From positions 558,001 through 622,000 of the forward strand of contig NZ_CP094974.1 of the NCBI RefSeq assembly GCF_022869805.1: a DNA stretch of 64,000 nucleotides, read 5' to 3'. Shown in pieces: positions 1-64,000 of this stretch. The stretch comes from Halosolutus halophilus (GTDB lineage: Archaea > Halobacteriota > Halobacteria > Halobacteriales > Natrialbaceae). Made by a program: the position numbers and the translations under genes. A model generated the notes under the pieces. The model had not been told where the DNA came from, did not search any database, and saw nothing but the letters and a program-made list of their open reading frames with translations. How positions within the stretch are numbered: position 1 is the stretch's first letter; every line of letters begins with the position of its first letter.

Positions 1-53
1 GCGTAGGCGACGTACCAGAGATACGCGAAGGCGAGATGGCCGAGCGGAAACAC
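1..53 (-). CDS. Membrane metal-dependent hydrolase-like protein, N-terminus only (cut by window edge)
   Basis: Reading leftwards from a GTG at 53, the frame gives MFPLGHLAFAYLWYVAYA and runs off the window. A Pro-(Leu/Trp)-Gly-His-Leu start followed by a hydrophobic helix is typical of the small membrane-bound metal-dependent hydrolase (DUF457/YdjM-like) proteins of haloarchaea. Only 17 codons are visible, so the family is inferred from this motif alone. Another gene of the same general class is complete at 22376-22891. Confidence 0.45.
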   Translation of the reverse strand, partial: MFPLGHLAFAYLWYVAY

Positions 54-936
54 GCCGGGGTGTTGACCGCGAGACGTGATAAGTGCGTCCGGGGCGGGGC
101 GCACACGGCGAGATGGGGTGGCTCCGTCGTGGCGACTGCTGTCGAACCCGACACGATCGCCACGGGCTTGCCGGCACGGACGGCGGCGCACGGCGCGACG
201 CGGGAGCGAGAAGCACGTCTTCAGGGCGCTGGAAGCACCTGCTCCGGGAGTTCGATAGCTCCACGGAGGAGGATGGCGGGTCGAGGGGGGCACCGGCCGA
301 CTGTCTCGACGGGCTCCGTTACGCGGTGATGGGCGTCGCCGGAGGCGTCGTCGACGCCGGCCCGACGAGGTCGGGACTGCTGACGGACGCCCGTGATCAC
401 CGCCCGCCGCGGCACTCCGCGCGCCATGCGTATCACGGGAGCGCGCAGTCGCCGCCAGCGATCGCAGCACGCCTGCCCCTGACCGTGGGGACGGACGAGG
501 CCATCACCCGGAAGTGGTAGAGCGCCGGTGCCGCCGAGCGCCGCCCCTCGCAGTCGGCTCTCTCCGCTGTGCTCGCCCCGCCGGTCGAGTCGGCGTCGGC
601 CGCGCTACCGGAGCGCTCCCGGCACGTCGACACGCGGACCGAGTCGAGGCGCGTGTGGTCGACGGACCCGACCAAGAGGTCGACGTCGCCGGCGGAATGG
701 CGCCGCGATCACATCGCTGCGCGGTGCCGTGCACACGTGGTGCGTAACACAAAACGGCGCTGGACTCGCCGGGCCAGTAGGCCGCCAGCTACGACGACGC
801 GACGGGACGGGCGCGCCGACACAGGACGGTCAGGGGAGCCCCCCTCACGGTGGAGCACGGGTCAGGCCGTTGGAACGCGTGCGTTCGCGGCCGCCGCCGG
901 CCGATCGGGGCGCCACCGCACGGCCGGACTGCCCCC
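54..936. other. Intergenic, no gene recognised
   Basis: About 880 bases of very GC-rich sequence between two minus-strand genes. Open frames exist on both strands but overlap each other and read as Arg/Pro/Ala-rich strings without the acidic bias of the real genes here. I see no promoter-like AT-rich box, RNA gene or repeat. Confidence 0.5.
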
Positions 937-2409
937 TCACTCGAGCCAGTCGACGAACGGGTCGTTCGACTCGGCGCGCCGAATGTACTCCCGCTGGGTC
1001 TCCGTAATCGCGGCCGCGAGATCCTCGCCCTCGTCGAGTCGCTCCTGTACCTGCCGTCGCTTCCACCGACTCGGCGTCGTCGTCGCGTCCCAGCGCCCTT
1101 CGATGGGGGCAAGCAGCTCTGCGACCCGGTCGGGGCGGAACCCCCGCTCGCGGAGCCCACGACGGGCGAGGGTGAAGAGTTCGTCGTAGATGACGGCGGC
1201 GTCGTGACTCCGGGTGCCGTCACGGGTGACCCAGGCGAGGTCGGCGTCGAGGCCGTCGCGGGCCGCAGCGTACAGCGACTCCTGTGCGGCCGTCCAGGAC
1301 AGCGTCCGCAGGGGGTGGTCGGTCGCGATGATCCCGTGGAGCAGGCCGACGACCAACGCTTGGAACCCGATCACGTCCGCGACAGCGGGTTGGGCAGCCA
1401 GCGGCCGGTACTCGATCCGCGGCCCCTCGGGCCCGAGAATCGGCCGGATCCACCGCCAACAGGTCCCCTGCTTGTGCAGCAGTTCCCAGTACTCGGCGGC
1501 GAACCCCGTGCGAGGCCCCGTCTCGACCCACTCGCGCAGACACGGCGCACACCGGCGGTCGTCGACGACCCGGTCGATCACGTCGGCGGGCGCCTCGAGA
1601 TCACGGGGCAACCGGACCTTCCCCGGTTCGCGGACGTTCATCGCCTCGAAGATCGGCACGCGCAGTTCGGCCATCCCGTCGAGGATGGTCTCGGGCTCGG
1701 CGTCGTCGTAGAGGTCCGGCGGCAGGAACGGCGCGTTCGTCGACAGCGCGAGGATCGGGCCGGCAGTGCGCAGCGCGACGTTGAAATACGCCGGGAAGGC
1801 GTCGGTCGGGACCTGCAGGTGGACCTGTAGTGACGTGGCGAGTGACTCGACGAGGATGGTCGGGAAGGACCGCGTACAGCCGGGCACGTCGAGTTCGATC
1901 GGCCCGTGGGCGGTGAGATCGGCGTCGAGCGCGTAGTACCGCGGCTCGGGGGCCATGTTCGCCGGGACGGCGATCTCACCCGCGTAGTCGACGGCCGTCA
2001 GATAGGCCACCGTGCCCTCCGGCGGCGGAATCGTCCAGATCCCGTCGGTGACGAACCGGCAGCCGGCATCGTCGAACACCCGGTCCACGGTGGCGACCCG
2101 CTCGGTGACCGCGCGTGCCTGGTCGTCGAGGCCGTCGGGATCGAACGTCGTCGCTGGCGTGTTCACCTCGGCGTTGTGTCGCCCGAGTTCGCGCTCGCAG
2201 ACGGCCCCGAACGCCGACTCGGGGACGTCCGTGAGCCGGCCGTCGGCGTCGACGGCGTATCCCTCCAGTTCGAGCCCGACGCGGTACCCGCCGTCGAACC
2301 GCCCGGCGGCGAACGCTTCGCGGAGCGCCGCCGCCTGTGCGGCGACCCGCTGTTCGAACTCGGCTTCGGTCGTTTCCCGGCCCGTCGCCTGGACGAGGTT
2401 CACGTCCAT
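937..2409 (-). CDS. Glutamate-cysteine ligase-like (GCS2 superfamily) protein
   Basis: A 490-residue protein of the carboxylate-amine ligase/GCS2 type. Visible hallmarks are [10 protein letters not shown] near residues 45-54 (the Glu-x-Glu metal-binding strand), RHNAEVNT near 77-84, a [10 protein letters not shown] strand near 192-201 and [10 protein letters not shown] further on, all typical of ATP-dependent gamma-glutamyl ligases. Haloarchaea make gamma-glutamylcysteine as their main low-molecular-weight thiol with GCS2-type enzymes; this protein could be that enzyme or a divergent paralogue with another acceptor. The start is the ATG giving [10 protein letters not shown]; the open frame continues 72 codons upstream into Arg/Pro/Ser-rich, probably non-coding sequence. 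It stands alone, with no gene directly up- or downstream. Confidence 0.8.
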
Positions 2410-3641
2410 CCGTTGAATATGCCACGTGTTACCATTTGAACCCCAGGCCGGGCGCGGACGCCGGGATCCACGACTGTCGACGCTCCAGGGCGCGGTGTCG
2501 CCACCGATCGGGTTGACACTGCTCCGCCGGTCGGCCGCCCAGCGATCGAGCGCTCCCGTATCGGCCGGGACGCTCGTCGAGCAGCGCGACGGCCGCGCCG
2601 CCGATGCCTGTCGTCGCGTGATCATCGATCCTGCCGACTGTGAGGACGAACCCGGGCACAGTCACCCGGGCGGGCGACGGCGCCGAGGAAGCGACGAGGG
2701 TATCGCGGCGGCGTGCGATCGGCTCGAGGCCGACGGGACCCTGACCGTGTCCACCGAGATGAAGGTCATACCTGGCAGGGGTGGCATCCCGGAAGGTACC
2801 ACCTCTCGCCGGCCGAGAAGGACCCGGCGAACGACGAGGCGGCAGCCGAGTCCCTGGCTGTGGGCCGGCAGGGCTCCGAGTGCTGGCGGCACCTGATCCG
2901 GGCGTTCCGCGGCGACACGGCGGCGCAGATCGGAAACCCGATCGCCACGAGCGACGCCACAAGCGGGCGACTCGACGTCGACGACCCCATCGACCGCTCC
3001 GGCACGCAGGCCCAAATCGCGAACGAAATCGTCGGGATCACGTCTTCAGCTTCGTTGCGCCCCGAAGCCCATCGGCGTGAATGCCGTCCCGACTCCGGTC
3101 AGCCCACCGCTCGAACAGGCGGGCCTGCCGAGCGTCGACCGCAGCAAAGCGGGGATCGACGCCGTCTTCCGACTGGCCCGGGTGCCCCGTAGAGTCTAGC
3201 TGCCAGCGGACGCCCAGCAGCACAGCACGAGCCACCGGCTTGCCTGCCGCTCGCCCGGAAGGATACGCCGGTCACGATCCACGACAGCCAGTCAACAAAA
3301 TATTCGAGCGACGGCCGGGCGGCTCTCACGGGCGAGCCGAGGGCCGCTGCCTGCGCGGCCGCCCGGTTCCAGTGTTCCACGCGAAACGCGTCTGTTGGGC
3401 GTCAGACGGGCTGCCGTCGGCGGCTCTTCGGGTGGTTCACGCGAAACCAGTCTGCCAGACGGCTGACGCGGCGCCAGATGAGACCGAGCACCGGGAACGG
3501 GGGCGTCGCGCTGCTCGATCGAAGCGTCGACGCGGTGATCCGGTGGCGTCCTGAGCGCTCTCGAGGCGGTTGCTCCACGCACAGCGATTTACACGACCGC
3601 TGTGCGCTCAGTGTGGAACGCCGCTGTTGGAATCCGTCGAC
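2410..3641. other. Long stretch without a recognisable gene
   Basis: Overlapping open frames occur on both strands (for example plus 2713-3192 and minus 2662-3015), but none has haloarchaeal acidic composition, a recognisable domain or a promoter. It may hold decayed genes too eroded to name. Near its right end is a short direct repeat (3374-3454). Confidence 0.45.
3374..3454. repeat. Direct repeat containing CACGCGAAAC
   Basis: GTTCCACGCGAAACGCGTCT (3374) and GGTTCACGCGAAACCAGTCT (3435) are similar 20-mers about 60 bases apart, each followed by a CAGACGG-type word. They sit in a gene-free region. The TTCCACgcGAAAC core loosely resembles haloarchaeal origin-recognition boxes, but the usual G-rich tail and an adjacent intact orc1/cdc6 gene are missing, so the role is unknown. 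Confidence 0.35.
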
Positions 3642-3750
3642 AATGATCAGTGTGGCCCCCTCAGCGGTACGTCCAGGGAACGGAGTTACCGAAGCCATCT
3701 ATCCGATAGCTATCAAGAACAGCACGCTGACTACAGGGGATGTATTCATC
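3642..3750 (+). repeat. Palindromic cassette-border element, copy 1 (degenerate left arm)
   Basis: The right arm is clear: GCACGCTGACTACAGGGGAT at 3722-3741, followed by GTATTCATC. The interior carries GGAGTTACCGAAGCC and then ATCAAGAACAG, shared with copies at 6180, 8436 and 16586. The left arm (from 3642) is eroded. This is the leftmost copy seen. Confidence 0.6.
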
Positions 3751-3801
3751 AAGCGGGTATCGCCCATTCCAGCGGATTCAGAGCGAAGTAAATGTGCGAG
3801 T

Positions 3802-4098
3802 CTATCGGGCGTCTGCATTCCGTATCTGGAACCCGGTGCCCTGTCGCCGGATACCGAACATACCAGTCGCGACCGCGACGAGGACACAGCCTCCAACAAA
3901 TGTATTGAACAGCATGTTCTCGGGGAGGTACCCAGTAGCCATACTGAGTTCGATCGCCCCTGCTATCCACACGATTGCGAAGGCGAACGCGACGTAGTCA
4001 TACTCGCGTGCCGTGATATAGTGGCGAACGAACGCAACGGCGCCTACACCACTCATGAGCAACATCGGTCCAATCCAGATGAACGTAGTCTCCGCCAT
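3802..4098 (-). CDS. Small membrane protein, function unknown
   Basis: A 98-residue protein with three hydrophobic segments (about residues 7-22, 35-53 and 67-84) separated by short charged loops and ending in a basic, hydrophilic tail. I do not recognise a family. I chose the ATG giving MAETTFIWIG; a TTG seven codons upstream (4119) is a possible alternative. The gene lies between a copy of the palindromic border element (3642-3750) and a half copy (4131-4157) directly upstream of its start, so its promoter would be in or next to that repeat. No partner gene is present. Confidence 0.6.
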   Translation of the reverse strand: MAETTFIWIGPMLLMSGVGAVAFVRHYITAREYDYVAFAFAIVWIAGAIELSMATGYLPENMLFNTFVGGCVLVAVATGMFGIRRQGTGFQIRNADAR

Positions 4099-4130
4099 TC
4101 CGATGGCGAGAATATACAACTCCCTTACAT

Positions 4131-4157
4131 AATACAGGGCGCGAATGCAGCACGAAC
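4131..4157 (-). repeat. Solitary arm of the palindromic border element
   Basis: Read on the minus strand this is GTGCTGCATTCGCGCCCTGT followed by ATT, nearly the same as the left arm of the copy at 7574 (CTACATTCGCGCCCTGTATT). No matching second arm lies at the usual distance, so it is a half element directly upstream of the membrane-protein gene. Confidence 0.6.
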
Positions 4158-4342
4158 TGAGGTCTGTGATCGCTCACTACTGGCGCATATAGTCGATCGA
4201 GAATTCAGGGATAGTCATTCATTTTCCACTATCATCATGTTATGAAATCCTTCGCGAGTATCGTCGACGTATTATATGGACTACCGGAGTGCGAACGCGT
4301 GAGTCGGTCACAACCGCTGTAGGCCACTCAGAGAGATAAGGC

Positions 4343-6025
4343 ATGAGCAAAGAACCACACCACAAGACGGCGAAATCGGACTTCGAACCGCTGCGGGCAA
4401 CGCGCCGAACCGCGCTTCGCGAGGCGAGTACTCACCAGGGTACCCAGAATTCAGACAGGGCAACTGACGGAGTGCGCCTGTTCCGAACCCGAACGCTGAC
4501 GCGCCGCGAGGCGCTCCAGAGAGGGGGACTCGTCGTGGGCGGACTCTCACTCGGTGGATCCACGGTGACGCGGACAGTCGCCGCCGATCGAGAGTCCGAA
4601 GAGAGCCAGGACAGCGACACGGATAGCAGTCTGGCCTCGATCGCAGAAGACGCCTACCGCTACGGACTCCAGCAGGTTATCTTCTACGTGACGCGCTTCA
4701 ACTACACGCAGAAGGAAGACAGCGACTTCTTCGTGGGCGTCAATCGGTTGTACTATCCCAACGAGGGCCGACCGATAACGGCCGACTTCACGGCTGTCGT
4801 CAGTCCGAACGCCACCACCCTGTACGGGCAGGGTTTCCTCGACCTGCAGGACGAACCCGTCGTCATCGAGATGCCCGAAGTCACCGACCGCTACTTCTCG
4901 CTGGAGTTGATGGACCAGTACGGAATCTACCCTCTCTACGCCGGGAATCAGTTCACTGGCACCGATGCGCGCTCGTATCTAATCCTGCCGGACGACTACG
5001 AGGGCGAGATTCCAGGCGACTTCGCCGCGACCGACGTCGTCCAAGCAGGGACGAAGTCCCTGTTAACCGAACTCCGGTACGCGCTGCGCGACTCGACGGA
5101 CGAATCCGAAATCGCGTACATCAACGACCTGCAGGAGCAGACGACCATCACCCCGCTCAGCGAGTGGCTCGCCAACGACCGCTCGGGCGTGCCACGGGCG
5201 GAGCAGTCAGTCGTTGCCGGCGACTACGAGACGATCCCACGAATGGCGGACCTCACAGAGCAGCAGGTCGAAAACCAGACCCCATCGGACTTCTTCACCC
5301 TCCTCAGCCTCGTCCTGAACGACCCGAGCATGTCGCTCATCGACGACTCCCGAAAAGAGGCTGCGATGCTCGAGCGGTTGGAACGGGTCGGAATCGGCCC
5401 GGGACTGGAGTTCGAGTGGTCCGCGCTCGAGACCGACGTACAGGAGGCGCTGACCAGCGGGGTCAAGAACGGGTTCGAGCGCGTCAGAGCCGCCGCCTTG
5501 CAGGGCAACAGCGACGTTATGGTAGACATGAACGGCTGGAACGTCCTTCAGAACACGGCGGACTACAGAACCGACTGGCTGACCCGGGCCGTCATGGCCG
5601 ACATCGGCTTCGCGGGCCCCGACTCGCCCGCGTCTCACGTCGCTGGGTTCAAATTTACCGACGCGAGCGGCGACCCACTGGACGGGTCGAACCGGTACAC
5701 CATCACGTTCGACCTCGAGGACCTGCCGCCAGTCACCGAGTTCTGGGAGATCCCGATCTACGACGCGCAGGGTTACTTCGTCGAGAACGAACTCGACCGC
5801 TACAGCATCAACAGCTACATGCTCGAAGAAGGACTGTTGCACACCGAAGCCAACGAACTCGTCATCTACGTGCAACACGAGGAACCGGACGATCCCGAGC
5901 AGGCGACGAACTGGCTGCCAGCTCCTGAAGGGGGTATGCGCTTCGCAGCGCGGTTCTACGGCCCCCGTTGGTCGATTGTCGACGGGTCCTACGACATGCC
6001 CGAGGTCGTCCCTGCGGAGAAGTGA
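4343..6025 (+). CDS. Tat-exported DUF1254/DUF1214 protein
   Basis: A 560-residue secreted protein. A hydrophilic N-terminal stretch of about 50 residues precedes a Tat motif (LTRREALQRGG, twin Arg at 54-55) and a hydrophobic h-region ending near AADRESEE. The mature part has the DUF1254 layout (AEDAYRYGLQ... FNYTQ... TTLYGQGFLDL, then EMPEVTDRYFSLELMDQYG) and, in the last ~120 residues, the DUF1214 fold (RYTITFDLEDLPPVTEFWEI... NSYMLEEGL... ARFYGP). Proteins of this class are widespread and extracytoplasmic, but their biochemical role is not established. It is a single-gene unit bounded by palindromic elements. The long leader before the Arg pair is unusual; a later in-frame start is possible, though no internal Met occurs before the Tat motif. 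Confidence 0.88.
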   Translation: MSKEPHHKTAKSDFEPLRATRRTALREASTHQGTQNSDRATDGVRLFRTRTLTRREALQRGGLVVGGLSLGGSTVTRTVAADRESEESQDSDTDSSLASIAEDAYRYGLQQVIFYVTRFNYTQKEDSDFFVGVNRLYYPNEGRPITADFTAVVSPNATTLYGQGFLDLQDEPVVIEMPEVTDRYFSLELMDQYGIYPLYAGNQFTGTDARSYLILPDDYEGEIPGDFAATDVVQAGTKSLLTELRYALRDSTDESEIAYINDLQEQTTITPLSEWLANDRSGVPRAEQSVVAGDYETIPRMADLTEQQVENQTPSDFFTLLSLVLNDPSMSLIDDSRKEAAMLERLERVGIGPGLEFEWSALETDVQEALTSGVKNGFERVRAAALQGNSDVMVDMNGWNVLQNTADYRTDWLTRAVMADIGFAGPDSPASHVAGFKFTDASGDPLDGSNRYTITFDLEDLPPVTEFWEIPIYDAQGYFVENELDRYSINSYMLEEGLLHTEANELVIYVQHEEPDDPEQATNWLPAPEGGMRFAARFYGPRWSIVDGSYDMPEVVPAEK

Positions 6026-6060
6026 TAACTTCTAACTTCATCCCCAACCAGACAATTGCC

Positions 6061-6152
6061 TTGCGTTTTCTGTATCCAGTACGCCGTTTTTGACAGCGGT
6101 TCGGGAGTTCGGTCAGAGTCTGCCGAATAGAAGGCGCGAATGTGGTACGCAA
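6061..6152 (-). repeat. Palindromic border element, copy in inverted orientation
   Basis: Read on the minus strand: left arm GCGCCTTCTATTCGGCAG, interior CGAACTCCCGAACCGCTGTC and AAAAACGG, right arm CGTACTGGATACAG. This matches the interior of the copies at 6867 and 7574 and shows that this copy is flipped relative to most others. It lies directly after the DUF1254 gene and about 26 bases from the next copy. Confidence 0.7.
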
Positions 6153-6177
6153 TCTGGCTCGATTTGCGTAAGGGATG

Positions 6178-6270
6178 ATCGCTCAGTGTAGGGCAAGGAG
6201 TTACCGGAGCATCCATCGAGTCGTACAGAATCTGTCAAAAGTCGCCTGCTGAATATAGAGCATGAGTTCA
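6178..6270 (+). repeat. Palindromic border element
   Basis: Right arm CCTGCTGAATATAGAGCATG followed by AGTTCAGCAC; interior GGAGTTACCGGAGC and TCTGTCAAAAG. The left arm (CGCTCAGTGTAGGGCAAG) is diverged. It forms a back-to-back pair with the inverted copy at 6061-6152. Confidence 0.7.
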
Positions 6271-6334
6271 GCACAAACTCGTTGAAGTGTTTGAAAGGGG
6301 CGCTTGACCCTATCGCTCAGTTTCCGGGGTCTCA

Positions 6335-6790
6335 CTATTGACGAGAGCTATTTTCGCTCCCCCGTCGGACGAACGATCCAATAATGAACGCGATCGATCC
6401 CAGGGCAATCCCCTCTGTTGTATAGACGAACAGCCCCTCAGGGTCAAGAAAATATGCGAGTTGTTCCGGAAACGTTCTGTACGACAGGCCTGGGAACGCG
6501 TGGTAGGCACGGAATCCGAGCAACGACGTAAACGAGACTAGCCAGGCAACCAGTAGGCCACCCCGAACGTACCCGACCACGGCCGCCGCCCCGATCCCGA
6601 CGAGTGCTGCATCGCCGGGAATGAACACGACTCCGCCTGCGACCGTGAACACGTCGAGTACGTACGCCACGAACGTTATCACACCAAGGACGACAGCGAG
6701 AGTCGTCCAAAGGGCCCGCCAGTACCACGACTGATTGTGACCGAGCAGCACATGGCGAAACGAGAGTGACACGCCCACACCTACCCCCAC
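6335..6790 (-). CDS. Multi-pass membrane protein, function unknown
   Basis: A 151-residue protein with four predicted membrane helices (about residues 24-47, 52-72, 77-97 and 120-142), Gly/Val/Ala-rich, ending in a short basic-polar tail (RRGSENSSRQ). No family name can be given. Its helix pattern and C-terminal Gly-rich helix followed by Arg resemble, loosely, the larger membrane protein at 8596-9506 in the same array. It is alone between two palindromic elements and runs opposite to the genes on either side, so it must carry its own promoter. Confidence 0.65.
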   Translation of the reverse strand: MGVGVGVSLSFRHVLLGHNQSWYWRALWTTLAVVLGVITFVAYVLDVFTVAGGVVFIPGDAALVGIGAAAVVGYVRGGLLVAWLVSFTSLLGFRAYHAFPGLSYRTFPEQLAYFLDPEGLFVYTTEGIALGSIAFIIGSFVRRGSENSSRQ

Positions 6791-6866
6791 TGTCTGTATA
6801 ACAACTGGGAAAGTTCAAACAGATATTTAACCAAGATAAAGGGTGCTGGGCTTCCCACCAAGCTGG

Positions 6867-6955
6867 TCATGCGCTGTGTATTCAGCAAGATCTGGGCGAA
6901 CTCCCGGATCACTGTCAAGAACGGTGTGCTGAATACAGAGGATGAGTTCAGCACG
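6867..6955 (+). repeat. Palindromic border element (well-preserved reference copy)
   Basis: Left arm TCATGCGCTGTGTATTCAGC then A; interior GAACTCCCGGATCACTGTCA then AGAACGG; right arm GTGCTGAATACAGAGGATGA then GTTCAGCACG. The inner arms TGTATTCAGCA and TGCTGAATACA are perfect inverted repeats, and each arm also contains its own GCTGAA/TTCAGC mini-palindrome. Confidence 0.8.
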
Positions 6956-7074
6956 ACAACCACATTTGTTTCACGCCGAAGCCGATGAACCAGCCGTTCG
7001 ATAGATCTGCACATCTATCGCTCGCCATGCGTCGTTCGGTACTATTATTCCGTCGAGTCTCCACTCGAATAACA

Positions 7075-7518
7075 ATGCCCTCCAACTGCTCATCAGCCGC
7101 TCACCGAGACAAACGACCGTCACGGCGACGGTTTCTTGCTACTCTCGGGGCTGTAGCGTCAGTGTCGACTGCTGGCTGTAGTGACGTTCTGTCGGATAGT
7201 TGGTCCAGTAATACCGACGAACCCGGCGAGGTGAGTGTCGAGAACAGGACTTCTTCGAAGGCGGAGATAGCAGTTCGTGTCATAGACAGCGAGGATGAGA
7301 CCCTTTTCAGCCGTATTTTCACTCTCAGACCCGAAGAGATGACGTCACATGGCGCTATCGAAACAACCCCTTCGAGGGTGCATGCATTTACCGCAAATGG
7401 CGCTTCCCGTACGTGGCGGTATGCCCCCGATTTGCCGGCCGATTTCGACTGTGAACCAAAAGATATCGGGCTTACGCTGCACCAAGATAACACGATCGAA
7501 CCGTGGTACGACTGCTAA
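7075..7518 (+). CDS. Tat lipoprotein, function unknown
   Basis: A 147-residue protein with a Tat leader (RPSRRRFLATLGAVASVS) and lipobox STAGC, placing the lipid-anchored Cys at residue 35; the mature protein would sit on the outer face of the membrane. A Ser/Asp/Glu linker follows, then a compact beta-rich domain (VSVENRTSSKAEIAVRVIDS...). Short haloarchaeal lipoproteins of this shape are common and uncharacterised. The ATG at 7075 fits the leader; the frame is open upstream but that part is not leader-like. It is a single-gene unit between palindromic elements, and the smaller lipoprotein at 18643-19104 in the same array has the same design. Confidence 0.75.
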   Translation: MPSNCSSAAHRDKRPSRRRFLATLGAVASVSTAGCSDVLSDSWSSNTDEPGEVSVENRTSSKAEIAVRVIDSEDETLFSRIFTLRPEEMTSHGAIETTPSRVHAFTANGASRTWRYAPDLPADFDCEPKDIGLTLHQDNTIEPWYDC

Positions 7519-7573
7519 CTACAGACCCTGTACTGAGCACTCGAGCCGCCAAACTGAGTCGGCGTCAATCTAT

Positions 7574-7666
7574 GCTACATTCGCGCCCTGTATTCAGCAG
7601 CGTACATACGAGCTGCCGAACGCTTGTCAGAAAGGGCGTACTGAATACAGAGGCCGAGTTCAGCAC
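7574..7666 (+). repeat. Palindromic border element
   Basis: Left arm GCTACATTCGCGCCCTGTAT then TCAGCA; interior CGAGCTGCCGAACGCTTGTC then AGAAAGGG; right arm CGTACTGAATACAGAGGCCG then AGTTCAGCAC. This copy links the outer left arm form (TACATTCGCGCCC) with the inner TATTCAGCA word. Confidence 0.8.
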
Positions 7667-7774
7667 GATCCGATCTTTCGTTTCTCGACTCTGTCTCTAA
7701 ATCGGGAGTCAGAACTGTTCGCAATCGGGCTTGATCAGGTTTTCCAACCCGAATTGCCCCTGGGTGTCATACAC

Positions 7775-8122
7775 CTATTCGAGTTCAGTGGTAACGAACT
7801 GGTACAGTTTCTCGACGCGGTCGTTCGGATGATAGCGGACCGTTTCCGTTCGGTCATCGTACTCAACAAGGCCAGCGGCTTCCAGTTTCGGCAGTTTGGA
7901 ATGATGCAGATCGAGACGAAGTCGTCCGGTGTCTATCATTCCACCTGAGTCTGGGGGAGGATTCTCGGCTGCCACGTGTTCGAGGAGGTCGTCCACCGTA
8001 ACAGTATTACTCTCACTTTCGATTAACTGGCCGAGAACTGACCGACAGTGTTGACTGGCGACGATGTGCAATGCTGACTCGGTCGATACGGTATGAGTGA
8101 AGCTACTCATTGGTTTTCCCAT
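7775..8122 (-). CDS. DUF7344-type winged-helix protein, probable regulator
   Basis: A 115-residue protein with the pattern of the haloarchaeal DUF7344 domain: a first helix with HIVASQHCRSVLGQLIES, an acidic middle (VDDLLEHVAAENPPP), a Leu/His-rich recognition helix (RLRLDLHHSKLPKLEAAGLV) and a wing (EYDDRTETVRYHP). Such domains are winged helices thought to bind DNA; targets are unknown. The start could be the first ATG (MGKPMSS) or the second, four codons on. It stands alone between two palindromic elements and reads against the flanking genes. Confidence 0.8.
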   Translation of the reverse strand: MGKPMSSFTHTVSTESALHIVASQHCRSVLGQLIESESNTVTVDDLLEHVAAENPPPDSGGMIDTGRLRLDLHHSKLPKLEAAGLVEYDDRTETVRYHPNDRVEKLYQFVTTELE

Positions 8123-8435
8123 TCCGATTATGAAATGGCCGGGACACGGATCAACCCCCTAGTTCACCCACATCATCACGCCTCGGCTGTCGAGGAACCG
8201 CGTCGGAGGGAATCACCTACCATGCCCTTCGATAGTTGGTACTGGCATGTTCCAGCCGAGTTCCTTTCGGGACAACGACGGTCCATCTCCATGGCCCCAC
8301 TACAATCAGTTCCTGCACTTCATAACCAGACACGCCGATGGGGCCACCAGAGGCGACCTCACCGGGTCGCATTATTTTGGATTAGTGATATTGACGTAGC
8401 TGCTCTTGAGAGGATTATAGTTTCACCATCAGCGG
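8123..8435. other. Gene-free spacer upstream of a border element
   Basis: An open frame (8093-8488, plus) overlaps this spacer but is His/Arg/Ser-rich, starts inside the DUF7344 gene and has no recognisable domain, so I do not call it. The region should hold the promoter of the DUF7344 gene. Confidence 0.4.
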
Positions 8436-8526
8436 TAAGTACAGGTGAAGCAGGTAACGGAGCGACGACCGATTTATCCGGGAGATAGCAGAAACGGCGT
8501 GCTGAATACAGAGGATGAGGTCAACA
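8436..8526 (+). repeat. Palindromic border element
   Basis: Right arm GTGCTGAATACAGAGGATGA then GGTCAAC (outer part changed from GTTCAGC). Interior GGTAACGGAGCGACGACCG and AGCAGAAACGGC. The left arm (GTACAGGTGAAGCAGG) is diverged. Confidence 0.65.
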
Positions 8527-8595
8527 TCGCGGCTACTTGTGTATTTAATCCCACCCTTGACAAGTTATAAATGGCAAGACAGTGGCCGTAATACA

Positions 8596-9506
8596 ATGGC
8601 CTCCAATAACAATGATGCATTATTCGGACGACGGTCAGACCGAAGACGTTTCATCATCGGTATAGCGACCGCCCTTTTCGCCTGTATGTTTCTGACCGGG
8701 GCGTACGCCCGTGGACGATGGATGCAAGACGTCATGGGACCGCAGGTGTACCCCGTACTGTTCGTTCTTCTCGTCGGTGGCGGACTGGCAATCTGGAACG
8801 CCTATTGGAACGACGGATTGCTCCTAAGTTGGCTGTTGATCTTTAGCCTCGTCACGCCCTGGTTGCTCCATTTCAATCTTCAGTACGGTATTCTGGAGCC
8901 GTTCATATCGGCGGGGTACGTGACGCTGGCGCTCGTCGTCGGGACGGTCGGCCATCTGATCGGTGTCGGACTGCGGCGAGCGCTGGTCGGGGATACGGAC
9001 GGGGAGGCTTTCAAACGAGCGATGGGGGTACTCGGATCGGCCCCGGACGAGTCGATTCGATGGAGCCTCCTCTTGAGTGGTCTCTTCGTTGGTACAGCGG
9101 TACTGGTCTACGTGGCCGAACCGTATCGGAATCAATTGGTGTCGGTGGTGTATCCAGTCCTGTGGTTCTACCCGATCGGTGTCGTAACGTGGGAGACCGT
9201 GCTCGGGGTCGGATTCGTTCTTGGTTGGCTCGGGCTCGCAACGTGGCCCGCCTCACGTGGAAACGGAGTACTCATTAGCTGGGGAGTCATTTTTGCACCG
9301 ATATTCGGAACGATCCTTACGTACAGCCTATTGGAGGCGTTTTTACCCCCGATCTGGGTGGAACACTCGCGGACGACGTGATTGTCGCGCTACTCGTCGC
9401 CGTATCCACCGCCGTCATTCTGGGAACACTGGGATTCTTCGTCGGGAAGCTACTTCATCGTACAGGCGCCGTTCGACGACCCGATCGCGACGGGATGAGT
9501 ACGTAG
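8596..9506 (+). pseudogene. Multi-pass membrane protein with an apparent single-base frameshift near its end
   Basis: The first frame codes for 261 residues from an ATG giving MASNNNDALF: a basic start (RRSDRRRF), then six to seven hydrophobic helices. It stops after ...WVEHSRTT at 9381. In the next frame the sequence continues without a break as GVFTPDLGGTLADDVIVALL, another membrane helix, GKLLHRTG and a stop at 9504-9506. The join falls around 9330-9345 at a run of T and C, as expected for a one-base loss (natural or sequencing). The repaired protein would be about 302 residues. No family is recognised; it may be related to the protein at 6335-6790. It is the only gene between two palindromic elements. 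Confidence 0.6.
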
Positions 9507-9644
9507 GAACGGTCGTTCTGCATCAGTCGTTACGGTTGCACCTCAGTCAGCACACAACGTCTGAATCGGAATGAGTCGATGTTTCAGACGCTCCACCGAC
9601 GGCCCCCAGCTCCCGGTTCCATCGACCGCGAACTCGATCCGACC

Positions 9645-9734
9645 GATACGCGCCCTGTATCCAGCAAGAACTAATCGAACTACTGGATCACTGGTAAGAG
9701 CGGCGTGCTGAATACAGAGCATGAGTTCAGCAGA
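9645..9734 (+). repeat. Palindromic border element
   Basis: Left arm CGATACGCGCCCTGTATCCA then GCA; interior CGAACTACTGGATCACTGGT then AAGAGCGGC; right arm GTGCTGAATACAGAGCATGA then GTTCAGCAG. One mismatch (TATCCAGCA against TGCTGAATA) would be a G-U wobble in the minus-strand transcript. Confidence 0.75.
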
Positions 9735-9848
9735 GCGTTACCTACAGGCACACATCCATCAATAGTGACAGAGAGCATCAGATATTTTCGGTCACTAAAC
9801 CGTCGATCAGGGATCATCTATTCTGCAGTCCCGCTCTTCTGAGGTCTC

Positions 9849-10757
9849 TTACCGCCTCATATCGAGAATGAGTTCGGCACACGTTTCCGGATGGCCCAAC
9901 CAGGGGAGGTGTCCGGCATTCACCGTCTCAAGACGACTGTCCGGAATTCGGTCGACGGTATTGCGCACAACGTCTGGCCCTCCGAGTGGATCGTTCTCGC
10001 CCCAGGCCACGAGGGTCGAGGGTTGCAGGTCAGCCAACTCATCTTCGCGCAGCCGCGTTGAGGGATGCCACCCACGAAGCCTGAGCAATGAATTAAACTC
10101 GCTGATATCGACAATATCTGACCGAGGCTTCCGAGCCTGGGTCACGAACACCCGTATCAACGATGGATAATCCTGAATCGTTTCATCCTCACCGAATATT
10201 TCGAATTGTTCAACGACACCATCCTCGCTCGATTCCTGGAGCCGAGCCAACAGTCGGTTGAGCAAGGGCACTGAAAACAACCGAAGCGGAATCGGCGGGC
10301 GGGTTCCCGGGAAGGTTGGGACGCTTCCAATCAGCGTCAGGTGACGGACTCGATTGGGCCGAGCCAACGCGAACACCATGCTCCAGTACCCCCCTGCGGA
10401 ATTACCGACGAGGTCTACCTGTTCTATCCCCAACCTGTCGAGAATTCCTTCAAGAACGGTAACAGCCGTTTGTCGAAAAGTTTGGGCGGTGTAGGTATGG
10501 TCGCCACTGAGTCCGTAGCCAGGACGGTCTGTAGCAATGGTCCATGTGTCGTCAAGATGAGCGATCAACGGGGTAAACAGTGCCCCGAACGCTCCAGTTC
10601 CATGGACGCAGAAGACAGGCACATCGTCGCTCCCCTCATCACCAGTTTCGATAACATGAGTTCTGACCTGTGGATGGTCGAGATCTATAAATTGTGATTG
10701 TGGATCGACGCTCATTTCCTCAAACAGTTGATCTTGGGCTGTCTCGAAACTCGCCAT
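9849..10757 (-). CDS. Alpha/beta-fold hydrolase
   Basis: A 302-residue cytoplasmic hydrolase with the full catalytic set: HGTGAFG near 52-58 (oxyanion strand), DRPGYGLSG near 77-85, nucleophile elbow GNSAGG with Ser120, acid Asp256 in WGENDPLGG and His283 in NAGHLPWLG. The cap region (residues ~145-225) is helical. The fold covers esterases, dienelactone or epoxide hydrolases and meta-cleavage product hydrolases; the substrate cannot be read from the sequence. The start is an ATG giving MASFETAQDQ. It is the only gene between the elements at 9645-9734 and 10842-10936. Confidence 0.88.
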   Translation of the reverse strand: MASFETAQDQLFEEMSVDPQSQFIDLDHPQVRTHVIETGDEGSDDVPVFCVHGTGAFGALFTPLIAHLDDTWTIATDRPGYGLSGDHTYTAQTFRQTAVTVLEGILDRLGIEQVDLVGNSAGGYWSMVFALARPNRVRHLTLIGSVPTFPGTRPPIPLRLFSVPLLNRLLARLQESSEDGVVEQFEIFGEDETIQDYPSLIRVFVTQARKPRSDIVDISEFNSLLRLRGWHPSTRLREDELADLQPSTLVAWGENDPLGGPDVVRNTVDRIPDSRLETVNAGHLPWLGHPETCAELILDMRR

Positions 10758-10841
10758 GTGTTACCACCACTCATTCTCGTATAGGGTACTGTAGTATTAA
10801 ATATGAGGAAGCCGGATTTCGATCATCTTTCTGGTCCGTGT

Positions 10842-10936
10842 CTGCTGAATGCGCGCCTTGTATTCAGCAGATGTCGACCGAATTGCCGTGATGCTGTCAC
10901 AAACGGCCTGCCGGAGATAGAAAATACGTGCAGCAT
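10842..10936 (+). repeat. Palindromic border element
   Basis: Left arm CTGCTGAATGCGCGCCTTGT then ATTCAGCAG, in which the GCTGAAT/ATTCAGC mini-palindrome is perfect. Interior CCGAATTGCCGTGATGCTGT then CACAAACGGC. The right arm (CTGCCGGAGATAGAAAATAC, GTGCAGCAT) is diverged. Confidence 0.7.
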
Positions 10937-11095
10937 AAGGTCTTTGTCCCTTTTATGTGCAATTATCGATTATTCAATTATGTGTCTGTAACTCGGTACT
11001 ACAGGCTGTTTGTCCTGATTGACTGAAATTCTTGATCACGATATGTCTTCTATTTAGTGCGTTGAAAATATGAAAAATACTTACCAGTTCGATTG

Positions 11096-11453
11096 ATGCG
11101 ATCACTTCTGCCCTCCAGGCGGAGCATCCTCGCAAGTGCTGGTGTCGCCAGTATCGCCGTCCTCGCCCCAACCGTCGAATCACTGGTGGCACTGGACCTC
11201 GACAGCGGCACAGAACAGTGGCGCCACAGCGTCGGCCAGCAACCCTGGCCGATCGCGCCGGTCGTCCACGACGGTATCGTCTACGCTCTCGGGTGGCGCC
11301 GGGATTGGACCCCTTCGGACCGGAGGCAAGCGGTGGCAGTACGACGTCGAAGGTACCGTCGTGGAGGGCGTGGCCGTCGCCGATGGCGCCGTCTTTGCTG
11401 TCACGTCCGACCCGGAGGGGCCGTCAAACGTCTACGCACTGGACCCCGCCTGA
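11096..11453 (+). pseudogene. Decayed PQQ-type beta-propeller protein
   Basis: A leader (MRSLLPSRRSILASAGVASI) is joined directly to propeller-blade sequence (SLVALDLDSGTEQWRHSVGQ, then APVVHDGIVYAL), the typical PQQ-like repeat motif. After VYAL the frame breaks; the next frame continues as GGAGIGPLRTGGKRWQYDVE and ends with PSNVYALDPA and a stop. The whole remnant encodes about 119 residues, whereas haloarchaeal Tat-secreted PQQ-repeat proteins usually exceed 350. Most blades are therefore missing, and the signal peptide and blade fragment were joined by an internal deletion. It is alone between palindromic elements. Confidence 0.7.
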
Positions 11454-11490
11454 GGTCGCGGGGAATCGGTTCGCCGCATCCGTGTCTGAT

Positions 11491-11591
11491 CTGCTCTCCA
11501 AGAGACGCGCCTTCTAGTCAGCAAGGGGTGACCAACTCACCGAGATGGTGTCAGAAGCAGCGTGCTGACTACAGAGGGTGAATGCAGCACG
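11491..11591 (+). repeat. Palindromic border element with covarying arms
   Basis: Left arm GACGCGCCTTCTAGTCAGCA, interior CCAACTCACCGAGATGGTGT then CAGAAGCAGC, right arm GTGCTGACTACAGAGGGTGA then ATGCAGCAC. Both arms carry the same change: TAGTCAGCA on the left and TGCTGACTA on the right, against TATTCAGCA/TGCTGAATA elsewhere, so pairing is kept. Confidence 0.75.
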
Positions 11592-12151
11592 ACCGACAAT
11601 CGCCAGAGTCCCTCGCGTCGGAGATACCCTGCCTCCCGCAAGGAATTCTCGGCCGGACCAGGCCGTATGCTCTGGAATTCGAACGCCAAGGCGGTTCACC
11701 CACGCTTACGAGCAAAATGGCGTGATTACGAGTAGCCGAGCACGAAACCGTCGGGCGTCGTCGATGGGTCGTCGTCGACGGCGATGTCGAGGTCGGCGAC
11801 CGCCCCGTCGTCGCCGCCCAGATGGTGGGCCCGGGCGGCCCACGGCTCACTGGTGGTCGAGCCTCTGCGCCGCGCCCGATCGCCGAGGGAGTTCCCGGCC
11901 GCGTCGGACCGGTCGACCGCGAGAGCTCGGAACGCGCCGCTCGCATCGGCGGGAGATCGACTCCGCTTCGCGGTTGATTGTCCGGGCAGCGGACACCCGT
12001 TCTGCTCGCTCGCGTGTGGAACCCGTGACTGCGCCGAGAACCGTCGGTCGACACGTCGACTCGTCGTTCGCCGGCTGTTCTTTCACACCCCTCACCGAAC
12101 AGATACTATTTAGCCGAAAGAATAACTTCCCTCTATTACTGTTACCTACGC
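11592..12151. other. Gene-free region with a start-less minus-strand open frame
   Basis: On the minus strand from about 12090 to 11736 one frame is open and ends GGDDGAVADLDIAVDDDPST...DGFVLGYS-stop. The last part has haloarchaeal acidic character but the frame has no usable start, so it is at most the 3' remnant of a lost gene. The AT-rich stretch at about 12100-12150 is the likely promoter of the downstream glmU-like gene (a TATA-like CTATTTAG about 40 bases before its ATG). Confidence 0.4.
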
Positions 12152-13321
12152 ATGACTATTCGTTCTGCGATCGTCCTCGCCGCTGGCGAAGGCCAGCGGC
12201 TCCGGCCGCTCACGACGAACCGGCCGAAGCCGATGCTCTCCGCCGGCCCGAAACCCATTCTGGAACACGTCTTCGACGAGTTGATCGACGCCGGCGTGAC
12301 TGATATTACGGTCGTCGTCGGCTATCAGCGGAATCGCGTCCAGTCGCACTTCGGGCCCACCTATCGCAACGTCCCGCTCACCTACGTGACCCAGGACAAA
12401 CAGCTCGGCAGCGGACACGCCCTCCTCGCCGCAGAACCGGCTGCCGACGCGCCGACGCTGGTCGTCTACGGTGACCAGCTCATCGACGAACGGCTCATCC
12501 GTGACGTTACCGTGAGTCACGAGTCGGCCCTGGCGACCCTCGGCCTCGTGCAACGGTCGGACGTCGCGGAGTACGGCGGCGTGTTGGTCGACGACGGCCG
12601 CGTCACCGACATCGTCGAGAACCCGCACGACGATCGGGACTACCGTCTCAACGCGGGGGTGTACACCTTCGAGCCCGAGATCTTCGACGTCGTCCGGAAC
12701 ACCAGCCCGCGTGCGGGCGAACACTCGCTCGTGGACGCCCTCTCGGCCGCCCTCGAGGACGGCGCGACGCTCCGCGGCGTGGTCTCCGAGGGCGTCTGGG
12801 TCGACGCGACCTACCCCTGGGACCTCCTCGAGATCGCCGACGGTCTCCTCGACACCAACGGCGGCGAGAGCCAGATCGCTCACAGCGCGTCGGTCCACGA
12901 CGACGCGACGATCGTCGACCCCGTCGTCGTCGAACCGGACTGCGTCATCGGCCCGGGGGCCGTCGTCGGGCCGAACGTCTGTCTCGGCGAGAACGTGACC
13001 GTGGCGTCGAACGCGGTCGTCGACCACTCGGTCGTCGAGGCCGATACGCGCGTTTGCGCGAACGCGACGCTGGTCGACTGCGTGACCGGACGCGGCGTCC
13101 ACGTGGGCCCGGGCTCGACCGTCGTCGGCGGCCCCGGCGACGTGGCAGTCGGCGCCCGGATCCACCGGAACGAAGGGCTCGGAGCCGTCCTCGCCGATCG
13201 GGTTCGGGACGAAGGGGGGGTCACGTATCGGCCGGGAACGATCGTCGGCGCCGACGCGGTGGTCCGCGCCGGGTCGACGGTCGGCGGGACGATCGAGAAC
13301 GAGACGGAGGTGCGTGCCTGA
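12152..13321 (+). CDS. GlmU-like sugar-1-phosphate nucleotidyltransferase with left-handed beta-helix domain
   Basis: A 389-residue protein. The N-terminal ~235 residues are a nucleotidyltransferase: LAAGEGQRLRPLTTNRPKPM at 9-28 is the signature loop with its Arg and Lys, followed by YGDQL, NAGVYTFEPEIF and EGVWVDATYPWDLL. The C-terminal ~130 residues show hexapeptide repeats (CVIGPGAVVGPNVCLGENVT and more) of a left-handed beta-helix. This layout fits the archaeal bifunctional GlcN-1-P acetyltransferase/UDP-GlcNAc pyrophosphorylase, or a UDP/dTDP-glucose pyrophosphorylase paralogue. The stop overlaps the ATG of glmS by one base (TGATG), so the two are translated as an operon, supporting a role in UDP-GlcNAc supply for glycoconjugates. 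Confidence 0.88.
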   Translation: MTIRSAIVLAAGEGQRLRPLTTNRPKPMLSAGPKPILEHVFDELIDAGVTDITVVVGYQRNRVQSHFGPTYRNVPLTYVTQDKQLGSGHALLAAEPAADAPTLVVYGDQLIDERLIRDVTVSHESALATLGLVQRSDVAEYGGVLVDDGRVTDIVENPHDDRDYRLNAGVYTFEPEIFDVVRNTSPRAGEHSLVDALSAALEDGATLRGVVSEGVWVDATYPWDLLEIADGLLDTNGGESQIAHSASVHDDATIVDPVVVEPDCVIGPGAVVGPNVCLGENVTVASNAVVDHSVVEADTRVCANATLVDCVTGRGVHVGPGSTVVGGPGDVAVGARIHRNEGLGAVLADRVRDEGGVTYRPGTIVGADAVVRAGSTVGGTIENETEVRA

Positions 13322-15123
13322 TGTGTGGCATCATCGGCTACGTCGGGACCGACCGCGGCGACGACGCGCTCGAGGTCCTCCTCGACGGCCTGTCACAGCT
13401 GGAGTATCGCGGCTACGATTCGGCGGGCGTCGCCCTCGCGGATGGGGGGATCGACGTCCACAAACGCGAGGGGGAACTCGCGGCGCTCGAAGCCGCCCTC
13501 CCGCGAGAGCGGTTCGACGGTGATTCGATCGGGATCGGCCACACCCGCTGGAGCACGCACGGGCCCCCCTCGGACGCCAACGCACACCCCCACACCGACG
13601 CCACCGAACGGGTCGCGGTGGTTCACAACGGCATCATCGAGAACTACCAGTCGCTGCGCGACGACCTGGCGGCCGCCGGGATCACGTTCCAGAGCGACAC
13701 CGACACCGAAGTCGTCCCGCACCTGATCGGGCGTTCTCTCGACGAGGGGCTGGATCACGAGGCCGCGTTTCGCGCGGCGATCGATCGCCTCGAGGGGAGT
13801 TACGCGATCGCCGCCGTCTTCGACGGCACGGAGACGGTGTACGCGGCGCGCCACGAGTCGCCGCTCGTCCTCGGCGTCGCCGACGACGGCCACTTCCTCG
13901 CGAGCGACGTGCCGGCGTTCATCGAGTACACCGACCAGGTGATCTACCTCGCGGACGGGGAGTTCGCTCGGCTCACGCCGGACGACCTCGTGATCACCGA
14001 CGCGAACGGCCAGGTGACCGACCCGTCGGTCGAGACGATCGCCTGGGACCCGGAGGACGCCGGTAAGAGCGGCTACGACCACTACATGCGCAAGGAGATC
14101 AACGAACAGCCCACGGCGCTCCGGGAGTGTTTCCGCGGCCGGCTCGACGAACTGACCGGGCGGGTCGAACTGCCCGAACTCGGGGATCTCGAGCCGCGTC
14201 GACCGGTCACGTTCGTCGCCTGCGGCACCTCCTATCACGCCGCCATGTTCGGCACACGGCTGCTCCAGGACCGCGGGGTCCCCGCGCAGGCGTTCCTCGC
14301 GAGCGAGTTCGACGCGGACCGGGTCCCGATCGACGCCGAGTCGCTCGTCGTCGGCGTCACCCAGAGCGGCGAGACGGCCGATACGATGCGGGCGATCCGC
14401 GAGGCCAACAGCGTCGGTGCGACGACGGTCGCCGTGACGAACGTCGTCGGCAGTTCCGCGGCGCGGGAGACGGACGACGTGCTGTACATCCGGGCGGGCC
14501 CCGAGATCAGCGTCGCCGCGACGAAGACGTTCGCGAGCCAGCAGGCCGCGCTGACGATGCTCGCCGCCGCGCTGAGCGACCAGCGATCGCGCGCCCTCGT
14601 CCGGGAGCTCCGGGCGGTCCCCGACCAGATCCAGTCCGTGCTGGACGCCTCGCGGGCGCGCGAGATCGCCGAGACCTACCACGGTGCCGAGGCCTACTTC
14701 TTCATTGGCCGCGGCTATCACTACCCCGTCGCGCTCGAGGGGGCCCTGAAGATGAAAGAGATCACGTACACCCACGCCGAGGGGTTCGCCGCCGGCGAAC
14801 TGAAACACGGCCCGCTGGCGCTGGTGTCGGAGGAGACTCCGGTCTTCGCGGTCGTCACCGGCGACGGGAAACTCGCCGAGAAGACGATCGGCAACGTCAA
14901 AGAGGTCGAGGCCCGCGGCACGCCGGTCGTCGCCGTGACCGACGGCCAGTCGGACGTCGAGCGCTACGCCGATCACGTCCTCGAGGTGCCGGCGACGTCG
15001 GCCGTCGCCAGTTCGATCGTCGCGAACGTGCAACTGCAACTGGTCGCCTACTGGACCGCGCACGAACTCGGCCGATCGATCGACAAACCGCGGAACCTGG
15101 CGAAAAGCGTCACCGTCGAGTAG
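13321..15123 (+). CDS. glmS: Glutamine-fructose-6-phosphate aminotransferase (isomerizing)
   Basis: A 600-residue enzyme that makes glucosamine-6-phosphate from fructose-6-phosphate and glutamine, the entry step to UDP-GlcNAc. The Ntn amidotransferase domain starts with MCGIIGYVG (Cys2 becomes the catalytic N-terminal residue) and contains QLEYRGYDSAG, GHTRWSTHG and HNGIIENY. Two SIS domains follow (FVACGTSYHAAMFGTRLL and TQSGETADTMRAI; then GRGYHYPVALEGALKMKEI and HAEGFAAGELKHGPLALV), and the C-terminus ends DKPRNLAKSVTVE as in the family. Length is normal. The gene overlaps the upstream glmU-like gene by one base. Confidence 0.97.
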   Translation: MCGIIGYVGTDRGDDALEVLLDGLSQLEYRGYDSAGVALADGGIDVHKREGELAALEAALPRERFDGDSIGIGHTRWSTHGPPSDANAHPHTDATERVAVVHNGIIENYQSLRDDLAAAGITFQSDTDTEVVPHLIGRSLDEGLDHEAAFRAAIDRLEGSYAIAAVFDGTETVYAARHESPLVLGVADDGHFLASDVPAFIEYTDQVIYLADGEFARLTPDDLVITDANGQVTDPSVETIAWDPEDAGKSGYDHYMRKEINEQPTALRECFRGRLDELTGRVELPELGDLEPRRPVTFVACGTSYHAAMFGTRLLQDRGVPAQAFLASEFDADRVPIDAESLVVGVTQSGETADTMRAIREANSVGATTVAVTNVVGSSAARETDDVLYIRAGPEISVAATKTFASQQAALTMLAAALSDQRSRALVRELRAVPDQIQSVLDASRAREIAETYHGAEAYFFIGRGYHYPVALEGALKMKEITYTHAEGFAAGELKHGPLALVSEETPVFAVVTGDGKLAEKTIGNVKEVEARGTPVVAVTDGQSDVERYADHVLEVPATSAVASSIVANVQLQLVAYWTAHELGRSIDKPRNLAKSVTVE

Positions 15124-15436
15124 TCGCACCGACCGGGAGCCGACCCGGCAGCCGACGGCGCGATCGGAACCCCAGTCCAGGGCCTGGCGACGAGTGTGCC
15201 CGCCGCGAGCAGTCCGGCGCTCGCCGTCCTCCGTCCCGGACCGTCTCGATCGCACACCGGCTCACCGACGTGAGCGGGGCGGTGGGGGACGAGCGGCTGC
15301 GGTCGTCCCTCCCGTCGAGTCCAGTCCCGGAGTGGGCGAGGGGTGCCGGCCACGCGATGGCTGGGGCTCACGACCGACGGGATGGAAATTCGAGAGAGAA
15401 CAGGAGACGCACTGCTCGCGCTACGACCGGCCGGCG
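15124..15436. other. Intergenic, nothing recognised
   Basis: About 310 bases of GC-rich sequence between glmS and a convergent small gene. No T-rich terminator, repeat or small zinc-finger frame was found. Confidence 0.45.
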
Positions 15437-15565
15437 TTACGACCCGACGACGATCCGCTCGTGCTCTTCGATCGCCTCGATCGCGGCGTCGACTTCTGAC
15501 TGAGTCGCCTCCGAGAGTTCCGGCTCGCACTCCGCTTCGTCCGCGTGTCGTTCGTTCTCGGTCAT
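15437..15565 (-). CDS. Tiny acidic protein, function unknown
   Basis: A 42-residue frame, MTENERHADEAECEPE... ending EEHERIVVGS, very rich in Glu and Asp, with a probable amphipathic helix in the second half (QSEVDAAIEAIEEHERI). No domain is recognised. The acidic composition is what haloarchaeal real genes look like, and an AT-rich stretch lies just upstream on its coding strand, but such a short frame could also be chance. Confidence 0.45.
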   Translation of the reverse strand: MTENERHADEAECEPELSEATQSEVDAAIEAIEEHERIVVGS

Positions 15566-15740
15566 CACCAGTCGCGTACTCGTTTTCCGATCCGAGACAT
15601 ATGTTTTGTGGGAAACACTAACTCGATCGCGAGTACCGACCCACGACGTGTTCGCCCACCTCGGCGACGCGGTATCGTGCGCGGGGAGACCGACGGTGGG
15701 GCCGCCCGGATCGAGCGCTGGTGTCGCTGGCGCGACCGGG

Positions 15741-15941
15741 CTACGGCGTCTCGGGGGCCGTCGCCGGTAGACAGGCGTCGCTGCAGTAGTGGTACGCGTA
15801 CACGTCCGCGCCGTCGCGGATCCGCCACGTGAGCCGTCGTTCGCGGGCGCCGATCCGGGCGCCACAGGCGTGACAGGTGGCCGCCTGCTGCACTCGGCGG
15901 TGGCTTGAGGGCCGTTCCGGTTCGCTGTACTCGTACTCCAT
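15741..15941 (-). CDS. Small zinc-finger protein (treble-clef-like)
   Basis: A 66-residue protein with two Cys pairs: CHACGARIG at residues ~23-31 and YCSDACL at ~52-58, separated by a beta-rich stretch (RRLTWRIRDGADVYAYHY). This CxxC...CxxxC pattern with an Arg/Trp-rich hairpin is typical of the many small haloarchaeal zinc-finger proteins, some of which act as regulators; no function can be assigned here. The first ~20 residues (YEYSEPERPSSHRR) look disordered. A second tiny zinc-finger gene is at 16325-16462. Confidence 0.7.
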   Translation of the reverse strand: MEYEYSEPERPSSHRRVQQAATCHACGARIGARERRLTWRIRDGADVYAYHYCSDACLPATAPETP

Positions 15942-16324
15942 AGGCGGGCTACGTCGCCCCTCTACAAGTAAGAAGGGATGAATTTCAGCACAGGATACTT
16001 GATCGGCCGCCCGTCAGTGGCTGCTCGCGACGGCAGTCCCGCAGCGGGCCGTCCATCGGCCAGCACGCGAGCTCCCACCATCGCTGCGGCTCGTTGCGAG
16101 AACTGCGTGGAGTTACTGTCGGCCGGAACCGCTCAGGATGCGGTCGGGCGCTCCGCATCGCGTGCGTGCCGACGAGGGCGCTGGTCGTGAGCGGTGGGAT
16201 TCGTCGTCCCAGCCTTCGTTTCGAATGGAACACATAAGTGAAAAGCAATTAAATTAATTGTACTATCATGATGCTTTACGAAAAGATAATATCATTCCCG
16301 GCGGGATACTGAGCGGAAGGGAAG
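15942..16324. other. Intergenic with AT-rich promoter-like patch
   Basis: No gene recognised. An AT-rich stretch (16229-16290, including AAGCAATTAAATTAATTG) stands out against GC-rich surroundings and probably provides the promoter of the 45-residue zinc-finger gene that follows. Confidence 0.4.
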
Positions 16325-16462
16325 ATGAGTACCCACTCCGCTCCGTCCACCATTTGTAGCGTGTGTCAACGGCCGATCGGCGGTCACGAATCCCAGTATC
16401 GCGGCGAACCAGCCCACCCTGACTGTCGGGCTCGCCTCCTCGCGACCGAGTCGCCGCGGTGA
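16325..16462 (+). CDS. Tiny one-zinc protein (45 residues)
   Basis: An ATG at 16325 opens a 45-codon frame: MSTHSAPSTI, CSVCQRPIGGHESQYRGEPA, HPDC and RARLLATESPR. CxxC at residues 11-14 and HxxC at 35-38 form one complete zinc site of the LIM/A20-like half type. The composition, the zinc-site geometry and the AT-rich upstream region argue for a real gene. Haloarchaea carry many such proteins under 70 residues; roles are mostly unknown. Confidence 0.6.
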   Translation: MSTHSAPSTICSVCQRPIGGHESQYRGEPAHPDCRARLLATESPR

Positions 16463-16585
16463 GCGCACGCCCACGTTATGGCAGACGCCGTCCAAGTTGC
16501 GACGCCGGGCCGGGTCGCGGCCCGGATTTGCAACTCCCGGCTAACTGGCCCTGTGAACCCCTTTGTCGTTGAGAGGTACTCACCG

Positions 16586-16674
16586 GTCGTGTTCTGTACA
16601 GGCGAACCAGTTAGCGGAGCGCCCATCAACCTAGTTGTTAGCGGTCGAGTGCGGCGTTCTGAATACCGAGACTA
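16586..16674 (+). repeat. Palindromic border element (degenerate)
   Basis: Left arm GGTCGTGTTCTGTACAGGCG then AAC; interior CAGTTAGCGGAGCGCCCATC; right arm GCGGCGTTCTGAATACCGAG then ACTAG. The interior matches the copy at 6178 (GGAGTTACCGGAGCATCCAT). Confidence 0.5.
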
Positions 16675-16902
16675 GATCTATCAAAATAGCCTTCTCGCTC
16701 GAAACTGCGTGTGCTCGCGTTCTGTGGCTATTTCGGCGAGGGAGAGCCAACAGACGGTCGGACCGACTGTTAGCAGTCTACTGACTCGGCCCACTCCGCG
16801 ACGGGTTCCCTCTCGGAAAAGACGATCGTCCCGCCGTCTCGTTCGGCGAACGTGGTCGGAACTGGACGGCCACCTCGTCGGTGATCGGTGCTACCTCACC
16901 GA

Positions 16903-17673
16903 TCACTCCTTCCGCGCAACGAGCGAGACGCTCTTCACCCCGTACGTCGAACACGCGTTCGCCGCCTGCTCGGAGACAAATTCGTAGTCGGTATTCTCGC
17001 TGACCGCTACGACGTCGAACCCAGCCGCGTCGACCAGGTCGGTGTAGCGATCGACCTGCTCGGCTCCGCCGATGCAAGCTGCCCAGAGGTCCGCATCGGT
17101 CTTGATACTCTCGGGCATCTGCTCTTCGCTGATAATGTCGGAAATGGCGAGTCGGCCCCCTGGCCGCAGCACCCGGAACGCCTCCTCGAAGACGCGATCC
17201 TTCTCGGCAGAGAGGTTGATGACCCCGTTCGATATCACCGCGTCGAACGACCCGTCCTCGAACGGGAGGGTCTCGATGTACCCGTGGCGGAAGTCGACGT
17301 TGTGGAAGCCGTTGTCCGCTGCGAGGTCACGCGCCTTCTCGATCTGCTCTCCGGTCATGTCGATACCCGTAACCGTTCCCGTCTCGGTGACGTGCAAACC
17401 GGCGACGAAGGCGTCCATCCCCGACCCGCTGCCGAGGTCAAGCACGTCTTCGCCCGGGTCGAGTTCCGCCAGATCGAAGTAGTAGCCGACACCCGCGAAC
17501 GAGTCGATAGCCGCGTCCGGAACGTACTCGAGATCCTCGGGGTCGTAGCCGAGGCGTTCGGCGAGGTCGCGGCCCGTCTCGAAGTGGAATTCGGCGTCGG
17601 ATGACTCCGCGACGTCACGGTACATCGACTTGACTTCGCGTTCGAGTTTGTCCGTGTCGAGTGAGTGATTCAT
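16903..17673 (-). CDS. SAM-dependent methyltransferase, ArsM-like
   Basis: A 256-residue class I methyltransferase. Motif I is VLDLGSGSGMDAF (77-89), followed by GIDMTGEQIEKARDLA (motif II region), FRHGYIETLPFEDGSFD and ISNGVINLSAEKDRVFEE, close to the arsenite methyltransferase branch. Two Cys at positions suited to ArsM As(III) binding are visible (Cys200 in AACIGG, Cys241 in NACSTYG), but the N-terminal Cys cluster of classical ArsM is absent (GVGYYFDLAEL occupies that place). It may therefore methylate another thiophilic or organic substrate. Its ATG is 14 bases after the stop of the OsmC-family gene on the same strand, so the two are probably co-transcribed. Confidence 0.85.
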   Translation of the reverse strand: MNHSLDTDKLEREVKSMYRDVAESSDAEFHFETGRDLAERLGYDPEDLEYVPDAAIDSFAGVGYYFDLAELDPGEDVLDLGSGSGMDAFVAGLHVTETGTVTGIDMTGEQIEKARDLAADNGFHNVDFRHGYIETLPFEDGSFDAVISNGVINLSAEKDRVFEEAFRVLRPGGRLAISDIISEEQMPESIKTDADLWAACIGGAEQVDRYTDLVDAAGFDVVAVSENTDYEFVSEQAANACSTYGVKSVSLVARKE

Positions 17674-17686
17674 CGGTGCTCACCGG

Positions 17687-18292
17687 TTAGTCGTCGCCCG
17701 CCACCTGGGCGGGGGTATTGATGGTCATCTCGACATCCTGTCCGAGCGAGACGAGCGTGTAGACGGGTGCTCGCCGTGCCCACTCGTCGATCAGGTCTTC
17801 GTCGAGGTTCTCACCTTCGATTTCGATTTCGGCGGTGACGTTCTCGAAGACCGCGTCGGCGTCGTTGAGATCCGCGAGGCTAAAGAGCACGGCGGGATCG
17901 AAATCGGACCAGACGCGTGTCTGGAGGTGGTCGATATCCACGCCGTGTGCGACGGCATTGATGCTGATGCCGACGTTAATGCAGGCAGCCAGCGCGGAGA
18001 GCGCGGCTTCGATCGGTTCTATCCGATCGGTCGCACCGACCCAGCCACCGGCTTCCAGCACTTCCCTCCACCCGCCGTAGGGAACCGTGTATTCGCGGGT
18101 CTCGCGGGCGATCGTTTCGCCACCGAGTTCGTAGCTATCGATCCTCGCCAGACTGTGGGCACACGTCCCCTCGTAGGTCGCGGATGCCCCGAGACCGAGT
18201 TGGACTTCTTCGGGATGTTCTGCCGCGTGGTCGGCGAACGCTTCGAGTGTTTCGAGTTCTACACCGTGTGTGATTCGCTGATCATCGGTCAT
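17687..18292 (-). CDS. OsmC family protein
   Basis: A 201-residue OsmC/Ohr-fold protein. Recognisable parts are GLGASATYEGTCAHSLARI (32-50), the VGATDRIEPIEAALSALAAC helix ending at Cys104, and the C-terminal beta strand ending VEMTINTP. OsmC and Ohr proteins reduce organic hydroperoxides with two Cys; here the candidates are Cys44 and Cys104, and spacing differs from classical Ohr, so peroxidase activity is uncertain. The start is the ATG giving MTDDQRITHG; the frame is open 13 codons further. It precedes the ArsM-like methyltransferase with a 13-base gap, suggesting an operon for thiol or metalloid stress. Confidence 0.88.
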   Translation of the reverse strand: MTDDQRITHGVELETLEAFADHAAEHPEEVQLGLGASATYEGTCAHSLARIDSYELGGETIARETREYTVPYGGWREVLEAGGWVGATDRIEPIEAALSALAACINVGISINAVAHGVDIDHLQTRVWSDFDPAVLFSLADLNDADAVFENVTAEIEIEGENLDEDLIDEWARRAPVYTLVSLGQDVEMTINTPAQVAGDD

Positions 18293-18486
18293 GGTTTTGT
18301 GTCGCCTTTCGGCTAAACACAGTACGATCACGGAGATAATGTAGCTACTCCGTGGGGTTTTGGCAGTTACTGCCAGCTATGCAGCCACTGACCGAGAGTC
18401 ACCAGGTGCTACCGGGAACCGGCTGAGATATCGATTGTCCAACTGGCCGCCAGCCGACAGGAAACCGTTGAGGGACGGACCCGATC

Positions 18487-18562
18487 AGCCCGTTCGGGCT
18501 CTGTTGAAATTCTCACTGGTCGATACAAATGGCGTGCTGAATACAGAGGATGAATGCGGCAC
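18487..18562 (+). repeat. Palindromic border element (truncated left arm)
   Basis: The right arm is intact: GGCGTGCTGAATACAGAGGA then TGAATGCGGCACG. The left side is CGGGCTCTGTTGAAATTCTC and the spacing between arms is shorter than in other copies. The left side also resembles the end of an IS6-type element, so the copy may have been altered by an insertion. Confidence 0.6.
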
Positions 18563-18642
18563 GTCGCTTCAGTTCGATCGAACTGACCGCTCCGACGTCA
18601 TCTGACCGGAAGATATATGTCAGTCTGTACGCGTGTTGCCTC

Positions 18643-19104
18643 ATGTCCTCCATCTCACGCCGGAAAGTACTGCGATCAGGAGGTGTCTCCGTCACGATGG
18701 GACTGGCCGGTTGTACGTCGATTCTACGTACCTTTCAGGACGACCCCCGCTTGGTCGAACTCGGAGCCTTCAACTTCGACCCGGAAGAGCACGTGGTTTA
18801 CGTGTTATTGATAAAAGAGGGCGAGCCGGTGTATTGGGAGAGACTGGCGCTCGGTCCCTACGATTCCGACGCAGATTCTGATGGGGGAGCGTTCGACGGC
18901 TATCCGACCGAGTCGGGACCCTACGTACTCTATGTGTGGCGGGACGATCAAGCGCGAACGGACTGGCAGCGGCTCGATTTCCGCGAATACGACACGTCCT
19001 GTCTCGGGGTTACCGTTATGATCGGTGACCCATTTGCAGACCGCGGCGAGATCCATGTACACCATCATTCCGATTGCCGCGTCGGGAGCGAAACTGATAC
19101 CTGA
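18643..19104 (+). CDS. Small Tat lipoprotein, function unknown
   Basis: A 153-residue protein: Tat motif ISRRKVL, hydrophobic stretch RSGGVSVTMGLAGC with lipid-anchored Cys24, then a single compact domain (LVELGAFNFDPEEHVVYVLL, ... GPYVLYVWRDDQARTDWQRL...). The mature part is rich in Asp, Tyr and Trp and looks beta-stranded; I do not recognise a family, but its design matches the lipoprotein at 7075-7518. The ATG at 18643 gives a proper leader; the open frame upstream overlaps the palindromic element and is not leader-like. It is alone between two elements. Confidence 0.75.
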   Translation: MSSISRRKVLRSGGVSVTMGLAGCTSILRTFQDDPRLVELGAFNFDPEEHVVYVLLIKEGEPVYWERLALGPYDSDADSDGGAFDGYPTESGPYVLYVWRDDQARTDWQRLDFREYDTSCLGVTVMIGDPFADRGEIHVHHHSDCRVGSETDT

Positions 19105-19150
19105 CTAGTCGACGCCGAGCGCTCGCTACCCGCACTGATCAGGGAGTACC

Positions 19151-19248
19151 GTGTGCCATATTCGCGCTTTGTATCTCGCACGCTTCGCTCGACCTATCCA
19201 GCAGTTAGCAGAATGGGCGTGCAAGATACAGAGGGTGTATGCAGCAGC
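19151..19248 (+). repeat. Palindromic border element with covarying arms
   Basis: Left arm GTGTGCCATATTCGCGCTTT then GTATCTCGCA; interior CAGCAGTTAGCAGAATGGG; right arm CGTGCAAGATACAGAGGGTG then TATGCAGCAG. The inner words TATCTCGCA and TGCAAGATA pair except for one G-U-type position, while both differ from the usual TATTCAGCA/TGCTGAATA. Confidence 0.7.
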
Positions 19249-19383
19249 GTACCAACCTATCATGACGGACAACGCGGTGGTTTGCTGTTCCGAGTGTGTA
19301 GACACTCCATGGTCCAGACGTAGGTTGCCAATCAGGATGCTACGCGCAGCTATTTAGGGGTAGATAGCCTTCTTAAGTCAAGG

Positions 19384-19854
19384 ATGATCTTGAAAGAGAC
19401 CACAACCGTTGAGGCGCTTCAAAAAGACGTCTATCGATTTTTCGAGGAGATGGAAGAGAACTATGAGCCATGGCACCCTGATCACATCACGTTCCGCTGG
19501 ACAGAGGGGGATGGGTTGGAACAGGGCGCTGAGGCCTATTTCGAGGAACGTATTGCGGGAAAGTTACAGAAGAAGACGGTAAAGTTCGTAAAGGTAACTC
19601 CCGATCGATACATTGAGTTCAAGCCGACATCACTGCTGGTTGGGCTGCTTATGCCTCAAATCAGTTTCGCGATCGATACTCACTCGGACGGTTGCGAACT
19701 CACCCAGCAAATCAAAGTACGAACCGGACCGATCGGTGCTTGGCTCAACAAGAGAGAATTTGACGCCGTTCGGACGCACATGCGAGAAGAAGGCGAGAAT
19801 TTGAAACGCATACTCGAAAATGAGGATCGAGTCCCCTCAGGAAAGAAAGCGTAG
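19384..19854 (+). CDS. SRPBCC (START-like) domain protein
   Basis: A 156-residue protein with the Bet v 1/START-like layout: N-terminal strand and helix (VEALQKDVYRFFEEMEENYE), a curved sheet (HITFRWTEGDG... AYFEERIAGKLQKKTVKFV... YIEFKP... GCELTQQIKVRTGP) and a long C-terminal helix (REFDAVRTHMREEGENLKRI). Such proteins bind lipids or other hydrophobic ligands or act as cyclases/dehydratases; no catalytic signature is obvious. The start is an ATG just after an AT-rich stretch (CTATTTAGGGGTAGATAG). It is the only gene between two border elements. Confidence 0.75.
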   Translation: MILKETTTVEALQKDVYRFFEEMEENYEPWHPDHITFRWTEGDGLEQGAEAYFEERIAGKLQKKTVKFVKVTPDRYIEFKPTSLLVGLLMPQISFAIDTHSDGCELTQQIKVRTGPIGAWLNKREFDAVRTHMREEGENLKRILENEDRVPSGKKA

Positions 19855-19890
19855 GTGATGAGTCAAAGAGGGTTCTTTCAGTTCTGGTTT

Positions 19891-19920
19891 TGCTGTATGT
19901 GCGCGTTCTATTCAGCACGG
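19891..19920 (+). repeat. Solitary left arm of the palindromic border element
   Basis: TGCTGTATGTGCGCGTTCTA then TTCAGCACGG matches the left arm of the copies at 10842 and 11491. No right arm follows within 150 bases. This is the last copy seen, so it marks the right end of the element-rich stretch. Confidence 0.6.
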
Positions 19921-19994
19921 CTGCTAAAACCTATCACCATTTTAGGGTTTCAACAAGGCCCCTGTTCGAGACCACGCTCACAACGCTGGGAGAG

Positions 19995-20819
19995 TCACTT
20001 CACGACGGATCCGGACGTGGGTGGTCGCGCCTCGCCTTCGAAGAATGCATACATCGATTCCGCCCACTCGTGAACCGTCGGTGCGTCGGTATCGATCACC
20101 GCCTGGACCGCCCCGCTGTCTTGCTTGTACAAGCTGATGACGACCCGGTCATCGAGAAGGCCGATTCCGTACGGAGGGAGTTCGTCGTGCTCTAGAACCG
20201 TAAAATTATCTCGGTTCACCATCTCTGAACTGCGCTCCGGGTACGTCGAAAAAAAGTACGTGTGACAGCTTGGACGGTCAACCAACGTTATGTCCACCCC
20301 GTCCTGTATCAGTTGACGGAGCACGTCCAGACAGGGCTCCATCAAGGCGACCTCGGGTCGAAGAAATCGGAACGTGGTCGTCTCCTGGAGAAACGACTCG
20401 AATCGGTTCACCGGGCGGTACGGCGAATCGGGCTCGGCGACGGTTACGGTCATCTCTGACCACGTCTCGATCGTGAATTCGCTGACCTCGTCTGGGAGCC
20501 AGTGCCAGACGTCACGCAACTCCCGCTCGGTTTCGACGAGGTCGATCAGGTCCTCCATCCCGGACGCGATCGTCTCTCCCAGCCGCGTTGCCACGTACTG
20601 GTATCCCTCCGTACGGATCCAGGTACGGGCTTCGAATTCGCGCAGCGTCCGTCGAATCGTCGACGTCGACACCCCGGTCAGTTCGCAGAGTTCAGCGCGA
20701 CTCCGAGGACGGTCCGTCAGTGCGCTGAGCGCCTCGACGCGGTGTTCGGATCGCGCGAGATACGCGATGTCTCCGATCGGAGACTCCGTGGGACTCGATC
20801 GTATGCTACCCGGCACCAT
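19995..20819 (-). CDS. FilR1-domain winged-helix transcriptional regulator
   Basis: A 274-residue regulator. Residues ~17-85 form an ArsR/TrmB-like winged helix (DIAYLARSEHRVEALSALTD, then RSRAELCELTGVSTSTIRRT), followed by a linker and a C-terminal ligand domain of the FilR1 (former DUF1724) type (EVALMEPCLDVLRQLIQDGV, VDRPSCHTYFFSTY, LPPYGIGLLDDRVVISLYKQ). These proteins are common in halophilic and methanogenic archaea and are thought to sense small molecules; most targets are unknown. The gene is divergent from nothing recognisable and lies just outside the last border element. The ATG giving MVPGSIRSSP is preceded by an AT-rich stretch on its strand. Confidence 0.88.
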   Translation of the reverse strand: MVPGSIRSSPTESPIGDIAYLARSEHRVEALSALTDRPRSRAELCELTGVSTSTIRRTLREFEARTWIRTEGYQYVATRLGETIASGMEDLIDLVETERELRDVWHWLPDEVSEFTIETWSEMTVTVAEPDSPYRPVNRFESFLQETTTFRFLRPEVALMEPCLDVLRQLIQDGVDITLVDRPSCHTYFFSTYPERSSEMVNRDNFTVLEHDELPPYGIGLLDDRVVISLYKQDSGAVQAVIDTDAPTVHEWAESMYAFFEGEARPPTSGSVVK

Positions 20820-21113
20820 ACTATACCCACATACGCCCTCGCAATAACAATTTCCTCAGTCAAAACAAACGCTTTGAGTCGGAACTAAGACCGAGAATGG
20901 GTATCTCATACCTCAAGTGTCGAGCGACAGCCAGACGTCCTCGCCGAAACTCGTCCACTGTGTAGTCCTGTCCGTACACGCCTTTCACGCTGTTTTTGAT
21001 CGATTTCACGACTTCACTATATTTTCCAAGTAGCTGATAGGAATGCGAGAGCGACGCGTCAGTCGGTGATTGATGTGTGCCTCGTAGCCAGTACGGCTCT
21101 CTCAACGTTATCT
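20820..21113. other. Gene-poor spacer
   Basis: An 81-codon minus-strand frame (20860-21105) is present, ending ILGLSSDSKRLF, but shows no family match and only a weak start, so I leave it uncalled. AT content is higher than in flanking genes. Confidence 0.35.
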
Positions 21114-21230
21114 CTATTTGATAGCACTCTCGGTGTTACGTTCTCGTTCGAACTGAGCAGGTAGCGAAAAGTAAAGGACAATCACAGTACCTATCAGCCC
21201 GCCAACTGCAATTCGAATGGAGTCGACAAC
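21114..21230 (-). pseudogene. C-terminal membrane-helix remnant of an unknown protein
   Basis: A 38-codon minus-strand frame directly after a stop and without a start reads VVDSIRIAVGGLIGTVIVLY then FSLPAQFERERNTESAIK-stop: one clean membrane helix with a charged cytoplasmic tail. It looks like the 3' end of a lost membrane-protein gene. Confidence 0.3.
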
Positions 21231-21340
21231 TCAGCCAAGAGGTGACCTGTGAAGCCCGAAGACCATGATTTTCAGCCCCGATGTCCCGTCCACGATTGAA
21301 TCACTCGGTTACATTCGTTTCACCCATCCAACGTTAGCCC

Positions 21341-21574
21341 GTGTGTCCCCTCGCCCGCCGGAAGGGCCTCTCCGCCGGCGCCATCTGCACCGTCGACGGC
21401 ACCCTGGTGAAGGGTACCCAGAAGGGAACCGCCACCGAGGACGAGTCCCTCCCCGAGAAGGCTAAGAACAACGTCTGGCGGGCACTCGACATCTCGCTGG
21501 ACGCCGTCCGCGCGCTGACGCAGGAGGCCGATTCGGTCGTCGTTCGACCGACGACGCGTCAGGAGCCCGAGTGA
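21341..21574 (+). pseudogene. C-terminal remnant of a uridine/purine nucleoside phosphorylase
   Basis: The frame contains ARRKGLSAGAICTVDGTLVK, GTQKGTATEDESLPEKAKNN and VWRALDISLDAVRAL, the usual C-terminal end of haloarchaeal PNP/UDP-family nucleoside phosphorylases. The N-terminal two thirds (phosphate and ribose sites) are absent, and the first codons of the frame do not belong to the family. Nucleoside phosphorylases are about 230-250 residues, so only about a quarter remains. Confidence 0.65.
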
Positions 21575-21585
21575 GCTTTCGAACG

Positions 21586-21954
21586 CTAGGCGTCGGAAGG
21601 AGCTCTCGAACGCAACTTTTCTGACGGGACCCATCCCGTCTTCCCGGTCGGTTTCTCGCACCATTCCCAGCCGGCGACAGTGACGTGAGACGTGAGCGTG
21701 TCACCCGGTTCGACGCAGAGTTCTCTTGCAACGTACTCTTCGAGGCTGATCCACCGCTCATCTCGGTATTCGACGTACGTGTCCGGTATCCACCCCTCTC
21801 GTCCAGCGGTATCGATACACCAGAGCCAGCCGTCTCACTTCGTCGCCCGGTCTTCGATCGTGAGTTCGTCGCCCTCGCTCACTCGTATCGGGTCCGGATA
21901 CGCGGACTCGTACGCTTCGACGACCCGACGATGATTCGACGTTGGATGACTCAT
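21586..21954 (-). pseudogene. SH3-like domain protein interrupted by one in-frame TGA
   Basis: From an ATG (MSHPTSNHRRVVEAYESAYP) the frame codes for a variant SH3 protein with two SH3-like repeats: SEGDELTIEDRATK, then a TGA at codon 40 (21835-21837), then in the same frame DGWLWCIDTAGREGWIPDTY, EEYVARELCVEPGDTL, GWEWCEKPTGKTGWVPSEKL and a TAG at codon 123. There is no frameshift; a single base change (for example CGA or GGA to TGA) explains the stop. Intact relatives are about 110-125 residues, so nothing else is missing. Confidence 0.7.
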
Positions 21955-22045
21955 ACGTCCAACGGTATTCGCTGATCTCAGCGAAAAACCTCCGGTTCGG
22001 GCGCTCGAAACCGAAGAACGCGACATCGAAGCACCGTCTGGATGA

Positions 22046-22249
22046 GGTCCAGACGAGAGACGCGACGCTCACGCCCGATCGTCCACGAACGACCCGGACG
22101 AACCACCCAGTGATGATCCCGACGAGCAGACTGATGCACCAGATGAGCCTGCCGAACCGGACGAGCCACCCAACGATGATACCACCGAGGTCCCCACAGA
22201 CGACGATGTGGACGATGGCGACGAAGCGAACGGCAACGGCGAGGAGTGA
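22046..22249 (+). pseudogene. Acidic C-terminal tail remnant
   Basis: A start-less plus-strand frame of 67 codons reads DPDEPPSDDPDEQTDAPDEP then AEPDEPPNDDTTEVPTDDDV and ends DDGDEANGNGEE-stop. Such Asp/Glu/Pro-rich tails are common as disordered linkers in haloarchaeal secreted or membrane proteins. The frame opens after a stop without a start codon, so it is probably the 3' end of a truncated gene. Confidence 0.4.
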
Positions 22250-22375
22250 CGGCGACATCGGAAACAGACCGCATCAGGTGGCGGTCTGGGTCCCCACACG
22301 ACACGGCCAGTCCAGTGGGCCGGTCTCACCACGCCAGTGCCGACAGCGGGACGAAGCCACCGCGGTCGGGGCCCG

Positions 22376-22891
22376 TCAGTCGGTCGGTGGCGACTCGGCG
22401 GGCCCGCCACGGCGCTGGCGAGCGAGCGCCCACACGAGCGCCGCCGCCAGTCCCGCGACGAGGGCCGGCCAGCGATCGCTGCTGAGATAGAGGTTCGGCG
22501 CCGGGAAGTGATAGCCAGAAAGCGGCCAGAGCACGGCGTACGAATACCCGGTCACGGTCAGCAACAGCACGTCGAGGGCGTGGTGGGAGGCGGCCCCGAG
22601 CGCAAACAGGGCGATCGTCTGGCGGCGGTGGTCGGGCGCGACGAGCAGGGCACCCAGGCCGACCACGAGGACGGAGCCGCCGAGGGTATGCAGCGGCGTC
22701 CAGGAAAACGGGATGCCGAGCACGGCCTGCACGGTTTCGCTCGGCAGCACGAGCTTGAGCTTGACGAAATCCGGCGAGAGCGCGCCGAGCATCACGAGGG
22801 GGACCGACTCCGGGCCGAGCCGTTCGTCGCTGACCGCGAGCAGCGTCCCGAGCACATAGCCGACGAGGACGTGGGTGAGAAGATCCGGCAT
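22376..22891 (-). CDS. Membrane-bound metal-dependent hydrolase-like protein
   Basis: A 171-residue membrane protein starting MPDLLTHVLVGYVLGTLLAV, with His-containing helices (WTPLHTLGGSVLVVGLGALL and ALGAASHHALDVLL) and Asp residues (LSPDFVKLKL) in the places conserved in the DUF457/YdjM family of small membrane metal-dependent hydrolases. The catalytic role in this family is poorly defined. Four to five helices are predicted. Its ATG overlaps the stop of the upstream gene by one base (TAATG), so the two are an operon. Confidence 0.8.
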   Translation of the reverse strand: MPDLLTHVLVGYVLGTLLAVSDERLGPESVPLVMLGALSPDFVKLKLVLPSETVQAVLGIPFSWTPLHTLGGSVLVVGLGALLVAPDHRRQTIALFALGAASHHALDVLLLTVTGYSYAVLWPLSGYHFPAPNLYLSSDRWPALVAGLAAALVWALARQRRGGPAESPPTD

Positions 22892-23517
22892 TACTGTTCC
22901 CCTCGCTTCGATGCCGGTCGACTCGGTGGTTCTTCCGTGGGGGCGTCGGGCTCGCTTTCGGTGGGCGTGGTATCGTCTCGGGACGACCCCTGGCGGCCGC
23001 GGAGCGCGAGCGGGGTCTCGCGCGGGACGAACGCGAGGCGCGCCCGATCGAACCGCCAGTGCCGGAGGAAGCTGCCGAGCGCGAGGCACCCACCGAGAAA
23101 CGAGACGAGGTACATGTACTGGAACTCCCAGGGGGCCCGCGCGATCGCGCGCTCGGTCGCGAGCGTCGACGGCTCCGCGAGCGTGCCGAAGGCCGTGATC
23201 CGATCGCCCACCTCGATCGGGTCGTTCGTGTTCCGGACGGCGGTGGCGGCGTGGTCGAGCGTGAACTGACGTGAGACGTCGTGATAGCGCGTCTCGATCA
23301 CGACCGGCTCGGTCGCGACGACGGTCCCGCTGAGCACGACCGACTCGCCGACGTACGCCTCGGGGGCGGGCCCGACCTGGTCTTCGTCCGGATAGGCGTT
23401 CAGCGTTTCGTCAGAAGCGGGGAGCGTGCCGGCCCAGAGCAGGAACCCAGTTAGACAGACGGCGAGCAGCGCCCCGACGAGGCGGCCGCGCTGGCCGCCC
23501 GGTTCACTCGGCGGCAT
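22891..23517 (-). CDS. Two-helix membrane protein with an OB-like extracytoplasmic domain
   Basis: A 208-residue protein with one N-terminal helix (LVGALLAVCLTGFLLWAG), an external ~90-residue beta-rich domain (YVGESVVLSGTVVATEPVVI, ... QFTLDHAATAVRNTND, ... IEVGDRITAFGTL) resembling an OB-fold of the DNA-binding-like envelope type, a second helix (YMYLVSFLGGCLALGSFL) and a basic then acidic tail (SRDDTTPTESEPDAPTEEPP). Function unknown; translationally coupled to the metal-dependent hydrolase-like gene downstream, so the two may act together at the membrane. Confidence 0.75.
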   Translation of the reverse strand: MPPSEPGGQRGRLVGALLAVCLTGFLLWAGTLPASDETLNAYPDEDQVGPAPEAYVGESVVLSGTVVATEPVVIETRYHDVSRQFTLDHAATAVRNTNDPIEVGDRITAFGTLAEPSTLATERAIARAPWEFQYMYLVSFLGGCLALGSFLRHWRFDRARLAFVPRETPLALRGRQGSSRDDTTPTESEPDAPTEEPPSRPASKRGEQ

Positions 23518-23815
23518 TGATATGAACCAAGTCTGAATCGCGCTATGAGTCTTGTGGACCGGTGGTCACACTGCGGCAGTCCCCACTGGAGTGGGCGACT
23601 CGATGCGGCAGTCGCGTCCCGGGTCCGGGACGTGGCACCGCGTCACCGGTGAGGTGCCTGGTCGGCCCACGGTTGTTCCGGGCCGCGTGGCTCTGAACCC
23701 CCGCTTGCTGTGTGATGTGTCGCGATGCCACGCACGACCGCGAGTCCCGCAATCACTGTGCCGATCGCTCACATACACACTCGTAGTTCCGCTGGACCGC
23801 AACGAATTCAACCCC
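23518..23815. other. Intergenic, contains an origin-box-like word
   Basis: No gene. CGTAGTTCCGCTGGA at 23782-23796, 20 bases before the first orc1/cdc6 remnant, recurs exactly at 33856-33870. GTTCC-n-TGGA resembles the core of haloarchaeal origin-recognition boxes (TTCCA..GGAAAC). Confidence 0.4.
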
Positions 23816-24030
23816 ATGACGAAGTGCGACGACTTCTTCGCCGAAACCGCGCCCGACGACAGTTCTTCGTCGACGAGAAAGCGCTCGACCCGCTGGCCGA
23901 CCCGGACGAGATCTACAGGCCGCCCGGCACGGGGAAGACGCTGACGACGCGCCGGATCTGCCGGGCGTTCGCCGCCCGTCACGGCAAACTCGCCGTCGAG
24001 TACGTCACTCTGAAGGAGTGTCGAACGCGA
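23816..24030 (+). pseudogene. Broken 5' part of an orc1/cdc6 replication-initiator gene (copy A)
   Basis: The ATG gives [15 protein letters not shown]; after a small deletion the next frame continues [18 protein letters not shown] and then jumps to [20 protein letters not shown] (Walker A) and [11 protein letters not shown]. About 38 residues between DEIY and the P-loop are missing, and everything after the first ~60 codons of the AAA+ domain is absent. The opening motif (DDLF.ETAP....[14 protein letters not shown]) is the usual start of haloarchaeal Orc1/Cdc6 proteins. Confidence 0.7.
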
Positions 24031-24699
24031 GGGCATCTTGGGCGTGGTCGCATCGGCGCGTCCGCTTTCGATACACCCGTCGAATCCGCCGACTGCTATA
24101 TCGACCGTCGCGGAGTTTGGATCGTCTGCGGGCAATTTCCTCGGTGGTGTCGCGGAAGCAAGCGAATAGATCGCGGCCTGCGTAGGGGGACTGTTGGCCG
24201 GTCGTGGTCGTACAGGCGACGAGGTTGTTCGCACCCACGTCCGAGGCGGCTTTTCGGAAGCCAGTGGTGAATCCTGTCGAGAATCAGGTGCGGTGATCGG
24301 TTGAAAGGCCCTGAACATGTCGTCCACCTCGTCGTAGTACAGTTCTAACCGACCCTGCTCGCCCTCCCACCTGGGAGCGCCGCAGACTTCGAGTCGGAGA
24401 CGGTCAGCCCCTCCAGCGTGTCGTGCGATGGTTCCGGATCCTCGACGCCCGCTCTGCTCGATCAGAGGGACGAGAACGACCGAGACGCGGCGCGATAGTT
24501 GTGTCTAATTCGAACAATATCGATGACGAGCCGGTTCGCTCACCGATTCATCGCAACCTTCGTATTCAACCTATCCAACCGAATCGGACGATCGCTGTAG
24601 TAAACGGCGGCAATATGAATCAACAGAGTTATGGTGTAGATGAACAGTATACACAATACTGCCCAATACTGATTGATCACCTGGGCAGAACCATTCACA
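24031..24699. other. Decayed or intergenic sequence
   Basis: No recognisable gene on either strand. The last ~200 bases are AT-richer (GTATACACAATACTGCCC near 24647) and should hold the promoter of the Tat protein that follows. Confidence 0.4.
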
Positions 24700-25182
24700 A
24701 TGAATCGAAGGACGTTCCTCACGAAACTCGGCGTCGGGGCCGCCACCGGCGGCGCCGCCGTTGCGACGACGAACGCGGTTGCGGCCGAAAGCGACGACGA
24801 TTATCAACTCGAACTGGAGCCGGGAACGACCGTCTCGTACGCGGAGACGTACTACGGCGAATCGTTCATCTACGCGCCGCTTCCCGACGGTAGCACCTAT
24901 TACCTGTTCTTGAACCAGAACGGGTGCTGTCAGGTGGACCAGGTCGTCATGGTACTTGCAGAGACCGGTGAAGTGCTATACCTCGAGAGCCTCGACGGCG
25001 TGCTCTACACCGTCGACGAGATCGGCGAGATGGCCGACCGGATCGGCGAGATGGCCGACCGGATCGTCTACACCGAAGAACTCATCGTCGAGACGGCGTA
25101 CCTGATCGTCGACGTCATCGAGTACACGCAGGACAGCACGCTCGAGTTCGTCGAGATGCTGAACCCGATCAGTTCCGTCTGA
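24700..25182 (+). CDS. Tat-exported protein with coiled C-terminus, function unknown
   Basis: A 160-residue protein. The Tat leader is MNRRTFLTKLGVGAATGGAA followed by VATTNAVAAESDDD, with likely cleavage after AVAA. The mature N-terminal half is beta-rich and Tyr-rich (TTVSYAETYYGESFIYAPLP, STYYLFLNQNGCCQVDQVVM); the second half is helical and carries a perfect tandem 7-residue duplication (GEMADRI twice) in a coiled-coil-like run. No family recognised. It stands alone between orc1/cdc6 remnants, and its acidic composition and intact leader suggest it is functional. Confidence 0.72.
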   Translation: MNRRTFLTKLGVGAATGGAAVATTNAVAAESDDDYQLELEPGTTVSYAETYYGESFIYAPLPDGSTYYLFLNQNGCCQVDQVVMVLAETGEVLYLESLDGVLYTVDEIGEMADRIGEMADRIVYTEELIVETAYLIVDVIEYTQDSTLEFVEMLNPISSV

Positions 25183-25362
25183 ACACTCCCGCCGTCGTGA
25201 CCGGCAGCCGTCTCTCGAGATTAGATGTCGCCTCGCGCGTCCTCAATCCGTCCCAGTTCCGGCCGGCCGTCACGACTGTCTGGGAGGACCCCGTGCCGAC
25301 CACGACCGCGTCGGGGCGAACAGCGGTAGCGCGGCACTGCGGGTGGCTGGACCGTCTCGTCC

Positions 25363-25397
25363 GATACGTTCTTTGCTGGCACGCCACTACCGCCGGC
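25363..25397 (+). promoter_or_regulatory. Conserved upstream block of orc1/cdc6 remnant B
   Basis: GATACGTTCTTTGCTGGCAC then GCCACTACCGCCGGC, ending about 12 bases before the ATG. Nearly the same block precedes the copies at 34909 and 63911. GTGGC-AC-GCCAC (in copy C) is an inverted repeat, so it may be the autoregulatory or promoter site of this orc1 group. Confidence 0.5.
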
Positions 25398-25409
25398 GAA
25401 CGCGATCGC

Positions 25410-25625
25410 ATGCGCACGGCCGACGACTGCTTCGTCGCCCCCTCCCCGAACGACAGTCCCTTCGTCGACAAAGGGCGCTCGATCCGCTCGCCGAATCTGC
25501 CGAGAGCAACGCCCGCGATATGCAGGAACGCGCCCTCACGACGATGCTGAACGGCGTCCACGACGGCTCCCTGCCGGCGACGGTCTCGCTCTACGGGCCG
25601 CGGGGACCGGCAAGACGCGGAAATC
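25410..25625 (+). pseudogene. Broken 5' part of an orc1/cdc6 gene (copy B)
   Basis: The ATG opens MRTADDCFVAPSPNDSPFVD then KG; the frame then shifts and continues as ALDPLAESAESNARDMQERA, LTTMLNGVHDGSLPATVSLY and GPRG, reaching just short of Walker A, which is destroyed. The upstream block is conserved with copies C and D. The remnant ends close to the 3' end of the convergent vapC-like gene. Confidence 0.65.
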
Positions 25626-25647
25626 CCATGGTCGGATTCCACGCCGT

Positions 25648-26082
25648 TCACGGCGTGGAGGCGGTCAATCCTGACCACCGGTAGCTTTCGTGGGTGACTC
25701 CGAGGACATTCCCGAAGTGGCTGTCGCCAGCAAGAACAGGCGCATCACGCTCCAAAGCGGTTGCTGCGATTGCTGCGTCTCCTTTCCCGAGACCAGGCCC
25801 CTCACCTTCGTCCGTAGCGGCCATCCGCTCGCCGAGCAGCCGTCCAGCGCGACGGGAGATACGCGGGGTCATATCCACCACCGGGTAGGAGTCAAGCACG
25901 GCTTCCACCTTCTGGCGCTCGTCGAGGGTGTTCGCCACCTTCCCGACGCCGATGTAGAGCTCCAAAACGGTCATCGAGGGACTCACCAGCGGAACGCTCT
26001 CGGTTTCGAGTTCCTGGTCTTTCTGGACTGCGGGTTCGACGTCGTCGATAACGTCCAGGATGAAGCTCGTATCAACGCTCAT
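25648..26082 (-). CDS. PIN-domain toxin, VapC type
   Basis: A 144-residue PIN nuclease. Acidic active-site residues are seen in MSVDTSFILDVID (Asp4), VLELYIGV (Glu), GKGDAAIAATAL (Asp) and LAGDSHFGNV (Asp), the four-acid pattern of VapC ribonucleases. It overlaps the preceding small gene by four bases (ATGA), the classical antitoxin-toxin coupling. VapC toxins cleave RNA, often tRNA, when their antitoxin is degraded; the target here is unknown. Both genes are transcribed towards a broken orc1/cdc6 gene. Confidence 0.85.
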   Translation of the reverse strand: MSVDTSFILDVIDDVEPAVQKDQELETESVPLVSPSMTVLELYIGVGKVANTLDERQKVEAVLDSYPVVDMTPRISRRAGRLLGERMAATDEGEGPGLGKGDAAIAATALERDAPVLAGDSHFGNVLGVTHESYRWSGLTASTP

Positions 26083-26327
26083 TCGAAGCGCTCCGCGACC
26101 TCACGGACCTCATCACGGTCCGCCTGATCAGCGGCCTCGATGGCGTCGTCGCGGGCATCTGGGACGCGATCGCCGACTACTGAGTCAGTTCGGGTGGTGA
26201 GCGAATCGGTCCGGGATTCGAGCGTTTGCGTTCGAGACTCGAGTGTGTCGACTTCGTCCTCGAGCGGTTCAACCGGGGTCTCGAGGGTGCCGTCGTTCCA
26301 GATCACTCTCCGGTGGGGGTGCGTCAA
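26079..26327 (-). CDS. Putative antitoxin of the VapC-type toxin
   Basis: An 82-residue, very acidic protein directly upstream of and overlapping the PIN toxin. It has heptad-like repeats (TLESRTQTLESRTDSLTTRT, a likely coiled coil) and a helical C-terminus (ARDDAIEAADQADRDEVREV). No ribbon-helix-helix or AbrB-like DNA-binding domain is evident, so it differs from the usual VapB; the N-terminus (MTHPHRRVIWNDGTLETP) is unlike known families I recognise. Identification rests on gene order and overlap. A fragment related to its C-terminal half (GQRVPDAGEDAVEARV) survives at 33545-33605 next to the second VapBC pair. Confidence 0.6.
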   Translation of the reverse strand: MTHPHRRVIWNDGTLETPVEPLEDEVDTLESRTQTLESRTDSLTTRTDSVVGDRVPDARDDAIEAADQADRDEVREVAERFE

Positions 26328-26388
26328 AGCGACTCACGACACAGGCGGTCCGACCAAGAACACGGCCACGACGCCGTCACTGGCAGAG

Positions 26389-27147
26389 CTATAGTTCATC
26401 GAGGCGCTTCAATTCGATCCCTTCCTCCTCGAAGCGCTCGTGGATCGTCTCGAGCACTTCTACGGAGTTGGGATTGTCGCCATGAATACAGAGACTGTCA
26501 GCGGGGATGTCGATCATCGTTCCGTCAGCGGCCTCGACCTCGCCGCGTGTGGCAATGCTTACGGCCCTGTCGGCCGCGAGTCCGGGATCGACCTCCGACA
26601 CTTCTTTTTCGACGATCAGCGTGTGATCGGAGCGGTAATCGAGGTCGACGTATCCTTCGAACACCGCATCGAGTTCGTCGTATTCCTCGGCAATCTCGTA
26701 AATATTCAGGTCTGTCGCGAGATAGACCAGCTCGGGGTCAACTTCGAGGATCGCATCCATGACCGCGCGAGCGTGGTCGTCGCTGCCGGAGAGCATCGAA
26801 TACATCGCCCCGTGGGGTTTGACGTGTTGCACCTCGACGCCGGCCCACTCGGCAAAGCCGATGAGCGCGCCGAGTTGATAGACGACGTAGTCGCGGACTT
26901 CCTGGGGTGTGGCGTCCATCTGCCGACGGCCGAAGCCCATCATGTCCGGCAGCCCGGGATGAATACCGACGCCGACGTCGTGCTCCTCGGCCAGCGTGAT
27001 CGTCTCGCGCATCACGTGCGGGTCGCCCGCGTGGAAGCCGCCCGCCACGTTGGCCGACGTAATGTACGGCATCACCTCCTCGTCGCGCCCCATGGTGTAG
27101 TTGCCGAAGCTCTCCCCCATGTCGCAGTTAATGTCAATGGCTACCAT
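26389..27147 (-). CDS. pxpA: 5-oxoprolinase subunit A (LamB/YcsF family)
   Basis: A 252-residue LamB/YcsF protein: IDINCDMGESFGNY at 4-17, SANVAGGFHAGDPHVM, GIHPGLPDMMGFGRR, HVKPHGAMYSML and a C-terminal CIHGDNPNSVEVLETI, all family hallmarks. With PxpB and PxpC it forms the prokaryotic ATP-dependent 5-oxoprolinase that opens 5-oxoproline to glutamate, clearing a damage product of glutamine and glutamyl compounds. The start is the ATG giving MVAIDINCDM; the open frame upstream is not family-like. It is the last gene of the minus-strand run pxpB-pxpC-biotin carrier-pxpA. Confidence 0.93.
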   Translation of the reverse strand: MVAIDINCDMGESFGNYTMGRDEEVMPYITSANVAGGFHAGDPHVMRETITLAEEHDVGVGIHPGLPDMMGFGRRQMDATPQEVRDYVVYQLGALIGFAEWAGVEVQHVKPHGAMYSMLSGSDDHARAVMDAILEVDPELVYLATDLNIYEIAEEYDELDAVFEGYVDLDYRSDHTLIVEKEVSEVDPGLAADRAVSIATRGEVEAADGTMIDIPADSLCIHGDNPNSVEVLETIHERFEEEGIELKRLDEL

Positions 27148-27249
27148 GCGTGAGGAGACTCCGTCGGATCCCTTCATCTTTGTGGAGCGGCTGCGCATCT
27201 CGACGCCCTCCGGGGGATTTCGGCGCCGATCGTCGCCGGTCGCCGGCCG

Positions 27250-27498
27250 TCAGTCGTCGATCGTCAGTTCGATCAGTTCCTGTCCGGCCTCGATCTCCGC
27301 CTCGTTGTCGACCAGCACGTCGGTCACGGTCCCGTCGTGCGACGCCGTGACGTCGTGGAAGTTCTTCATCACGCCGATGAGCGCCACCTTGTCGCCCTCG
27401 GTCACGTCGTCGCCGACCTCCACGAGCGGGGGGTCGTCCGGATCTGGTCGTCGGTAAAACACGCCGGGCATCGGTGCGGTCACGTACTCGGTCGTCAT
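27250..27498 (-). CDS. Biotin carboxyl carrier protein (BCCP-like)
   Basis: An 82-residue biotinyl/lipoyl domain protein. The modification hairpin is IGVMKNFHDV with Met44-Lys45 (biotin on Lys45); flanking strands APMPGVFYR and GTVTDVLVDNEAEIEAGQEL are typical. It lacks the Pro/Ala-rich linker of bacterial AccB, so it is a free carrier domain. Its place between pxpC and pxpA, with a biotin carboxylase gene (29736-31082) nearby, suggests carboxyl transfer linked to the 5-oxoproline route rather than fatty-acid synthesis, which archaea lack. A promoter-like AT-rich stretch is only weakly visible. Confidence 0.88.
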   Translation of the reverse strand: MTTEYVTAPMPGVFYRRPDPDDPPLVEVGDDVTEGDKVALIGVMKNFHDVTASHDGTVTDVLVDNEAEIEAGQELIELTIDD

Positions 27499-27629
27499 AC
27501 CTCGTGTGTGGTTCCCTCACTACTTAATCGTTGACGCCGATCGCCGGATTTCGAGGGAGTCGACCCTTCACGGCGGCGAACGTAAACGCAGCGGTGACGT
27601 CGGGTTGACGGCGCGATCGCTCGCGCTCG

Positions 27630-28598
27630 TCACTCGAGGGCGTCTCGGATCGCGTCGAGATCCGCCTGCGCGGCCTCGCGGGCCTCGAGCGCCTCGTCGA
27701 CCGTGACGGCGTCGAAGCGGACGGTCTCGTGGGTGCGAATCTGGGCGAGCAGGTCGCGATCCGTGCTGATCACCGTCGCGACGGTCGCGTACCCGCCGCC
27801 GGTCACGGCGTCCCGCATCAGGACGATCGGTTGCTGGGGCAGCTGGATCGAGCCGATCGGGTACCCGACGTCGACGACGTTCGACGGGTCGGTCCCCGCG
27901 CCGAACGGCTGTTCGCGCTCGACGAAGTCGAGTTCCGGCCCCTCGAGGCGGTAGCCGACGCGATCGGCCTCCGGCGTCACCTTCCAGTCGACCTCGCAGA
28001 GCCGCTCCCGGCTCTCGTCGGTGAGCCGGTAATCGCAAAGGCCGACGACGACGCGAACGTCGTCGATCGCCTCGAAGTCGCGGAGCCGCGATTCGGGAGC
28101 GCGGTTGCCGATCACAGCCTCGCGGTCGACGCCGTTCTCGCCGATCGCCAGCTCGTCGCCGTCCGCGAGCGTGCGGCCCTCGTGACCGCCGATGCCGACG
28201 AGCGTGTAGGTCGACTTGCTCCCCATTACCTCGGGGACGTCGATCCCGCCGACGACGGCGAGGTAGGTGCGCGCGCCCGTCGTGGTGAACTCGGTCTCCA
28301 GTTCCTGGCCGCGCTCGACTCGCACCGCTTCGTGCATGGGGACGTCGTCGCCGTCGATGCGGGCCGGCATGTCGGCACCCGCGAGCGCGACGACGGCGTC
28401 CTCCTCGAACCGGAGGTCGGCGCCACCGTACGTCATCTCCAGGGTGGCCGCCTCTGGACTGTTGCCGACGAGCGCGTTTGCGACCCGGTGCGAGAAGAGG
28501 TCCATCGCACCGGAGGGCGGCATGCCGATGTGGTACTGGCCGAACCGGCCGAGATCCTGTACCGTCGTCGAGATGCCGCCGTCGAGGACGCGAATCAT
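27630..28598 (-). CDS. pxpC: 5-oxoprolinase subunit C (KipA/biotin-dependent carboxyltransferase family)
   Basis: A 322-residue protein of the carboxyltransferase domain subfamily 2: MIRVLDGGISTTVQDLGRFG, IGMPPSGAMDLFSHRVANAL, VGNSPEAATLEMTYGGADLR, LAVVGGIDVPEVMGSKSTYT, GYPIGSIQLPQQPIVLMRDA and VTGGGYATVATVISTDRDLL are all conserved family blocks. It forms a complex with PxpB. The gene overlaps the 3' end of pxpB by four bases (ATGA). In many annotations this family is called biotin-dependent carboxyltransferase, which is notable given the biotin carrier gene next to it. Confidence 0.92.
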   Translation of the reverse strand: MIRVLDGGISTTVQDLGRFGQYHIGMPPSGAMDLFSHRVANALVGNSPEAATLEMTYGGADLRFEEDAVVALAGADMPARIDGDDVPMHEAVRVERGQELETEFTTTGARTYLAVVGGIDVPEVMGSKSTYTLVGIGGHEGRTLADGDELAIGENGVDREAVIGNRAPESRLRDFEAIDDVRVVVGLCDYRLTDESRERLCEVDWKVTPEADRVGYRLEGPELDFVEREQPFGAGTDPSNVVDVGYPIGSIQLPQQPIVLMRDAVTGGGYATVATVISTDRDLLAQIRTHETVRFDAVTVDEALEAREAAQADLDAIRDALE

Positions 28599-29500
28599 TC
28601 GTACAGCACCTCCGTGATCTCCTCGTTGTACTCGTGTGGGGCCTCGAAGAACTCGTCGGGGGTGAACTCGACCGACGCGGTCGTGTACTCGTACGTGCCG
28701 GCCTCGACCTCCTCGCGCACCGCGTCGTACTCGTCCCGGTCGATCGGCCGGTAGTTCAGGACGTCCCCGGGATTCGGGAAGACGATCGACTCCTGGAAGT
28801 CGGGGAGGGTCTGCTCGGCGTCCAGCACCTCGATCGGCGTCCGGCCGTACAGTTGGTAGCCGCCCGCGCCCTGGACCGGGTAGATGACCGAGAACGCGCC
28901 GCCGAAGCCGACCGCCCGGCCTGGCGTGTTGGTTCGGGGTTGCTCGTACTTCGGTACCTCGAGCTGGTCGCTCCTGGGCACCATCTGGAAACACCACGGG
29001 AGGCCGGGGACGAACCCGACCATCGTGACCATATGCGGCGCGCCGACGAAGGTCTCGATGAACGCCTCGGCGTCCTCGAGCCCGTTGATCCGCGCGGAGT
29101 ACTCGAGGTCCGTCGCATCGGGGTCCTGGTGGCGATCGCGAAACTCCATGAGCGTCTCGTGGGTCCACGGGTCCTGGAAGAGGACGGGAACGTCGACGAT
29201 GCGCGTCTCCCAGGAGTACTCCTCGATGTCGGTCTCGGCGGCGATCTCGCGCAACCTGTCGACCATCGCGTCCGGCCGGATCACGTCGGGGTCGAACCGG
29301 ACCATGTACGACGCGTTGGCTGGGCAGATTTCGGTGACACCGTCGATGTCGCGCTCGCTGATCTGTTGTGTGATCGCCATCGCCTGAAAGTTGGCGTCGA
29401 AACTCATCGCCTCGTCAAGTTCGACAAACACGTGATCGTCGCCGCCGAATTCGTATCGAGGCTCCGGCAGTTCCGTGCGTTCGATTCGCGCTTCTGTCAT
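28595..29500 (-). CDS. pxpB: 5-oxoprolinase subunit B (KipI family)
   Basis: A 301-residue carboxyltransferase subfamily 1 protein. The N-terminal ~90 residues are the small regulatory-like domain (ELPEPRYEFGGDDHVFVELD); the rest has VGAPHMVTMVGFVPGLPWCF, TNTPGRAVGFGGAFSVIYPV and QGAGGYQLYGRTPIEVLD, the conserved core. At 301 residues it is longer than B. subtilis KipI (about 240), with an extended middle segment (FQDPWTHETLMEFRDRHQDP). It is the first gene of the operon; a TATA-like TTAATGTATTA lies about 30 bases before the ATG, in the gap shared with the divergent biotin carboxylase gene. Confidence 0.9.
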   Translation of the reverse strand: MTEARIERTELPEPRYEFGGDDHVFVELDEAMSFDANFQAMAITQQISERDIDGVTEICPANASYMVRFDPDVIRPDAMVDRLREIAAETDIEEYSWETRIVDVPVLFQDPWTHETLMEFRDRHQDPDATDLEYSARINGLEDAEAFIETFVGAPHMVTMVGFVPGLPWCFQMVPRSDQLEVPKYEQPRTNTPGRAVGFGGAFSVIYPVQGAGGYQLYGRTPIEVLDAEQTLPDFQESIVFPNPGDVLNYRPIDRDEYDAVREEVEAGTYEYTTASVEFTPDEFFEAPHEYNEEITEVLYE

Positions 29501-29735
29501 CGGTGTGCCGCCTGTCACCGTGTAATACATTAACAGTGGCGGTACTCCGGTTCTAGGAGTCTCTCCGCCGAAATCGACGCTCGACGACACCCACAGTGGT
29601 GGGCTCTCCCCACAGGCGTGTCGACAGTGCGCGTCGGCGCAGGCAGTACGAGCCGGTTGGAGACCGTTCCCGGCCGACACAGGACGGACGGCGCGCGGGT
29701 TCCAACTTAAGTGGGTTGCTAGCGACTTCCAAACG
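29501..29735. promoter_or_regulatory. Divergent promoter region between pxpB and the biotin carboxylase gene
   Basis: A 235-base gap between divergent genes. TATA-like boxes are TTAATGTATTA (minus strand, near 29520-29535) for pxpB and AACTTAAGT (29704-29712, plus strand) for the biotin carboxylase, each at leaderless-promoter distance. Shared control is an inference from this geometry. Confidence 0.5.
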
Positions 29736-31082
29736 ATGTTCGACAGACTCCTCGTCGCGAATCGCGGCGAGATCGCGGTCCGGGTAATACAGGCGGCGCG
29801 GGAACTCGGCGTCGAAACCGTCGGCGTCTACAGCGACGCGGACGAGACGGCAAAGCACGTCCGCCACGCCGACGTCACCCGTCACGTCGGGTCGTCGCCA
29901 GCCAGAAAGAGCTACCTCGACGGTGACGCCCTCCTCGAGGCCGCTCGCGAGACCGACGCGGAGGCGATCCACCCGGGGTACGGGTTCCTGGCCGAAAACG
30001 AGGCGTTCGCTCGTCAGGTCGAGCAGTCGGAGTGTGCGTGGATCGGGCCGCCGGCGGACGTCATGGCCGAGTTCGGCGAGAAGACGAAATCCCGGACGCT
30101 GATGCAGCAGGCGGGCGTGCCGGTGGTTCCCGGCACCGAGGACATCGTCGACGCGCCGGCCGACGTCCGCGCGTTCGCGGACGAGCACGGGTATCCGGTC
30201 GCCGTCAAAGCCGACAGCGGCGGCGGCGGTCGCGGTCTCAAAGTCGTCGACGAAGCGGCCGAGATCGAGGACGCCCTTGCGGAAGCCAAGCGCGAGGGGG
30301 ACGCGTACTTCGACAACCCCGACGTCTACGTCGAGAAGTTCCTCGAGAACCCGCGCCACATCGAGGTCCAGGTGCTCGTCGACGCACACGGCAACGCACG
30401 CCACCTCTACGAGCGCGATTGCTCCGTCCAGCGCCGCCAGCAGAAACTCATCGAGGAGACGCCGTCGCCGTCGCTCGATCCGGAGACACGCGAGGAGCTC
30501 TGTGCCGCCGCGTGCCAGGGCGTTTCCGAGGCCGGCTACGAAAACGCCGGCACCGTCGAGTTCCTCTACGAGGACGGCGAGTTCTACTTCCTCGAGGTCA
30601 ACGCCCGTATCCAGGTCGAACACACGATCACCGAGCTCGTGACGGGCATCGACATCGTCAAGTGGCAGCTCCGCATCGCCGCCGGCGAGGAACTCGACTT
30701 CGCGCAGGACGCGGTCGCACCCCGCGGCGCGGCGATGGAGTTTCGCATCAACGCCGAAGATCCGTCGGCCGGCTTCTCGCCCACCCCCGGGACGCTCGAG
30801 ACGTATCGCCCGCCAACCGGGATGGGCGTTCGCGTCGACGACGGCGTCGACCAGGGCGACCGGATCAGCCCGTACTACGACTCGCTCGTCGGCAAGTACG
30901 TCGTCTTCGGCGAGCATCGCGACGAAGTCCTCGCGCGGGGCCGACGCGCGCTCGACGAGACCGACATCGAGGGGATCGCGACGACCGTCCCGTTCCACCG
31001 CGCGGTGCTCGAGGACGAGCGGTTCCGCGCGAACGACCACACGACCAAGTACCTCGACGAACAGTTCGACGGGCTCGACTGA
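29736..31082 (+). CDS. accC: Biotin carboxylase subunit
   Basis: A 448-residue ATP-grasp biotin carboxylase of normal length. Seen are [20 protein letters not shown] at the start, [20 protein letters not shown], the ATP loop [14 protein letters not shown], the catalytic stretch [35 protein letters not shown] split across the active site, and [20 protein letters not shown]. It carboxylates the biotin of a carrier protein with bicarbonate and ATP. In haloarchaea related enzymes serve propionyl/acetyl-CoA carboxylase, but no CoA carboxyltransferase gene is near; the adjacent 5-oxoprolinase operon with its own carrier suggests they act together. Confidence 0.93.
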
Positions 31083-31123
31083 CGGCGGGCGGCGCGCCCC
31101 GAAGCCCGTATTTGGCCGGAGCG

Positions 31124-31300
31124 TCAGCCGGCAGTTTCGGCTTCGAGAGCCTCCCGAAGCGCCGCGACGATCGACTCGAGCTGCTCGCGGTCGATCGTTA
31201 GCGGCGGCTGGATCCGAAGCGAGTTCCTGTAGACCCCGCCGACGCCGATCACGCTGCCGGGGTCGACGAGATGGGGTGCGATCGCCAGGGATGCTGCCAT
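31124..31300 (-). pseudogene. C-terminal remnant of a class III aminotransferase
   Basis: The minus-strand frame reads GSVIGVGGVYRNSLRIQPPL, TIDREQLESIVAALREALEA and ETAG-stop, the characteristic end of class III (4-aminobutyrate/acetylornithine-type) aminotransferases. The remaining ~380 residues, including the PLP-lysine, are missing; sequence beyond about 31290 belongs to another remnant on the opposite strand. Confidence 0.6.
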
Positions 31301-31388
31301 CTGGAGCGACGATGCTGACTTCGACGACCAGGACCTGGTCGAGACGTACTCGACGAGTGATGTGATCAACTCGTTTGACACGCGCTAA
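31296..31388 (+). pseudogene. C-terminal remnant of a PIN-domain protein
   Basis: The plus-strand frame reads AIWSDDADFDDQDLVETYST and SDVINSFDTR-stop. The WSDD.DF..QDLVE.Y.T pattern is the usual C-terminal end of PIN-like toxins of the PIN_2 type in haloarchaea. No start and no N-terminal part are present. Confidence 0.45.
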
Positions 31389-31489
31389 CTCGGCAGATCT
31401 GTCTCTCAGTATCACGAGCGCACACGCAGAGCTGTATATTGATCGCCACCAGAGAACGAGACAAAACTGGCGGAAACCGATGCCGACGG

Positions 31490-31906
31490 TCAGTCGGTCT
31501 CGAACGCCTCGAGCCCCGCTTGGGCGACTTCGACGTCCTCGTCCACGCTGCCGCCGGACACGCCGACGCCGCCGACGACGGTGCCGTCGTCGTCCTCGAG
31601 GGGGAATCCGCCACCGAAGGTGATGATTCGGCCGTCGTTCGTCTCCCCGATCCCGTACAACGACTCGCCCGGCTGTGAGACCTCGTGAACGGTTTCCGTA
31701 TCCAGTTGCAACGAGACCGCTGTGTAGGCCTTGTTCTGGGCGATGTCGATGCTCGCGAGCAGCGCGCCGTCCATCCGGTGAAAGCCGACGAGATTGGCAC
31801 CCTCGTCCATTACTGCGATACACATCGGCGGGACGTCGGAGTCCCCGACGTGGGTCTCCGCCGCTTCGATGATCTCCGTTGCGACATCCAGTGTGACTTC
31901 TGTCAT
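31490..31906 (-). CDS. GlcG/HbpS (DUF336) family heme-binding-like protein
   Basis: A 138-residue protein with the family pattern: ATEIIEAAETHVGDSDVPPM, CIAVMDEGANLVGFHRMDGA, SIDIAQNKAYTAV and a C-terminal GGFPLEDDDGTVVGGVGVSG GSVDEDVEVAQAGLEAF. Members include extracellular heme-binding HbpS and GlcG-like proteins of glycolate and propanediol loci; no signal peptide is present here, so it is probably cytoplasmic. The start is the ATG giving MTEVTLDVAT. It stands alone next to remnants; a fused 2-hydroxyacid dehydrogenase of the glycolate oxidase type lies 8 kb away. Confidence 0.88.
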   Translation of the reverse strand: MTEVTLDVATEIIEAAETHVGDSDVPPMCIAVMDEGANLVGFHRMDGALLASIDIAQNKAYTAVSLQLDTETVHEVSQPGESLYGIGETNDGRIITFGGGFPLEDDDGTVVGGVGVSGGSVDEDVEVAQAGLEAFETD

Positions 31907-32833
31907 GTGGTCCGGCCTCCCGTCCCTAGAATCAGAATGCTGAAAAATAAACCTATGCCATGAGTTAACATGACCGTTGGGTCCGGCTGACCCTCTCGTC
32001 GGTCGATAGATCGCCGCACGGACCCCGACCGAACGCGACGATCGCGACGACAGCCGGTCCGGGGTCGCCGTCCGCTGACCGCCGCGGCGCCTAGCCCGGG
32101 GTCGGGGGTGTGGCCCACCCATGGTCGCGATCGGCTCACGGCTGGCGGGCGACGCCGTTGCCGTCGCCGACCCGACGCGAATCGAGAGCGTGCGCCGGCC
32201 GATCGTTGGCGTCGAGTCGCCGCCCGACGCCGCGATGGACGTCGACGTGTTCGATCGGGAGGGATCGGTCAGGCCGGGGTCGAACCCGTCGGGATCGAGC
32301 GGCCGCTCGTCGGCCGGGTCGTCGACAGACGGCTGATTCGGTCCTGGGTTGGAACCTAATGGTCGCGGATTGCCCGCCGCGTGCCGACGCGACACGCACA
32401 GATGGGGCGGTTGTGAACGCCCCACCATGTACCCCTGGGAGTACGCCGCCGTCGCCTCCCGCTGCGACGTGGCGTTCGCGCGCTGGCACGAGAGGAACCG
32501 ACGGGGTGGGCCGGCCGCGTCGTGCTGCTGGCCGCCCAACGCCCGGAACTGCTCGACACCCCGCTGGCGTGGCAGTGTGGCCGCTTCCCAGCGGGCGCGC
32601 TTACTGGTGGTCGTCGTGGTCCCGCGCTCGGGTGCCGGCCTCACGATCGCGCACCGACGCGGGCGGCCGACGCTGGGCGTCGCGGTCGCGATCGGCGACC
32701 TCAAACTCGGGTATCGACAGACTGCGAGGCCGTACACGATGTCAACGCCCGTCCCACCGCTTGCGGGATGCAAGACACTGTTCGAAGAGCGTGAGTACGC
32801 TGCGTCGGCTGCGTCCACATCAGTGGGTGGAGT
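31907..32833. other. Long gene-free region with one stem-loop
   Basis: No convincing gene. A stem-loop, TGGGGCG (32403-32409) pairing with CGCCCCA (32418-32424) across an 8-base loop, could be a terminator or a regulatory hairpin, though no T-run follows. Open frames here are basic and overlap, as expected by chance in GC-rich DNA. Confidence 0.4.
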
Positions 32834-33244
32834 TCAAAAGGACGTCCAATCGACGACAGTGACGCCGTCCATCCGGTCGAAGTGGTCGACGTTCGCAGTG
32901 AGCACCGAGAGCTGTTCGACCATTGCCGTCGCCCCGATGTAGACGTCATGGAGGTCATGAAGCGGCGTGCCTTGCTGGTGCATCTCGCTGATGATGTCGG
33001 CGGCAGCGATCGCGACCGCGCGATCGACCTCTATGATTTCGAACCGGGCGAGCAGGCGCTCCAGATCCTCGAGTGCGTCCTGCCGCGTCGCACTGTCCGT
33101 GTATCGCTTGTTCACGCCGAGACGCAGTTCGGTGACTGTGACCGTACTGATCGCGTGGCGGCCCTCGTCGTCAAGCCTGGCGACCCGATCAGCGACTCCG
33201 CCGCGGTCGATATCGACGAGTACCGCCGTGTCACAGAGTTTCAT
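32834..33244 (-). CDS. PIN-domain toxin, VapC type (second module)
   Basis: A 136-residue PIN nuclease: MKLCDTAVLVDID (Asp5), TVTELRLGV (Glu), LHDLHDVYIGATAM (Asp pair) and LTANVDHFDRM (Asp) give the VapC active-site set. It overlaps its antitoxin gene by 14 bases. Standard VapC length; target RNA unknown. It is not closely similar to the PIN toxin at 25648-26082, so the two modules were acquired separately. Confidence 0.9.
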   Translation of the reverse strand: MKLCDTAVLVDIDRGGVADRVARLDDEGRHAISTVTVTELRLGVNKRYTDSATRQDALEDLERLLARFEIIEVDRAVAIAAADIISEMHQQGTPLHDLHDVYIGATAMVEQLSVLTANVDHFDRMDGVTVVDWTSF

Positions 33245-33458
33245 CGTCGAGATCCTCGAGCGTCCCGCGACTCAGTTGTCCGATATCCGCCTTGACATCG
33301 TCGTGCGTCTCGCGATCGAGGACGCCCGCGCCCGTGACGTCGGCGAGTTGGCGACGCTCGTCGAGGTGGTCTCGAATGACGTCGCTGAAACTGCGATCTC
33401 CCTTCTCGCGTTTGAGTTCGCGATACACGTCGTCGGAGATTGCGATGTTCTTGCTCAT
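33231..33458 (-). CDS. VapB-type antitoxin
   Basis: A 75-residue protein: MSKNIAISDDVYRELKREKG, then DRSFSDVIRDHLDERRQLAD, the usual N-terminal ribbon-helix-helix-like start and SFSDVI motif of haloarchaeal VapB antitoxins, followed by an acidic toxin-binding tail (DLDDETL). The start could also be an ATG seven codons upstream (MSTHTYD); I prefer the later one because it matches the family start. Overlaps vapC by 14 bases. Confidence 0.85.
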   Translation of the reverse strand: MSKNIAISDDVYRELKREKGDRSFSDVIRDHLDERRQLADVTGAGVLDRETHDDVKADIGQLSRGTLEDLDDETL

Positions 33459-33544
33459 GTCGTATGTATGGGTACTCATACGCAAAAGCGTTTCGTGGAG
33501 CGTGATACGGACGTACCGAAAAACCGAGCGAAAGAGCGCATACG

Positions 33545-33605
33545 CGGGCCTCGACGGCGTCTTCGCCGGCATCTGGGACGCGCTGACCGACTATCCAGAA
33601 TGGAC
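33545..33605 (-). pseudogene. Fragment related to the first module's antitoxin
   Basis: The minus strand reads IVGQRVPDAGEDAVEARVCA, matching VVGDRVPDARDDAIEAADQA of the protein encoded at 26079-26327. It has no start and lies upstream of the VapB gene, as if a second antitoxin gene was once here. Confidence 0.45.
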
Positions 33606-33615
33606 CGTCCCGTGA

Positions 33616-34861
33616 TCGTCGAGTCGACGAACGATCGTCTTCGTGTCGTCTTCGGACAACCCTCCTCGACCGCTCTACCGATCACGCCAATCGTGCCGGG
33701 TACCGTTGCCTCGAGGCCGCTGTTCGATCGGCCTCCCCCGTGGACACCTGTCGTCTCCGGACGGCTTCGCGAGGCCGTCACGCCGCTTCCCTGCCGGCCC
33801 TGCTCGTGGTGAGCCATCCACCGCTACTCGCCTCCCGTGAACGACCATACAGACACGTAGTTCCGCTGGAAACCGACCGAACCACCTGCGTTGCTCGGGG
33901 ACCCGAGCAGTATTCGGGGTACGTGATGCCCGCAGAATGCGTCACACCCCTGCTGTGGTTCGGTGGTTGCTCGATCGGCATGTCTGAAATAGATCTAAAC
34001 TGAGAGGTACGTTATTATATCTCTTAGAATAGATGTTCGACGCCGCTCCGATACCTGTGGCTCACGTCTCGAAATCTGATCCCGTGCCGGTGGTGTATAA
34101 TGTTGAGCCACGGTGCTGAATCGATGAGATGCACGCCGTCTGTGGCGTCGTATCTCGCTGTGAGAGAGCTGAAGAACCTTTCAGCACGTCCTGGTGGGCG
34201 CGTTGCATACCGCCGGGGACGGTGGAATCGGTTCGTGTCGGGATCGACAGCAAAATACCGCTACTGGCGGTAACCGTCGAGTCAGTGCGGTTGATCGGAC
34301 CCTGATCCAGCTGGGTCCCGGCGATCGGCTGTCGAACTGTGTTCTGGCTCCCCGTGGAGCGTCGATCGGGCACCACTTCGCCCCATATCTAATATATAGA
34401 TACAGTATTCGAAAGTGGTGGATCAGATGGATGGGCTGGATACGTACTTGTATCCGTTCGCACACTTTCGCGTCTCACATCACACGGCTACCTGACTGCT
34501 CCTGGTGCCGATAAGGCGGGTGAATGCTAACATGGACACCAAAAATTCCGATCAACTCGATTTTCAAAGTGTATAAATACTGTCTCTATCCACCGACCCC
34601 GTGACGTAGGACGCTTGGCGACGGAACGGAGCCGACGGGTCAGAGCGCTCGAGTGAGGGGATCTTAGACTGGGTTCAGGCGTGCTTCTCCCGTGGGTCGC
34701 CGACGAGCGGGGCGGAGCAGGTGGCTACGGAGTTGTCGCTCGGCGGGGCTACCCCCGTTCGACGGAGGGCGGCGGAACCCGACTCGGCGTCACGACACCG
34801 CTACGGAGGTCACTCGCTGAATACGTACGGCGTAACCGGGGCCAGTGTCCGACCACGTATG
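33616..34861. other. Long gene-free region with an origin-box-like word and AT-rich patches
   Basis: No gene is convincing. CGTAGTTCCGCTGGA (33856-33870), continuing AAACCGAC, is the better of two origin-recognition-like words in the window. AT-rich patches lie at 33985-34035, 34385-34410 and 34560-34590 (GTATAAATAC). A gene-free AT-rich region with such a box upstream of an orc1/cdc6 start is what a haloarchaeal origin looks like, but the box is single and the orc1 gene is broken. Confidence 0.4.
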
Positions 34862-34897
34862 CGATACGTTCTTTGGTGGCACGCCACTACCGCCGGC
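34862..34897 (+). promoter_or_regulatory. Conserved upstream block of orc1/cdc6 remnant C
   Basis: GATACGTTCTTTGGTGGCAC then GCCACTACCGCCGGC. GTGGCACGCCAC is a short inverted repeat. Shared with the blocks at 25363 and 63866. Confidence 0.5.
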
Positions 34898-34908
34898 AAC
34901 GCCGCCAT

Positions 34909-35094
34909 ATGAGCAAGTACGACGACCTCTTCGAGGCGACTGCGCCGTCGGATAGCGTCTTCGTCGAGAAGGGGGCGCTGGATCCGCTGGCCGACCCGGC
35001 CGAAATCTACGCCTGCGAGCGCCAGGAACGCGCGTTGGCGACGATTCTGAACGGCGTCCGAAAGATGGTGTTCCACGGTGATCTCGATGAGTAG
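34909..35094 (+). pseudogene. Truncated orc1/cdc6 5' end (copy C)
   Basis: The frame is intact for 61 codons: [52 protein letters not shown], then it leaves the family (MVFHGDLDE) and stops. The first 52 codons are a faithful Orc1/Cdc6 N-terminus; Walker A and the rest are gone. The truncation point is where the HEPN-like pseudogene begins (35087). Confidence 0.7.
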
Positions 35095-35635
35095 AGAAGG
35101 CGACCCGCAGGCCATCACGGACGCGCTCACCGTGGCTATCGACGCGTTTAACGAGGAAGGATACGGTGTGCCCAAGCGGGAAGAGGCGATTGACGCCGAC
35201 GCCGACTGGTAAACCCAGTTGGCGAAGGCGTGTCGGTTGCTAGCCGCAGTCGATACGATCGCTGAGTAAGGATTCTACACTGCTACCATCGAATTGTGTT
35301 TCGGTGCGACCGAACGATCGGTCGAAGCCTTCGCGTTAGCCGAAGGCGGCGACGATCTCACTGATTACCATGACCACACCACTTGCTACGATCGTGCCAC
35401 CGACCTCGGACTTCTCTCCGCCGAAACGACGCGTGAATTCCGACAACTGTACGACACCAACCGTACGGACAGTTACTACGGTGGGCGACGTCCGACAGAA
35501 CGCCAAGCAGACACGATCCTCCAACTCGCTCACACAATCCACGAACGTGTCACAAACCAAATCAGGGAAGGCGCGCGACTGCGCTTGCGACTCATTGGAC
35601 TAACTGGCGATAGGAGCAGAGATTCAGTATTTGGA
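35087..35635 (+). pseudogene. HEPN-like gene with two in-frame stop codons
   Basis: One continuous frame: MSREGDPQAITDALTVAIDA, FNEEGYGVPKREEAIDADAD W, TAA (35210-35212), TQLAKACRLLAAVDTIAE, TAA (35267-35269), GFYTATIELCFGATERSVEA, FALAEGGDDLTDYHDHTTCY, then DRATDLGLLSAETTREFRQL and YDTNRTDSYYGGRRPTERQA, and a final helix. The helical layout with R-x4-H-like and paired-helix features fits a HEPN-type domain of the nucleotidyltransferase/HEPN kind. No frameshift is seen; both stops are single-base differences from sense codons (TAC, GAA, CAA or AAA). The real 3' end is unclear, about 35600. Confidence 0.55.
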
Positions 35636-35736
35636 GACGGGGCGCTACCGCTTCAGTTGAATCTCACGTTCAGGGAGGCCTCGATCCCCGGGACGAACTG
35701 GGCACGGTTGCCGCTCCCTGTGCTCCAGACGGTGGG

Positions 35737-36867
35737 CTACGCCGTGTTCGGGAGCGCATACCGGCAAATGGACACGATGGCGTCCTCGTCGTACTGGAAT
35801 GGATTCGTCTCCATGTTGAGGTTATCAACGGCCGTCTCGGCGACGACCTCCAGCTGCCAGTCCTCGGGGACGTCCGGCAGATGCTGCAACCCGACGTCGC
35901 GTCGGAGGCGTTCCACGCGGTCGGCGAGCTCCACGTGCGGGGGGCGGGCTGACTCCACGAGGGTGGCGTATCGCGCCCGCGCTCCCGGATCTCGCTCGCC
36001 GTTACGGCGGACGACCGCCGGGAGGAGCATCGCGTTCAGGTGGCCGTGTGGAAGGTCGTGGACGCCGCCGAGCGCGTGGCTCACTGCGTGGACGGCACCC
36101 AGCCCGGCGTTGTTCATCGCGACACCGGCCAGATAGCTGGCTTGCTGCAGCGCCTCACGGGCGGCGAGATCGTCGCCGTCCGCGACCGCCGTCCTGAGTG
36201 ACTCCCTCGCGATGTCGTAGGCGTGGCGGCTGTAGGGGAGTGTTAGTTCTGTCGCGCCACTGGCGGTGAGTGATTCGATGGCGTGCGTGAGCACGTCGAA
36301 CCCCGTCGCGGCCGTCAGGACTGGTGGCAGCGAGAGGGTCAGTTCGGGGTCGAGGACGGCCGCGTCAGCCAGCATCGAGGGGTGACCGACGCTCCGCTTC
36401 TCCGCGCGGTCGTGGTCGGAGACGACGGCCCAGTAGCCGGTTTCGGTACCCGTTCCGGACGTCGTCGGCACCAGAACGAACGGGACGCGGCGGTCCAGAC
36501 GGTCCAGGGAGGTCTCCGGGGAGAGGTCCAGCGGGTCAGTGGTTGTCGCCGAAACGGTTGGTGCGATGCACGCAGCCTTCGTTGCGTCCATCGGACTCCC
36601 CCCACCGACCCCCACGGCGAAGTCAGCGGCTACGAGCCGGTCGGAAAGAGACAGAACGGTCTCCTGGTCCGGGTTCGACGGGACGTCCGTGTGGACGGTC
36701 GGCTCGACCGGCAAGTGATCACGGACCGCGTCGACGACACCAGCGTTCGCGACACCCTCGTCGGTCACGACGTGAACGTCGTTCGCGTCGTCTGGCACGA
36801 GGTCCGCGAGCCGGGACCGAGAGCCTGGTCCGGTGAACGTGCGCGGTGGGGAAACGAACTCCGTCAT
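35737..36867 (-). CDS. Iron-containing alcohol dehydrogenase
   Basis: A 376-residue group III (Fe) alcohol dehydrogenase. NAD-binding loop VGVGGGSPMDATKAACIAPT, the TTSGTGTE stretch, and metal ligands in GFDVLTHAIESLT, AVHAVSHALGG and LPHGHLNAMLLPAV are present. It interconverts an alcohol and an aldehyde with NAD(P). The start is the ATG giving MTEFVSPPRTF; 21 further open codons upstream are not family-like. It is followed on the same strand side by an aldehyde dehydrogenase gene (37022-38458) upstream of it, 154 bases away, so the pair probably carries a substrate from alcohol to acid. Confidence 0.92.
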   Translation of the reverse strand: MTEFVSPPRTFTGPGSRSRLADLVPDDANDVHVVTDEGVANAGVVDAVRDHLPVEPTVHTDVPSNPDQETVLSLSDRLVAADFAVGVGGGSPMDATKAACIAPTVSATTTDPLDLSPETSLDRLDRRVPFVLVPTTSGTGTETGYWAVVSDHDRAEKRSVGHPSMLADAAVLDPELTLSLPPVLTAATGFDVLTHAIESLTASGATELTLPYSRHAYDIARESLRTAVADGDDLAAREALQQASYLAGVAMNNAGLGAVHAVSHALGGVHDLPHGHLNAMLLPAVVRRNGERDPGARARYATLVESARPPHVELADRVERLRRDVGLQHLPDVPEDWQLEVVAETAVDNLNMETNPFQYDEDAIVSICRYALPNTA

Positions 36868-37021
36868 GTTCGATCGAATGGCCCTCCAGTTGTATTCAGC
36901 GTCGCGACGCGAACGAGTTTGATCGACCACAGAGAGCTCCCGGCACCCCCCGGCAATCGCGTCCCGCCCCGAACTCCTGCCCGGTCGTTATCCCGGATGC
37001 GTGGCGTGGAGTCGTGGCGGC

Positions 37022-38458
37022 TCATGGGTTGATGTTGATGCCGACGTTCTTTTCCTGCGTGTAGTTCTCGATCGCCGAGAGCCCCTTCTCGCGACCGACG
37101 CCGCTGTTGTCGTACCCGCCGAACGGCGTCTCGATCCCGCCCACGAACCACTCGTTGACGTATATCTGCCCGGCATGGACGTCGCGAGCGAAGCGGTGCG
37201 CGCGCCGCAGGTCCTCGGTGAACACCCCGGCGACGAGCCCGTAGTCGACGTCGTTGGCGAGTTCGACGGCCTCCGTCTCGTCGGCGAAGGTCGTCACAAC
37301 GAGCACTGGCCCGAAGATCTCCTCCTGGGCGAGGCGCGAGTCGTGGTCCACGTCGTCGAAGATCGTTGGTTCGACGAAGTAGCCAGTCCGGTCCGGGACG
37401 CCTCCGATGAGCGGGCCGCCGTACTCCCGCCGGCCCGCGTCGACGTAGGAAGCGACGCGGTCGAGTTGGTCGGCCGAAATCAGTGGGCCCACGTCCGGGT
37501 CGTCCATACCGGGGCCGACCGTGAGCGACTCGACCCGCGCAGCGAGCTGCTCAACGACTGCGTCGTGAACGTCCTCGTGGACGAGCAGGCGGGAGGCCCC
37601 GGAGCAGATCTGGCCGGCGTTCGAGGTGAACAACCCGGCGACAGCGCTCTCGATGGCAGCGTCCAGGTCGGCGTCCCCGAACACGACCAGCGGGCTCTTC
37701 CCTCCGAGTTCGAGGTGTACATGCGCGAGATGCTCCATGGCCGCCTTCCCGACCTGGCGGCCTGTTTCGACCGATCCGGTGAAGCTCACGCCGTCGACAT
37801 CGGGGTGGCTGGAGAGGGCAGCGCCCGCCTCGTCCCCACGGCCAGGAACGACGTTGAGAACGCCGTTGGGGAGGCCAGCGTCGGCCGCGATCTCGGCGAC
37901 CCTGACCGACGAGAGGGGCGCCTCCTCGGCCGGCTTCACGACCGCTGTGTTGCCCGCGGCGAGCGCCGGAGCGACTGATCGGCCGAAGATGCCGATCGGG
38001 TAGTTCCACGGGATGATCTGGGCGGTGACACCTAGCGGTTCTCGAACGGTGTAGTCCACGTACTCCTCGCCGAGCGGGATACTATCGCCGTGTATTTTGT
38101 CGGCGATACCCGCGTAGTACTCGAAGGCGCGGGCGCAGCCGTCCACGTCAACGAGTGCCTGAGACCAGGGTTTGCCAGTGTCGAGCGTCTCCAGGTCTGC
38201 AAGCTCCGTCTGCGCGGCCCGGATACGGTCTGCAACGTCGGCGAGCAGTTCGCCGCGTTCCGCTGGCGGTCGGGACCGCCAGTCAGCGAGCGTCTCGCGG
38301 GCTGCGGCCACGGCTCTCTCGACGTCTCGACTGTCACCGGCAGCGACCGTCGTGAGTTCGGTCTCCGTGGACGGGTTCACGATCGGCAATCGGCCACCCG
38401 TCACGGACTCGACCGGGTCTCCATCGATGAAGAGACGATACTCGTTCCTGATATCCAT
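37022..38458 (-). CDS. Aldehyde dehydrogenase (first paralogue)
   Basis: A 478-residue NAD(P)-dependent aldehyde dehydrogenase: VTAQIIPWNYPIGIFGRSVA, the FTGSVETGRQV loop, HLELGGKSPLVVFGDADLD with catalytic Glu, NAGQICSGASRLLVHEDV with catalytic Cys, and EEIFGPVLVVTTF. It resembles the betaine-aldehyde/general ALDH branch. A paralogue at 51287-52735 shares whole blocks. The ATG at 38458 is preferred over an upstream GTG; a clear TATA-like TATAAATA lies about 55-60 bases before it on the coding strand (38513-38520), followed by GACCCATGTAACC, which may be an operator. Confidence 0.93.
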   Translation of the reverse strand: MDIRNEYRLFIDGDPVESVTGGRLPIVNPSTETELTTVAAGDSRDVERAVAAARETLADWRSRPPAERGELLADVADRIRAAQTELADLETLDTGKPWSQALVDVDGCARAFEYYAGIADKIHGDSIPLGEEYVDYTVREPLGVTAQIIPWNYPIGIFGRSVAPALAAGNTAVVKPAEEAPLSSVRVAEIAADAGLPNGVLNVVPGRGDEAGAALSSHPDVDGVSFTGSVETGRQVGKAAMEHLAHVHLELGGKSPLVVFGDADLDAAIESAVAGLFTSNAGQICSGASRLLVHEDVHDAVVEQLAARVESLTVGPGMDDPDVGPLISADQLDRVASYVDAGRREYGGPLIGGVPDRTGYFVEPTIFDDVDHDSRLAQEEIFGPVLVVTTFADETEAVELANDVDYGLVAGVFTEDLRRAHRFARDVHAGQIYVNEWFVGGIETPFGGYDNSGVGREKGLSAIENYTQEKNVGININP

Positions 38459-39103
38459 GGTGGGCGTGATCCCGCTGGTCACATTACGGTTGGCGGTTAC
38501 ATGGGTCAGTATTTATACCTATTTTCGCTGGTGGTAGTCGCGCCCGCATACGAAAAGCTCGCTGCCGCCGGTTCGTCTCGAAATGCGTTTGGGGCATACG
38601 TCGCAAGGAAGGGTATGCATCGAATCATCGGCTCCTGCTCCTGATCCCCCTGCTCGACATGCTCCTTTCTTGCCCTTGGTGGTGCTCTTGGGAGTCCTAA
38701 CGGCACTGGTGGGGATGTTGCTCGTCCGGGTAGATGGCGGTATGCCTTGGCCCAGATGCATCGCAAGGCCGCCAGGAGAGAAAGGACCCCACCGACGAAC
38801 CCCCTTGACGGTGACCTCCTTCTCACTCTGAGCCTCGTTACTGATTTCGTCGGATTCGTTTTCGTCCTGCCGCCGACCCGATACCCCGTCCGTTTGGCGC
38901 TGAAGAAGCGAGTGGTCACGCCCTACGTCGACGCAAGAGCTCCAGCTTCGCCACCGGCAACGTCTACATCGGCGGCTTCCCCCAACGAGAACGACTTTAG
39001 CGGGGGCCGAGCGCTGGCGGGCCAGGCGCCGGTCGGGGCGAGACCGTCGACCTCTGGAAAGACGCCTACGTCGTCGAGTTCGAAGAAACGAGCGACACCT
39101 GAC
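38459..39103. other. Intergenic with remnants
   Basis: Contains a possible tiny Cys-rich frame (see 38519-38620) and, on the plus strand near 38940-39105, coding-like fragments SSSFATGNVYIGGFPQRER and GETVDLWKDAYVVEFEETSD T-stop in different frames, which look like the end of a decayed gene of unknown type. Confidence 0.4.
38519..38620 (-). CDS. Possible tiny Cys-rich protein
   Basis: A 33-residue minus-strand frame MHTLPCDVCPKRISRRTGGS ELFVCGRDYHQRK has CxxC, a third Cys and His in a zinc-ribbon-like spacing (CDVC ... FVCGRDYH). It may be a real micro-zinc-finger protein or the end of a lost gene, since the frame is open upstream for 47 more codons of low-complexity sequence. Confidence 0.35.
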   Translation of the reverse strand: MHTLPCDVCPKRISRRTGGSELFVCGRDYHQRK

Positions 39104-39883
39104 TCAGGTCTCCCGGGCCCGGCGCGTCTCGAGGACTGGGTTCCGCTCGCGAGCGGTCGCGATTCGTCCCCGGTCGAACGATGCAGCCACGGTCGTCTTG
39201 CCGTCACCGGTCTCCACGAGTATATCGCCCTCGGGGCCGGCAACGAGGCTTCCGCCGGCGTGGACGCGACCGCGCTGGTCGCCGGCGTGATTCGCACCGA
39301 CGACATAACACGTGCCGTCGAACCCGCGAGCCCGACAGAGGAGACGCCAGTCCGACCGATAGGACTCGCGCCAGGCTGCGCTGACCGCTAAGAGGTCACA
39401 CTCAGCGCGACCGTACGCCAGCGTCACCTCGGGAAAGTTCAGGTCGTAGCACAGGACGAAGCCGACAGTCCCGACGGTTGTTTCGACGGTCACGGGCGCC
39501 GACCCGGTAGCGAACCGGTCTGCCTCGTCGCCCCAGAGGTACTGCTTGCGGTACGTCGCTGTGACGCCGTCGCCCGTGACGCAGACGAGGTCGTTGTACA
39601 GTGCGTTGCCGTCCCGCTCAGGGAGGCCGACGACGAGGGTTGTCCCATGGGAGTCCGCTACTTCGATCAGCCGATCTGTGAGCCGTCCGGGGATTTCCGC
39701 TGCGTGCACCTCAGCCACGTCAACGTCGTAGCCCGTCACGCAGAGTTCGGGAAATACGGCCAGCTCGACCGAATCAGGAAGCGACCCCAGTAGTTGCTCG
39801 ATCCGTTCGACGTTCGCGTCGACGTCGCCTACCGTCGGTTCGAACTGGCAGGCCGCGACGGCCGGGGCGTCCGGGTCGGGCAT
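39104..39883 (-). CDS. Nitrilase-superfamily (carbon-nitrogen) hydrolase
   Basis: A 259-residue C-N hydrolase with the Glu-Lys-Cys triad: Glu46 in VFPELCVTGYD, Lys113 in TYRKQYLWGDE and Cys145 in FVLCYDLNFPE. The fold covers aliphatic amidases, carbamylases, omega-amidases and nitrilases; length and the LCYDLNFPE motif favour an amidase/omega-amidase-like activity rather than a nitrilase. The start is an ATG. It is divergent from the fused FAD/Fe-S dehydrogenase gene across a 143-base gap that carries a direct repeat, suggesting shared control. Confidence 0.9.
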   Translation of the reverse strand: MPDPDAPAVAACQFEPTVGDVDANVERIEQLLGSLPDSVELAVFPELCVTGYDVDVAEVHAAEIPGRLTDRLIEVADSHGTTLVVGLPERDGNALYNDLVCVTGDGVTATYRKQYLWGDEADRFATGSAPVTVETTVGTVGFVLCYDLNFPEVTLAYGRAECDLLAVSAAWRESYRSDWRLLCRARGFDGTCYVVGANHAGDQRGRVHAGGSLVAGPEGDILVETGDGKTTVAASFDRGRIATARERNPVLETRRARET

Positions 39884-39929
39884 GGTTCTGGGCTACGTAG
39901 GCGGCCTCCGGACTTGAGCGTACCCGAGA

Positions 39930-39990
39930 ACATGTGGGCCGTTTAGAGTGCCCCGCCCCCGGCCCGAATAAACCGTGGACATGTGGGTCG
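39930..39990. promoter_or_regulatory. Direct repeat in divergent promoter: candidate operator
   Basis: ACATGTGGGCCG (39930-39941) and ACATGTGGGTCG (39979-39990) are 12-mers with one difference, 49 bases apart start to start, between the divergent nitrilase and FAD/Fe-S dehydrogenase genes. A related word, TTACATGGGTCAG, lies by the ALDH promoter near 38495-38510. They may bind one of the Bat-type regulators of the island; this is inference. Confidence 0.45.
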
Positions 39991-40026
39991 CGAGGGTTAA
40001 TGGGCTGAAACTGCAGCTTTCATCCC

Positions 40027-42906
40027 ATGAGTATCGACAGCGAACCGCGTCCCAGCGGGCCGGGGGATCTCGCCGCGCTCGACAGGCGTATCGACGGTGA
40101 CGTTGACGCCAGCGACGCGACGCGGGCCCTCTACGCGACGGACGCGAGCATCTACAGGGTAGAGCCCGCGGGGGTGGTCTGGCCGGCCAACCGCGACGAC
40201 GTCCGCGAGATCGTTCGGTTTGCCCACGAAAACAACGTCAGCCTCACCGCCCGTGGCGCCGGTAGCAGCCTCACCGGCAACGCCATCGGCGAGGGGCTGG
40301 TGGTCGAGTGTACCCGATACCTCAACGAGATCGTGGCGGTCGACCCAGAGCGCGGGACCGCGACCGTCCAGCCAGGGGTCGTCCTGGACGACCTCAACGC
40401 GGCGCTCGCCGAACACGACCTGTACTTTCCGCCAGACCCCAGCACGTCGAGCACTTGCACGATCGGGGGGATGGTCGCCAACGACGCGGCCGGGCCCCAC
40501 TCGGTTCGCCACGGTACGACCCGCGAGAACGTCGCCGCCGTCGAGTGCGTCCTCGCCGACGGGAGCCTCGCGACCTTCGAGCGCCGCTCGGGGCCGGCAC
40601 TTGAGCGGGCACGAGACCGGGACGACCGTGTTGGCGACTTGTATCGGACAGTGCTGGATGCCCGGGCACAACTGGCCGAGGAGATCGACGAGCGGTATCC
40701 CGACGTCGAACGGAACTCCAGCGGGTACGACCTCCAGTCGGCCGCGGCACCCGACGGGTCGTGGGCGGACCTCTCGCAACTGCTCGTCGGCAGTGAAGGG
40801 ACGCTGGGATTCATCGTCGAGGTGACGATCGAGGTGACCGAGCGACCGTCAGCGCGAGCGGCCGCCCTCTGTTTCTACGACGACGTCGTCGATGCCGCGG
40901 CTGCGGTCGTCCCGGCCCGGGCGGCCGAGGCGAGCGCCATCGAACTCGTCGACGACGCCGTCCTTGGTTACGCCCGTGACGCCTGGGGTATCGACCTCGT
41001 CCCGGAGGCGGCAGGCGCCGCGCTCCTGATAGAGGTAGAAGGCGAGCCGGCGGACCTGGAGGACCGGCTCGACGAGGCCGTCGCCGCGGCCACGACGGCG
41101 GACCTGGTCGGCGTCGAGCGGGCGACGTCGGACGAGAAACAGGACGTGCTGTGGAAGGTCCGCAAGGCGTCGAACCCGCTGTTGAATCGGCGTCCCGGCG
41201 ACGAGCAGGCGCTATCGTTCGTCGAGGACGCCGCGGTGCCACCCGAGCGTCTCCCCGAATACCTCGAGCGCGTCGGAGACGTCCTCCGCGAGCACGACCT
41301 GGAGGCGAGCGTCTTCGGTCACGCTGGCCAGGGCGTACTCCACGTCAAGCCCTTCCTCGACCTCTCGACCGAAGCCGACCGGGAACGCCTGCAGGCGGTC
41401 TCGGAGACGGTCCACGAACTCGTGCTCGACCTGGGCGGCTGTGTCTCCGGCGAGCACGGCGACGGCCGATTGCGGTCCCAGTACCTCCCGCAGATGTACG
41501 GTGAGGATGTCTACGAGACTTTTTGCGCGATCAAGCGGGCTGCCGACCCCCGGGACGTGTTCAACCCAGCGAAGGTGGTTCCCAACGCCGAGGGAAATCT
41601 CGCTGGTGTCACGGAGGACCTCCGGTTCGAGGGCTACGACCCGCAGACGGTGGAGACGGCGCTGGACTTCTCGGCCGAGGGCGGGTTCGGCTCGCTTGTC
41701 GAACAGTGTAACGGCTGCTCGAAGTGTCGGTCGACCGGCGATGGCGTGATGTGTCCCTCCTACCGGGCCGCCGACACGGAGGTCACGAGCACCCGGGGTC
41801 GCGCTAACATGCTCCGGGGGGCCATCGACGGCGAGCTCGGCGAGGACGCGCTGACCAGCGATTGGTTCCAGGAGGAGGTATTGGACCGCTGTCTGGCTTG
41901 CAAGGCCTGCGAGACAGAGTGCCCCACCGGCGTCGACATGGCGAAGCTCAAGACCGAGGCGAAACACCGGCGCCATCAGGAGCGTGGGGTCCCACTGCGT
42001 TCGCGGCTGTTCGGTAACGTCAGGACGCTCAACCGGCTGGGCAGCGCGCTGGCACCGCTGGCCAACCGCCTCGCGACGTTCGGTCTAGGCCGTGTCGTGA
42101 TGGAGAAGGTACTCGGCATCGACCGGCGGCGGTCCGTCCCCCGATTCGCCGCCGAGTCGTTCCCGGAGTGGGTCGCAGCACGCGAGCCCGCGGCCACTGC
42201 CGGCGAGTGCGGCCGGGTCGTCCTCTACCCGGACTGCTATACGGCCTACAACCACCCCCAGGTCGGCAAAGCGGCCGTCCGCCTCCTGGAGGGTCTCGGC
42301 TACGCCGTCGAGGTTCCCGCCGTGAACTGCTGTGGCCGGCCGGCCCTGTCCCAGGGCATGGTCGAGCGCGCGCGTGGCGACGCAGCCGAAACCGTCGACG
42401 TCCTCGCCGACTACGTCGACGATGGCGTTCCCGTGCTCGCAGTCGAGCCGTCCTGTGCCAGCGCGCTCGTCGAGTACGACGATCTGCTCGAAGAGACAGC
42501 CGGCGTTCCCGACGCGGCAGCGACGGTCTCGACGTTCCTCTACGACAGAGTGGTGACCGGCGACCTGGCGTTGCGCGAAGCCGTCGATGGCGAGCGCGTC
42601 GCGTTCCACGGCCACTGCCACGAGACCACCAAGGGCTGGGACCACGCACCGATCGCTCTGCTCCGCCAGGTTGGCTACGGGGTTGAACCGGTAGCGGCCA
42701 CCTGCTGTGGCATGGCGGGCTCGTTCGGCTACGAGACCGAGCACTACGGCCTCTCGACGACGCTCGGCGCGGACCTCGTCGAGACTATCGAGGCCGGGGA
42801 GTCGGACGTGGTCGCCGCGACGGGCGCGTCCTGCAGACAGCAACTCGGGGACTTCGACGTCGATACTTATCATCCGGTCGAACTCCTCGCGGAGGTGGTC
42901 GTATGA
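40027..42906 (+). CDS. Fused FAD-linked and Fe-S 2-hydroxyacid dehydrogenase (GlcD-GlcF-like)
   Basis: A 959-residue protein with two parts. The N-terminal ~540 residues are a VAO/GlcD-type flavoprotein: TARGAGSSLTGNAIGEGLVV and TSSTCTIGGMVANDAAGPHS bind FAD, and LGGCVSGEHGDGRLRSQYLP is the C-terminal cap motif. The second part is GlcF-like, with two 4Fe-4S motifs (CNGCSKCRSTGDGVMCPSYR and CLACKACETECPTGVDMAKL) and two CCG domains (NCCGRPALSQGM; CHGHCHETTKG... CCGMAGSFGYE). Such single-chain enzymes oxidise D-lactate, glycolate or related 2-hydroxyacids and pass electrons to the membrane chain. Its last four bases overlap the start of the DUF6282 gene (GTATGA context), so they form an operon. 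Confidence 0.93.
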   Translation: MSIDSEPRPSGPGDLAALDRRIDGDVDASDATRALYATDASIYRVEPAGVVWPANRDDVREIVRFAHENNVSLTARGAGSSLTGNAIGEGLVVECTRYLNEIVAVDPERGTATVQPGVVLDDLNAALAEHDLYFPPDPSTSSTCTIGGMVANDAAGPHSVRHGTTRENVAAVECVLADGSLATFERRSGPALERARDRDDRVGDLYRTVLDARAQLAEEIDERYPDVERNSSGYDLQSAAAPDGSWADLSQLLVGSEGTLGFIVEVTIEVTERPSARAAALCFYDDVVDAAAAVVPARAAEASAIELVDDAVLGYARDAWGIDLVPEAAGAALLIEVEGEPADLEDRLDEAVAAATTADLVGVERATSDEKQDVLWKVRKASNPLLNRRPGDEQALSFVEDAAVPPERLPEYLERVGDVLREHDLEASVFGHAGQGVLHVKPFLDLSTEADRERLQAVSETVHELVLDLGGCVSGEHGDGRLRSQYLPQMYGEDVYETFCAIKRAADPRDVFNPAKVVPNAEGNLAGVTEDLRFEGYDPQTVETALDFSAEGGFGSLVEQCNGCSKCRSTGDGVMCPSYRAADTEVTSTRGRANMLRGAIDGELGEDALTSDWFQEEVLDRCLACKACETECPTGVDMAKLKTEAKHRRHQERGVPLRSRLFGNVRTLNRLGSALAPLANRLATFGLGRVVMEKVLGIDRRRSVPRFAAESFPEWVAAREPAATAGECGRVVLYPDCYTAYNHPQVGKAAVRLLEGLGYAVEVPAVNCCGRPALSQGMVERARGDAAETVDVLADYVDDGVPVLAVEPSCASALVEYDDLLEETAGVPDAAATVSTFLYDRVVTGDLALREAVDGERVAFHGHCHETTKGWDHAPIALLRQVGYGVEPVAATCCGMAGSFGYETEHYGLSTTLGADLVETIEAGESDVVAATGASCRQQLGDFDVDTYHPVELLAEVVV

Positions 42907-43760
42907 CCGACGATGTCCTCTACGGCGCGATCGACTGTCACGTCCACACGGCACCTGACCTCGTCGAGCGCTATCAGACGGACCTGGCGCTCGCTCGTGA
43001 GGCGATCCAGGCTGGCATGCGCGGCGTCGTCGTCAAGAGCCACGTCCTCCCGACCGTCGGACGGGTCGACCAGGTCAACGAGGCGCTCGGTGCGACGGTC
43101 CTCCACGGCGGTGTCGCGCTCAACGGAACCGTTGGCGGGCTGAACCCGGACGCCGTCGAGACCGCGCTCGAACTCGGTGCGCGGATCGTCTGGCTGCCGA
43201 CGGCCTGGGCCGCCAACCACGCCAGCCAGGCGCGAGCGGCGGGCCGGTCGCGGTTCGTTGGCCAGCGGGTCCCCGGTTCCGACGAGGAGATCCGCGTCGC
43301 CCGCGACGGCGAGGTGACCGAGGCGACCCAGCGCGTCGTGAACCTGGTCGCCGAACACGACGCGACGCTCGGGACGGGTCACGCTAGTCCCGAAGAGATC
43401 GACGCCGTCGTCGAGGCCTGCGACGCCGCCGGCGTCAGGTGCCTGGTAAACCACCCCTGCTTCCGCCTCGTCGACCTGCCCCTGGAACGCCAAGTCGCCC
43501 TCGCCGAGCGCGGTGCCGTCATGGAGTACTGTGCGTACGCTGTCGAGAGCACGCCAGACCACTCCGTCGACCGCCTCGCGCGCGCCGTCAACCGGATCGG
43601 CCCGGAGCGGTGTCTGCTCGCCACCGACTACGGACAGGCTGAGAATGCGGCGGTGTCTGGCCTGGCCACGTTCGCGCGCGAGGTTCAGGAGGCAGGCGTC
43701 CCCCGCGAGGCGGTGCGGACGATGCTGACGGAGACGCCGGCTCGCGTCCTCGGACTATGA
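42903..43760 (+). CDS. DUF6282 family amidohydrolase-like protein
   Basis: A 285-residue TIM-barrel hydrolase-like protein. Metal-ligand motifs are IDCHVHTAPDLVERY (HxH on strand 1), VVKSHVLPTVG, GTGHASPEEIDAVVEAC and LVNHPCFRL, and a late CLLATDYGQ supplies the strand-8 Asp. DUF6282 members are predicted metal-dependent hydrolases acting on cyclic amides or lactones; the true substrate is unknown. It overlaps the fused dehydrogenase by four bases and is followed by a second amidohydrolase, suggesting that the pathway includes one or two ring or amide hydrolysis steps. Confidence 0.85.
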   Translation: MTDDVLYGAIDCHVHTAPDLVERYQTDLALAREAIQAGMRGVVVKSHVLPTVGRVDQVNEALGATVLHGGVALNGTVGGLNPDAVETALELGARIVWLPTAWAANHASQARAAGRSRFVGQRVPGSDEEIRVARDGEVTEATQRVVNLVAEHDATLGTGHASPEEIDAVVEACDAAGVRCLVNHPCFRLVDLPLERQVALAERGAVMEYCAYAVESTPDHSVDRLARAVNRIGPERCLLATDYGQAENAAVSGLATFAREVQEAGVPREAVRTMLTETPARVLGL

Positions 43761-43847
43761 GGCGTAGTCTGTTGTTTACCCCATTTTAAACCCTCCATAT
43801 TGTTGGAGTGAAGACTGATGCGGGGTCTCAGTCAACACCGTAGTTGT

Positions 43848-44666
43848 ATGCCAGACTATCCCATCGTCAACGCACACCACCATATCGGCCACCCCGATGA
43901 CGACCAGGACAGCGTTTTCCAGTGGAGCGAGAGCGTCGCCCAAATCATCGACACGATGGACGAGAATCGGGTCGACGCAAGCATGTTGATGCCCCTCGGC
44001 GGCGAGAATGACCGGAGCGTCACCGAAGTACACGACAGCATTTACGAGGCGAGCGAGGCCTATCCCGGCCGGATCTTCGGCATTACCGCGCCCAATGCCC
44101 ACCTCGGGCGCGAGTTCGTCCACGAGGAGATCACCCGGTGTGTGGAGGAACTGGACTTCAAGTACGCCAAGCTCCACACGCTGGCCTGGGGCGTCGACCC
44201 CACCTCCGACGTGGCCTACGACTTCTACGACGCCTGCGTCGAGAACGATATCCCCGTCATGATCCACACCGGTCCCCACGGGATGCCCTTCTCCGTGCCC
44301 GGGATGCTCATCCCGGTGGCCGAGGACTACCCGGAGCTCGACATCGTGATGGCCCACATGGGCGGTGCCTACACGCTCACCCAGGAGGCGATCATCCTGG
44401 CGAAACGCTATGAGAACTTCTATTTGGACACGACCCTGGCGCTGAACATGTACGTCCGGCGGGCGATGGAAGAGGTCGGCGCCGACCGCCTGCTGATGGC
44501 CGCCGAGCACTCCTCGAACATCCCGGTCGCCCTGACGAAGATCGACTGCATCGGGGCCAGTGAGGACCAGAAGCGCCAGATCCTCGGCGGGAACGCCATC
44601 GACCTGTACGACCTCGACGTGGCCGTCCAGGACTGGGAAGAGAAAGAGGTCTCCGCCGCCGACTGA
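43848..44666 (+). CDS. Amidohydrolase family (Amidohydro_2) protein
   Basis: A 272-residue TIM-barrel enzyme: NAHHHIGHP (HxH), KYAKLHTLAWG, MIHTGPHG, DIVMAHMGGAYTL and the final MAAEHSSNIP give the metal-site pattern of the Amidohydro_2/ACMSD-like family, which includes decarboxylases and lactonases. I chose the ATG giving MPDYPIVNAH; an ATG ten codons earlier is possible. A TATA-like CATTTTAAACC precedes it, so it may start a new transcript with the PrpD gene that follows after 9 bases. Confidence 0.85.
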   Translation: MPDYPIVNAHHHIGHPDDDQDSVFQWSESVAQIIDTMDENRVDASMLMPLGGENDRSVTEVHDSIYEASEAYPGRIFGITAPNAHLGREFVHEEITRCVEELDFKYAKLHTLAWGVDPTSDVAYDFYDACVENDIPVMIHTGPHGMPFSVPGMLIPVAEDYPELDIVMAHMGGAYTLTQEAIILAKRYENFYLDTTLALNMYVRRAMEEVGADRLLMAAEHSSNIPVALTKIDCIGASEDQKRQILGGNAIDLYDLDVAVQDWEEKEVSAAD

Positions 44667-44675
44667 GGACGACCC

Positions 44676-45983
44676 GTGAGCACCGCCCGCGCCGTTGCGT
44701 TCGCGATGGACGCCACGCTGGCCGACGCGCCACCAGCAGTCGGGTGCCACGTCCGACGGCGCGTCCTCGACACGCTCGCGGCGACAGTCGCGGGATTCCG
44801 CACGCCTGGTATCGACGTCACCCTGGCGTACGTCCGCGACAGACTCGACGGCGGGGAGGCGACACTCCTCGACCGAACGGGCACACGCCGCTCTCTCGAG
44901 GGGGCGGTACTGGCCAACGCCACCGCGGCGAATACGCTGGACATCGACGACGGCCACCGGGCGGTCAAGGGCCACCCGGCGGCAGTCGTCGTTCCCGCCG
45001 CACTGGCGGCCGCGGAGGCGGCGGACGCCACCGTGGGCGAGTTCCTCGACGCCGTCTTCGTCGGATACGAACTCGGCGTTCGCGCCGGGCTGGCGATCCA
45101 CGCGACCGACGGCGTCTACACCGGCACCGGGTCGTGGGGCGGCGTGGGTGCGGCCGCCGCCGTGGGACGACTCCGCGGCCTCGACCGGTCAGTCTTCGCG
45201 GATGCCCTCTCGGTCGCCGAGTACCACGGCCCGCGCACGCCGATTATGCGAGGCGTCGAGCGACCGGGCATGACAAAAGACGGCGTCGGCTGGGGCGCCT
45301 ATAGCGGGACGGCCGCAGCGCTGCTCGCTAAGCGAGGGTTCACCGGGTCGGGGACGGTCTTCGACGAGACCGACGTCACCGTTTTGGCGGACCTCGGCGA
45401 ACGCTACCAGGTCACGCGAGGGTACCTGAAACCGTATCCCTGCTGTCGGTGGGCCCATCCCGGTCTCGACGCCGTCCTGGCGCTCCGGGCGGAGCACGAC
45501 CTGGCACCGGACCACGTCGAGACGATACGCGTATTCACCTTCGAGGAGGCCACGCACCTGCAGACGCGCCACCCGGAGACCGTCGAGGAAGCCGAGTACT
45601 CCTATCCCTACCCGGTCGCCGTAGCGATGGCCCGCGGCGAGTTCACGACAGCGGCCCTGGGCGAAGCGATGCGGACGGACCTGACGGTTCGCCGGCTGGC
45701 CGATGCCGTCGAACTCGCCGTGGACCCCGACCTCGACGCGGCGTTCCCGGCGTCGTGTCTGGCGCGTGCCGAGATAGAGACCGGCGCCGAAACCGTCGCC
45801 TCAGACGAGGCCGTCCAGCCGCGAGGTGCCCGGGAACGGCCCCTCGACCCCGACGCCTTCGAGCGTAAGCTCCGGACGCTGTTCGAGCCGACGCTCGATG
45901 GGGCTGATGTCGAGGCATTCGAGGCCGCCGTCGAGGACCCGGGGGTATCGGTCGAGAAGTTGCTGACGAAGTTGCACGGTTGA
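44676..45983 (+). CDS. MmgE/PrpD family protein
   Basis: A 435-residue MmgE/PrpD protein starting at a GTG nine bases after the amidohydrolase stop. Family features: VRRRVLDTLAATVAGFRTPG near 27-46, ANATAANTLDIDDGHRAVKG HPAAVVVPAALAAAEA, GTGSWGGVGAAAAVGRLRGL, LAEYHGPRT-like VAEYHGPRTPIMRGVERPGM, and KPYPCCRWAHPGLDAVLALR. The family contains 2-methylcitrate dehydratase and cis-aconitate decarboxylase-type enzymes; no methylcitrate synthase or lyase genes are nearby, so a related dehydratase or isomerase step in the island pathway is more likely. Confidence 0.88.
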   Translation: MSTARAVAFAMDATLADAPPAVGCHVRRRVLDTLAATVAGFRTPGIDVTLAYVRDRLDGGEATLLDRTGTRRSLEGAVLANATAANTLDIDDGHRAVKGHPAAVVVPAALAAAEAADATVGEFLDAVFVGYELGVRAGLAIHATDGVYTGTGSWGGVGAAAAVGRLRGLDRSVFADALSVAEYHGPRTPIMRGVERPGMTKDGVGWGAYSGTAAALLAKRGFTGSGTVFDETDVTVLADLGERYQVTRGYLKPYPCCRWAHPGLDAVLALRAEHDLAPDHVETIRVFTFEEATHLQTRHPETVEEAEYSYPYPVAVAMARGEFTTAALGEAMRTDLTVRRLADAVELAVDPDLDAAFPASCLARAEIETGAETVASDEAVQPRGARERPLDPDAFERKLRTLFEPTLDGADVEAFEAAVEDPGVSVEKLLTKLHG

Positions 45984-46061
45984 GGGCCGGCGGGTCCCGT
46001 TCTCTGGGACCCACCGGAGCGAGGTGGTGTTTTATGTACCCCACTGCCCGAGTAAGGGGTG

Positions 46062-46769
46062 ATGCTAACGGCAAAGGTGTGCGTCCGGTACGAGGACGAC
46101 TGGACGGCCCAACTCCAGCGGTACGACGTGTTCGCGGAGTTCCTCGCATCCACGTTTCGCAACCGGCGCTACATCGGCCTCGTCGCGCTCGAGGCGGACG
46201 ACCTTGACGCGGCACTCGAAGTCATCGAGGGACACGACGACGTCAGCGAGGTGCAGGTCATCGAGCGGTTCGACGCGGACAGTGCCGGTCGAACCGCCAG
46301 CACGATCTTCGTCCGCGGGCAGCTATCGCAGTTCACGCCGCTCCAGACGCTTATGTACGAGGGCTTTCTCCCGCTCGGATCGACCAAGCTCGAAAACGGC
46401 AGGGAGTGTTTCGACCTTTTGCTGGAGGGCCGCGAGGAACTGGCGGACGCGACCGACCTGCTCAGGGATTTTGGCGCCGTCTCCGTCAAGCGCGTAACCA
46501 GAGAGTTCCGCCGAGAGGTTACTCCCAGTGCGGCCGAGTGGCAGGAGGTGCTGGGGACCATCCCGGAACGCCGACGCGAGATTCTCCGCCTGGCCGTCAA
46601 GCGGGGATACTTTAAGGTGCCCCGCGAGATCACGCTGGCCGAACTGGCCGAGGAAATGGGTATCACCAAGACGACCGCGTCGAACCACCTACGAAAGGTC
46701 CAGCAGAGCATCATCGAGTTCCTCGCACCGTACGTCGCCCTAGCAGCCGAGGGTGACAGTGACTTGTAG
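46062..46769 (+). CDS. Bat-type HTH-10 transcriptional regulator (first paralogue)
   Basis: A 235-residue regulator. The N-terminal ~150 residues are the Bat-like sensor fold without PAS or GAF domains (MLTAKVCVRYEDDWTAQLQR, FLASTFRNRRYIGLVALEAD, FTPLQTLMYEGFLPLGSTKL); the C-terminal ~65 residues are the HTH-10 domain (RREILRLAVKRGYFKVPREI TLAELAEEMGITKTTASNHL). A paralogue with the same design is at 54417-55115. Such proteins activate or repress neighbouring genes in haloarchaea; their placement on both sides of the importer and dehydrogenase genes points to control of this island. TTTATGTA about 30 bases before the ATG fits a leaderless promoter. Confidence 0.9.
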   Translation: MLTAKVCVRYEDDWTAQLQRYDVFAEFLASTFRNRRYIGLVALEADDLDAALEVIEGHDDVSEVQVIERFDADSAGRTASTIFVRGQLSQFTPLQTLMYEGFLPLGSTKLENGRECFDLLLEGREELADATDLLRDFGAVSVKRVTREFRREVTPSAAEWQEVLGTIPERRREILRLAVKRGYFKVPREITLAELAEEMGITKTTASNHLRKVQQSIIEFLAPYVALAAEGDSDL

Positions 46770-46916
46770 GCGTCGTAGACGTGACCGTCGCTCCGTCGAT
46801 ACAGAACCTCATCGTCCCCCTCAGGTGTGTATACGTCTGCCCCGAACGGCAGGTCATTGCCGGTACATAAAGGACACACATGTTTTACAGTCGGCATACA
46901 GTCACGAGCAGTAACT

Positions 46917-47369
46917 ATGCGAGTAATGGATACCATTCTCGTTCCGGTTCCCGACCACGACAAGTGGTCCAAAGAGACCGCAGAGGTACTGGCCGACGTC
47001 GAAACCGATCCGGAGGTTGTCCTCCTCTACACGTTCACCGACGAAGACGTGTCGTCCACCTCCGATAACCTGGGCCAGTCACCGGAGTCTGTCGACCTCG
47101 ACGAACTGGCGTCCCGGAAGTCGGCTGTCCGGATGGCTTCACGCACGCTCGAGACCGCTGGAATCGATACCAACGTCGTCGGTGCCAGCGTGGACGAGGA
47201 TCGAGGTGACGCAATTCTGTCGACTATCGATGACGTCGACGCGGACAGGGCGTACATATTCAGCCGAAAGCGCAGTCCGGTCGGCAAGGCGGTCTTCGGG
47301 AGCGCGATACAGGACGTACTGTTCGACAGTCCCGTCCCGATCGTCGTGGTACCGCTGGCAGCCGTGTGA
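46917..47369 (+). CDS. Universal stress protein family (UspA-like)
   Basis: A 150-residue UspA-fold protein: MRVMDTILVPVPDHDKWSKE at the start, a typical alpha/beta core and a C-terminal FGSAIQDVLFDSPVPIVVVP. The ATP-binding G-x2-G-x9-G(S/T) loop is partly kept (SRKRSPVGKAVFGSAIQDVL), so nucleotide binding is possible. USP genes next to transporters are common in haloarchaea and may modulate uptake. An ATG three codons later is an alternative start. A TATA-like stretch lies about 40 bases upstream. Confidence 0.85.
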   Translation: MRVMDTILVPVPDHDKWSKETAEVLADVETDPEVVLLYTFTDEDVSSTSDNLGQSPESVDLDELASRKSAVRMASRTLETAGIDTNVVGASVDEDRGDAILSTIDDVDADRAYIFSRKRSPVGKAVFGSAIQDVLFDSPVPIVVVPLAAV

Positions 47370-47718
47370 GATGGGCAAACAGGATTGGGATTTACCTTCC
47401 CGAGACTCGCCCACTGGCTCGAGGAGACGCAAAACCAACACCGTGCCAACTTGTCGCCGGTCGTCCGAAGCAGAACGGCACTGGGAGAGTGTCGTCCGAA
47501 ACTTTCAAGTCACAGAAATGATCGCCTCGATGGAGCTACACAAATCCCATAGGGCAACTCGATCTTGACCGTCGAACGTCCCGAGACGGAGTGGAATGTA
47601 TGCCAGCCGAAACCGTTAGTTGCAGACATCATTGCGCCGGAAATCGAACGAGGTCTTAAAAAACGCTACAAGTGTTCGAGGCAAAGTATATCCCATTATG
47701 AGAGAGTATTTGACCAGC

Positions 47719-48672
47719 ATGGCAAACCAAGGCACACGCCGAAAGTTCCTCAGGGATGGTAGCGCAGCAGCGACAGCGATCGGTCTCAGTGGTCTGGCCG
47801 GGTGTAGCTCGCTTTTGAGTTCGGGCAGCGGGGGCGGTGTCACTGTCGGCTCGAAGCAGTTCGCCGAACAGGAGATTCTCGGCTACCTCGGCTATCACGG
47901 GCTCGCAGAGAACACCGACCTCGATGTGGTCGATGAGGTGTCCCTCGGCGGGTCCAACACGAACTTCGAGGCACTCAAGAACGACAGCATCGACTTCTAC
48001 TGGGAGTACACCGGGACGGCATGGGCGACGTTGCCGCCACAACACGACGAGGTGGTTTCCGACTCGGACGAACTCCACCAGCGCCTGAACGAGGAGTTCC
48101 CCGAGGAACACAACCTCGAGTTCCTCGATTACGCGACGTTCAACAACACGTACGTCCTCATGACGACGACCGAGTGGCAGGACGAGACCGGCGTCGAGTC
48201 GCTGTCGGGCCTCGCCGACTACGTCAACGACGGCAACACCGACATGACGATCGTCATGGACGCCGAGTTCGAGGATCGCGAGGACGGCTGGCCGGGACTG
48301 ATCGAGCACTACGGCTTCGCGGACGCCGCGAGCGACCTCGACACGAGGGCAATGGAGGCCGGCCTCGTCTACCAGGCCGTCAACGAGGGCGAGTCGGAGG
48401 TCGGCATGGGCTTCAACACGAACCCCAACATCATCCGGTTCGACCTGCAGGTGCTCGAAGACGACGAGGGCTTCTTCCCGGTCTACAACCCGGCACCGCT
48501 CGTCCGGCAGGATACGCTGGAGGAGTTCGACCAGATGGTCGACCCGCTCGAGTCGATCGCAAACTCGCTGGACACAGAAACGATCCGGAAACTCAACCAG
48601 CGGGTCTCGATCGACAACGAGAACGCCGAGGACGTCGCACTGGAGTACCTCCAGAACAACGACCTGGCCTGA
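47719..48672 (+). CDS. OpuB-type ABC transporter, Tat lipoprotein substrate-binding protein
   Basis: A 317-residue quaternary-amine-type binding protein. The Tat leader GTRRKFLRDGSAAATAIG and lipobox LAGC anchor it outside the membrane. The mature part starts VTVGSKQFAEQEILGYLGYH, the hallmark of the OpuBC/ProX-like (glycine betaine/choline/carnitine) family, then GGSNTNFEALKNDSIDFYWE YTGTAW. An ATG seven codons upstream (MREYLTSM) is possible. TTAAAAAACG about 55 bases upstream is a TATA candidate. It begins a four-gene operon (binding protein, permease, ATPase, permease). The real ligand may be any positively charged or polar solute; the catabolic setting suggests uptake for growth. Confidence 0.92.
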   Translation: MANQGTRRKFLRDGSAAATAIGLSGLAGCSSLLSSGSGGGVTVGSKQFAEQEILGYLGYHGLAENTDLDVVDEVSLGGSNTNFEALKNDSIDFYWEYTGTAWATLPPQHDEVVSDSDELHQRLNEEFPEEHNLEFLDYATFNNTYVLMTTTEWQDETGVESLSGLADYVNDGNTDMTIVMDAEFEDREDGWPGLIEHYGFADAASDLDTRAMEAGLVYQAVNEGESEVGMGFNTNPNIIRFDLQVLEDDEGFFPVYNPAPLVRQDTLEEFDQMVDPLESIANSLDTETIRKLNQRVSIDNENAEDVALEYLQNNDLA

Positions 48673-48673
48673 T

Positions 48674-49414
48674 ATGAGCCCCATCGACGCAGTCCTCGCG
48701 ATGAATGCGATGGTACTGTTAGTGGATACAGTCGCCGACCTCGTGACGTACCTCGCCAACAACTCCGACGAGCTGGTGAAGCTGACTATCGAGCACATCG
48801 ATATCATCGCACTCTCTATCGGGATCGCCGTCCCGATCGGCGTCATCACCGGGGCAGCGATCACTGCGCACGATCGCCTGGCGACGGTCGTCATCTGGCT
48901 GGCCGGCATCATGATGACGATCCCGAGCATCGCGCTGTTCGGCCTGCTGATTCCGATTTTTGGCATCGGCGACCCGCCGGTCGTGGTCGCGCTGGTGATG
49001 TACTCCCAGCTCCCCATCATCCGCAATACGTACGTGGGGTTACAGCAGGTCGATCCCGCAGCCATCGAAGCCGGACGGGGACTCGGGATGTCGCGTCTGC
49101 AGCGCCTCCGGCACGTCCAGTTCCCCATCGCGCTCCCGGTCATCATGGCGGGTGTTCGCAACGCGGTGGTCATCCTCATCGGCATTGCGGCCATTGGAGC
49201 GTACATCGGCGCCGGCGGTCTGGGTCGGCCGATCTTCGACGGTATCAGAGACGCCTACACGTCCCAGATCGTGGTCGCCACGATCGTCTTGTCGGCCTTG
49301 GCGCTCCTGGTCGATTACGTGCTGGGCGTCGTCGAGCAGTTCCTGCGGCTTCGGAACGGCGAGGACATCGACCGAACGCTCCCGACCCGCCTCGTACAGG
49401 GAGTCCTACAATGA
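48674..49414 (+). CDS. OpuB-type ABC transporter permease (first)
   Basis: A 246-residue inner-membrane subunit with five to six helices and the binding-protein-dependent transport motif (EAGRGLGMSRLQRLRHVQFP IALPVIMAGVRNA), which contacts the ATPase. An extended N-terminal segment precedes the core (IEHIDIIALSIGIAVPIGVI). The ATG follows the binding-protein stop by one base, and its own stop overlaps the ATPase start by four bases (ATGA), so the operon is tightly coupled. Confidence 0.92.
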   Translation: MSPIDAVLAMNAMVLLVDTVADLVTYLANNSDELVKLTIEHIDIIALSIGIAVPIGVITGAAITAHDRLATVVIWLAGIMMTIPSIALFGLLIPIFGIGDPPVVVALVMYSQLPIIRNTYVGLQQVDPAAIEAGRGLGMSRLQRLRHVQFPIALPVIMAGVRNAVVILIGIAAIGAYIGAGGLGRPIFDGIRDAYTSQIVVATIVLSALALLVDYVLGVVEQFLRLRNGEDIDRTLPTRLVQGVLQ

Positions 49415-50439
49415 CGAGACCAATGATAGAATTCGACGACGTTACCAAGGTCTATCCAGACGGCACAGTCGCAATCGAGAACGTGAGCTTCGAGGTCGAA
49501 GAGGGCACGACGACGGTGCTCGTCGGCCCGTCAGGATGTGGCAAGACGACGACGATGAAGCTGGTGAACCGGCTCGAAGACCCGACGGAGGGAACCGTCT
49601 ACTTCGACGGCAGTGACGTCCAGCAGCAGGACAAGATCGAGCTCCGGCGCAGCATCGGGTACGTCATCCAGGAGATCGGACTGTTCGACCACATGACCGT
49701 CGACGAGAACGTCGCGACGGTCCCCAAGTTGCTCGACTGGGACCGCGAGCGGATCGACGACCGCGTCGACGAACTACTCGAACTCATGGACCTCCCGCCG
49801 GAGAGCTACCGTGACCAGTACCCGCCGGAGCTGTCGGGCGGCCAGCGCCAGCGCGTCGGCGTCGCTCGCGCCCTGGCAGCCGATCCCGACGTCCTCCTCA
49901 TGGACGAACCCTTCGGTGCACTGGACCCGATCACCCGCGAGAACCTGCAGGACGAGTTCCTCGAGATTCAAAAACAGATCAATACGACGATCCTCTTCGT
50001 CACCCATAGCGTCGAAGAGGCACTGAAGATGGGCGATCGGATCGCCGTCTTCGACGTCGGTGAACTCGTTCGGTACGACGAGCCCCGGAACATCCTCGAG
50101 GACCCCGGGAGTGAGTTCGTCGCCGACTTCATCGGCTCCGACAGAATGCTGAAACTCCTGCAGGTGACGCGCGTCGAGGAGATATACCAGACCGAAGTGG
50201 CGTCAGCCCATCAAGACGTCGTCGATGTCGTCGAGAACGGAAGCGACGGCGAGGTGGCTCCGGACGTCGTCCCCGTGCGCCCCGAGGAAAGTGCCCAGGT
50301 AGCGTTCTCTCGGATCATGCAGGCAGAGACGGAGGCGATCCCGGTCGTCGACGACGGTGAGGTGGTCGGGGTCGTGACCGAGGAGCGCATCCGGGAGGAG
50401 ACTGCCGGCCCGAAGCTGACCGACACAGAGGTGGCCTGA
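49411..50439 (+). CDS. OpuB-type ABC transporter ATPase with C-terminal CBS-like region
   Basis: A 342-residue ATPase: Walker A GPSGCGKTTTM (39-49), Q-loop YVIQEIGLFDHMTV, signature LSGGQRQRVGVARALA, Walker B VLLMDEPFGALDP and switch His in FVTHSVEEALKMGDRI. Residues ~245-342 form a CBS-like sensory region (ESAQVAFSRIMQAETEAIPV VDDGEVVGVVTEERI), as in OpuA/OpuB ATPases where it responds to ionic strength. That an importer in a catabolic island keeps this domain suggests the solute is also an osmolyte. Confidence 0.95.
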   Translation: MTRPMIEFDDVTKVYPDGTVAIENVSFEVEEGTTTVLVGPSGCGKTTTMKLVNRLEDPTEGTVYFDGSDVQQQDKIELRRSIGYVIQEIGLFDHMTVDENVATVPKLLDWDRERIDDRVDELLELMDLPPESYRDQYPPELSGGQRQRVGVARALAADPDVLLMDEPFGALDPITRENLQDEFLEIQKQINTTILFVTHSVEEALKMGDRIAVFDVGELVRYDEPRNILEDPGSEFVADFIGSDRMLKLLQVTRVEEIYQTEVASAHQDVVDVVENGSDGEVAPDVVPVRPEESAQVAFSRIMQAETEAIPVVDDGEVVGVVTEERIREETAGPKLTDTEVA

Positions 50440-50440
50440 C

Positions 50441-51109
50441 GTGAGCACGGTCGACACCCTTGTCGGCGGCTGGCAGTTCCTCATGGAGAACTTCGACCAG
50501 TTCCTCGTTCTCCTGCGCGAGCACCTGACGATGGTCCTCCTCGCCGAGGTGCTGGCGCTGGCCGTAGCACTGCCGCTCGGCGTCTTCGCCATCCGGGACG
50601 AGCGGTCGAAACGGGTCATCCTCAGCTTCGGGAACGTCGCCCAGACGATTCCGACGCTGGCGATCATCGCGCTCGCGTTCCCCATCCTGGGACTCGGCTT
50701 CAAACCCTCGGTCCTCGCCCTGTTCGCGTACGCCCTGTTACCGATCCTGATCAACACGATCGCCGGACTGGACGAGGTCAGCGAGGACACCGTCGAGGCC
50801 GCGAAGGGCATGGGGATGACCGAGATGGAAATCCTCCGGAAGATCCGGTTCCCCCTGGCCATTCCTGTGATCTTCGCCGGCATCCGTACGAGCGCCGTCA
50901 TCAACGTCGGGACCGCCTACCTCGCGTTCTTCATCGGCGGTGGCGGCCTGGGTGTGTGGGTCATCGGGGGCATCAACCTCTTCAACATGGAGCAGATGGT
51001 CGCCGGGGCGGTTCCCGGCGCCTTGCTCGCCATCGGGCTAGACACGCTGTTCGCGATGATCGAGCGTCGACTCGGAGGACAGGTCTCGATCGACAGCGTC
51101 CCCGCCTGA
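50441..51109 (+). CDS. OpuB-type ABC transporter permease (second)
   Basis: A 222-residue permease starting at a GTG one base after the ATPase stop. Helices and the coupling motif (EAAKGMGMTEMEILRKIRFP LAIPVIFAGIRTSAVINVGT, then GGGGLGVWVIGG) match the OpuB/ProW family and are related to but distinct from the first permease, giving a heterodimeric channel. Last gene of the transporter operon; the following aldehyde dehydrogenase starts 178 bases on and probably has its own promoter. Confidence 0.93.
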   Translation: MSTVDTLVGGWQFLMENFDQFLVLLREHLTMVLLAEVLALAVALPLGVFAIRDERSKRVILSFGNVAQTIPTLAIIALAFPILGLGFKPSVLALFAYALLPILINTIAGLDEVSEDTVEAAKGMGMTEMEILRKIRFPLAIPVIFAGIRTSAVINVGTAYLAFFIGGGGLGVWVIGGINLFNMEQMVAGAVPGALLAIGLDTLFAMIERRLGGQVSIDSVPA

Positions 51110-51286
51110 CCGTCCTCTTTCGACCGAGCGGCCCCGCTCCTGTGGCGTGAGAGAGACCGCGAACGATGCTGCCCGGATTCGATGCCGGATGGCGGCCCTA
51201 GCGAGGACGCTCGAACGACCAGGTACAAAGACCTTGGACATGTTCAACAGAACTGCAATGCCAAGTGGAGACACAACTGACTCTCG

Positions 51287-52735
51287 ATGACGATCCAGTC
51301 AGGCACGAGTACGTACGACCTGGTTATCGACGGCGACCCCGTCCAGGCAGCGGCTGAGGAGCGGTTCGACACGGTCAATCCGGCGACCGAATCGGTCATC
51401 GCCTCGGTCTCGCGGGCACGGGAGGAAGACGTCGACAGCGCCGTCGCAGCAGCGCGAGACGCCCTCCCAGACTGGCGATCGATGCCGCCCCAGGAGCGGG
51501 GCCGCCTGCTCGCTGCGCTGGCAGAGAAGATCCGCGCCCAGCAAGAGAGCCTGGCGCTACTCGAGACCCGAGACAACGGCAAGCCGCTGTCCCACGCCCG
51601 GGCCGACGTCGAGACGTGTGCACGCTACTTCGAGTACTACGCCGGCGTAGCCGACAAGGTCCACGGCGACTCGATCCCGCTTACCGACGAGTACGTCGAC
51701 TATACGGTGCGCGAACCGCTAGGCGTCACCGCCCAGATTATCCCCTGGAACCTGCCGACCAACATCTTCGGCCGGAGCGTCGCGCCGGCGCTGGCGACCG
51801 GAAACGTCGCCGTCGTGAAACCCGCCGAGCAGACGCCGCTGACCGCCGTCGAGATCGGCCGCCTCGCTTCTGAGGTCGGAATCCCCGACGGCGTGCTCAA
51901 CGTCGTCCCCGGCTTCGGCACTGAGGCCGGCGCGGCCCTCTCTGGGCATCCCGATGTCGACGGCGTGAGCTTCACCGGCTCGGTTCCCACCGGCATCGAG
52001 GTGGGCAAGACCGCCGTCGAGAACGTCACGAACGTCCACCTCGAACTCGGTGGGAAGAGTCCGAACGTCGTCTACCCCGACGCCGATCTCGACACGGCCG
52101 TCGACAGTACGATAACCGGCATCTTCGCCAACGCCGGCCAGGTCTGCTCGGCTGGATCCCGGCTCCTCGTCCACGAGGACGTCAAAGACACGTTCCTGGA
52201 CGAACTGGTCGACCGCATCGAGGAGATGTCGATCGACTCGGGCGAACTCGACCCGGACATGGGGCCGCTCGTCTCTGAGGAGCATTTCGAGAAGGTGACG
52301 CGCTACCTCGAGGTGGGCCGCACCGAGGCCGGCGACCCACTGGTTGGCGGCGAGGCCCTCGACCGCGACGGCTACTTCGTCGAGCCGACAGTCTTCGACG
52401 GCGTCGACAACGACATGCGGATCGCCCAGGAGGAAATCTTCGGGCCGGTCCTCTCGGTCATCGAGTTCGCCACCGAAGAAGAGGCAATCGAGATCGCCAA
52501 CGACGTCGACTACGGGCTGGTCGCGGGGATACACACCAGCGACATCGGCCGTGCTCATCGGTTCGCCCGGGACGTCGATGCCGGCCAGGTGTACATCAAT
52601 GAGTGGTTCGCTGGCGGCGAGGAGACGCCGTTCGGCGGCTACAAGCAGAGCGGCTTCGGCCGCGAGAAGGGGCTGGCTGCTGTCGACGCCTACACCCAGG
52701 TCAAAAACGTCTGTGCGAACATCGCGCCAGAATAG
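51287..52735 (+). CDS. Aldehyde dehydrogenase (second paralogue)
   Basis: A 482-residue aldehyde dehydrogenase closely related to the one at 37022-38458: VTAQIIPWNLPTNIFGRSVA, FTGSVPTGIEVGKTA, HLELGGKSPNVVYPDADLD with catalytic Glu, NAGQVCSAGSRLLVHEDV with catalytic Cys and AQEEIFGPVLSVIEF. The ATG at 51287 lies just before the IQSGTSTYDLVIDG start region. A word resembling the catabolic-gene repeats (GGACATGTTCAAC, 51237-51249) lies upstream. The two paralogues may handle different aldehydes or be expressed under different conditions. Confidence 0.93.
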   Translation: MTIQSGTSTYDLVIDGDPVQAAAEERFDTVNPATESVIASVSRAREEDVDSAVAAARDALPDWRSMPPQERGRLLAALAEKIRAQQESLALLETRDNGKPLSHARADVETCARYFEYYAGVADKVHGDSIPLTDEYVDYTVREPLGVTAQIIPWNLPTNIFGRSVAPALATGNVAVVKPAEQTPLTAVEIGRLASEVGIPDGVLNVVPGFGTEAGAALSGHPDVDGVSFTGSVPTGIEVGKTAVENVTNVHLELGGKSPNVVYPDADLDTAVDSTITGIFANAGQVCSAGSRLLVHEDVKDTFLDELVDRIEEMSIDSGELDPDMGPLVSEEHFEKVTRYLEVGRTEAGDPLVGGEALDRDGYFVEPTVFDGVDNDMRIAQEEIFGPVLSVIEFATEEEAIEIANDVDYGLVAGIHTSDIGRAHRFARDVDAGQVYINEWFAGGEETPFGGYKQSGFGREKGLAAVDAYTQVKNVCANIAPE

Positions 52736-52812
52736 GTCGTCGTCCCTGATTAAAAACGCCGAACTATGTTTGCCTAAAACAGTATCCGGCGTCCGCGGCA
52801 ACGTACTTGCGG

Positions 52813-53235
52813 ATGAGCGTCGAAGTCGCACAACGCTATTTCGAGCTGATGGACAGTCCCGACGCTGGAACGGACGACGTCCTCGAGCTGTACGCCGAGG
52901 ACCCGGTCGTCCACTCCTCGCGAGCCGGGGTCGTTCGTGGCCGGGAGGAGATCCGGCAGTTCTACGAGGATAACGCCGAGTTCTTCACCGGCGGCGCACA
53001 CCACATGGAGGCCTTCCACCAGGACGGGAACGTCGTGGTTTGCGAGGGCTACCTCGACGGCGAGACGGCCGTCGGCCGGTCGGCCGACGGCGTCCCCCTC
53101 TGTGACGTGATGGAGTTCAACGACGACGACGAGATCGTCGCCTTCCGTGCCTACCTCGACTACCGGGGCTACGTCGACGAAGTGCCGGAGGACGTTCCGA
53201 ACGTCCGGGCCGAGGCCACCAGCGAGGACGCATGA
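52813..53235 (+). CDS. SnoaL-like/NTF2-fold protein
   Basis: A 140-residue protein with the nuclear-transport-factor-2-like cone fold: VEVAQRYFELMDSPDAGTDD, LELYAEDPVVHSSRAGVVRG REEIRQFYEDNAEFF and VVVCEGYLDGETAVGRSADG. SnoaL-like proteins act as small cyclases, isomerases or dehydratases; active-site Asp/His candidates are present but no specific activity can be assigned. The stop overlaps the ATG of the zinc alcohol dehydrogenase by four bases (ATGA), so they are co-translated. Confidence 0.85.
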   Translation: MSVEVAQRYFELMDSPDAGTDDVLELYAEDPVVHSSRAGVVRGREEIRQFYEDNAEFFTGGAHHMEAFHQDGNVVVCEGYLDGETAVGRSADGVPLCDVMEFNDDDEIVAFRAYLDYRGYVDEVPEDVPNVRAEATSEDA

Positions 53236-54368
53236 CCAGTTCTGGTGACGTAACTGGCGAGACGGACGAGGCGGCCGAGACGGGCGAACTCGTCTACATC
53301 AATGGTCCGAAGGACCTCGAGTTCCGGGAGTACGAGGTACCCGAACCGGAGCCAGGCGCCGTCGTGACCGAGGTCGTTCGCGCCAACGTTTGCGGGTCGG
53401 AGCTCCACGTCTGGAAGGGCGACCATCCCCTCCAGGACTGTGTCCTCGGTCACGAGGCGCTCGTTCGCGTGGCCGACCTTGGCGAGGGCGTCGAGACCGA
53501 CAGCGCCGGCACTCCGATCGAGGAGGGTGACTTGGTCGCGCCGGTCTACTTCCAGACCTGCCAGGCCTGCGAGTTCTGTCGCCGCGGCGAGTTCTACCGC
53601 TGCGAGAACGACTACGAACACACCGGGAAGTCCCCGGAGATCTGGCCGCACTTTCACGCCCCCTGGGCCACCCACTACTACATCTACCCGGACAACCACT
53701 TCTACAAGATTCCCGACGAACTCGAGTCGCACTTGAACGTCGCGGCGGCGGCCAACTGCGCGCTGTCGCAGGTAAAGTTCGGTCTCGATCAGGTCGGTCT
53801 CGAGTTCGGCGAGACGGTGGTGATCCAGGGTGCCGGTGGCCTCGGACTGAACGCGACCGTAGTCGCCAACGAATACGGCGCGGAGACCATCGTCGTCGAC
53901 GGTGTCGACGAACGCCTCGAGCAGGCCAGGGCGTTCGGTGCCGACCACGTCATCGACTTCCGGGAGGACGACACCGTAGAGGCGCGCGTCGAACGGGTCG
54001 AGGAGATTACCGACGGAATGGGGGCCGATGTCGGCGTCGAGGTCGCGGGCGTCCCGGAGGCGTTCACCGAAGGGATCGAACTGCTCCGGACCGGCGGGCG
54101 CTACCTCGAGATGGGGAACGTCCGGCCGGGCCACGAGGTGGACTTCGACCCCGGCAAGCTCACCAGGAAGTCTATCGACGTCACGACGGCCGTCGAGTAC
54201 GACCCTTGGACGCTCTACGAGTCGCTTCAGTTGCTTGCGGAGACGGTCGACAGCTATCCGTACGACGATCTGATCGACACCGAGTATCCGTTGTCGGACG
54301 TGGAGGCTGCACTGGAACACTCCGAGAACCGTGACGTCATTCGGGCGACGCTGATCCCATCGCAGTAA
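53232..54368 (+). CDS. Zinc-dependent alcohol dehydrogenase (first paralogue)
   Basis: A 378-residue MDR-family dehydrogenase. The catalytic zinc site is Cys in ANVCGSELHVW plus GHEALVRV; the structural zinc Cys are in TCQACEFCRRGEFYRC; NAD binding is by VIQGAGGLGLNATVVANEYG. An ~40-residue N-terminal extension precedes the GroES-like domain. A second copy with the same layout is at 55490-56626. The enzyme oxidises a primary or secondary alcohol; the shared order SnoaL-ADH suggests a pathway step coupling isomerisation and oxidation. Confidence 0.92.
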   Translation: MTSSGDVTGETDEAAETGELVYINGPKDLEFREYEVPEPEPGAVVTEVVRANVCGSELHVWKGDHPLQDCVLGHEALVRVADLGEGVETDSAGTPIEEGDLVAPVYFQTCQACEFCRRGEFYRCENDYEHTGKSPEIWPHFHAPWATHYYIYPDNHFYKIPDELESHLNVAAAANCALSQVKFGLDQVGLEFGETVVIQGAGGLGLNATVVANEYGAETIVVDGVDERLEQARAFGADHVIDFREDDTVEARVERVEEITDGMGADVGVEVAGVPEAFTEGIELLRTGGRYLEMGNVRPGHEVDFDPGKLTRKSIDVTTAVEYDPWTLYESLQLLAETVDSYPYDDLIDTEYPLSDVEAALEHSENRDVIRATLIPSQ

Positions 54369-54416
54369 TCCGCCCGAGCACGGCCACTTATTATCGCCGG
54401 GGCACTCTACAGACCA

Positions 54417-55115
54417 ATGCTCACAGCCAAACTAAGCGTCCGATACGAGGGGGACTGGACGGCAGAGCTCGACCGGTACGACGTCACCGGTCAGTTCCTG
54501 GCCTCCACGTATCGCGACCGGCGGTATTTCGGGCTGTTCGCCCTCGAGGCCGCCGAGCACGAATGCGAAGCCGTTATCGACGTCATTCGAGAACACGAGA
54601 CGACGGACACAATCGACGTGATCGAACGATACGAGGTGGAGGGGGCGGATCGGATGACCGCGACGGTCATCATCAAAGGGCAGTACTTCGAGTTCACCCC
54701 ACTCCAGGTGCTCCTCCACGAGGGGTTCATCCCGCTGGCGAACTTCGGCGAGGTCCGGGACGGTCGAGAGACCTTCGACCTCCTGCTATCGAAGCGAGAA
54801 GACCTCGCGGAGGCCGTCGACCTGCTCGAGCGGTTCGGCCCGGTGACGATCGAATACGTCTCACGGGACTTTCAGCGCCGCATCACGCCCAGCGTCACCG
54901 AGTGGGCGGAGCTGTTCGAGACCGTCACGCCGCGCCGCCGGCGCGTCCTCAACGAGGCCCTCGAGGCCGGCTACTTCGACGTGCCCCGCGGCTGTACGCT
55001 CGAGGAGATCGCGGACGACCTGGGGATCGCCAAGACGACCGCCTCCCAACACCTGCGGAAGGCGGAGAAGGACCTGATGCAGTTCTTCATCAAGTACGTA
55101 AACCTGTCCGCGTGA
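54417..55115 (+). CDS. Bat-type HTH-10 transcriptional regulator (second paralogue)
   Basis: A 232-residue regulator paralogous to 46062-46769 (MLTAKLSVRYEGDWTAELDR, FLASTYRDRRYFGLFALEAA; C-terminal RRRVLNEALEAGYFDVPRGC TLEEIADDLGIAKTTASQHL). A TATA-like CTTATTATC about 30 bases before the ATG suggests a leaderless transcript. It sits directly between the two zinc alcohol dehydrogenase genes, a strong hint that it controls one or both. Confidence 0.9.
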   Translation: MLTAKLSVRYEGDWTAELDRYDVTGQFLASTYRDRRYFGLFALEAAEHECEAVIDVIREHETTDTIDVIERYEVEGADRMTATVIIKGQYFEFTPLQVLLHEGFIPLANFGEVRDGRETFDLLLSKREDLAEAVDLLERFGPVTIEYVSRDFQRRITPSVTEWAELFETVTPRRRRVLNEALEAGYFDVPRGCTLEEIADDLGIAKTTASQHLRKAEKDLMQFFIKYVNLSA

Positions 55116-55489
55116 GTGTGGACGGCGTGGTCGGCCACGCACCGTTCGACGGGGTAGCTCGCAGCTAACCTGCTCCAGACGGGCCCGGTCGTCGATACTT
55201 ATAAGAACCACTATGTGTGGCAGAACCTTCGTGCCGCTGACCCTCCCCAGATGGGCTGTGAATCCCGAGACAGCACCATTCCCAGAACCGACGAACAGAG
55301 CGATGTTGGGGGACTTGCGCGGCCGAACTTCAGGGAAAGATCGATCGGTAGGCGCACGACCGGAACCGCGTCCGCAGCGGCCTCACCTTCCTCACCTGGC
55401 CGCTCGTTCCAGAGGGCCGTCCGCCGACCGCCAGAACGAGAGAGGCCAGGCTGACACACCGAGGGCGAAACCGGCCGGGAGGGGCGTCC
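55116..55489. other. Upstream region of the second zinc alcohol dehydrogenase
   Basis: A 374-base gap. TACTTATAAGAACC (55196-55209) is a good archaeal TATA box; if it drives the dehydrogenase, the mRNA has an unusually long leader of about 260 bases. Open frames in the leader (for example 55213-55500) are Arg/Pro-rich and I do not call them. Confidence 0.5.
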
Positions 55490-56626
55490 ATGGACGGTGA
55501 GCCGAACCCGGAAGGCCAGACGTCCAGGCCAACCGGTGAGGTCGTCTACTTTTACGGACCAGGGGAACTTGCGGTGCGCGAACATCCTGTGCCGGAGCCT
55601 GAGCCCGGCGCCGTAGTCACTGAAGTGGTGCGTACCAACGTGTGTGGCTCGGACGTGCACATCTCTGAGGGGCGACTCGGCGAGCCCTTCGTGGACATGG
55701 TCCTGGGTCATGAGGCGGTCTGTCGCGTCACCGAGCTCGGGCCAGGCGTCGAGACGGATTACGCCGGCAACGAGATCGCACCCGGCGACCTCGTCGCCCC
55801 GGTGTACTATCTCACTTGTCAACACTGCAGTGCCTGTGCCCGGGGGGAGTTCCACAACTGCCAGGAGTCGTACTCGTACAAGACCAAGTCACTTGAGGAG
55901 TTCCCACACTTCCACGGGACGTACGGCACGCACTACTACGTCCACCCGAACCAGCACTTCTACAAGGTTCCCGACGCGCTCACGGAGGTGCCGAGCGTGG
56001 CCGCGGCGGCTAACTGTGCGCTGTCGCAGGTTATGTTCGGACTCGATCAAGTAGACCTGGAGTACGACGAGACGGTGGTGATCCAGGGCGCCGGCGGGCT
56101 CGGACTCAACGCAACCGCGTACGCGAACGAGCGAGGGGCAGAGGTTATCGTCGTCGAAGGTGCCCGGAATCGGCTCAAGCTGGCCAAACGGTTCGGTGCA
56201 GACCATGTCGTAGACATGAACGAATACAGTAGTGTCGACGAACGTATCGAGAGAGTGATGGAACTCACCAACGGAGAAGGCGCGGACGTCGCAGCGGAGC
56301 TTGCGGGCGTGCCGGAGGCGTTCACCGAGGGCATCGAGCTCCTGCAAACGGGCGGGCGGTACCTGGAGGTCGGCAACATCAATCCCGGATCTGTCGTCGA
56401 CTTCGACCCGGGGCAGCTCACTCGCGAGTCCATCACGGTCGAGGCGATGGTGCAGTACGACCCCTGGTACCTGCGCAAGGCGCTCAGCTTCCTCGCGGAC
56501 ACCATCGACGTGTATCCCTACGAGGACCTCCTGGACGAGACGTTCGACCTCGCGGAGTTCGAGGCGGCTCTCGAGGTGTCTGCGGGCAAAGGCGTCGGCC
56601 GCGCCTCGCTGGACCCGCAGTCGTAG
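55490..56626 (+). CDS. Zinc-dependent alcohol dehydrogenase (second paralogue)
   Basis: A 378-residue MDR dehydrogenase, the same length as the copy at 53232-54368: catalytic zinc in TNVCGSDVHIS plus GHEAVCRV, structural Cys in TCQHCSACARGEFHNC, and VIQGAGGLGLNATAYANERG for NAD. Similarity extends through the C-terminal GIELLQTGGRYLEVGNINPG. Interior residues differ in the substrate loop (KSLEEFPHFHGTYGTHYYVH against KSPEIWPHFHAPWATHYYIY), so the paralogues may act on different alcohols of the same pathway. Confidence 0.92.
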   Translation: MDGEPNPEGQTSRPTGEVVYFYGPGELAVREHPVPEPEPGAVVTEVVRTNVCGSDVHISEGRLGEPFVDMVLGHEAVCRVTELGPGVETDYAGNEIAPGDLVAPVYYLTCQHCSACARGEFHNCQESYSYKTKSLEEFPHFHGTYGTHYYVHPNQHFYKVPDALTEVPSVAAAANCALSQVMFGLDQVDLEYDETVVIQGAGGLGLNATAYANERGAEVIVVEGARNRLKLAKRFGADHVVDMNEYSSVDERIERVMELTNGEGADVAAELAGVPEAFTEGIELLQTGGRYLEVGNINPGSVVDFDPGQLTRESITVEAMVQYDPWYLRKALSFLADTIDVYPYEDLLDETFDLAEFEAALEVSAGKGVGRASLDPQS

Positions 56627-57149
56627 CCGGGCAGACGAGGTGCTGGTCGCACCCACACCCCCGGTGCCAGCCATCGAGTCCGACCGTAGTCGACCCATGG
56701 AGAGTTCGCGTCGTGAGACGCGACGTTGGCGTTTCTTCCACGCGCCTCACGGACGATTTCGGAGGTGATTGTTGCGACAGTATCCACCTCCCCGGCAGCC
56801 TCGGCCGGCATCCACCCGACCTGTGGTGCCGTCAGTGGCCACCGTGACAACTCGACGGTTCGAGGCGATGCCCGCTCATCCGGGATCGGACGGAGATGTC
56901 ATTCTTATATATAATTTATGACTATGTATAATATATCTTATTTGTGGCACGAGAGCGGCGTCCGCGACGTCTCGGATCGGTGCCCCTGTTCGAAGAGGGA
57001 GTAGGTTCTGGACGGACGGTTCCCCGGTGTCGACGGCGGCCTGTGTGGGCGCAGAAGAAGCGGCGGCCCTGGTACCCAACGCGGTGAGCGAACGCCATCG
57101 AGCAGAACAACCACGGCACGGTAGCTGGTCGACCGGCCGCCGGCGAGGC
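56627..57149. other. Gene-free region with an AT-rich patch
   Basis: About 520 bases between convergent genes. The only feature is a very AT-rich stretch at 56897-56945 (TATATATAATTTATGACTAT), unusual in this GC-rich DNA; it could mark a former promoter or insertion site. No gene recognised. Confidence 0.4.
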
Positions 57150-58079
57150 TTAACTGCGGCCGAGCGACTGCCAGGAAAGCTTCCGGGCTTCGGCCCGCAG
57201 TTCGTCGTGTTTCACCAGAACGAAGCCGGCAGAGATGGTAAGAAAGCCCAGGACACTCAGCGGCGATAGCGTCTCGGCCAGCAACAGCCAGCCCAGGACC
57301 GCGGTGAAGATGGGGGCTGCGTAGGACACCAGGTTGATCTCGACGGCGCCCAGTGCGTGAAGTAGGTGGAAGTAGATGATCGCGCTGAGCCCGCTTCCGA
57401 CGACGGCCAGGTAGACGATCGCGAACAGTGCCTCACCGGTGAGGTCCACGGCCGACAGTGATTCGCCGGGCAGTCCGAGGCTCACGACGTGGAGCAAGCC
57501 GGCACCCAGGAGGTTCGACCAGCCGACGAACCCAGCGGTGGAAAGGTCACCGCTGGCGCGCTGGACGAGAACGCTCCCGAACGCCAGACAGGTGGTCGAG
57601 AGGATCACGAGTCCGGCACCAACCGTCTCTGCTCCCAGGGGGCCCGAGAGGTCGGGATTCGCGACCAGACCCACGCCGACGAAACCGAGGAAGAGACCTG
57701 TAATCCCGCGTTTCGAAAGGCGTTCCGCCGGGATCAGGACCCACGCGAACATCGCCGCGAGGATCGGGTTCGTCGCCGTGAGAATCGCTGCGATACTGCT
57801 GGTTACGTCCCCCTGACCGACGAAGAGGAACGCGTTGTACAGGCCGACAAAGAAGGTGGCACCGAGGGCGACGAGCCACCAGTCCGCTCGGGACCGCGGG
57901 CACCAACGCTCCGAAACGGCTGCCGCGTACGCCAGCGTCAGCACGGCGGCGAGATCGTGCCGGAGCGCTGCGAACAGCACCGGAGGCACGTATGGTAACC
58001 CAATCTTGATGAAGACAAACAGGGAACCCCAAATGAACGCGAGAGCGACGAACAGCGCGAAGTGTCTGTACGAACTCAC
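57150..58079 (-). CDS. EamA/DMT-family transporter
   Basis: A 309-residue membrane protein with ten helices in two EamA repeats: FALFVALAFIWGSLFVFIKI, VGQGDVTSSIAAILTATNPI LAAMFAW, and in the second half ALGAVEINLVSYAAPIFTAV LGWLLLAETLS. The drug/metabolite transporter family exports amino acids, metabolites or drugs. It starts at a GTG (MSSYRHFALF). Located between the dehydrogenases and the IclR regulator, it may export an intermediate or end product of the island pathway. Confidence 0.92.
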   Translation of the reverse strand: MSSYRHFALFVALAFIWGSLFVFIKIGLPYVPPVLFAALRHDLAAVLTLAYAAAVSERWCPRSRADWWLVALGATFFVGLYNAFLFVGQGDVTSSIAAILTATNPILAAMFAWVLIPAERLSKRGITGLFLGFVGVGLVANPDLSGPLGAETVGAGLVILSTTCLAFGSVLVQRASGDLSTAGFVGWSNLLGAGLLHVVSLGLPGESLSAVDLTGEALFAIVYLAVVGSGLSAIIYFHLLHALGAVEINLVSYAAPIFTAVLGWLLLAETLSPLSVLGFLTISAGFVLVKHDELRAEARKLSWQSLGRS

Positions 58080-58577
58080 GTGTGCCTTCCCGGTACTCCT
58101 CGGTGACTCGACGTCGTCGCGTAGTGTCCGGCCATCTGTATACGAACAACCCGTTCTGTCAAAAGTGGCTTTGCCGGGCGACCACCTGAATCTTGTGGTC
58201 GATCCAGGCTTCGTTCAATCGCCGGGCGGATGGCCGTGGCGGTCTGAAATTCTCTCCTGCGAAATGCCGGCTTGGTGTCGGCGGGGATAGTGGTAGCAAA
58301 AATGGGTCCACGCACATGTCCAACGCAGGACCCGCCAGCAAAGCTCGTCTACCGCTGGGCGACCGCGCTGACGCGAATTCTCGTCTTGACGGAAACTGAT
58401 GGACCCAGTTTGGATGACCCAAACGATACGGTGCACCTGTTTCGACTAGCAACGTCGATCGTTGAGTTCGGGCGTAATGCCCAGGCCAGGTGAGTAAGAG
58501 CGGACAAGATTACAGCCATACAATTGTAATGCAATTCGGGTCGCGTCGTAGGCGAACGCACCCCCTGCAAGCGGTGC
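58080..58577. other. Intergenic, possible decayed fragment
   Basis: A minus-strand open frame (58159-58452) ends RLNEAWIDHKIQVVARQSHF-stop, which looks coding-like but has no recognised family; the rest of the frame is low quality. It may be the end of a lost transposase or regulator gene. No other feature. Confidence 0.35.
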
Positions 58578-59369
58578 TTATCCATCGACGGCCGCGTCAC
58601 CGTTATACCGAATCCGGATAATGTCAGCTGTCTGGGCGATTTTTCTCGGAAGCGTTTCGTGGAAGTATTCGCCTTCGATCCGGCTGGCCGGGCCAGATAT
58701 TGCTACTGCACCGATGAGACCGTCGAGCCCCCGGACCGGCGCGGCTACGCCGCGGATGCCAACTGCCGACTCCTCGTGGTCACGGGCGATGCCCTCTTTG
58801 CGGACCTGTTCGAGTTCGGTTTCCAGTTCTGCCCGGTCAGTAATCGTGTTCGGCGTCACTTGTTCCATCTCGTGTGCGTCGAGAACGGACTCAACTTTAG
58901 TGTCGTCCATGTGAGCAAGCAACACTTTACCACTGGCACTCGCATTAAGGGGCCATCGGCTCCCCGTCGTGTACGCTCCACTCTCGACGGCGGCGTCCCC
59001 TGCCGATTTGTAGATGTAGTACCCGCGCCCGCGTTCTTCGACCATCAGCCAGACGAACTCGCCCGTATCGGCTGCCAGGTCGTCCGCAGGTTGAGTCCCG
59101 TGTACGAACAGCGGATACTCCTCCCTGATAGCCGTGCCGATTTCGTAGTACCGAAGCCCGGGCCGGTACCGGTTGTGCTCCTCGACGACAAATCCCCGTT
59201 CTTGGAGCGTGCGGAGATGTGCAAGGACGTTGCTCGGTGATCGGTCCAGCTTATCGGCCAGTTCAGTGATCGTTCTGGGGGGGCCCTGTTCCAACGTCGT
59301 CACGATGTCCAGCGAGACGCTGACTGACTTGATCCGGTCGTGATTCCCACTCCGTGCATTGTCGGTCAT
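58578..59369 (-). CDS. IclR-family transcriptional regulator
   Basis: A 263-residue regulator. The N-terminal winged helix is RIKSVSVSLDIVTTLEQGPP RTITELADKLDRSPSNVLAH; the C-terminal ligand domain has RWPLNASASGKVLLAHM, DHEESAVGIRGVAAPVRG and LIGAVAISGPASRIEGEYFH, as in IclR effector domains. These proteins usually control degradation of organic acids or aromatics encoded next door. It is divergent from the SAF-domain oxidoreductase and MMSA dehydrogenase genes across a 445-base gap, which probably carries its operator. Confidence 0.92.
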   Translation of the reverse strand: MTDNARSGNHDRIKSVSVSLDIVTTLEQGPPRTITELADKLDRSPSNVLAHLRTLQERGFVVEEHNRYRPGLRYYEIGTAIREEYPLFVHGTQPADDLAADTGEFVWLMVEERGRGYYIYKSAGDAAVESGAYTTGSRWPLNASASGKVLLAHMDDTKVESVLDAHEMEQVTPNTITDRAELETELEQVRKEGIARDHEESAVGIRGVAAPVRGLDGLIGAVAISGPASRIEGEYFHETLPRKIAQTADIIRIRYNGDAAVDG

Positions 59370-59814
59370 ACCCAAGCCTTAGACCGGAGGATAATGAGAA
59401 TACCGCTCGTTCGGACGGTGGCACGGATGACCCTATCCCCTCTCTGTCGTCTTCTCCGTCGCGTACACACTGATGACCTTCGCGCGTCTGCTGTCGACTG
59501 CGGATTCTGTCGGACTGGTTCTGTATGAGAGAATGCCGTAACGTCCGGAGAGATCGGGTATCAGCTCCCGGCCTGTGGTCGATCCCTTCACGTTAGTCGG
59601 TGCACCGGCCCGACGGTTGAAAGAGTGGTTACAGACCAGTACGGAGATTTGTCGTTTCGAAGGACCGTATCGTAGAGGGCCTGATACTGGTGTTTACGGG
59701 ATATCTGGTACGTAAGGCAGCATCCCTGGCCTTGGCGGTAAACGTGGAGCGGCGGCCTTTGATACGCGGCCCGACATAACACTTAAATAACCTCTCGAAA
59801 ATTGTGCTGTACAG
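59370..59814. promoter_or_regulatory. Divergent regulatory gap between the IclR gene and the oxidoreductase
   Basis: 445 bases without a gene. A TATA-like CACTTAAATAACC (59780-59792) lies about 25-30 bases before the oxidoreductase ATG. I see no obvious palindromic IclR operator; one would be expected here. Confidence 0.45.
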
Positions 59815-61122
59815 ATGGAAGTCAGAGCCCAACTGGCGGAGCGTGTAGCAGAGCCGATCACGGTGGCGCTGATTGGTCCAGGCGTGTACGGATCGCACCT
59901 CGCGTACCAGATCGAGGAGACACCTGGGGTCGTCCCGGCCGTCCTCGCGGACCTCGACCTGGAGAAAGCCACGGGGACCTTCCGGGAGGTCGGGGTTCCC
60001 GAGGCGGACGTGGACGTCGAGGAGACCCGAGACGGCATCCGGGACGCCCTATCGGCTGACCGGCGCGTCGCGACGACAAACGGCGTCGCTGCTGCCGGTG
60101 CACCGGTCGACGTGGTTGTCGAAACGACCGGCGACCCGGAGGCGGGTGCCCGCCACGCCTGGGAGGCTATCGAGGCCGGCAACGACGTCGTCATGGTGAG
60201 CGTCGAGGTAGATGCGACGGTGGGGCCACTGTTGGCGCGATTTGCGGCTCATCGGGGGGTAACCTACACCATGGCATACGGCGACGAACCCGCGCAGGTC
60301 GTCCGTCTCGCCGATTGGGCACGCCTCCAGGGATTCGACGTCGTCGCCGCTGGCCAGGGTACGGAGCTGACCTTCGCGCCCCACGCAACCCACGAGGACG
60401 CCCTGCAGCGGTATGACCTGCCAGACTCGTTTATTGAGGAAAACGAACCCGACGCCCGGATGTACAACACCTTCCTCGACGGCACGAAGGTCGCGGTCGA
60501 ACTCGCCGCCGCGGCGAACGCGCTCGGCTTCCCGCCGGACACGGGCGGCATCCACATGCCGGAGACGGACCGTGATGGTTTGCTCGAGACGTTGCGACCC
60601 AAGGCCGACGGAGGCGTTCTAGACCGGACCGGGGTCATCGACGCGGTCACACCGACCGGCGACAACCCCAGCGCGTTCGTGGTGACGGAGGCCCCCAACG
60701 AGGCCACGCAGACCTACCTCGACCAGCGCTACAACATCAACACCACGTCCGATGGCCGGTACCAGGTCTTCCACAGGCCGTTCCACCTGCCCCAAGAGAC
60801 GCTGGTGTCCATTGCCAGGGCGGCACTCCAGGACCGGGCCACAGGCGTCGTCACCCGGCAGACCACGGAGGTGGTGGCGGCTGCGAAGCGCGACCTCGAA
60901 CCCGGCGAGACGATCCACGGAGGCGGCGGCGACACTGTCTATGGACAGCTCGAGGACGCTTCGGTCGCCGCGGAGGCCGACCTGGTCCCGTTCGAACTCT
61001 TGAGCGGTGCTGAGGTGACCCGTCCCATCGCCACTGACCAGCCAGTGTCGACGAACGACGTTACCCTCGACACGGATTCGGTGCTGTACCAGCTCCGGCA
61101 GCTCCAGGACTCGCTACTCTGA
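59815..61122 (+). CDS. NAD(P)-dependent oxidoreductase with C-terminal SAF domain
   Basis: A 435-residue protein. A Rossmann N-terminus (VALIGPGVYGSHLAYQIEET) and a homoserine-dehydrogenase-like middle (DVVVETTGDPEAGARHAWEA, GTELTFAPHATHEDALQRYD, DGTKVAVELAAAANALGFPP) are followed by a SAF domain (residues ~360-435, DLEPGETIHGGGGDTVYGQL). Relatives occur in sugar-acid and branched-sugar degradation loci, often next to class II aldolases or dehydratases; the exact reaction is unknown. Directly before the MMSA dehydrogenase gene, it likely feeds a C3-C5 intermediate towards propionyl-CoA or acetyl-CoA. Confidence 0.88.
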   Translation: MEVRAQLAERVAEPITVALIGPGVYGSHLAYQIEETPGVVPAVLADLDLEKATGTFREVGVPEADVDVEETRDGIRDALSADRRVATTNGVAAAGAPVDVVVETTGDPEAGARHAWEAIEAGNDVVMVSVEVDATVGPLLARFAAHRGVTYTMAYGDEPAQVVRLADWARLQGFDVVAAGQGTELTFAPHATHEDALQRYDLPDSFIEENEPDARMYNTFLDGTKVAVELAAAANALGFPPDTGGIHMPETDRDGLLETLRPKADGGVLDRTGVIDAVTPTGDNPSAFVVTEAPNEATQTYLDQRYNINTTSDGRYQVFHRPFHLPQETLVSIARAALQDRATGVVTRQTTEVVAAAKRDLEPGETIHGGGGDTVYGQLEDASVAAEADLVPFELLSGAEVTRPIATDQPVSTNDVTLDTDSVLYQLRQLQDSLL

Positions 61123-61292
61123 GAGGGACTGCCGTTCGAACACGACGAGTGTGCCAGTGTCCCGAACCGTCTCTGGCGAGGTGAACCGAAGTACGGGTGC
61201 ATGTGCGTCGAACAGCGGTCGGTCCATCGACCGTCTCTTCTTTACTGGCCGAAAATTTATTATTGTCCCCTACCACACCTGAATCACCAGTG
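61123..61292. promoter_or_regulatory. Promoter region of mmsA
   Basis: A clear TATA-like AAAATTTATTATTG lies at 61251-61264, about 30 bases before the ATG, so mmsA probably has its own leaderless or short-leader promoter in addition to read-through from the oxidoreductase. Confidence 0.5.
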
Positions 61293-62771
61293 ATGCTAGC
61301 AAGCCTGAGCGATGACGGCGAGGTACAGAACTATGTGGACGGCTCGTGGCAGAAACCGGCCGGGCGTGACAGCCAGCCGGTAACCAACCCTGCGACCGGG
61401 GAGCGACTGGCGACGATCCCGTTCAGCGATGCAGCGGACCTCGACACGGCCGTCGACGCGGCGAACGAAGCATACGACGACTGGAGAAACACCGCCGTCG
61501 AGGACCGCATCCAGCCGCTGTTCCGACTGAAGTCGTTGCTTGAGGAGCACATCGACGAACTCGCCGAACTTCTGGTCCGCGAGCACGGCAAGACTCGAGC
61601 CGAGGCCCGGGGCGAACTTCGCCGCGGTATCGAGAACGTGGAGGTGGCCTGTGGGATGCCGCGACTCCAGCAAGCCGGCACGCTCGCTAACGCCGCGCCC
61701 GACATTGACGAGAGTGCCGTCCGTGAGCCACTCGGGACGTTCGTCGGCATCACGCCGTTTAATTTCCCGGCGATGATCTCGCTGTGGTTCCTCCCCCATG
61801 CCGTCGCTTCGGGCAACGCCTTCATCCTGAAACCCAGCGAACAGGATCCCCTCGTTACCCAGCGTATCTTCGAGCTAGTAGACCAGGCCGGCTTCCCGGA
61901 CGGCGTCGTCCAATTGCTCAACGGTGGGCCCGACACCGTGAACGAAATTCTCGCCCACCCAGGTATTGAGGGCGTCTCGTTCGTCGGCAGCACGCCGGTC
62001 GCCCGCCACATCTACGAGACGGCGGCGGCCAACGGGAAGCGCGTCCAGGCCCAGGGCGGCGCGAAGAACCACGTCATCGTCACCGAGAGCGCCGACCTCT
62101 CGTACGCTGCCGAGAAGACGGTCTCCTCAGCCTGTGCCTGTGCTGGTGAGCGCTGTCTCTCGAACGATGTCGTCGTTGTCGAGGACTCGGTCTATGACGC
62201 GTTTGCCGACGAGATGGTTGCGAAGATGCGCGACCAGACCGTCGGGTACGGCCTCGACGACGGAGTCGATATCGGCGCGATCATCAGCGCCGACCACGAG
62301 GAGACGATCAGGAGATACGTCCAGTCTGGCGTGGACGAGGGTGCTGAGCTCCTCGTCGACGGGCGCGACGTGACCGTCGAGGGCTACGAGGACGGAAACT
62401 TCGTTGGTCCGTCGCTGTTCGGCGAGGTGTCGCCGGAGATGACCATCGTCCGCGAGGAACACTTCGGCCCTATCGTGGGACTGGTCCGCGTCGAGGACTT
62501 CGATGAGGCCGTCGACGTCGTCAACCGGAGCGACTTCGGCAACGCCGCGAGCCTGTTCACCGACAGCGGCCACAAGGCTAGTCGGTTCAAATGTGAAGTG
62601 GAGGCCGGGAACCTGGGCGTGAACGTTGGCACGGCCGCACCGATGGCGTTCTTTGCGTTCGGGGGACGGAAGGACTCGTTCTTCGGCGACCTCCACGCCC
62701 AGGGCTCGGACCTTGTCAACTTCTACACGGACAAAATGAGCTACATCGAGCGGTGGCCGGATCAGTCCTGA
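61293..62771 (+). CDS. mmsA: Methylmalonate-semialdehyde dehydrogenase (CoA-acylating)
   Basis: A 492-residue CoA-dependent aldehyde dehydrogenase of the MMSA branch: GITPFNFPAMISLWFLPHAV, ILKPSEQDPLVTQRIFELVD, FVGSTPVARHIYETAAANGK, QAQGGAKNHVIVTESADL (without the general catalytic Glu, as in this branch), ACACAGERCLSNDVVVVED with catalytic Cys, and the C-terminal GRKDSFFGDLHAQGSDLVNF YT. It converts methylmalonate or malonate semialdehyde to propionyl- or acetyl-CoA. The frame is open upstream but the ATG giving MLASLSDDGE fits the family. It ends the catabolic island. Confidence 0.94.
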   Translation: MLASLSDDGEVQNYVDGSWQKPAGRDSQPVTNPATGERLATIPFSDAADLDTAVDAANEAYDDWRNTAVEDRIQPLFRLKSLLEEHIDELAELLVREHGKTRAEARGELRRGIENVEVACGMPRLQQAGTLANAAPDIDESAVREPLGTFVGITPFNFPAMISLWFLPHAVASGNAFILKPSEQDPLVTQRIFELVDQAGFPDGVVQLLNGGPDTVNEILAHPGIEGVSFVGSTPVARHIYETAAANGKRVQAQGGAKNHVIVTESADLSYAAEKTVSSACACAGERCLSNDVVVVEDSVYDAFADEMVAKMRDQTVGYGLDDGVDIGAIISADHEETIRRYVQSGVDEGAELLVDGRDVTVEGYEDGNFVGPSLFGEVSPEMTIVREEHFGPIVGLVRVEDFDEAVDVVNRSDFGNAASLFTDSGHKASRFKCEVEAGNLGVNVGTAAPMAFFAFGGRKDSFFGDLHAQGSDLVNFYTDKMSYIERWPDQS

Positions 62772-62954
62772 GCTGACCGACTGCCTACGAAGCGATTTCT
62801 TGCACGGGGTGTGGGGGGGATGTGGTATTCGTCTTCTATGTATCCAGAGAGATTTGCTGAGGAAACTCGTCACCGTCGGCCGACACGTTCGTCTCGTCCA
62901 TCTATTCATTTCGCACACGGCGCTATTCAGATTAGAGTTTGAAGGTGCAAGGCG
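62772..62954. other. Short gene-free spacer before the transposase remnant
   Basis: 183 bases after mmsA with nothing recognised; GCTATTCAGATTAGAGTTTG near 62921 may be the eroded left end of the IS6-like element that follows. Confidence 0.35.
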
Positions 62955-63605
62955 GTGGAATTCGAGGTAATCTGGCCAGAATTCGACCGTCTCGGTGGAT
63001 CTAGCGTCGAGATCCAGTTAGACTTTGTGGACCGCGAGCAGACACCGCGCGAGCTGATGGAGTTGAGTATTCAGCCCTATCTACGCGGATTATCACTTTT
63101 AGATACTATCTCTGTCTTATAGAGTTTCGGTGTCGACGGGCGCGATCGATCGTCCATAATTAGGTGCAGAATGCCGATTTACAGCTGACAGACGACAAAC
63201 AACTGGATCACATCGTGCTCGACGAAACCGTGGTCCATCTCGACGACTAGCGCTACTGGCTTTACGCCGCTGTCGATCACGTAACGGACGAATTCCTCCA
63301 CGCCAGGCTCTTTTCAACGCGAATCATGGCCTAACTAAACGATTTCTCCAGGAACTTCGCGAAACACACGACGCCGACGACGCTGAGTTTTTCGTCGATT
63401 TTGGCCCGAGGCTCAAAGCCGCATACCACGTTCTCGACCTCCGATTTCGCCACGAGACATACGGAAATCGGAATGCAATCGAACGTATCATCCAAAAAGT
63501 GAAACATCGGACCTACCAGTTTGGAATTGTTTTAGAAACGCCGAACCGGGAACCGCCGAAACATGGTTGCAGAGCTTCACCTATGCATGGAATCAGCTAA
63601 TCTAA
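62955..63605 (+). pseudogene. Remnant of an IS6-like (DDE) transposase
   Basis: Successive fragments in several frames match haloarchaeal IS6-family transposases in order: EIQLDFVDREQTPRELMELS and LRGLSLLDTISVL (start), LDHIVLDETVVHLDD then RYWLYAAVDHVTDEFLHARL (first catalytic Asp region), QELRETHDADDAEFFVDFGP RLKAA, FRHETYGNRNAIERIIQKVK (catalytic Glu region), and a final ETWLQSFTYAWNQLI-stop. At least two stops and several frameshifts show that it is dead. Terminal inverted repeats are not clear. Confidence 0.65.
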
Positions 63606-63845
63606 ACAATGCCGGCATGACAGGGGCAAACTTCATGATCGCCGAGACCGGTTCGCTGGCGCTTATTACCAACGATGGAAATGCCAGGAAGGTGGTTGAG
63701 TCCAATGATGTCTACATTGCGATCGCAGGACTCGAGAAGATCATACCGTCGGTTGCCGACCTCGCACCACTTTTCGAACTTGTCGGGCGCTCGGGCACCG
63801 GGCAGGCGCTTACTTCCTATACGACAATCTTGACACCGGGCCGAT
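63602..63845 (+). pseudogene. Internal fragment of a LUD-domain (LutB/LutC-type) protein
   Basis: The frame reads NAGMTGANFMIAETGSLALI, TNDGNARKVVESNDVYIAIA, GLEKIIPSVADLAPLFELVG and RSGTGQALTSYTTILTP, a clean piece of the LUD domain found in lactate-utilisation proteins. Both ends are cut: on the left by the transposase remnant, on the right by the orc1/cdc6 upstream block. The frame even runs on into the orc1 start without a stop, by chance. Confidence 0.6.
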
Positions 63846-63865
63846 CGGCGCCAGTCGCGTACGGG

Positions 63866-63901
63866 CGATACGTTCATTGCTGGCACGCCACTACCACCGG
63901 C
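63866..63901 (+). promoter_or_regulatory. Conserved upstream block of orc1/cdc6 copy D
   Basis: GATACGTTCATTGCTGGCAC then GCCACTACCACCGGC; near-identical to the blocks at 25363-25397 and 34862-34897, ending about 10 bases before the ATG. Confidence 0.5.
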
Positions 63902-63910
63902 AGCGATCGC

Positions 63911-64000
63911 ATGAGCAAGTACGACGACCTGTTCGCCGACACCGCACCGGACGAGAGCGTTGTCGTCGACAAGCGCGCACTCGATCCGCTGGCCGACCCG
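63911..64000 (+). CDS. Orc1/Cdc6 replication-initiator protein, N-terminus (cut by window edge)
   Basis: The ATG opens [30 protein letters not shown], the usual N-terminus of haloarchaeal Orc1/Cdc6 proteins, intact to the end of the window. It could be a full gene or a fourth remnant; the visible 30 codons cannot decide. The three other copies in the window are all broken, and the upstream block is shared, which makes a repeated duplication or recombination at this gene likely. Confidence 0.6.
   Translation, partial: MSKYDDLFADTAPDESVVVDKRALDPLADP

What the first reader, a model, noticed from the sequence alone, without database searches (positions are those of the whole stretch)
3642..19920. 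Array of single, unrelated genes separated by ~90-bp palindromic elements: a cassette-like system
Seen: at least eleven two-armed copies and two solitary arms of one element between 3.6 and 19.9 kb and none outside. Each has a left arm ending TGTATTCAGCA, an interior with GTCA-n-AA-n-GG, and a right arm TGCTGAATACAGAG..GAGTTCAGCAC. Between consecutive copies lies usually exactly one gene: membrane protein, DUF1254 protein, membrane protein, lipoprotein, DUF7344 protein, membrane protein, hydrolase, PQQ remnant, later lipoprotein and SRPBCC protein. Genes face both ways while most elements share one orientation. Known: integrons hold single-gene cassettes separated by imperfect palindromes (attC). 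Inference: this may be an archaeal cassette-shuffling system or a MITE family that mobilises adjacent genes.
Basis: partly seen in the sequence, partly recalled or inferred. Interest (0 to 1): 0.88.

Follow-up and report, generated by a model that had tools for sequence, protein, structure and literature searches.

The report
A gene-cassette system in haloarchaea
Salt-loving archaea carry hundreds of single genes packaged between short palindromic DNA sites, together with a tiny recombinase gene packaged the same way, which looks like an archaeal counterpart of the integrons and dif modules that let bacteria shuffle and trade genes.

Summary
The unit is a 27-bp imperfect palindrome ("arm") with one strong half (S, TGCTGAATACAGAG) and one weak half (W). 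In the window, 19 arms lie at 3.7-19.9 kb, several paired exactly 66 bp apart. About 280 lie in clusters of the host genome, against 1 in 300 kb of background. The arms are confined to Halobacteria (chromosomes and plasmids). Of 279 arms, 1 lies inside a gene.

Three results indicate site-specific recombination. (1) Paired elements are three-block mosaics that switch exactly at the two arm centres. (2) Whole modules recur, at other loci and in other genera or families, with both ends at arms (1,615 bp at 90% identity in Halegenticoccus). (3) A 230-aa tyrosine recombinase is itself an arm-bounded module: 21 of 31 close homologues have an arm on both sides, always with S halves facing the gene, against 0 of 6 distant homologues.

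Best reading: a mobile gene-cassette system. S-modules (recombinase, or a 66-bp miniature) alternate with W-modules (usually one accessory gene). It works like integrons and bacterial dif modules but fails integron membership and is not shown to be a dif-module member. Recombination was not tested experimentally, and the host's own recombinase copy carries a stop codon.

The parts
3725..3751 (+). solitary arm, orientation S|W (strong half left)
   Evidence: profile score 26.0; half typing
3802..4119 (-). gene of module 3752-4125: 105-aa membrane protein
   Evidence: ORF and coding model; no Pfam/NCBIfam match
4126..4152 (+). solitary arm S|W
   Evidence: score 23.6
4343..6025 (+). gene of module 4153-6120: DUF1254/DUF1214 protein
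   Evidence: Pfam PF06863, PF06742
6121..6147 (+). arm S|W, 126 bp before the next arm (size of the gene-less W mini-module)
   Evidence: score 20.9
6247..6273 (+). arm S|W
   Evidence: score 33.9
6335..6790 (-). gene of module 6274-6860: 151-aa membrane protein
   Evidence: 50% identical homologue in Salinigranum without adjacent arms
6861..6953 (+). two-armed element (S-core): arms 6861-6887 (W|S) and 6927-6953 (S|W) around a 39-nt spacer
   Evidence: 66-bp spacing; ssDNA fold z -5.3
6985..7518 (+). gene of module 6954-7512: 177-aa lipoprotein-like protein; its last codons reach the next arm
   Evidence: ORF list
7513..7539 (.). arm typed S|S (rare type), 60 bp before the next arm
   Evidence: score 25.5; one of 4 S|S arms in the set
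7573..7665 (+). two-armed element (S-core): arms 7573-7599 (W|S) and 7639-7665 (S|W)
   Evidence: ssDNA fold z -3.05
7775..8122 (-). gene of module 7666-8499: DUF7344 protein
   Evidence: Pfam PF24035
8500..8526 (+). solitary arm S|W preceded by an alternative left end
   Evidence: score 26.6
8686..9381 (+). gene of module 8527-9639: membrane protein
   Evidence: no plasmid homologue
9640..9732 (+). two-armed element (S-core): arms 9640-9666 and 9706-9732
9849..10757 (-). gene of module 9733-10842: alpha/beta hydrolase
   Evidence: Pfam PF00561; 54% homologue lies between arms in Natrinema gelatinilyticum
10843..10935 (+). two-armed element with degenerate right arm (10909-10935)
   Evidence: left arm 30.5; right-half profile hit at 10894-10935 scoring 19.9
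   Evidence: broken ORFs; not scanned against families
11497..11589 (+). two-armed element with degenerate left arm (11497-11523); right arm 11563-11589 (S|W)
16657..16683 (+). weak solitary arm S|W
   Evidence: score 14.0, near threshold
18535..18561 (+). solitary arm S|W
   Evidence: score 32.7
18751..19104 (+). gene of module 18562-19153: lipoprotein-like protein (start may be 18550)
19154..19246 (+). two-armed element (S-core) with variant halves TGTATCTCGCA / TGCAAGATACA
   Evidence: compensating half-sites
19384..19854 (+). gene of module 19247-19890: SRPBCC-like protein
   Evidence: PF10604 just below cut-off; 74% homologue in a single-gene arm-bounded module in Haladaptatus halobius
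19891..19917 (.). arm W|S closing the second part of the array
   Evidence: score 20.5

Best explanation
The elements are recombination sites of a mobile gene-cassette system of haloarchaea. Each 27-bp arm joins one strong half-site (S) to one weak half-site (W), and strand exchange takes place in the centre of the arm. Arrays are built from two kinds of module that alternate. S-modules have S halves at both inner ends; they are either a ~0.8-kb module coding for a small tyrosine recombinase, or a 66-bp gene-less miniature of it (the '90-bp element' is this miniature plus its two outer W halves). W-modules have W halves at both inner ends and mostly carry one accessory gene. Inferred: the small recombinase acts on arms in trans; recombination between direct-repeat arms excises a circle of 'core + gene', which can reinsert at any arm; recombination between inverted arms inverts or exchanges single modules. 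Shown: site architecture, mosaic breakpoints at arm centres, shared whole modules, and the recombinase embedded between arms. Not shown: catalysis, circles, or current activity in this host.
For: (a) Site logic: 241 of 251 confidently typed arms in the host are S|W or W|S. This holds for solitary arms (123 against 9 S|S or W|W) and for arms of other species, less strictly (227 against 36). (b) Exchange points: over 70 paired elements, similarity of the left flank goes with the outer left half (r=.43, permutation p=.001), the inner left half with the inner right half across the spacer (r=.43, p=.001) and the outer right half with the right flank (r=.45, p=.001). Correlation across either arm centre is zero (p=.54 and .94), also without IS-bearing copies. 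The same pattern appears in 14 pairs from other genera. (c) Six modules lie at two distant loci of the host with both ends at arms in both copies. 36 of 260 homology ends (hits >=250 bp) are at arms in both copies against 0.2% expected, though alignment into the arms themselves inflates this. Between genera: 1,615 bp at 90.4% with Halegenticoccus soli ending at arms on both sides in both genomes; 84-93% modules shared with Natronococcus and Natrialba. The window's SRPBCC gene is a single-gene arm-bounded module in Haladaptatus and arm-free in three other plasmids. (d) Recombinase: homologues >=66% identical in 31 loci; 21 have arms on both sides at 31-103 bp, all in the order W|S-gene-S|W; 7 have one; 3 none; 0 of 6 homologues <=54% identical have any. 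Catalytic R67, K126, R186, W209, Y218 invariant in 19 sequences; PF00589 58 bits. In several genomes it sits between gene modules in place of a core. (e) The ends of the recombinase modules closest to the query (>=83% identical) resemble the core spacer, mostly above the 95th percentile of background. (f) 1 of 279 arms lies in a gene against 57% expected.
Against: No recombination, circle or binding was observed; everything is comparative sequence. The host has only one copy of the recombinase, with an internal TAG, although it has the most arms seen. Recombinase presence does not track arm number across genomes. Alternation of solitary arms is weak (41 of 69 neighbours alternate), so many arrays are eroded or fused. 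Other recombinases could act: a 344-aa Xer-like one is in all 50 good genomes, and another XerA-like operon lies next to arms in 7 of 31 loci checked. Genes per segment exceed the control only modestly (61% single-gene against 48%). The centre looks like 5 bp (or 7 bp with 10-bp halves), which is not settled.
Confidence: 0.74

Rival explanations
1. A tyrosine-recombinase transposon and its miniature derivative. The recombinase element (S...S) and its 66-bp MITE insert into W|W targets; genes between insertions are ordinary bystanders, and shared modules arose by homologous recombination between the many copies.
For: Core ends resemble the recombinase-module ends. Element outside-in order W|S...S|W is what insertion of S...S into W|W would give. 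Some W|W and S|S sites exist.
Against: Outer W halves form conserved families linked to 45-bp flanks, not random targets. Breakpoints sit at arm centres rather than along the 93-bp homology. Over half of the elements are single arms (109 of 196). Modules shared across families end at arms at both sides.
Confidence: 0.15
2. A dif-module-like system run by a host Xer recombinase (the universal 344-aa protein or the XerA-like operon), with the small recombinase only a frequent passenger.
For: Same alternation logic as C and D modules (PMC13141974). Arms have 11+5+11 geometry. The 344-aa recombinase is in 50 of 50 good genomes. Seven XerA-like operons lie beside arms, all facing the S half.
Against: No arm near the 344-aa gene. 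Arms are absent by pattern in 17 of 61 genomes that mostly have the enzyme. The small recombinase is fixed between two arms at 31-103 bp far more often (21 of 31) than the XerA-like one.
Confidence: 0.08
3. True integron: attC sites and IntI.
For: Arrays of single genes, palindromic sites foldable as single strands, covariation of the inner halves.
Against: GTTRRRY is found in 1 and RYYYAAC in 2 of 70 elements. The recombinase scores 20.6 against a cut-off of 265 for integron integrase. Genes point both ways. The recombinase is itself a cassette.
Confidence: 0.01
4. Functional intergenic repeats (transcription terminators, nucleoid or regulator sites) with no role in recombination.
For: Almost strictly intergenic, palindromic.
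Against: Clustered, not genome-wide (1 in 300 kb outside); mosaic blocks and shared modules; recombinase linkage.
Confidence: 0.02

Closest known systems
dif modules of Acinetobacter plasmids (XerC/XerD, pdif sites; PMC13141974)
   Same: Short sites with two distinguishable half-sites; inversely oriented sites around each module; two module kinds that must alternate; mostly single or few accessory genes; an IS that inserts at the sites in one orientation (IS1202 family, PMC10132070; here an IS5-family IS in the left-arm centre).
   Different: Haloarchaeal; unrelated site sequence; a gene-less 66-bp module as standard connector; a dedicated small recombinase carried as a module instead of host XerC/XerD; hundreds of sites in one chromosome; no chromosomal dif of this sequence found.
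Integrons (bacterial, and archaeal ones in PMC9668308)
   Same: Arrays of single-gene cassettes separated by palindromic sites that can fold as single strands; a tyrosine recombinase; excisable unit would be site plus gene.
   Different: No attC core motifs, no IntI, no attI platform, genes on both strands, two half-site classes with strict S|W pairing, recombinase inside a cassette. The published archaeal integron survey text does not mention haloarchaea.
MITEs with an autonomous parent
   Same: The 66-bp core looks like an internally deleted recombinase module.
   Different: Exchange occurs at both arm centres and whole gene modules move.
Archaeal tyrosine recombinases with a lone Phage_integrase domain (HSTV2-like and others, PMC8371274)
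   Same: Only PF00589 is recognised, no N-terminal SAM-like domain.
   Different: I could not place the 230-aa protein in a named family of that review; its arm-bounded setting is not described there.

Membership tests
Integron | attC core sites GTTRRRY / RYYYAAC | tested here: not met
   1 and 2 of 70 elements
Integron | IntI-type integrase | tested here: not met
   TIGR02249 20.6 bits against cut-off 265
Integron | Cassette genes in one orientation relative to the sites | tested here: not met
   single-gene modules between > and <: 34 minus, 30 plus
Integron | Site folds as single-stranded hairpin with covarying halves | tested here: inconclusive
   inner halves covary (z 6.4), outer halves do not; fold z -1.3 to -5.3 for five strands of four elements
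dif modules | ~28-bp site of two different half-sites and short spacer | tested here: met
   27 bp, 11+5+11, S|W in 241 of 251 typed arms
dif modules | Modules bounded by inversely oriented sites, two kinds alternating | tested here: inconclusive
   strict for paired elements and recombinase modules; solitary neighbours alternate in 41 of 69
dif modules | Sites related to the host chromosomal dif and used by XerC/XerD | not tested
   haloarchaeal dif unknown to me; no arm near the universal Xer-like gene
dif modules | Recombination between sites demonstrated | not testable with these tools
   needs wet-lab assay
MITE | Terminal inverted repeats and an autonomous parent with the same ends | tested here: met
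   strong half-sites at both ends; ends shared with the closest recombinase modules
MITE | Target-site duplication and empty sites | tested here: inconclusive
   6 W|W sites found in the host set; no matched empty locus compared
Tyrosine recombinase | Catalytic R-K-H-R-(H/W)-Y | tested here: met
   R67, K126, R186, W209, Y218 invariant in 19 sequences; H183 not invariant; PF00589 58 bits

The most novel reading that the evidence does not exclude
A third, independent kind of mobile gene-cassette system, native to haloarchaea: strictly bipartite (S|W) sites, alternation of connector and cargo modules, and a minimal catalytic-domain recombinase that travels as one of its own cassettes, trading single accessory genes across families of Halobacteria.
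Probability: 0.5. Interest if true: 0.93.

Novelty: new variant of a known kind. Interest (0 to 1): 0.87.

Why it matters
Haloarchaea are known for massive gene exchange and low-GC islands of unexplained genes, but no cassette system was found described for them in the papers searched. If true, one site family and one small recombinase would account for many single-gene insertions across the class, give a simple search signature for mobile genes, and provide a natural comparison for how integrons and dif modules arose. The recombinase is about 230 residues and the sites 27 bp, so the idea is directly testable in Haloferax volcanii.

Tried and rejected
Rfam: no match.

First recombinase candidate, the XerA-like gene at the end of the host array 3.705-3.713 Mb: present in only 9 of 61 relatives and beside arms in 7 of 31 loci checked, so kept only as a possible alternative. 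Its relatives share an upstream GGCCTCGGCACTC motif of unknown meaning.

Universal 344-aa Xer-like gene: no arm nearby.

Arms with half replaced by CTTGTTTAGACGC looked like alternative half-sites but are ends of an IS5-family IS inserted in arms.

Correlation of recombinase presence with arm number: weak.

Viral collections: no arm and no recombinase.

Synteny of the window's flanking gene in ten relatives: only 41-50% identical homologues, so no empty-site comparison was attempted.

A structure prediction was not run because its input rule excludes the loci that carry intact copies.
Full report
WHAT IS THERE. The window is bases 558001-622000 of a single 5.06-Mb contig of a haloarchaeon. The window has 19 such arms between 3725 and 19917 and none further right. 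The exact word TGCTGAATACAGAG with up to 3 mismatches occurs 19 times against 1.5 in shuffles. In about 797 kb fetched around the genome's clusters there are 300 arms scoring above 12, against 1-12 with column-shuffled profiles. 70 neighbouring pairs are exactly 66 bp apart, and no other spacing exceeds 4. In 300 kb taken elsewhere in the genome there is one arm. Of 279 arms one lies inside a gene; 57% of nearby random positions do. Modules between arms average 53.7% GC against 64.9% in the background sample.

SITE ANATOMY. In a pair, the two halves facing the conserved 39-nt spacer are the strong type (S, TGCTGAATACAGAG); the outer halves are weak (W; left TGCCACATTCGCG, right read inward TGCTGAATTCATC). 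Typing each half of each arm gives 241 S|W or W|S against 4 S|S and 6 W|W. Typing was trained on the pairs, but it holds for solitary arms (123 against 9) and, less strictly, for arms of other species (227 against 36). Inner halves covary as complements across the spacer (TGTATTCAGCA with TGCTGAATACA; TGTATCTTGCA with TGCAAGATACA): z 6.4, 0 of 2000 shuffles. Outer halves do not.

THE ELEMENTS ARE MOSAICS. I measured whether two elements that are similar in one block are also similar in the next. Left flank goes with outer left half (r .43); inner left half, spacer and inner right half go together (.17-.43); outer right half goes with right flank (.45). Across the two arm centres the correlation is zero (-.01 and -.11; permutation p .54 and .94). 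Removing copies with IS ends changes nothing. Fourteen pairs from other genera give the same picture and the same 66-bp spacing. Exchange therefore happens at arm centres, and outer parts are combined freely with inner parts. This is what site-specific recombination at the arms predicts; homologous recombination would place breakpoints along the whole element.

MODULES MOVE AS UNITS. Six modules occur at two distant places of the host genome with both ends at arms in both copies. Between organisms, 1,615 bp (core plus gene) are 90.4% identical with Halegenticoccus soli and end at arms on both sides in both genomes. Further modules of 0.7-1.0 kb are 85-93% identical with Natronococcus and Natrialba, with ends at or near arms. 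For the window itself, the SRPBCC gene (19384-19854) is also a single-gene module between arms in a Haladaptatus halobius plasmid (74% aa identity), while homologues in Haloferax larsenii, Haladaptatus caseinilyticus and Natrinema salinisoli have no arms. DNA similarity there covers the gene only, so the gene may have been captured more than once. The hydrolase (9849-10757) lies between arms, with a second gene, in Natrinema gelatinilyticum.

THE RECOMBINASE. A module in the host (3706252-3707101, outside the window) contains a small tyrosine-recombinase gene with one internal stop. Intact homologues of about 230-250 aa occur across Halobacteriales. Of 31 loci with at least 66% identity, 21 have an arm on both sides at 31-103 bp, every time in the order W|S-gene-S|W; 7 have one arm; 3 have none. 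Six homologues with 54% identity or less have none. Maps of 14 such regions show arrays in which 'W|S recombinase S|W' takes the place of a core between gene modules. The protein has only the catalytic domain recognised (PF00589, 58 bits), with R67, K126, R186, W209 and Y218 invariant, plus an invariant CxCxxC (C94, C96, C99). Copies from different families of the order are up to 91% identical, whereas the universal 344-aa Xer-like protein is about 60% identical between families; this points to horizontal transfer. In the copies closest to the query, the ends of the recombinase module resemble the core spacer, mostly above the 95th percentile of background, so the 66-bp core is probably its miniature.

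MODEL. Shown: bipartite sites, exchange at arm centres, modules shared as units, and a recombinase embedded between sites. Inferred: the small recombinase cuts arms; S-modules (recombinase or core) act as connectors so that gene-carrying W-modules can be stacked; direct-repeat arms release 'core plus gene' circles that insert at other arms; inverted arms allow inversion or replacement. Fused or eroded arms explain why solitary arms alternate only weakly (41 of 69).

DISTRIBUTION. Pattern hits occur in 44 of 61 relatives with no hit in the backward control. All 38 stretches found in a collection of 84,980 species are from Halobacteria. 56 haloarchaeal plasmids carry elements. Viral and phage collections had none. 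The host is by far the richest genome seen.

COMPARISON WITH KNOWN SYSTEMS. Bacterial dif modules have C and D modules that must alternate, bounded by inversely oriented pdif sites (PMC13141974), and are hunted by IS of the IS1202 family (PMC10132070). The present system has the same logic and its own site-hunting IS (IS5 family, six copies in arm centres, ~9-bp duplications). Site sequences and enzyme differ, and a link to a chromosomal dif is not shown. Integrons share the single-gene arrays, but attC motifs, IntI and one-way gene orientation were tested and not met. The review of archaeal tyrosine recombinases (PMC8371274) contains no mention of cassettes, and the archaeal integron paper's text does not mention haloarchaea. 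My literature search covers open-licence papers only.

LIMITS. No experiment; the arm profile was trained on the host genome; gene calls come from a simple coding model; the genome was sampled, not read whole; the window's own region has no matched empty site in a close relative.

Noticed in passing
Host genome G000: 847.0, 872.7, 884.6, 1096.3, 1920.5 and 3710.0 kb: Six copies of an IS5-family insertion sequence (transposase NF033579 208 bits) sit in the centre of left arms, in one orientation relative to the arm, with ~9-bp duplications such as CGCGCCTTC: a site-hunting IS comparable to those at bacterial pdif sites.
   Followed up: yes
G000 3713835-3715240 and loci L221-L226: A two-gene operon (156-aa coiled-coil protein plus XerA-like recombinase) lies next to arms in seven genomes, each time with the strong half-site facing the operon.
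   Followed up: partly
Upstream of those operons, loci L121-L217: A conserved GGCCTCGGCACTC motif, sometimes repeated or inverted at the far side: a possible attachment or control site.
   Followed up: no
G000 1632593-1633624: A single-copy 344-aa Xer-like recombinase is present in all 50 good-quality relatives; its chromosomal site is unknown.
   Followed up: partly
Window 6121-6273 and host loci such as 3011597-3011724: A gene-less ~126-bp W-module recurs; its parts (CCTGTACTGAGCGATC... and ...CTGTTCAGTAGATC) also flank many gene modules, sometimes inverted before solitary arms. Function unknown.
   Followed up: no
Small recombinase residues C94, C96, C99 (reference L258): An invariant CxCxxC inside the catalytic domain suggests a metal-binding insertion unusual for tyrosine recombinases.
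   Followed up: no
G000 1254555-1255037: An 840-aa frame joins a tyrosine-recombinase domain to what looks like PAS/GAF and HTH regulator parts, like the fam30-04 type in PMC8371274.
   Followed up: no

Follow-up and report, generated by a model that had tools for sequence, protein, structure and literature searches.

Integrons have been reported in archaeal MAGs (PMC9668308); a term search of the available text of that report for Halobacteria returned no mention. The dif modules of Acinetobacter plasmids contain sites on which host Xer proteins act (PMC6449649), and the haloarchaeon Haloquadratum harbours the SMR-A/PATE repeats, which are ∼110 bp long, transposase-free, bounded by inverted ends and without target duplication, and whose mobilisation has been called "enigmatic" (PMC3119063). 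The open-access sections searched (including those of PMC9668308, PMC7923331, PMC3119063, PMC8371274, PMC11078007 and PMC6449649) gave no description of the system reported here, which is no proof of its being unpublished, and no dedicated single-gene capture system for haloarchaea was found in the same open-access sections.

The window, a stretch of 64,000 nucleotides of the Halosolutus halophilus genome (NZ_CP094974.1, positions 558,001 to 622,000), carries repeat elements that resemble SMR-A/PATE in being short, transposase-free haloarchaeal repeats, a likeness of description; SMR-A/PATE are, however, described in the text available as repeats inserting into other mobile elements and not as cassette sites (PMC3119063). 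Arrays of single genes, sites in one orientation, two inverted core pairs around a loop and a tyrosine recombinase are features in common with integrons, as far as the accessible part of PMC9668308 describes them. In contrast to integrons, the haloarchaeal recombinase is not an IntI by family model, is shorter, and lies inside a site and not beside attI; the core boxes also differ, and the pairing of the arms is weakly conserved. As in the Acinetobacter dif modules, genes are flanked by Xer-like core sites of alternating orientation and would be mobile as modules (PMC6449649, PMC13141974, as far as available); unlike them, the haloarchaeal elements alternate two core types with different centres, possess a conserved linker and carry a recombinase at the linker position.

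The elements and cassette genes of the window are listed in Table 1. The plus strand carries 10 of the 11 elements, and TATTCAGCA, with at most one mismatch, occurs 26 times in the window against 3.2 expected, which is far above chance. A known RNA was ruled out as the identity of the elements by the lack of any Rfam match at E ≤ 0.1 in window 3000–22500. Positions 11595–18505 form a gap of ∼6.9 kb in the array without detected elements, partly of higher G+C (68–69% at 12–16 kb), and perhaps hold ordinary genes separating two cassette blocks. The search for relatives of cassette genes in other genomes covered one gene of the window, the hydrolase, close relatives of which are present in 3 of 293 genomes, its own included; the relative in one sampled genome (G104) is not adjacent to elements.

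Table 1. Repeat elements and cassette genes in the window
Feature	Position	Strand	Basis
Right half-element, outlying	3691..3753	+	model R1, 27.8 bits
Element copy in opposite orientation to the others of the array (placed at 6061 in the initial annotation)	6066..6140	-	model R1, 59.4 bits
Right half-element (core2 and end of a different left part)	6225..6276	+	model R1, 41.7 bits, model positions 39-90
Complete element; right core, core2, at 6927-6953	6870..6959	+	model R1, 82.9 bits; exact core2 consensus
Cassette gene, 177-aa frame, lipoprotein-like; later ATG at 7075 may be the true start	6985..7518	+	open frame between two elements; no Pfam match
Complete element	7580..7669	+	model R1, 76.1 bits
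Cassette gene, 115 aa, DUF7344	7775..8122	-	Pfam PF24035 over cut-off
Right half-element	8466..8526	+	model R1, 36.9 bits
Cassette gene, 288-aa frame, membrane-protein-like; true start probably ATG near 8596	8515..9381	+	open frame; no Pfam match
Complete element	9647..9734	+	model R1, 77.6 bits
Cassette gene, 302-aa alpha/beta hydrolase	9849..10757	-	Pfam PF00561 over cut-off
Complete element, degenerate right arm	10850..10938	+	model R1, 54.9 bits
Complete element (placed at 11491 in the initial annotation); core2 at 11563-11589	11506..11594	+	model R1, 57.2 bits
Right half-element	18506..18566	+	model R1, 31.1 bits
Cassette gene, 184-aa frame, lipoprotein-like	18550..19104	+	open frame between two elements; no Pfam match
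Complete element (placed at 19151 in the initial annotation), alternative arm type; core2 at 19220-19246	19161..19247	+	model R1, 46 bits

The element model was built from sequence only, using 22 copies. A full element spans ∼200 bp and consists of a left flank, core1 as reverse complement, a linker of ∼38 nt, core2 and a right flank of ∼66 nt. Each site is thus an inverted pair of 27-bp cores, core1 being TGCTGAATACAGGGCGCGAATGCAGCA (present as its reverse complement, which ends ...CGCGCCCTGTATTCAGCA as it stands in the element) and core2 being TGCTGAATACAGAGGATGAGTTCAGCA. The arm TGCTGAATAC is common to both cores, while their middles differ (GGGCGC vs GAGGAT). Each core looks like that of a tyrosine recombinase, in that two arms, TGCTGAATAC and one that ends in CAGCA, enclose a short central region. 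The box of the element consensus that corresponds to the integron R'/R'' box reads GTTCAGC, which departs from the integron consensus (R' box GTTRRRY, R'' box RYYYAAC). Half elements make up many of the copies, and copies standing alone are also frequent; in the genome of the window, whole elements of ∼200 bp are alike although their flanks are unlike.

In some copies a core is interrupted by an IS or by a short insert that shares its ends. The left-half class GCGTCTAAACACGGCC... proved to be the end of such an IS (∼1 kb, 284-aa transposase frame) and was set aside as lying outside the system. Core1 is interrupted by this IS at six places of the own genome (near 847, 872, 884, 1096, 1920 and 3710 kb; L076-L078, L081, L083, L085), apparently with duplication of 9 bp, and the IS therefore seems to target the elements. 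A repeat of ∼250 bp also occurs at or beside core2 copies of the same genome (842122-842397, 1083134-1083406, 3018562-3018826, 3318960-3319237 and 4943137-4943414); at 842122 its ends are like those of the ∼1-kb IS, of which it is probably a miniature derivative.

The initial annotation had held that the two arms of these elements change together. The arm sequences it quoted, and their places, are correct: TAGTCAGCA (11515–11523) with TGCTGACTA (11563–11571), TATCTCGCA (19172–19180) with TGCAAGATA (19220–19228) and, on the minus strand, TATTCGGCA (6121–6129) with TACTGGATA (6073–6081). The joint change itself holds fully for a single variant copy (11506) but not for the pair at 19161, which was quoted as covarying and is not fully complementary because of one C.A mismatch. 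Comparison of the 9-mer arms of the six complete plus-strand copies revealed perfect pairing in two (6870 and 11506), one C.A mismatch each at 7580, 9647 and 19161, and two mismatches with one wobble at 10850, while the arms of the minus-strand copy at 6066 form six Watson-Crick pairs, two wobbles and one mismatch.

When covariation was examined in the best 150 of 258 matches, drawn from 41 sequence stretches, 83.5% of the arm cells were paired as compared to 81.7% after shuffling of the right-hand letters; the observed level was reached by none of 500 shuffles, in a test that ignores the relatedness of copies. Two-sided change is seen at 8 of the 12 arm pairs; the three most variable pairs leave 67, 56 and 42 of the 150 sequences unpaired, and the joint counts at alignment columns 11/91 (G.C 65, C.C 47, C.G 11, G.G 8) are close to independence. 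Part of the pairing excess is due to one arm type (CTTG/CAAG) occurring with related linkers. Collapsing the copies by linker similarity at 75% left 40 representatives with 409 paired cells against 397.5 (sd 4.6; p 0.014), and at 65%, six representatives with 61 against 56.8 (p 0.06); the excess is thus measurable in the larger set, but small, and it shrinks once related copies are collapsed. Consensus folding placed a hairpin inside core2 and not between the arms, and there are no two-sided changes in that hairpin. The arm covariation, being measurable but weak, is therefore poor evidence of a conserved fold, and the view that the paired substitutions reflect selection on a folded single strand, together with folded-strand recognition, is not established by pairing of this strength over 150 copies.

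The genome of the window (5.06 Mb) contains at least 150 elements by model. Elements are present in 207 of the 293 sampled genomes of the same order (67 of 88 genera), and a phylum-wide sample gave 24 positive genomes among 196, all 24 labelled with the family or order of the window's genome; plasmid records with similar elements include Natrinema, Haloterrigena, Natronorubrum and Haloprofundus. In the stretches of the own genome that were analysed, 94 of 115 pairs of neighbouring elements point the same way and the other 21 are oppositely oriented; in Haloprofundus the neighbours agree in 79 of 81 pairs. This likeness of orientation within arrays is strong and is unlike the insertion without fixed orientation of a MITE, whereas the one orientation of sites, together with borders in the cores, is as in a cassette array of integrons. 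The median gap between clustered elements is 0.7–0.8 kb, and a single small gene often lies between consecutive elements; the Haloprofundus salinisoli plasmid stretch, for which the gene table is incomplete, has many short intervals with one annotated gene in either orientation. Genes in and around the arrays are small and encode hypothetical and membrane proteins, regulators, hydrolases, stress proteins and toxin-antitoxin systems. Along the arrays, core2, gene and inverted core1 alternate, so that the core sites are inversely oriented like the 28-bp core sites of dif modules.

The gene of a tyrosine recombinase of ∼240 aa (PF00589 over cut-off) lies within the element, flanked by core1 and core2, and not beside an attI at the end of the array as in integrons. 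With the PF00589 profile, the own genome yielded 12 tyrosine recombinases, and a search of 20 element-rich genomes revealed short ones located in arrays. The 241-aa query had matches in 67 of 293 genomes, and element halves lie near 21 of the best 30 recombinase loci (17 of the first 20); in most element-associated loci the flanks, as read, show the gene preceded by core1 and followed by core2, with the inverted order found sometimes. In a scan of named genomes, 16 of 22 recombinase loci were accompanied by a half element no more than 250 nt away, on one side or both; this set shares species with the first, and contig ends truncate some of its loci. Elements occur in each of the 21 genomes whose recombinase reaches 66% identity or more, as compared to 186 of the other 272; this close group is present in 21 of the 207 element-bearing genomes, most of which are without it. 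The copy in the own genome has an in-frame TAG, and a scan of viral contigs with the recombinase found no relative.

The catalytic residues, which we take to be R, K, H, R, W and Y, are conserved in 20 aligned recombinases, as is a CxCGYC motif. The protein scored 20.9 bits with the integron-integrase model TIGR02249 (cut-off 265) and is thus not of the IntI family; scores with NF040815 (47.7 bits, cut-off 220) and NF007370, a tyrosine-type DNA invertase (22.6, cut-off 221), were also low. The predicted structure, of moderate confidence (mean pLDDT 67), has the archaeal XerA 5hxy as its best fold match, the integron integrase 2a3v being the seventh. The fold and the weak matches to NF040815 and NF007370 make the protein XerA-like, whereas scores far below the curated cut-offs and the conserved CxCGYC motif set it apart from XerA and from catalytic-domain-only recombinases. 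A wider related group (about 40–60% identity) occurs on haloarchaeal plasmids and chromosomes with no elements detected alongside (H14-H18, H20; L165-L171). A 311-aa tyrosine recombinase, presumably SNJ2-like, lies intact in an array of the own genome at 3.71 Mb (3713838-3714770, minus; L085); it was rejected as the partner enzyme, being present in 37 of 293 genomes, 24 of these with elements, which is not above the background of 207 in 293, and having elements near 3 of its 30 loci.

Three single cassettes are common to different replicons. The plasmid of Haloprofundus salinisoli (NZ_CP083664; hs_p, G092:C2) shares 147043-147878 with 80988-81823 of NZ_MN918442 (mhr1_p) at 94.7% identity, 177524-177992 with a chromosomal array of genome G149 at 92.4%, and 178108-179625 with a plasmid of G149 at 94.3%. 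At the 5' borders of all three, core2 positions 10–26 match in 16 or 17 of 17 places, and the preceding linker in 10 to 18 of 38. Two 3' borders lie within core2 with the linker largely retained (30 and 31 of 38), while the 3' break of the first cassette (147043-147878) is placed at core1, because the gene side of core1 matches in 17 of 18 places and the linker in only 18 of 38. These comparisons confine the breaks to core1 and to the central part of core2, which suggests that both cores are used. The picture is less clear for a fourth cassette pair, its gene side at the 3' element matching in only 4 of 18 places; paralogous cassettes of the own genome have similar borders. Haloprofundus array territory holds 43 paired homology endpoints, of which 22 are within the cores (15 in core2, 7 in core1) and 21 outside them, whereas the chance for a random position is 2.4% for core2 and 2.3% for core1 (about 5% together). 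Examination of 13 collinear indels between Haloprofundus replicons found none at an element and no empty site, and no excision or insertion event was seen in the sequence comparison.

The layout and directionality of the arrays, the cassette borders in the cores and the recombinase gene inside the sites can be read from the DNA itself. They suggest that the repeats are probably, though by no means surely, recombination sites of a haloarchaeal gene-cassette system, the cassettes of which would be exchanged by the small recombinase at the cores; the best reading of such an exchange would be integron-like in effect and dif-module-like in geometry. We infer that the enzyme is the ∼240-aa recombinase, that its substrates are double-stranded cores, and that the short-linker site arose by deletion from the one carrying the recombinase. 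The recombinase, encoded at the linker position of some sites, most likely joins core2 to core2 and core1 to core1, so that genes would be excised, inserted or exchanged as cassettes with site orientation preserved. Since neighbouring core2 copies are direct repeats, core2 × core2 recombination would excise a gene and its site as a circle, which could insert at another core2 in the same orientation; core1 × core1 recombination would move linkers, the recombinase included, relative to genes. The border data fit both. Against the cassette reading stand the 21 of 43 endpoints outside cores, the fourth cassette pair with its unclear 3' end, the 13 collinear indels of which none is at an element, the close recombinase in 21 of 207 genomes, the hydrolase relative of G104 without adjacent elements, the TAG in the own copy and the 21 of 115 opposite pairs.

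Several of these points would also suit an insertion element mobilised by a tyrosine recombinase, with L-recombinase-R as the autonomous form and L-linker-R (about 205 bp) as a MITE-like derivative inserting between genes of gene-poor islands, the genes then not being cassettes. By eye, the linker looks like the leader of the recombinase unit fused to its trailer; the likeness of whole ∼200-bp elements does not extend to their flanks, half elements and isolated copies are frequent, and the hydrolase has a relative elsewhere without elements. Such insertion does not, however, account for one element orientation per array where gene orientation is mixed, nor for inter-element DNA common to replicons and ending in cores, and it is considered unlikely. 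Homologous recombination or gene conversion between the repeated elements, with the recombinase as a passenger, is quite improbable. Haloarchaea readily recombine, the repeats supply short homology, and arm types go with linkers; the breaks, however, lie inside a core of ∼27 bp between copies with unlike linkers (10 to 18 of 38 identical), which is shorter than homology usually needs, and the recombinase gene is repeatedly embedded in sites.

The initial annotation had drawn a comparison with attC sites, which integrases recognise as folded strands. In a strict integron, an integron integrase would act on the bottom strand of each site, folded by pairing of its arms. These elements share with attC the order of an outer and an inner arm, a loop, and again an inner and an outer arm; there are cassette arrays, and the pairing excess is small but real. 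The comparison with attC stands so far as putative recombination sites lie in cassette arrays and shared cassettes end inside them, but it fails for the enzyme, at 20.9 bits against a cut-off of 265. The near independence of the arm variants and a consensus hairpin within core2, devoid of two-sided changes, further make this folded-strand reading highly improbable. The data fit two double-stranded cores of a Xer-like recombinase, arranged as an inverted pair, as well as or better than a folded strand.

Haloarchaea exchange genes heavily. An integron-like system with its own small recombinase inside the site may so be a haloarchaeal route for swapping single genes. It is, in our judgement, an evenly balanced proposition that the Halobacteria possess a cassette system that arose apart from integrons, in which a bipartite site houses its own minimal tyrosine recombinase in its loop and the two cores, with their different centres, form a natural cassette-exchange pair, a system that would be order-wide and would move single genes between chromosomes and plasmids. 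If true, it would help to explain the patchy small-gene content of haloarchaeal islands and plasmids, would represent a second, independent case of integron-like adaptation, and would offer a compact recombinase with two paired sites, open to direct testing.

The window also contains a separate 41-nt repeat of 88–90% identity ahead of three similar reading frames (25361–25401, 34861–34901 and 63865–63905), its copies being spaced by ∼9.5 and 29 kb.
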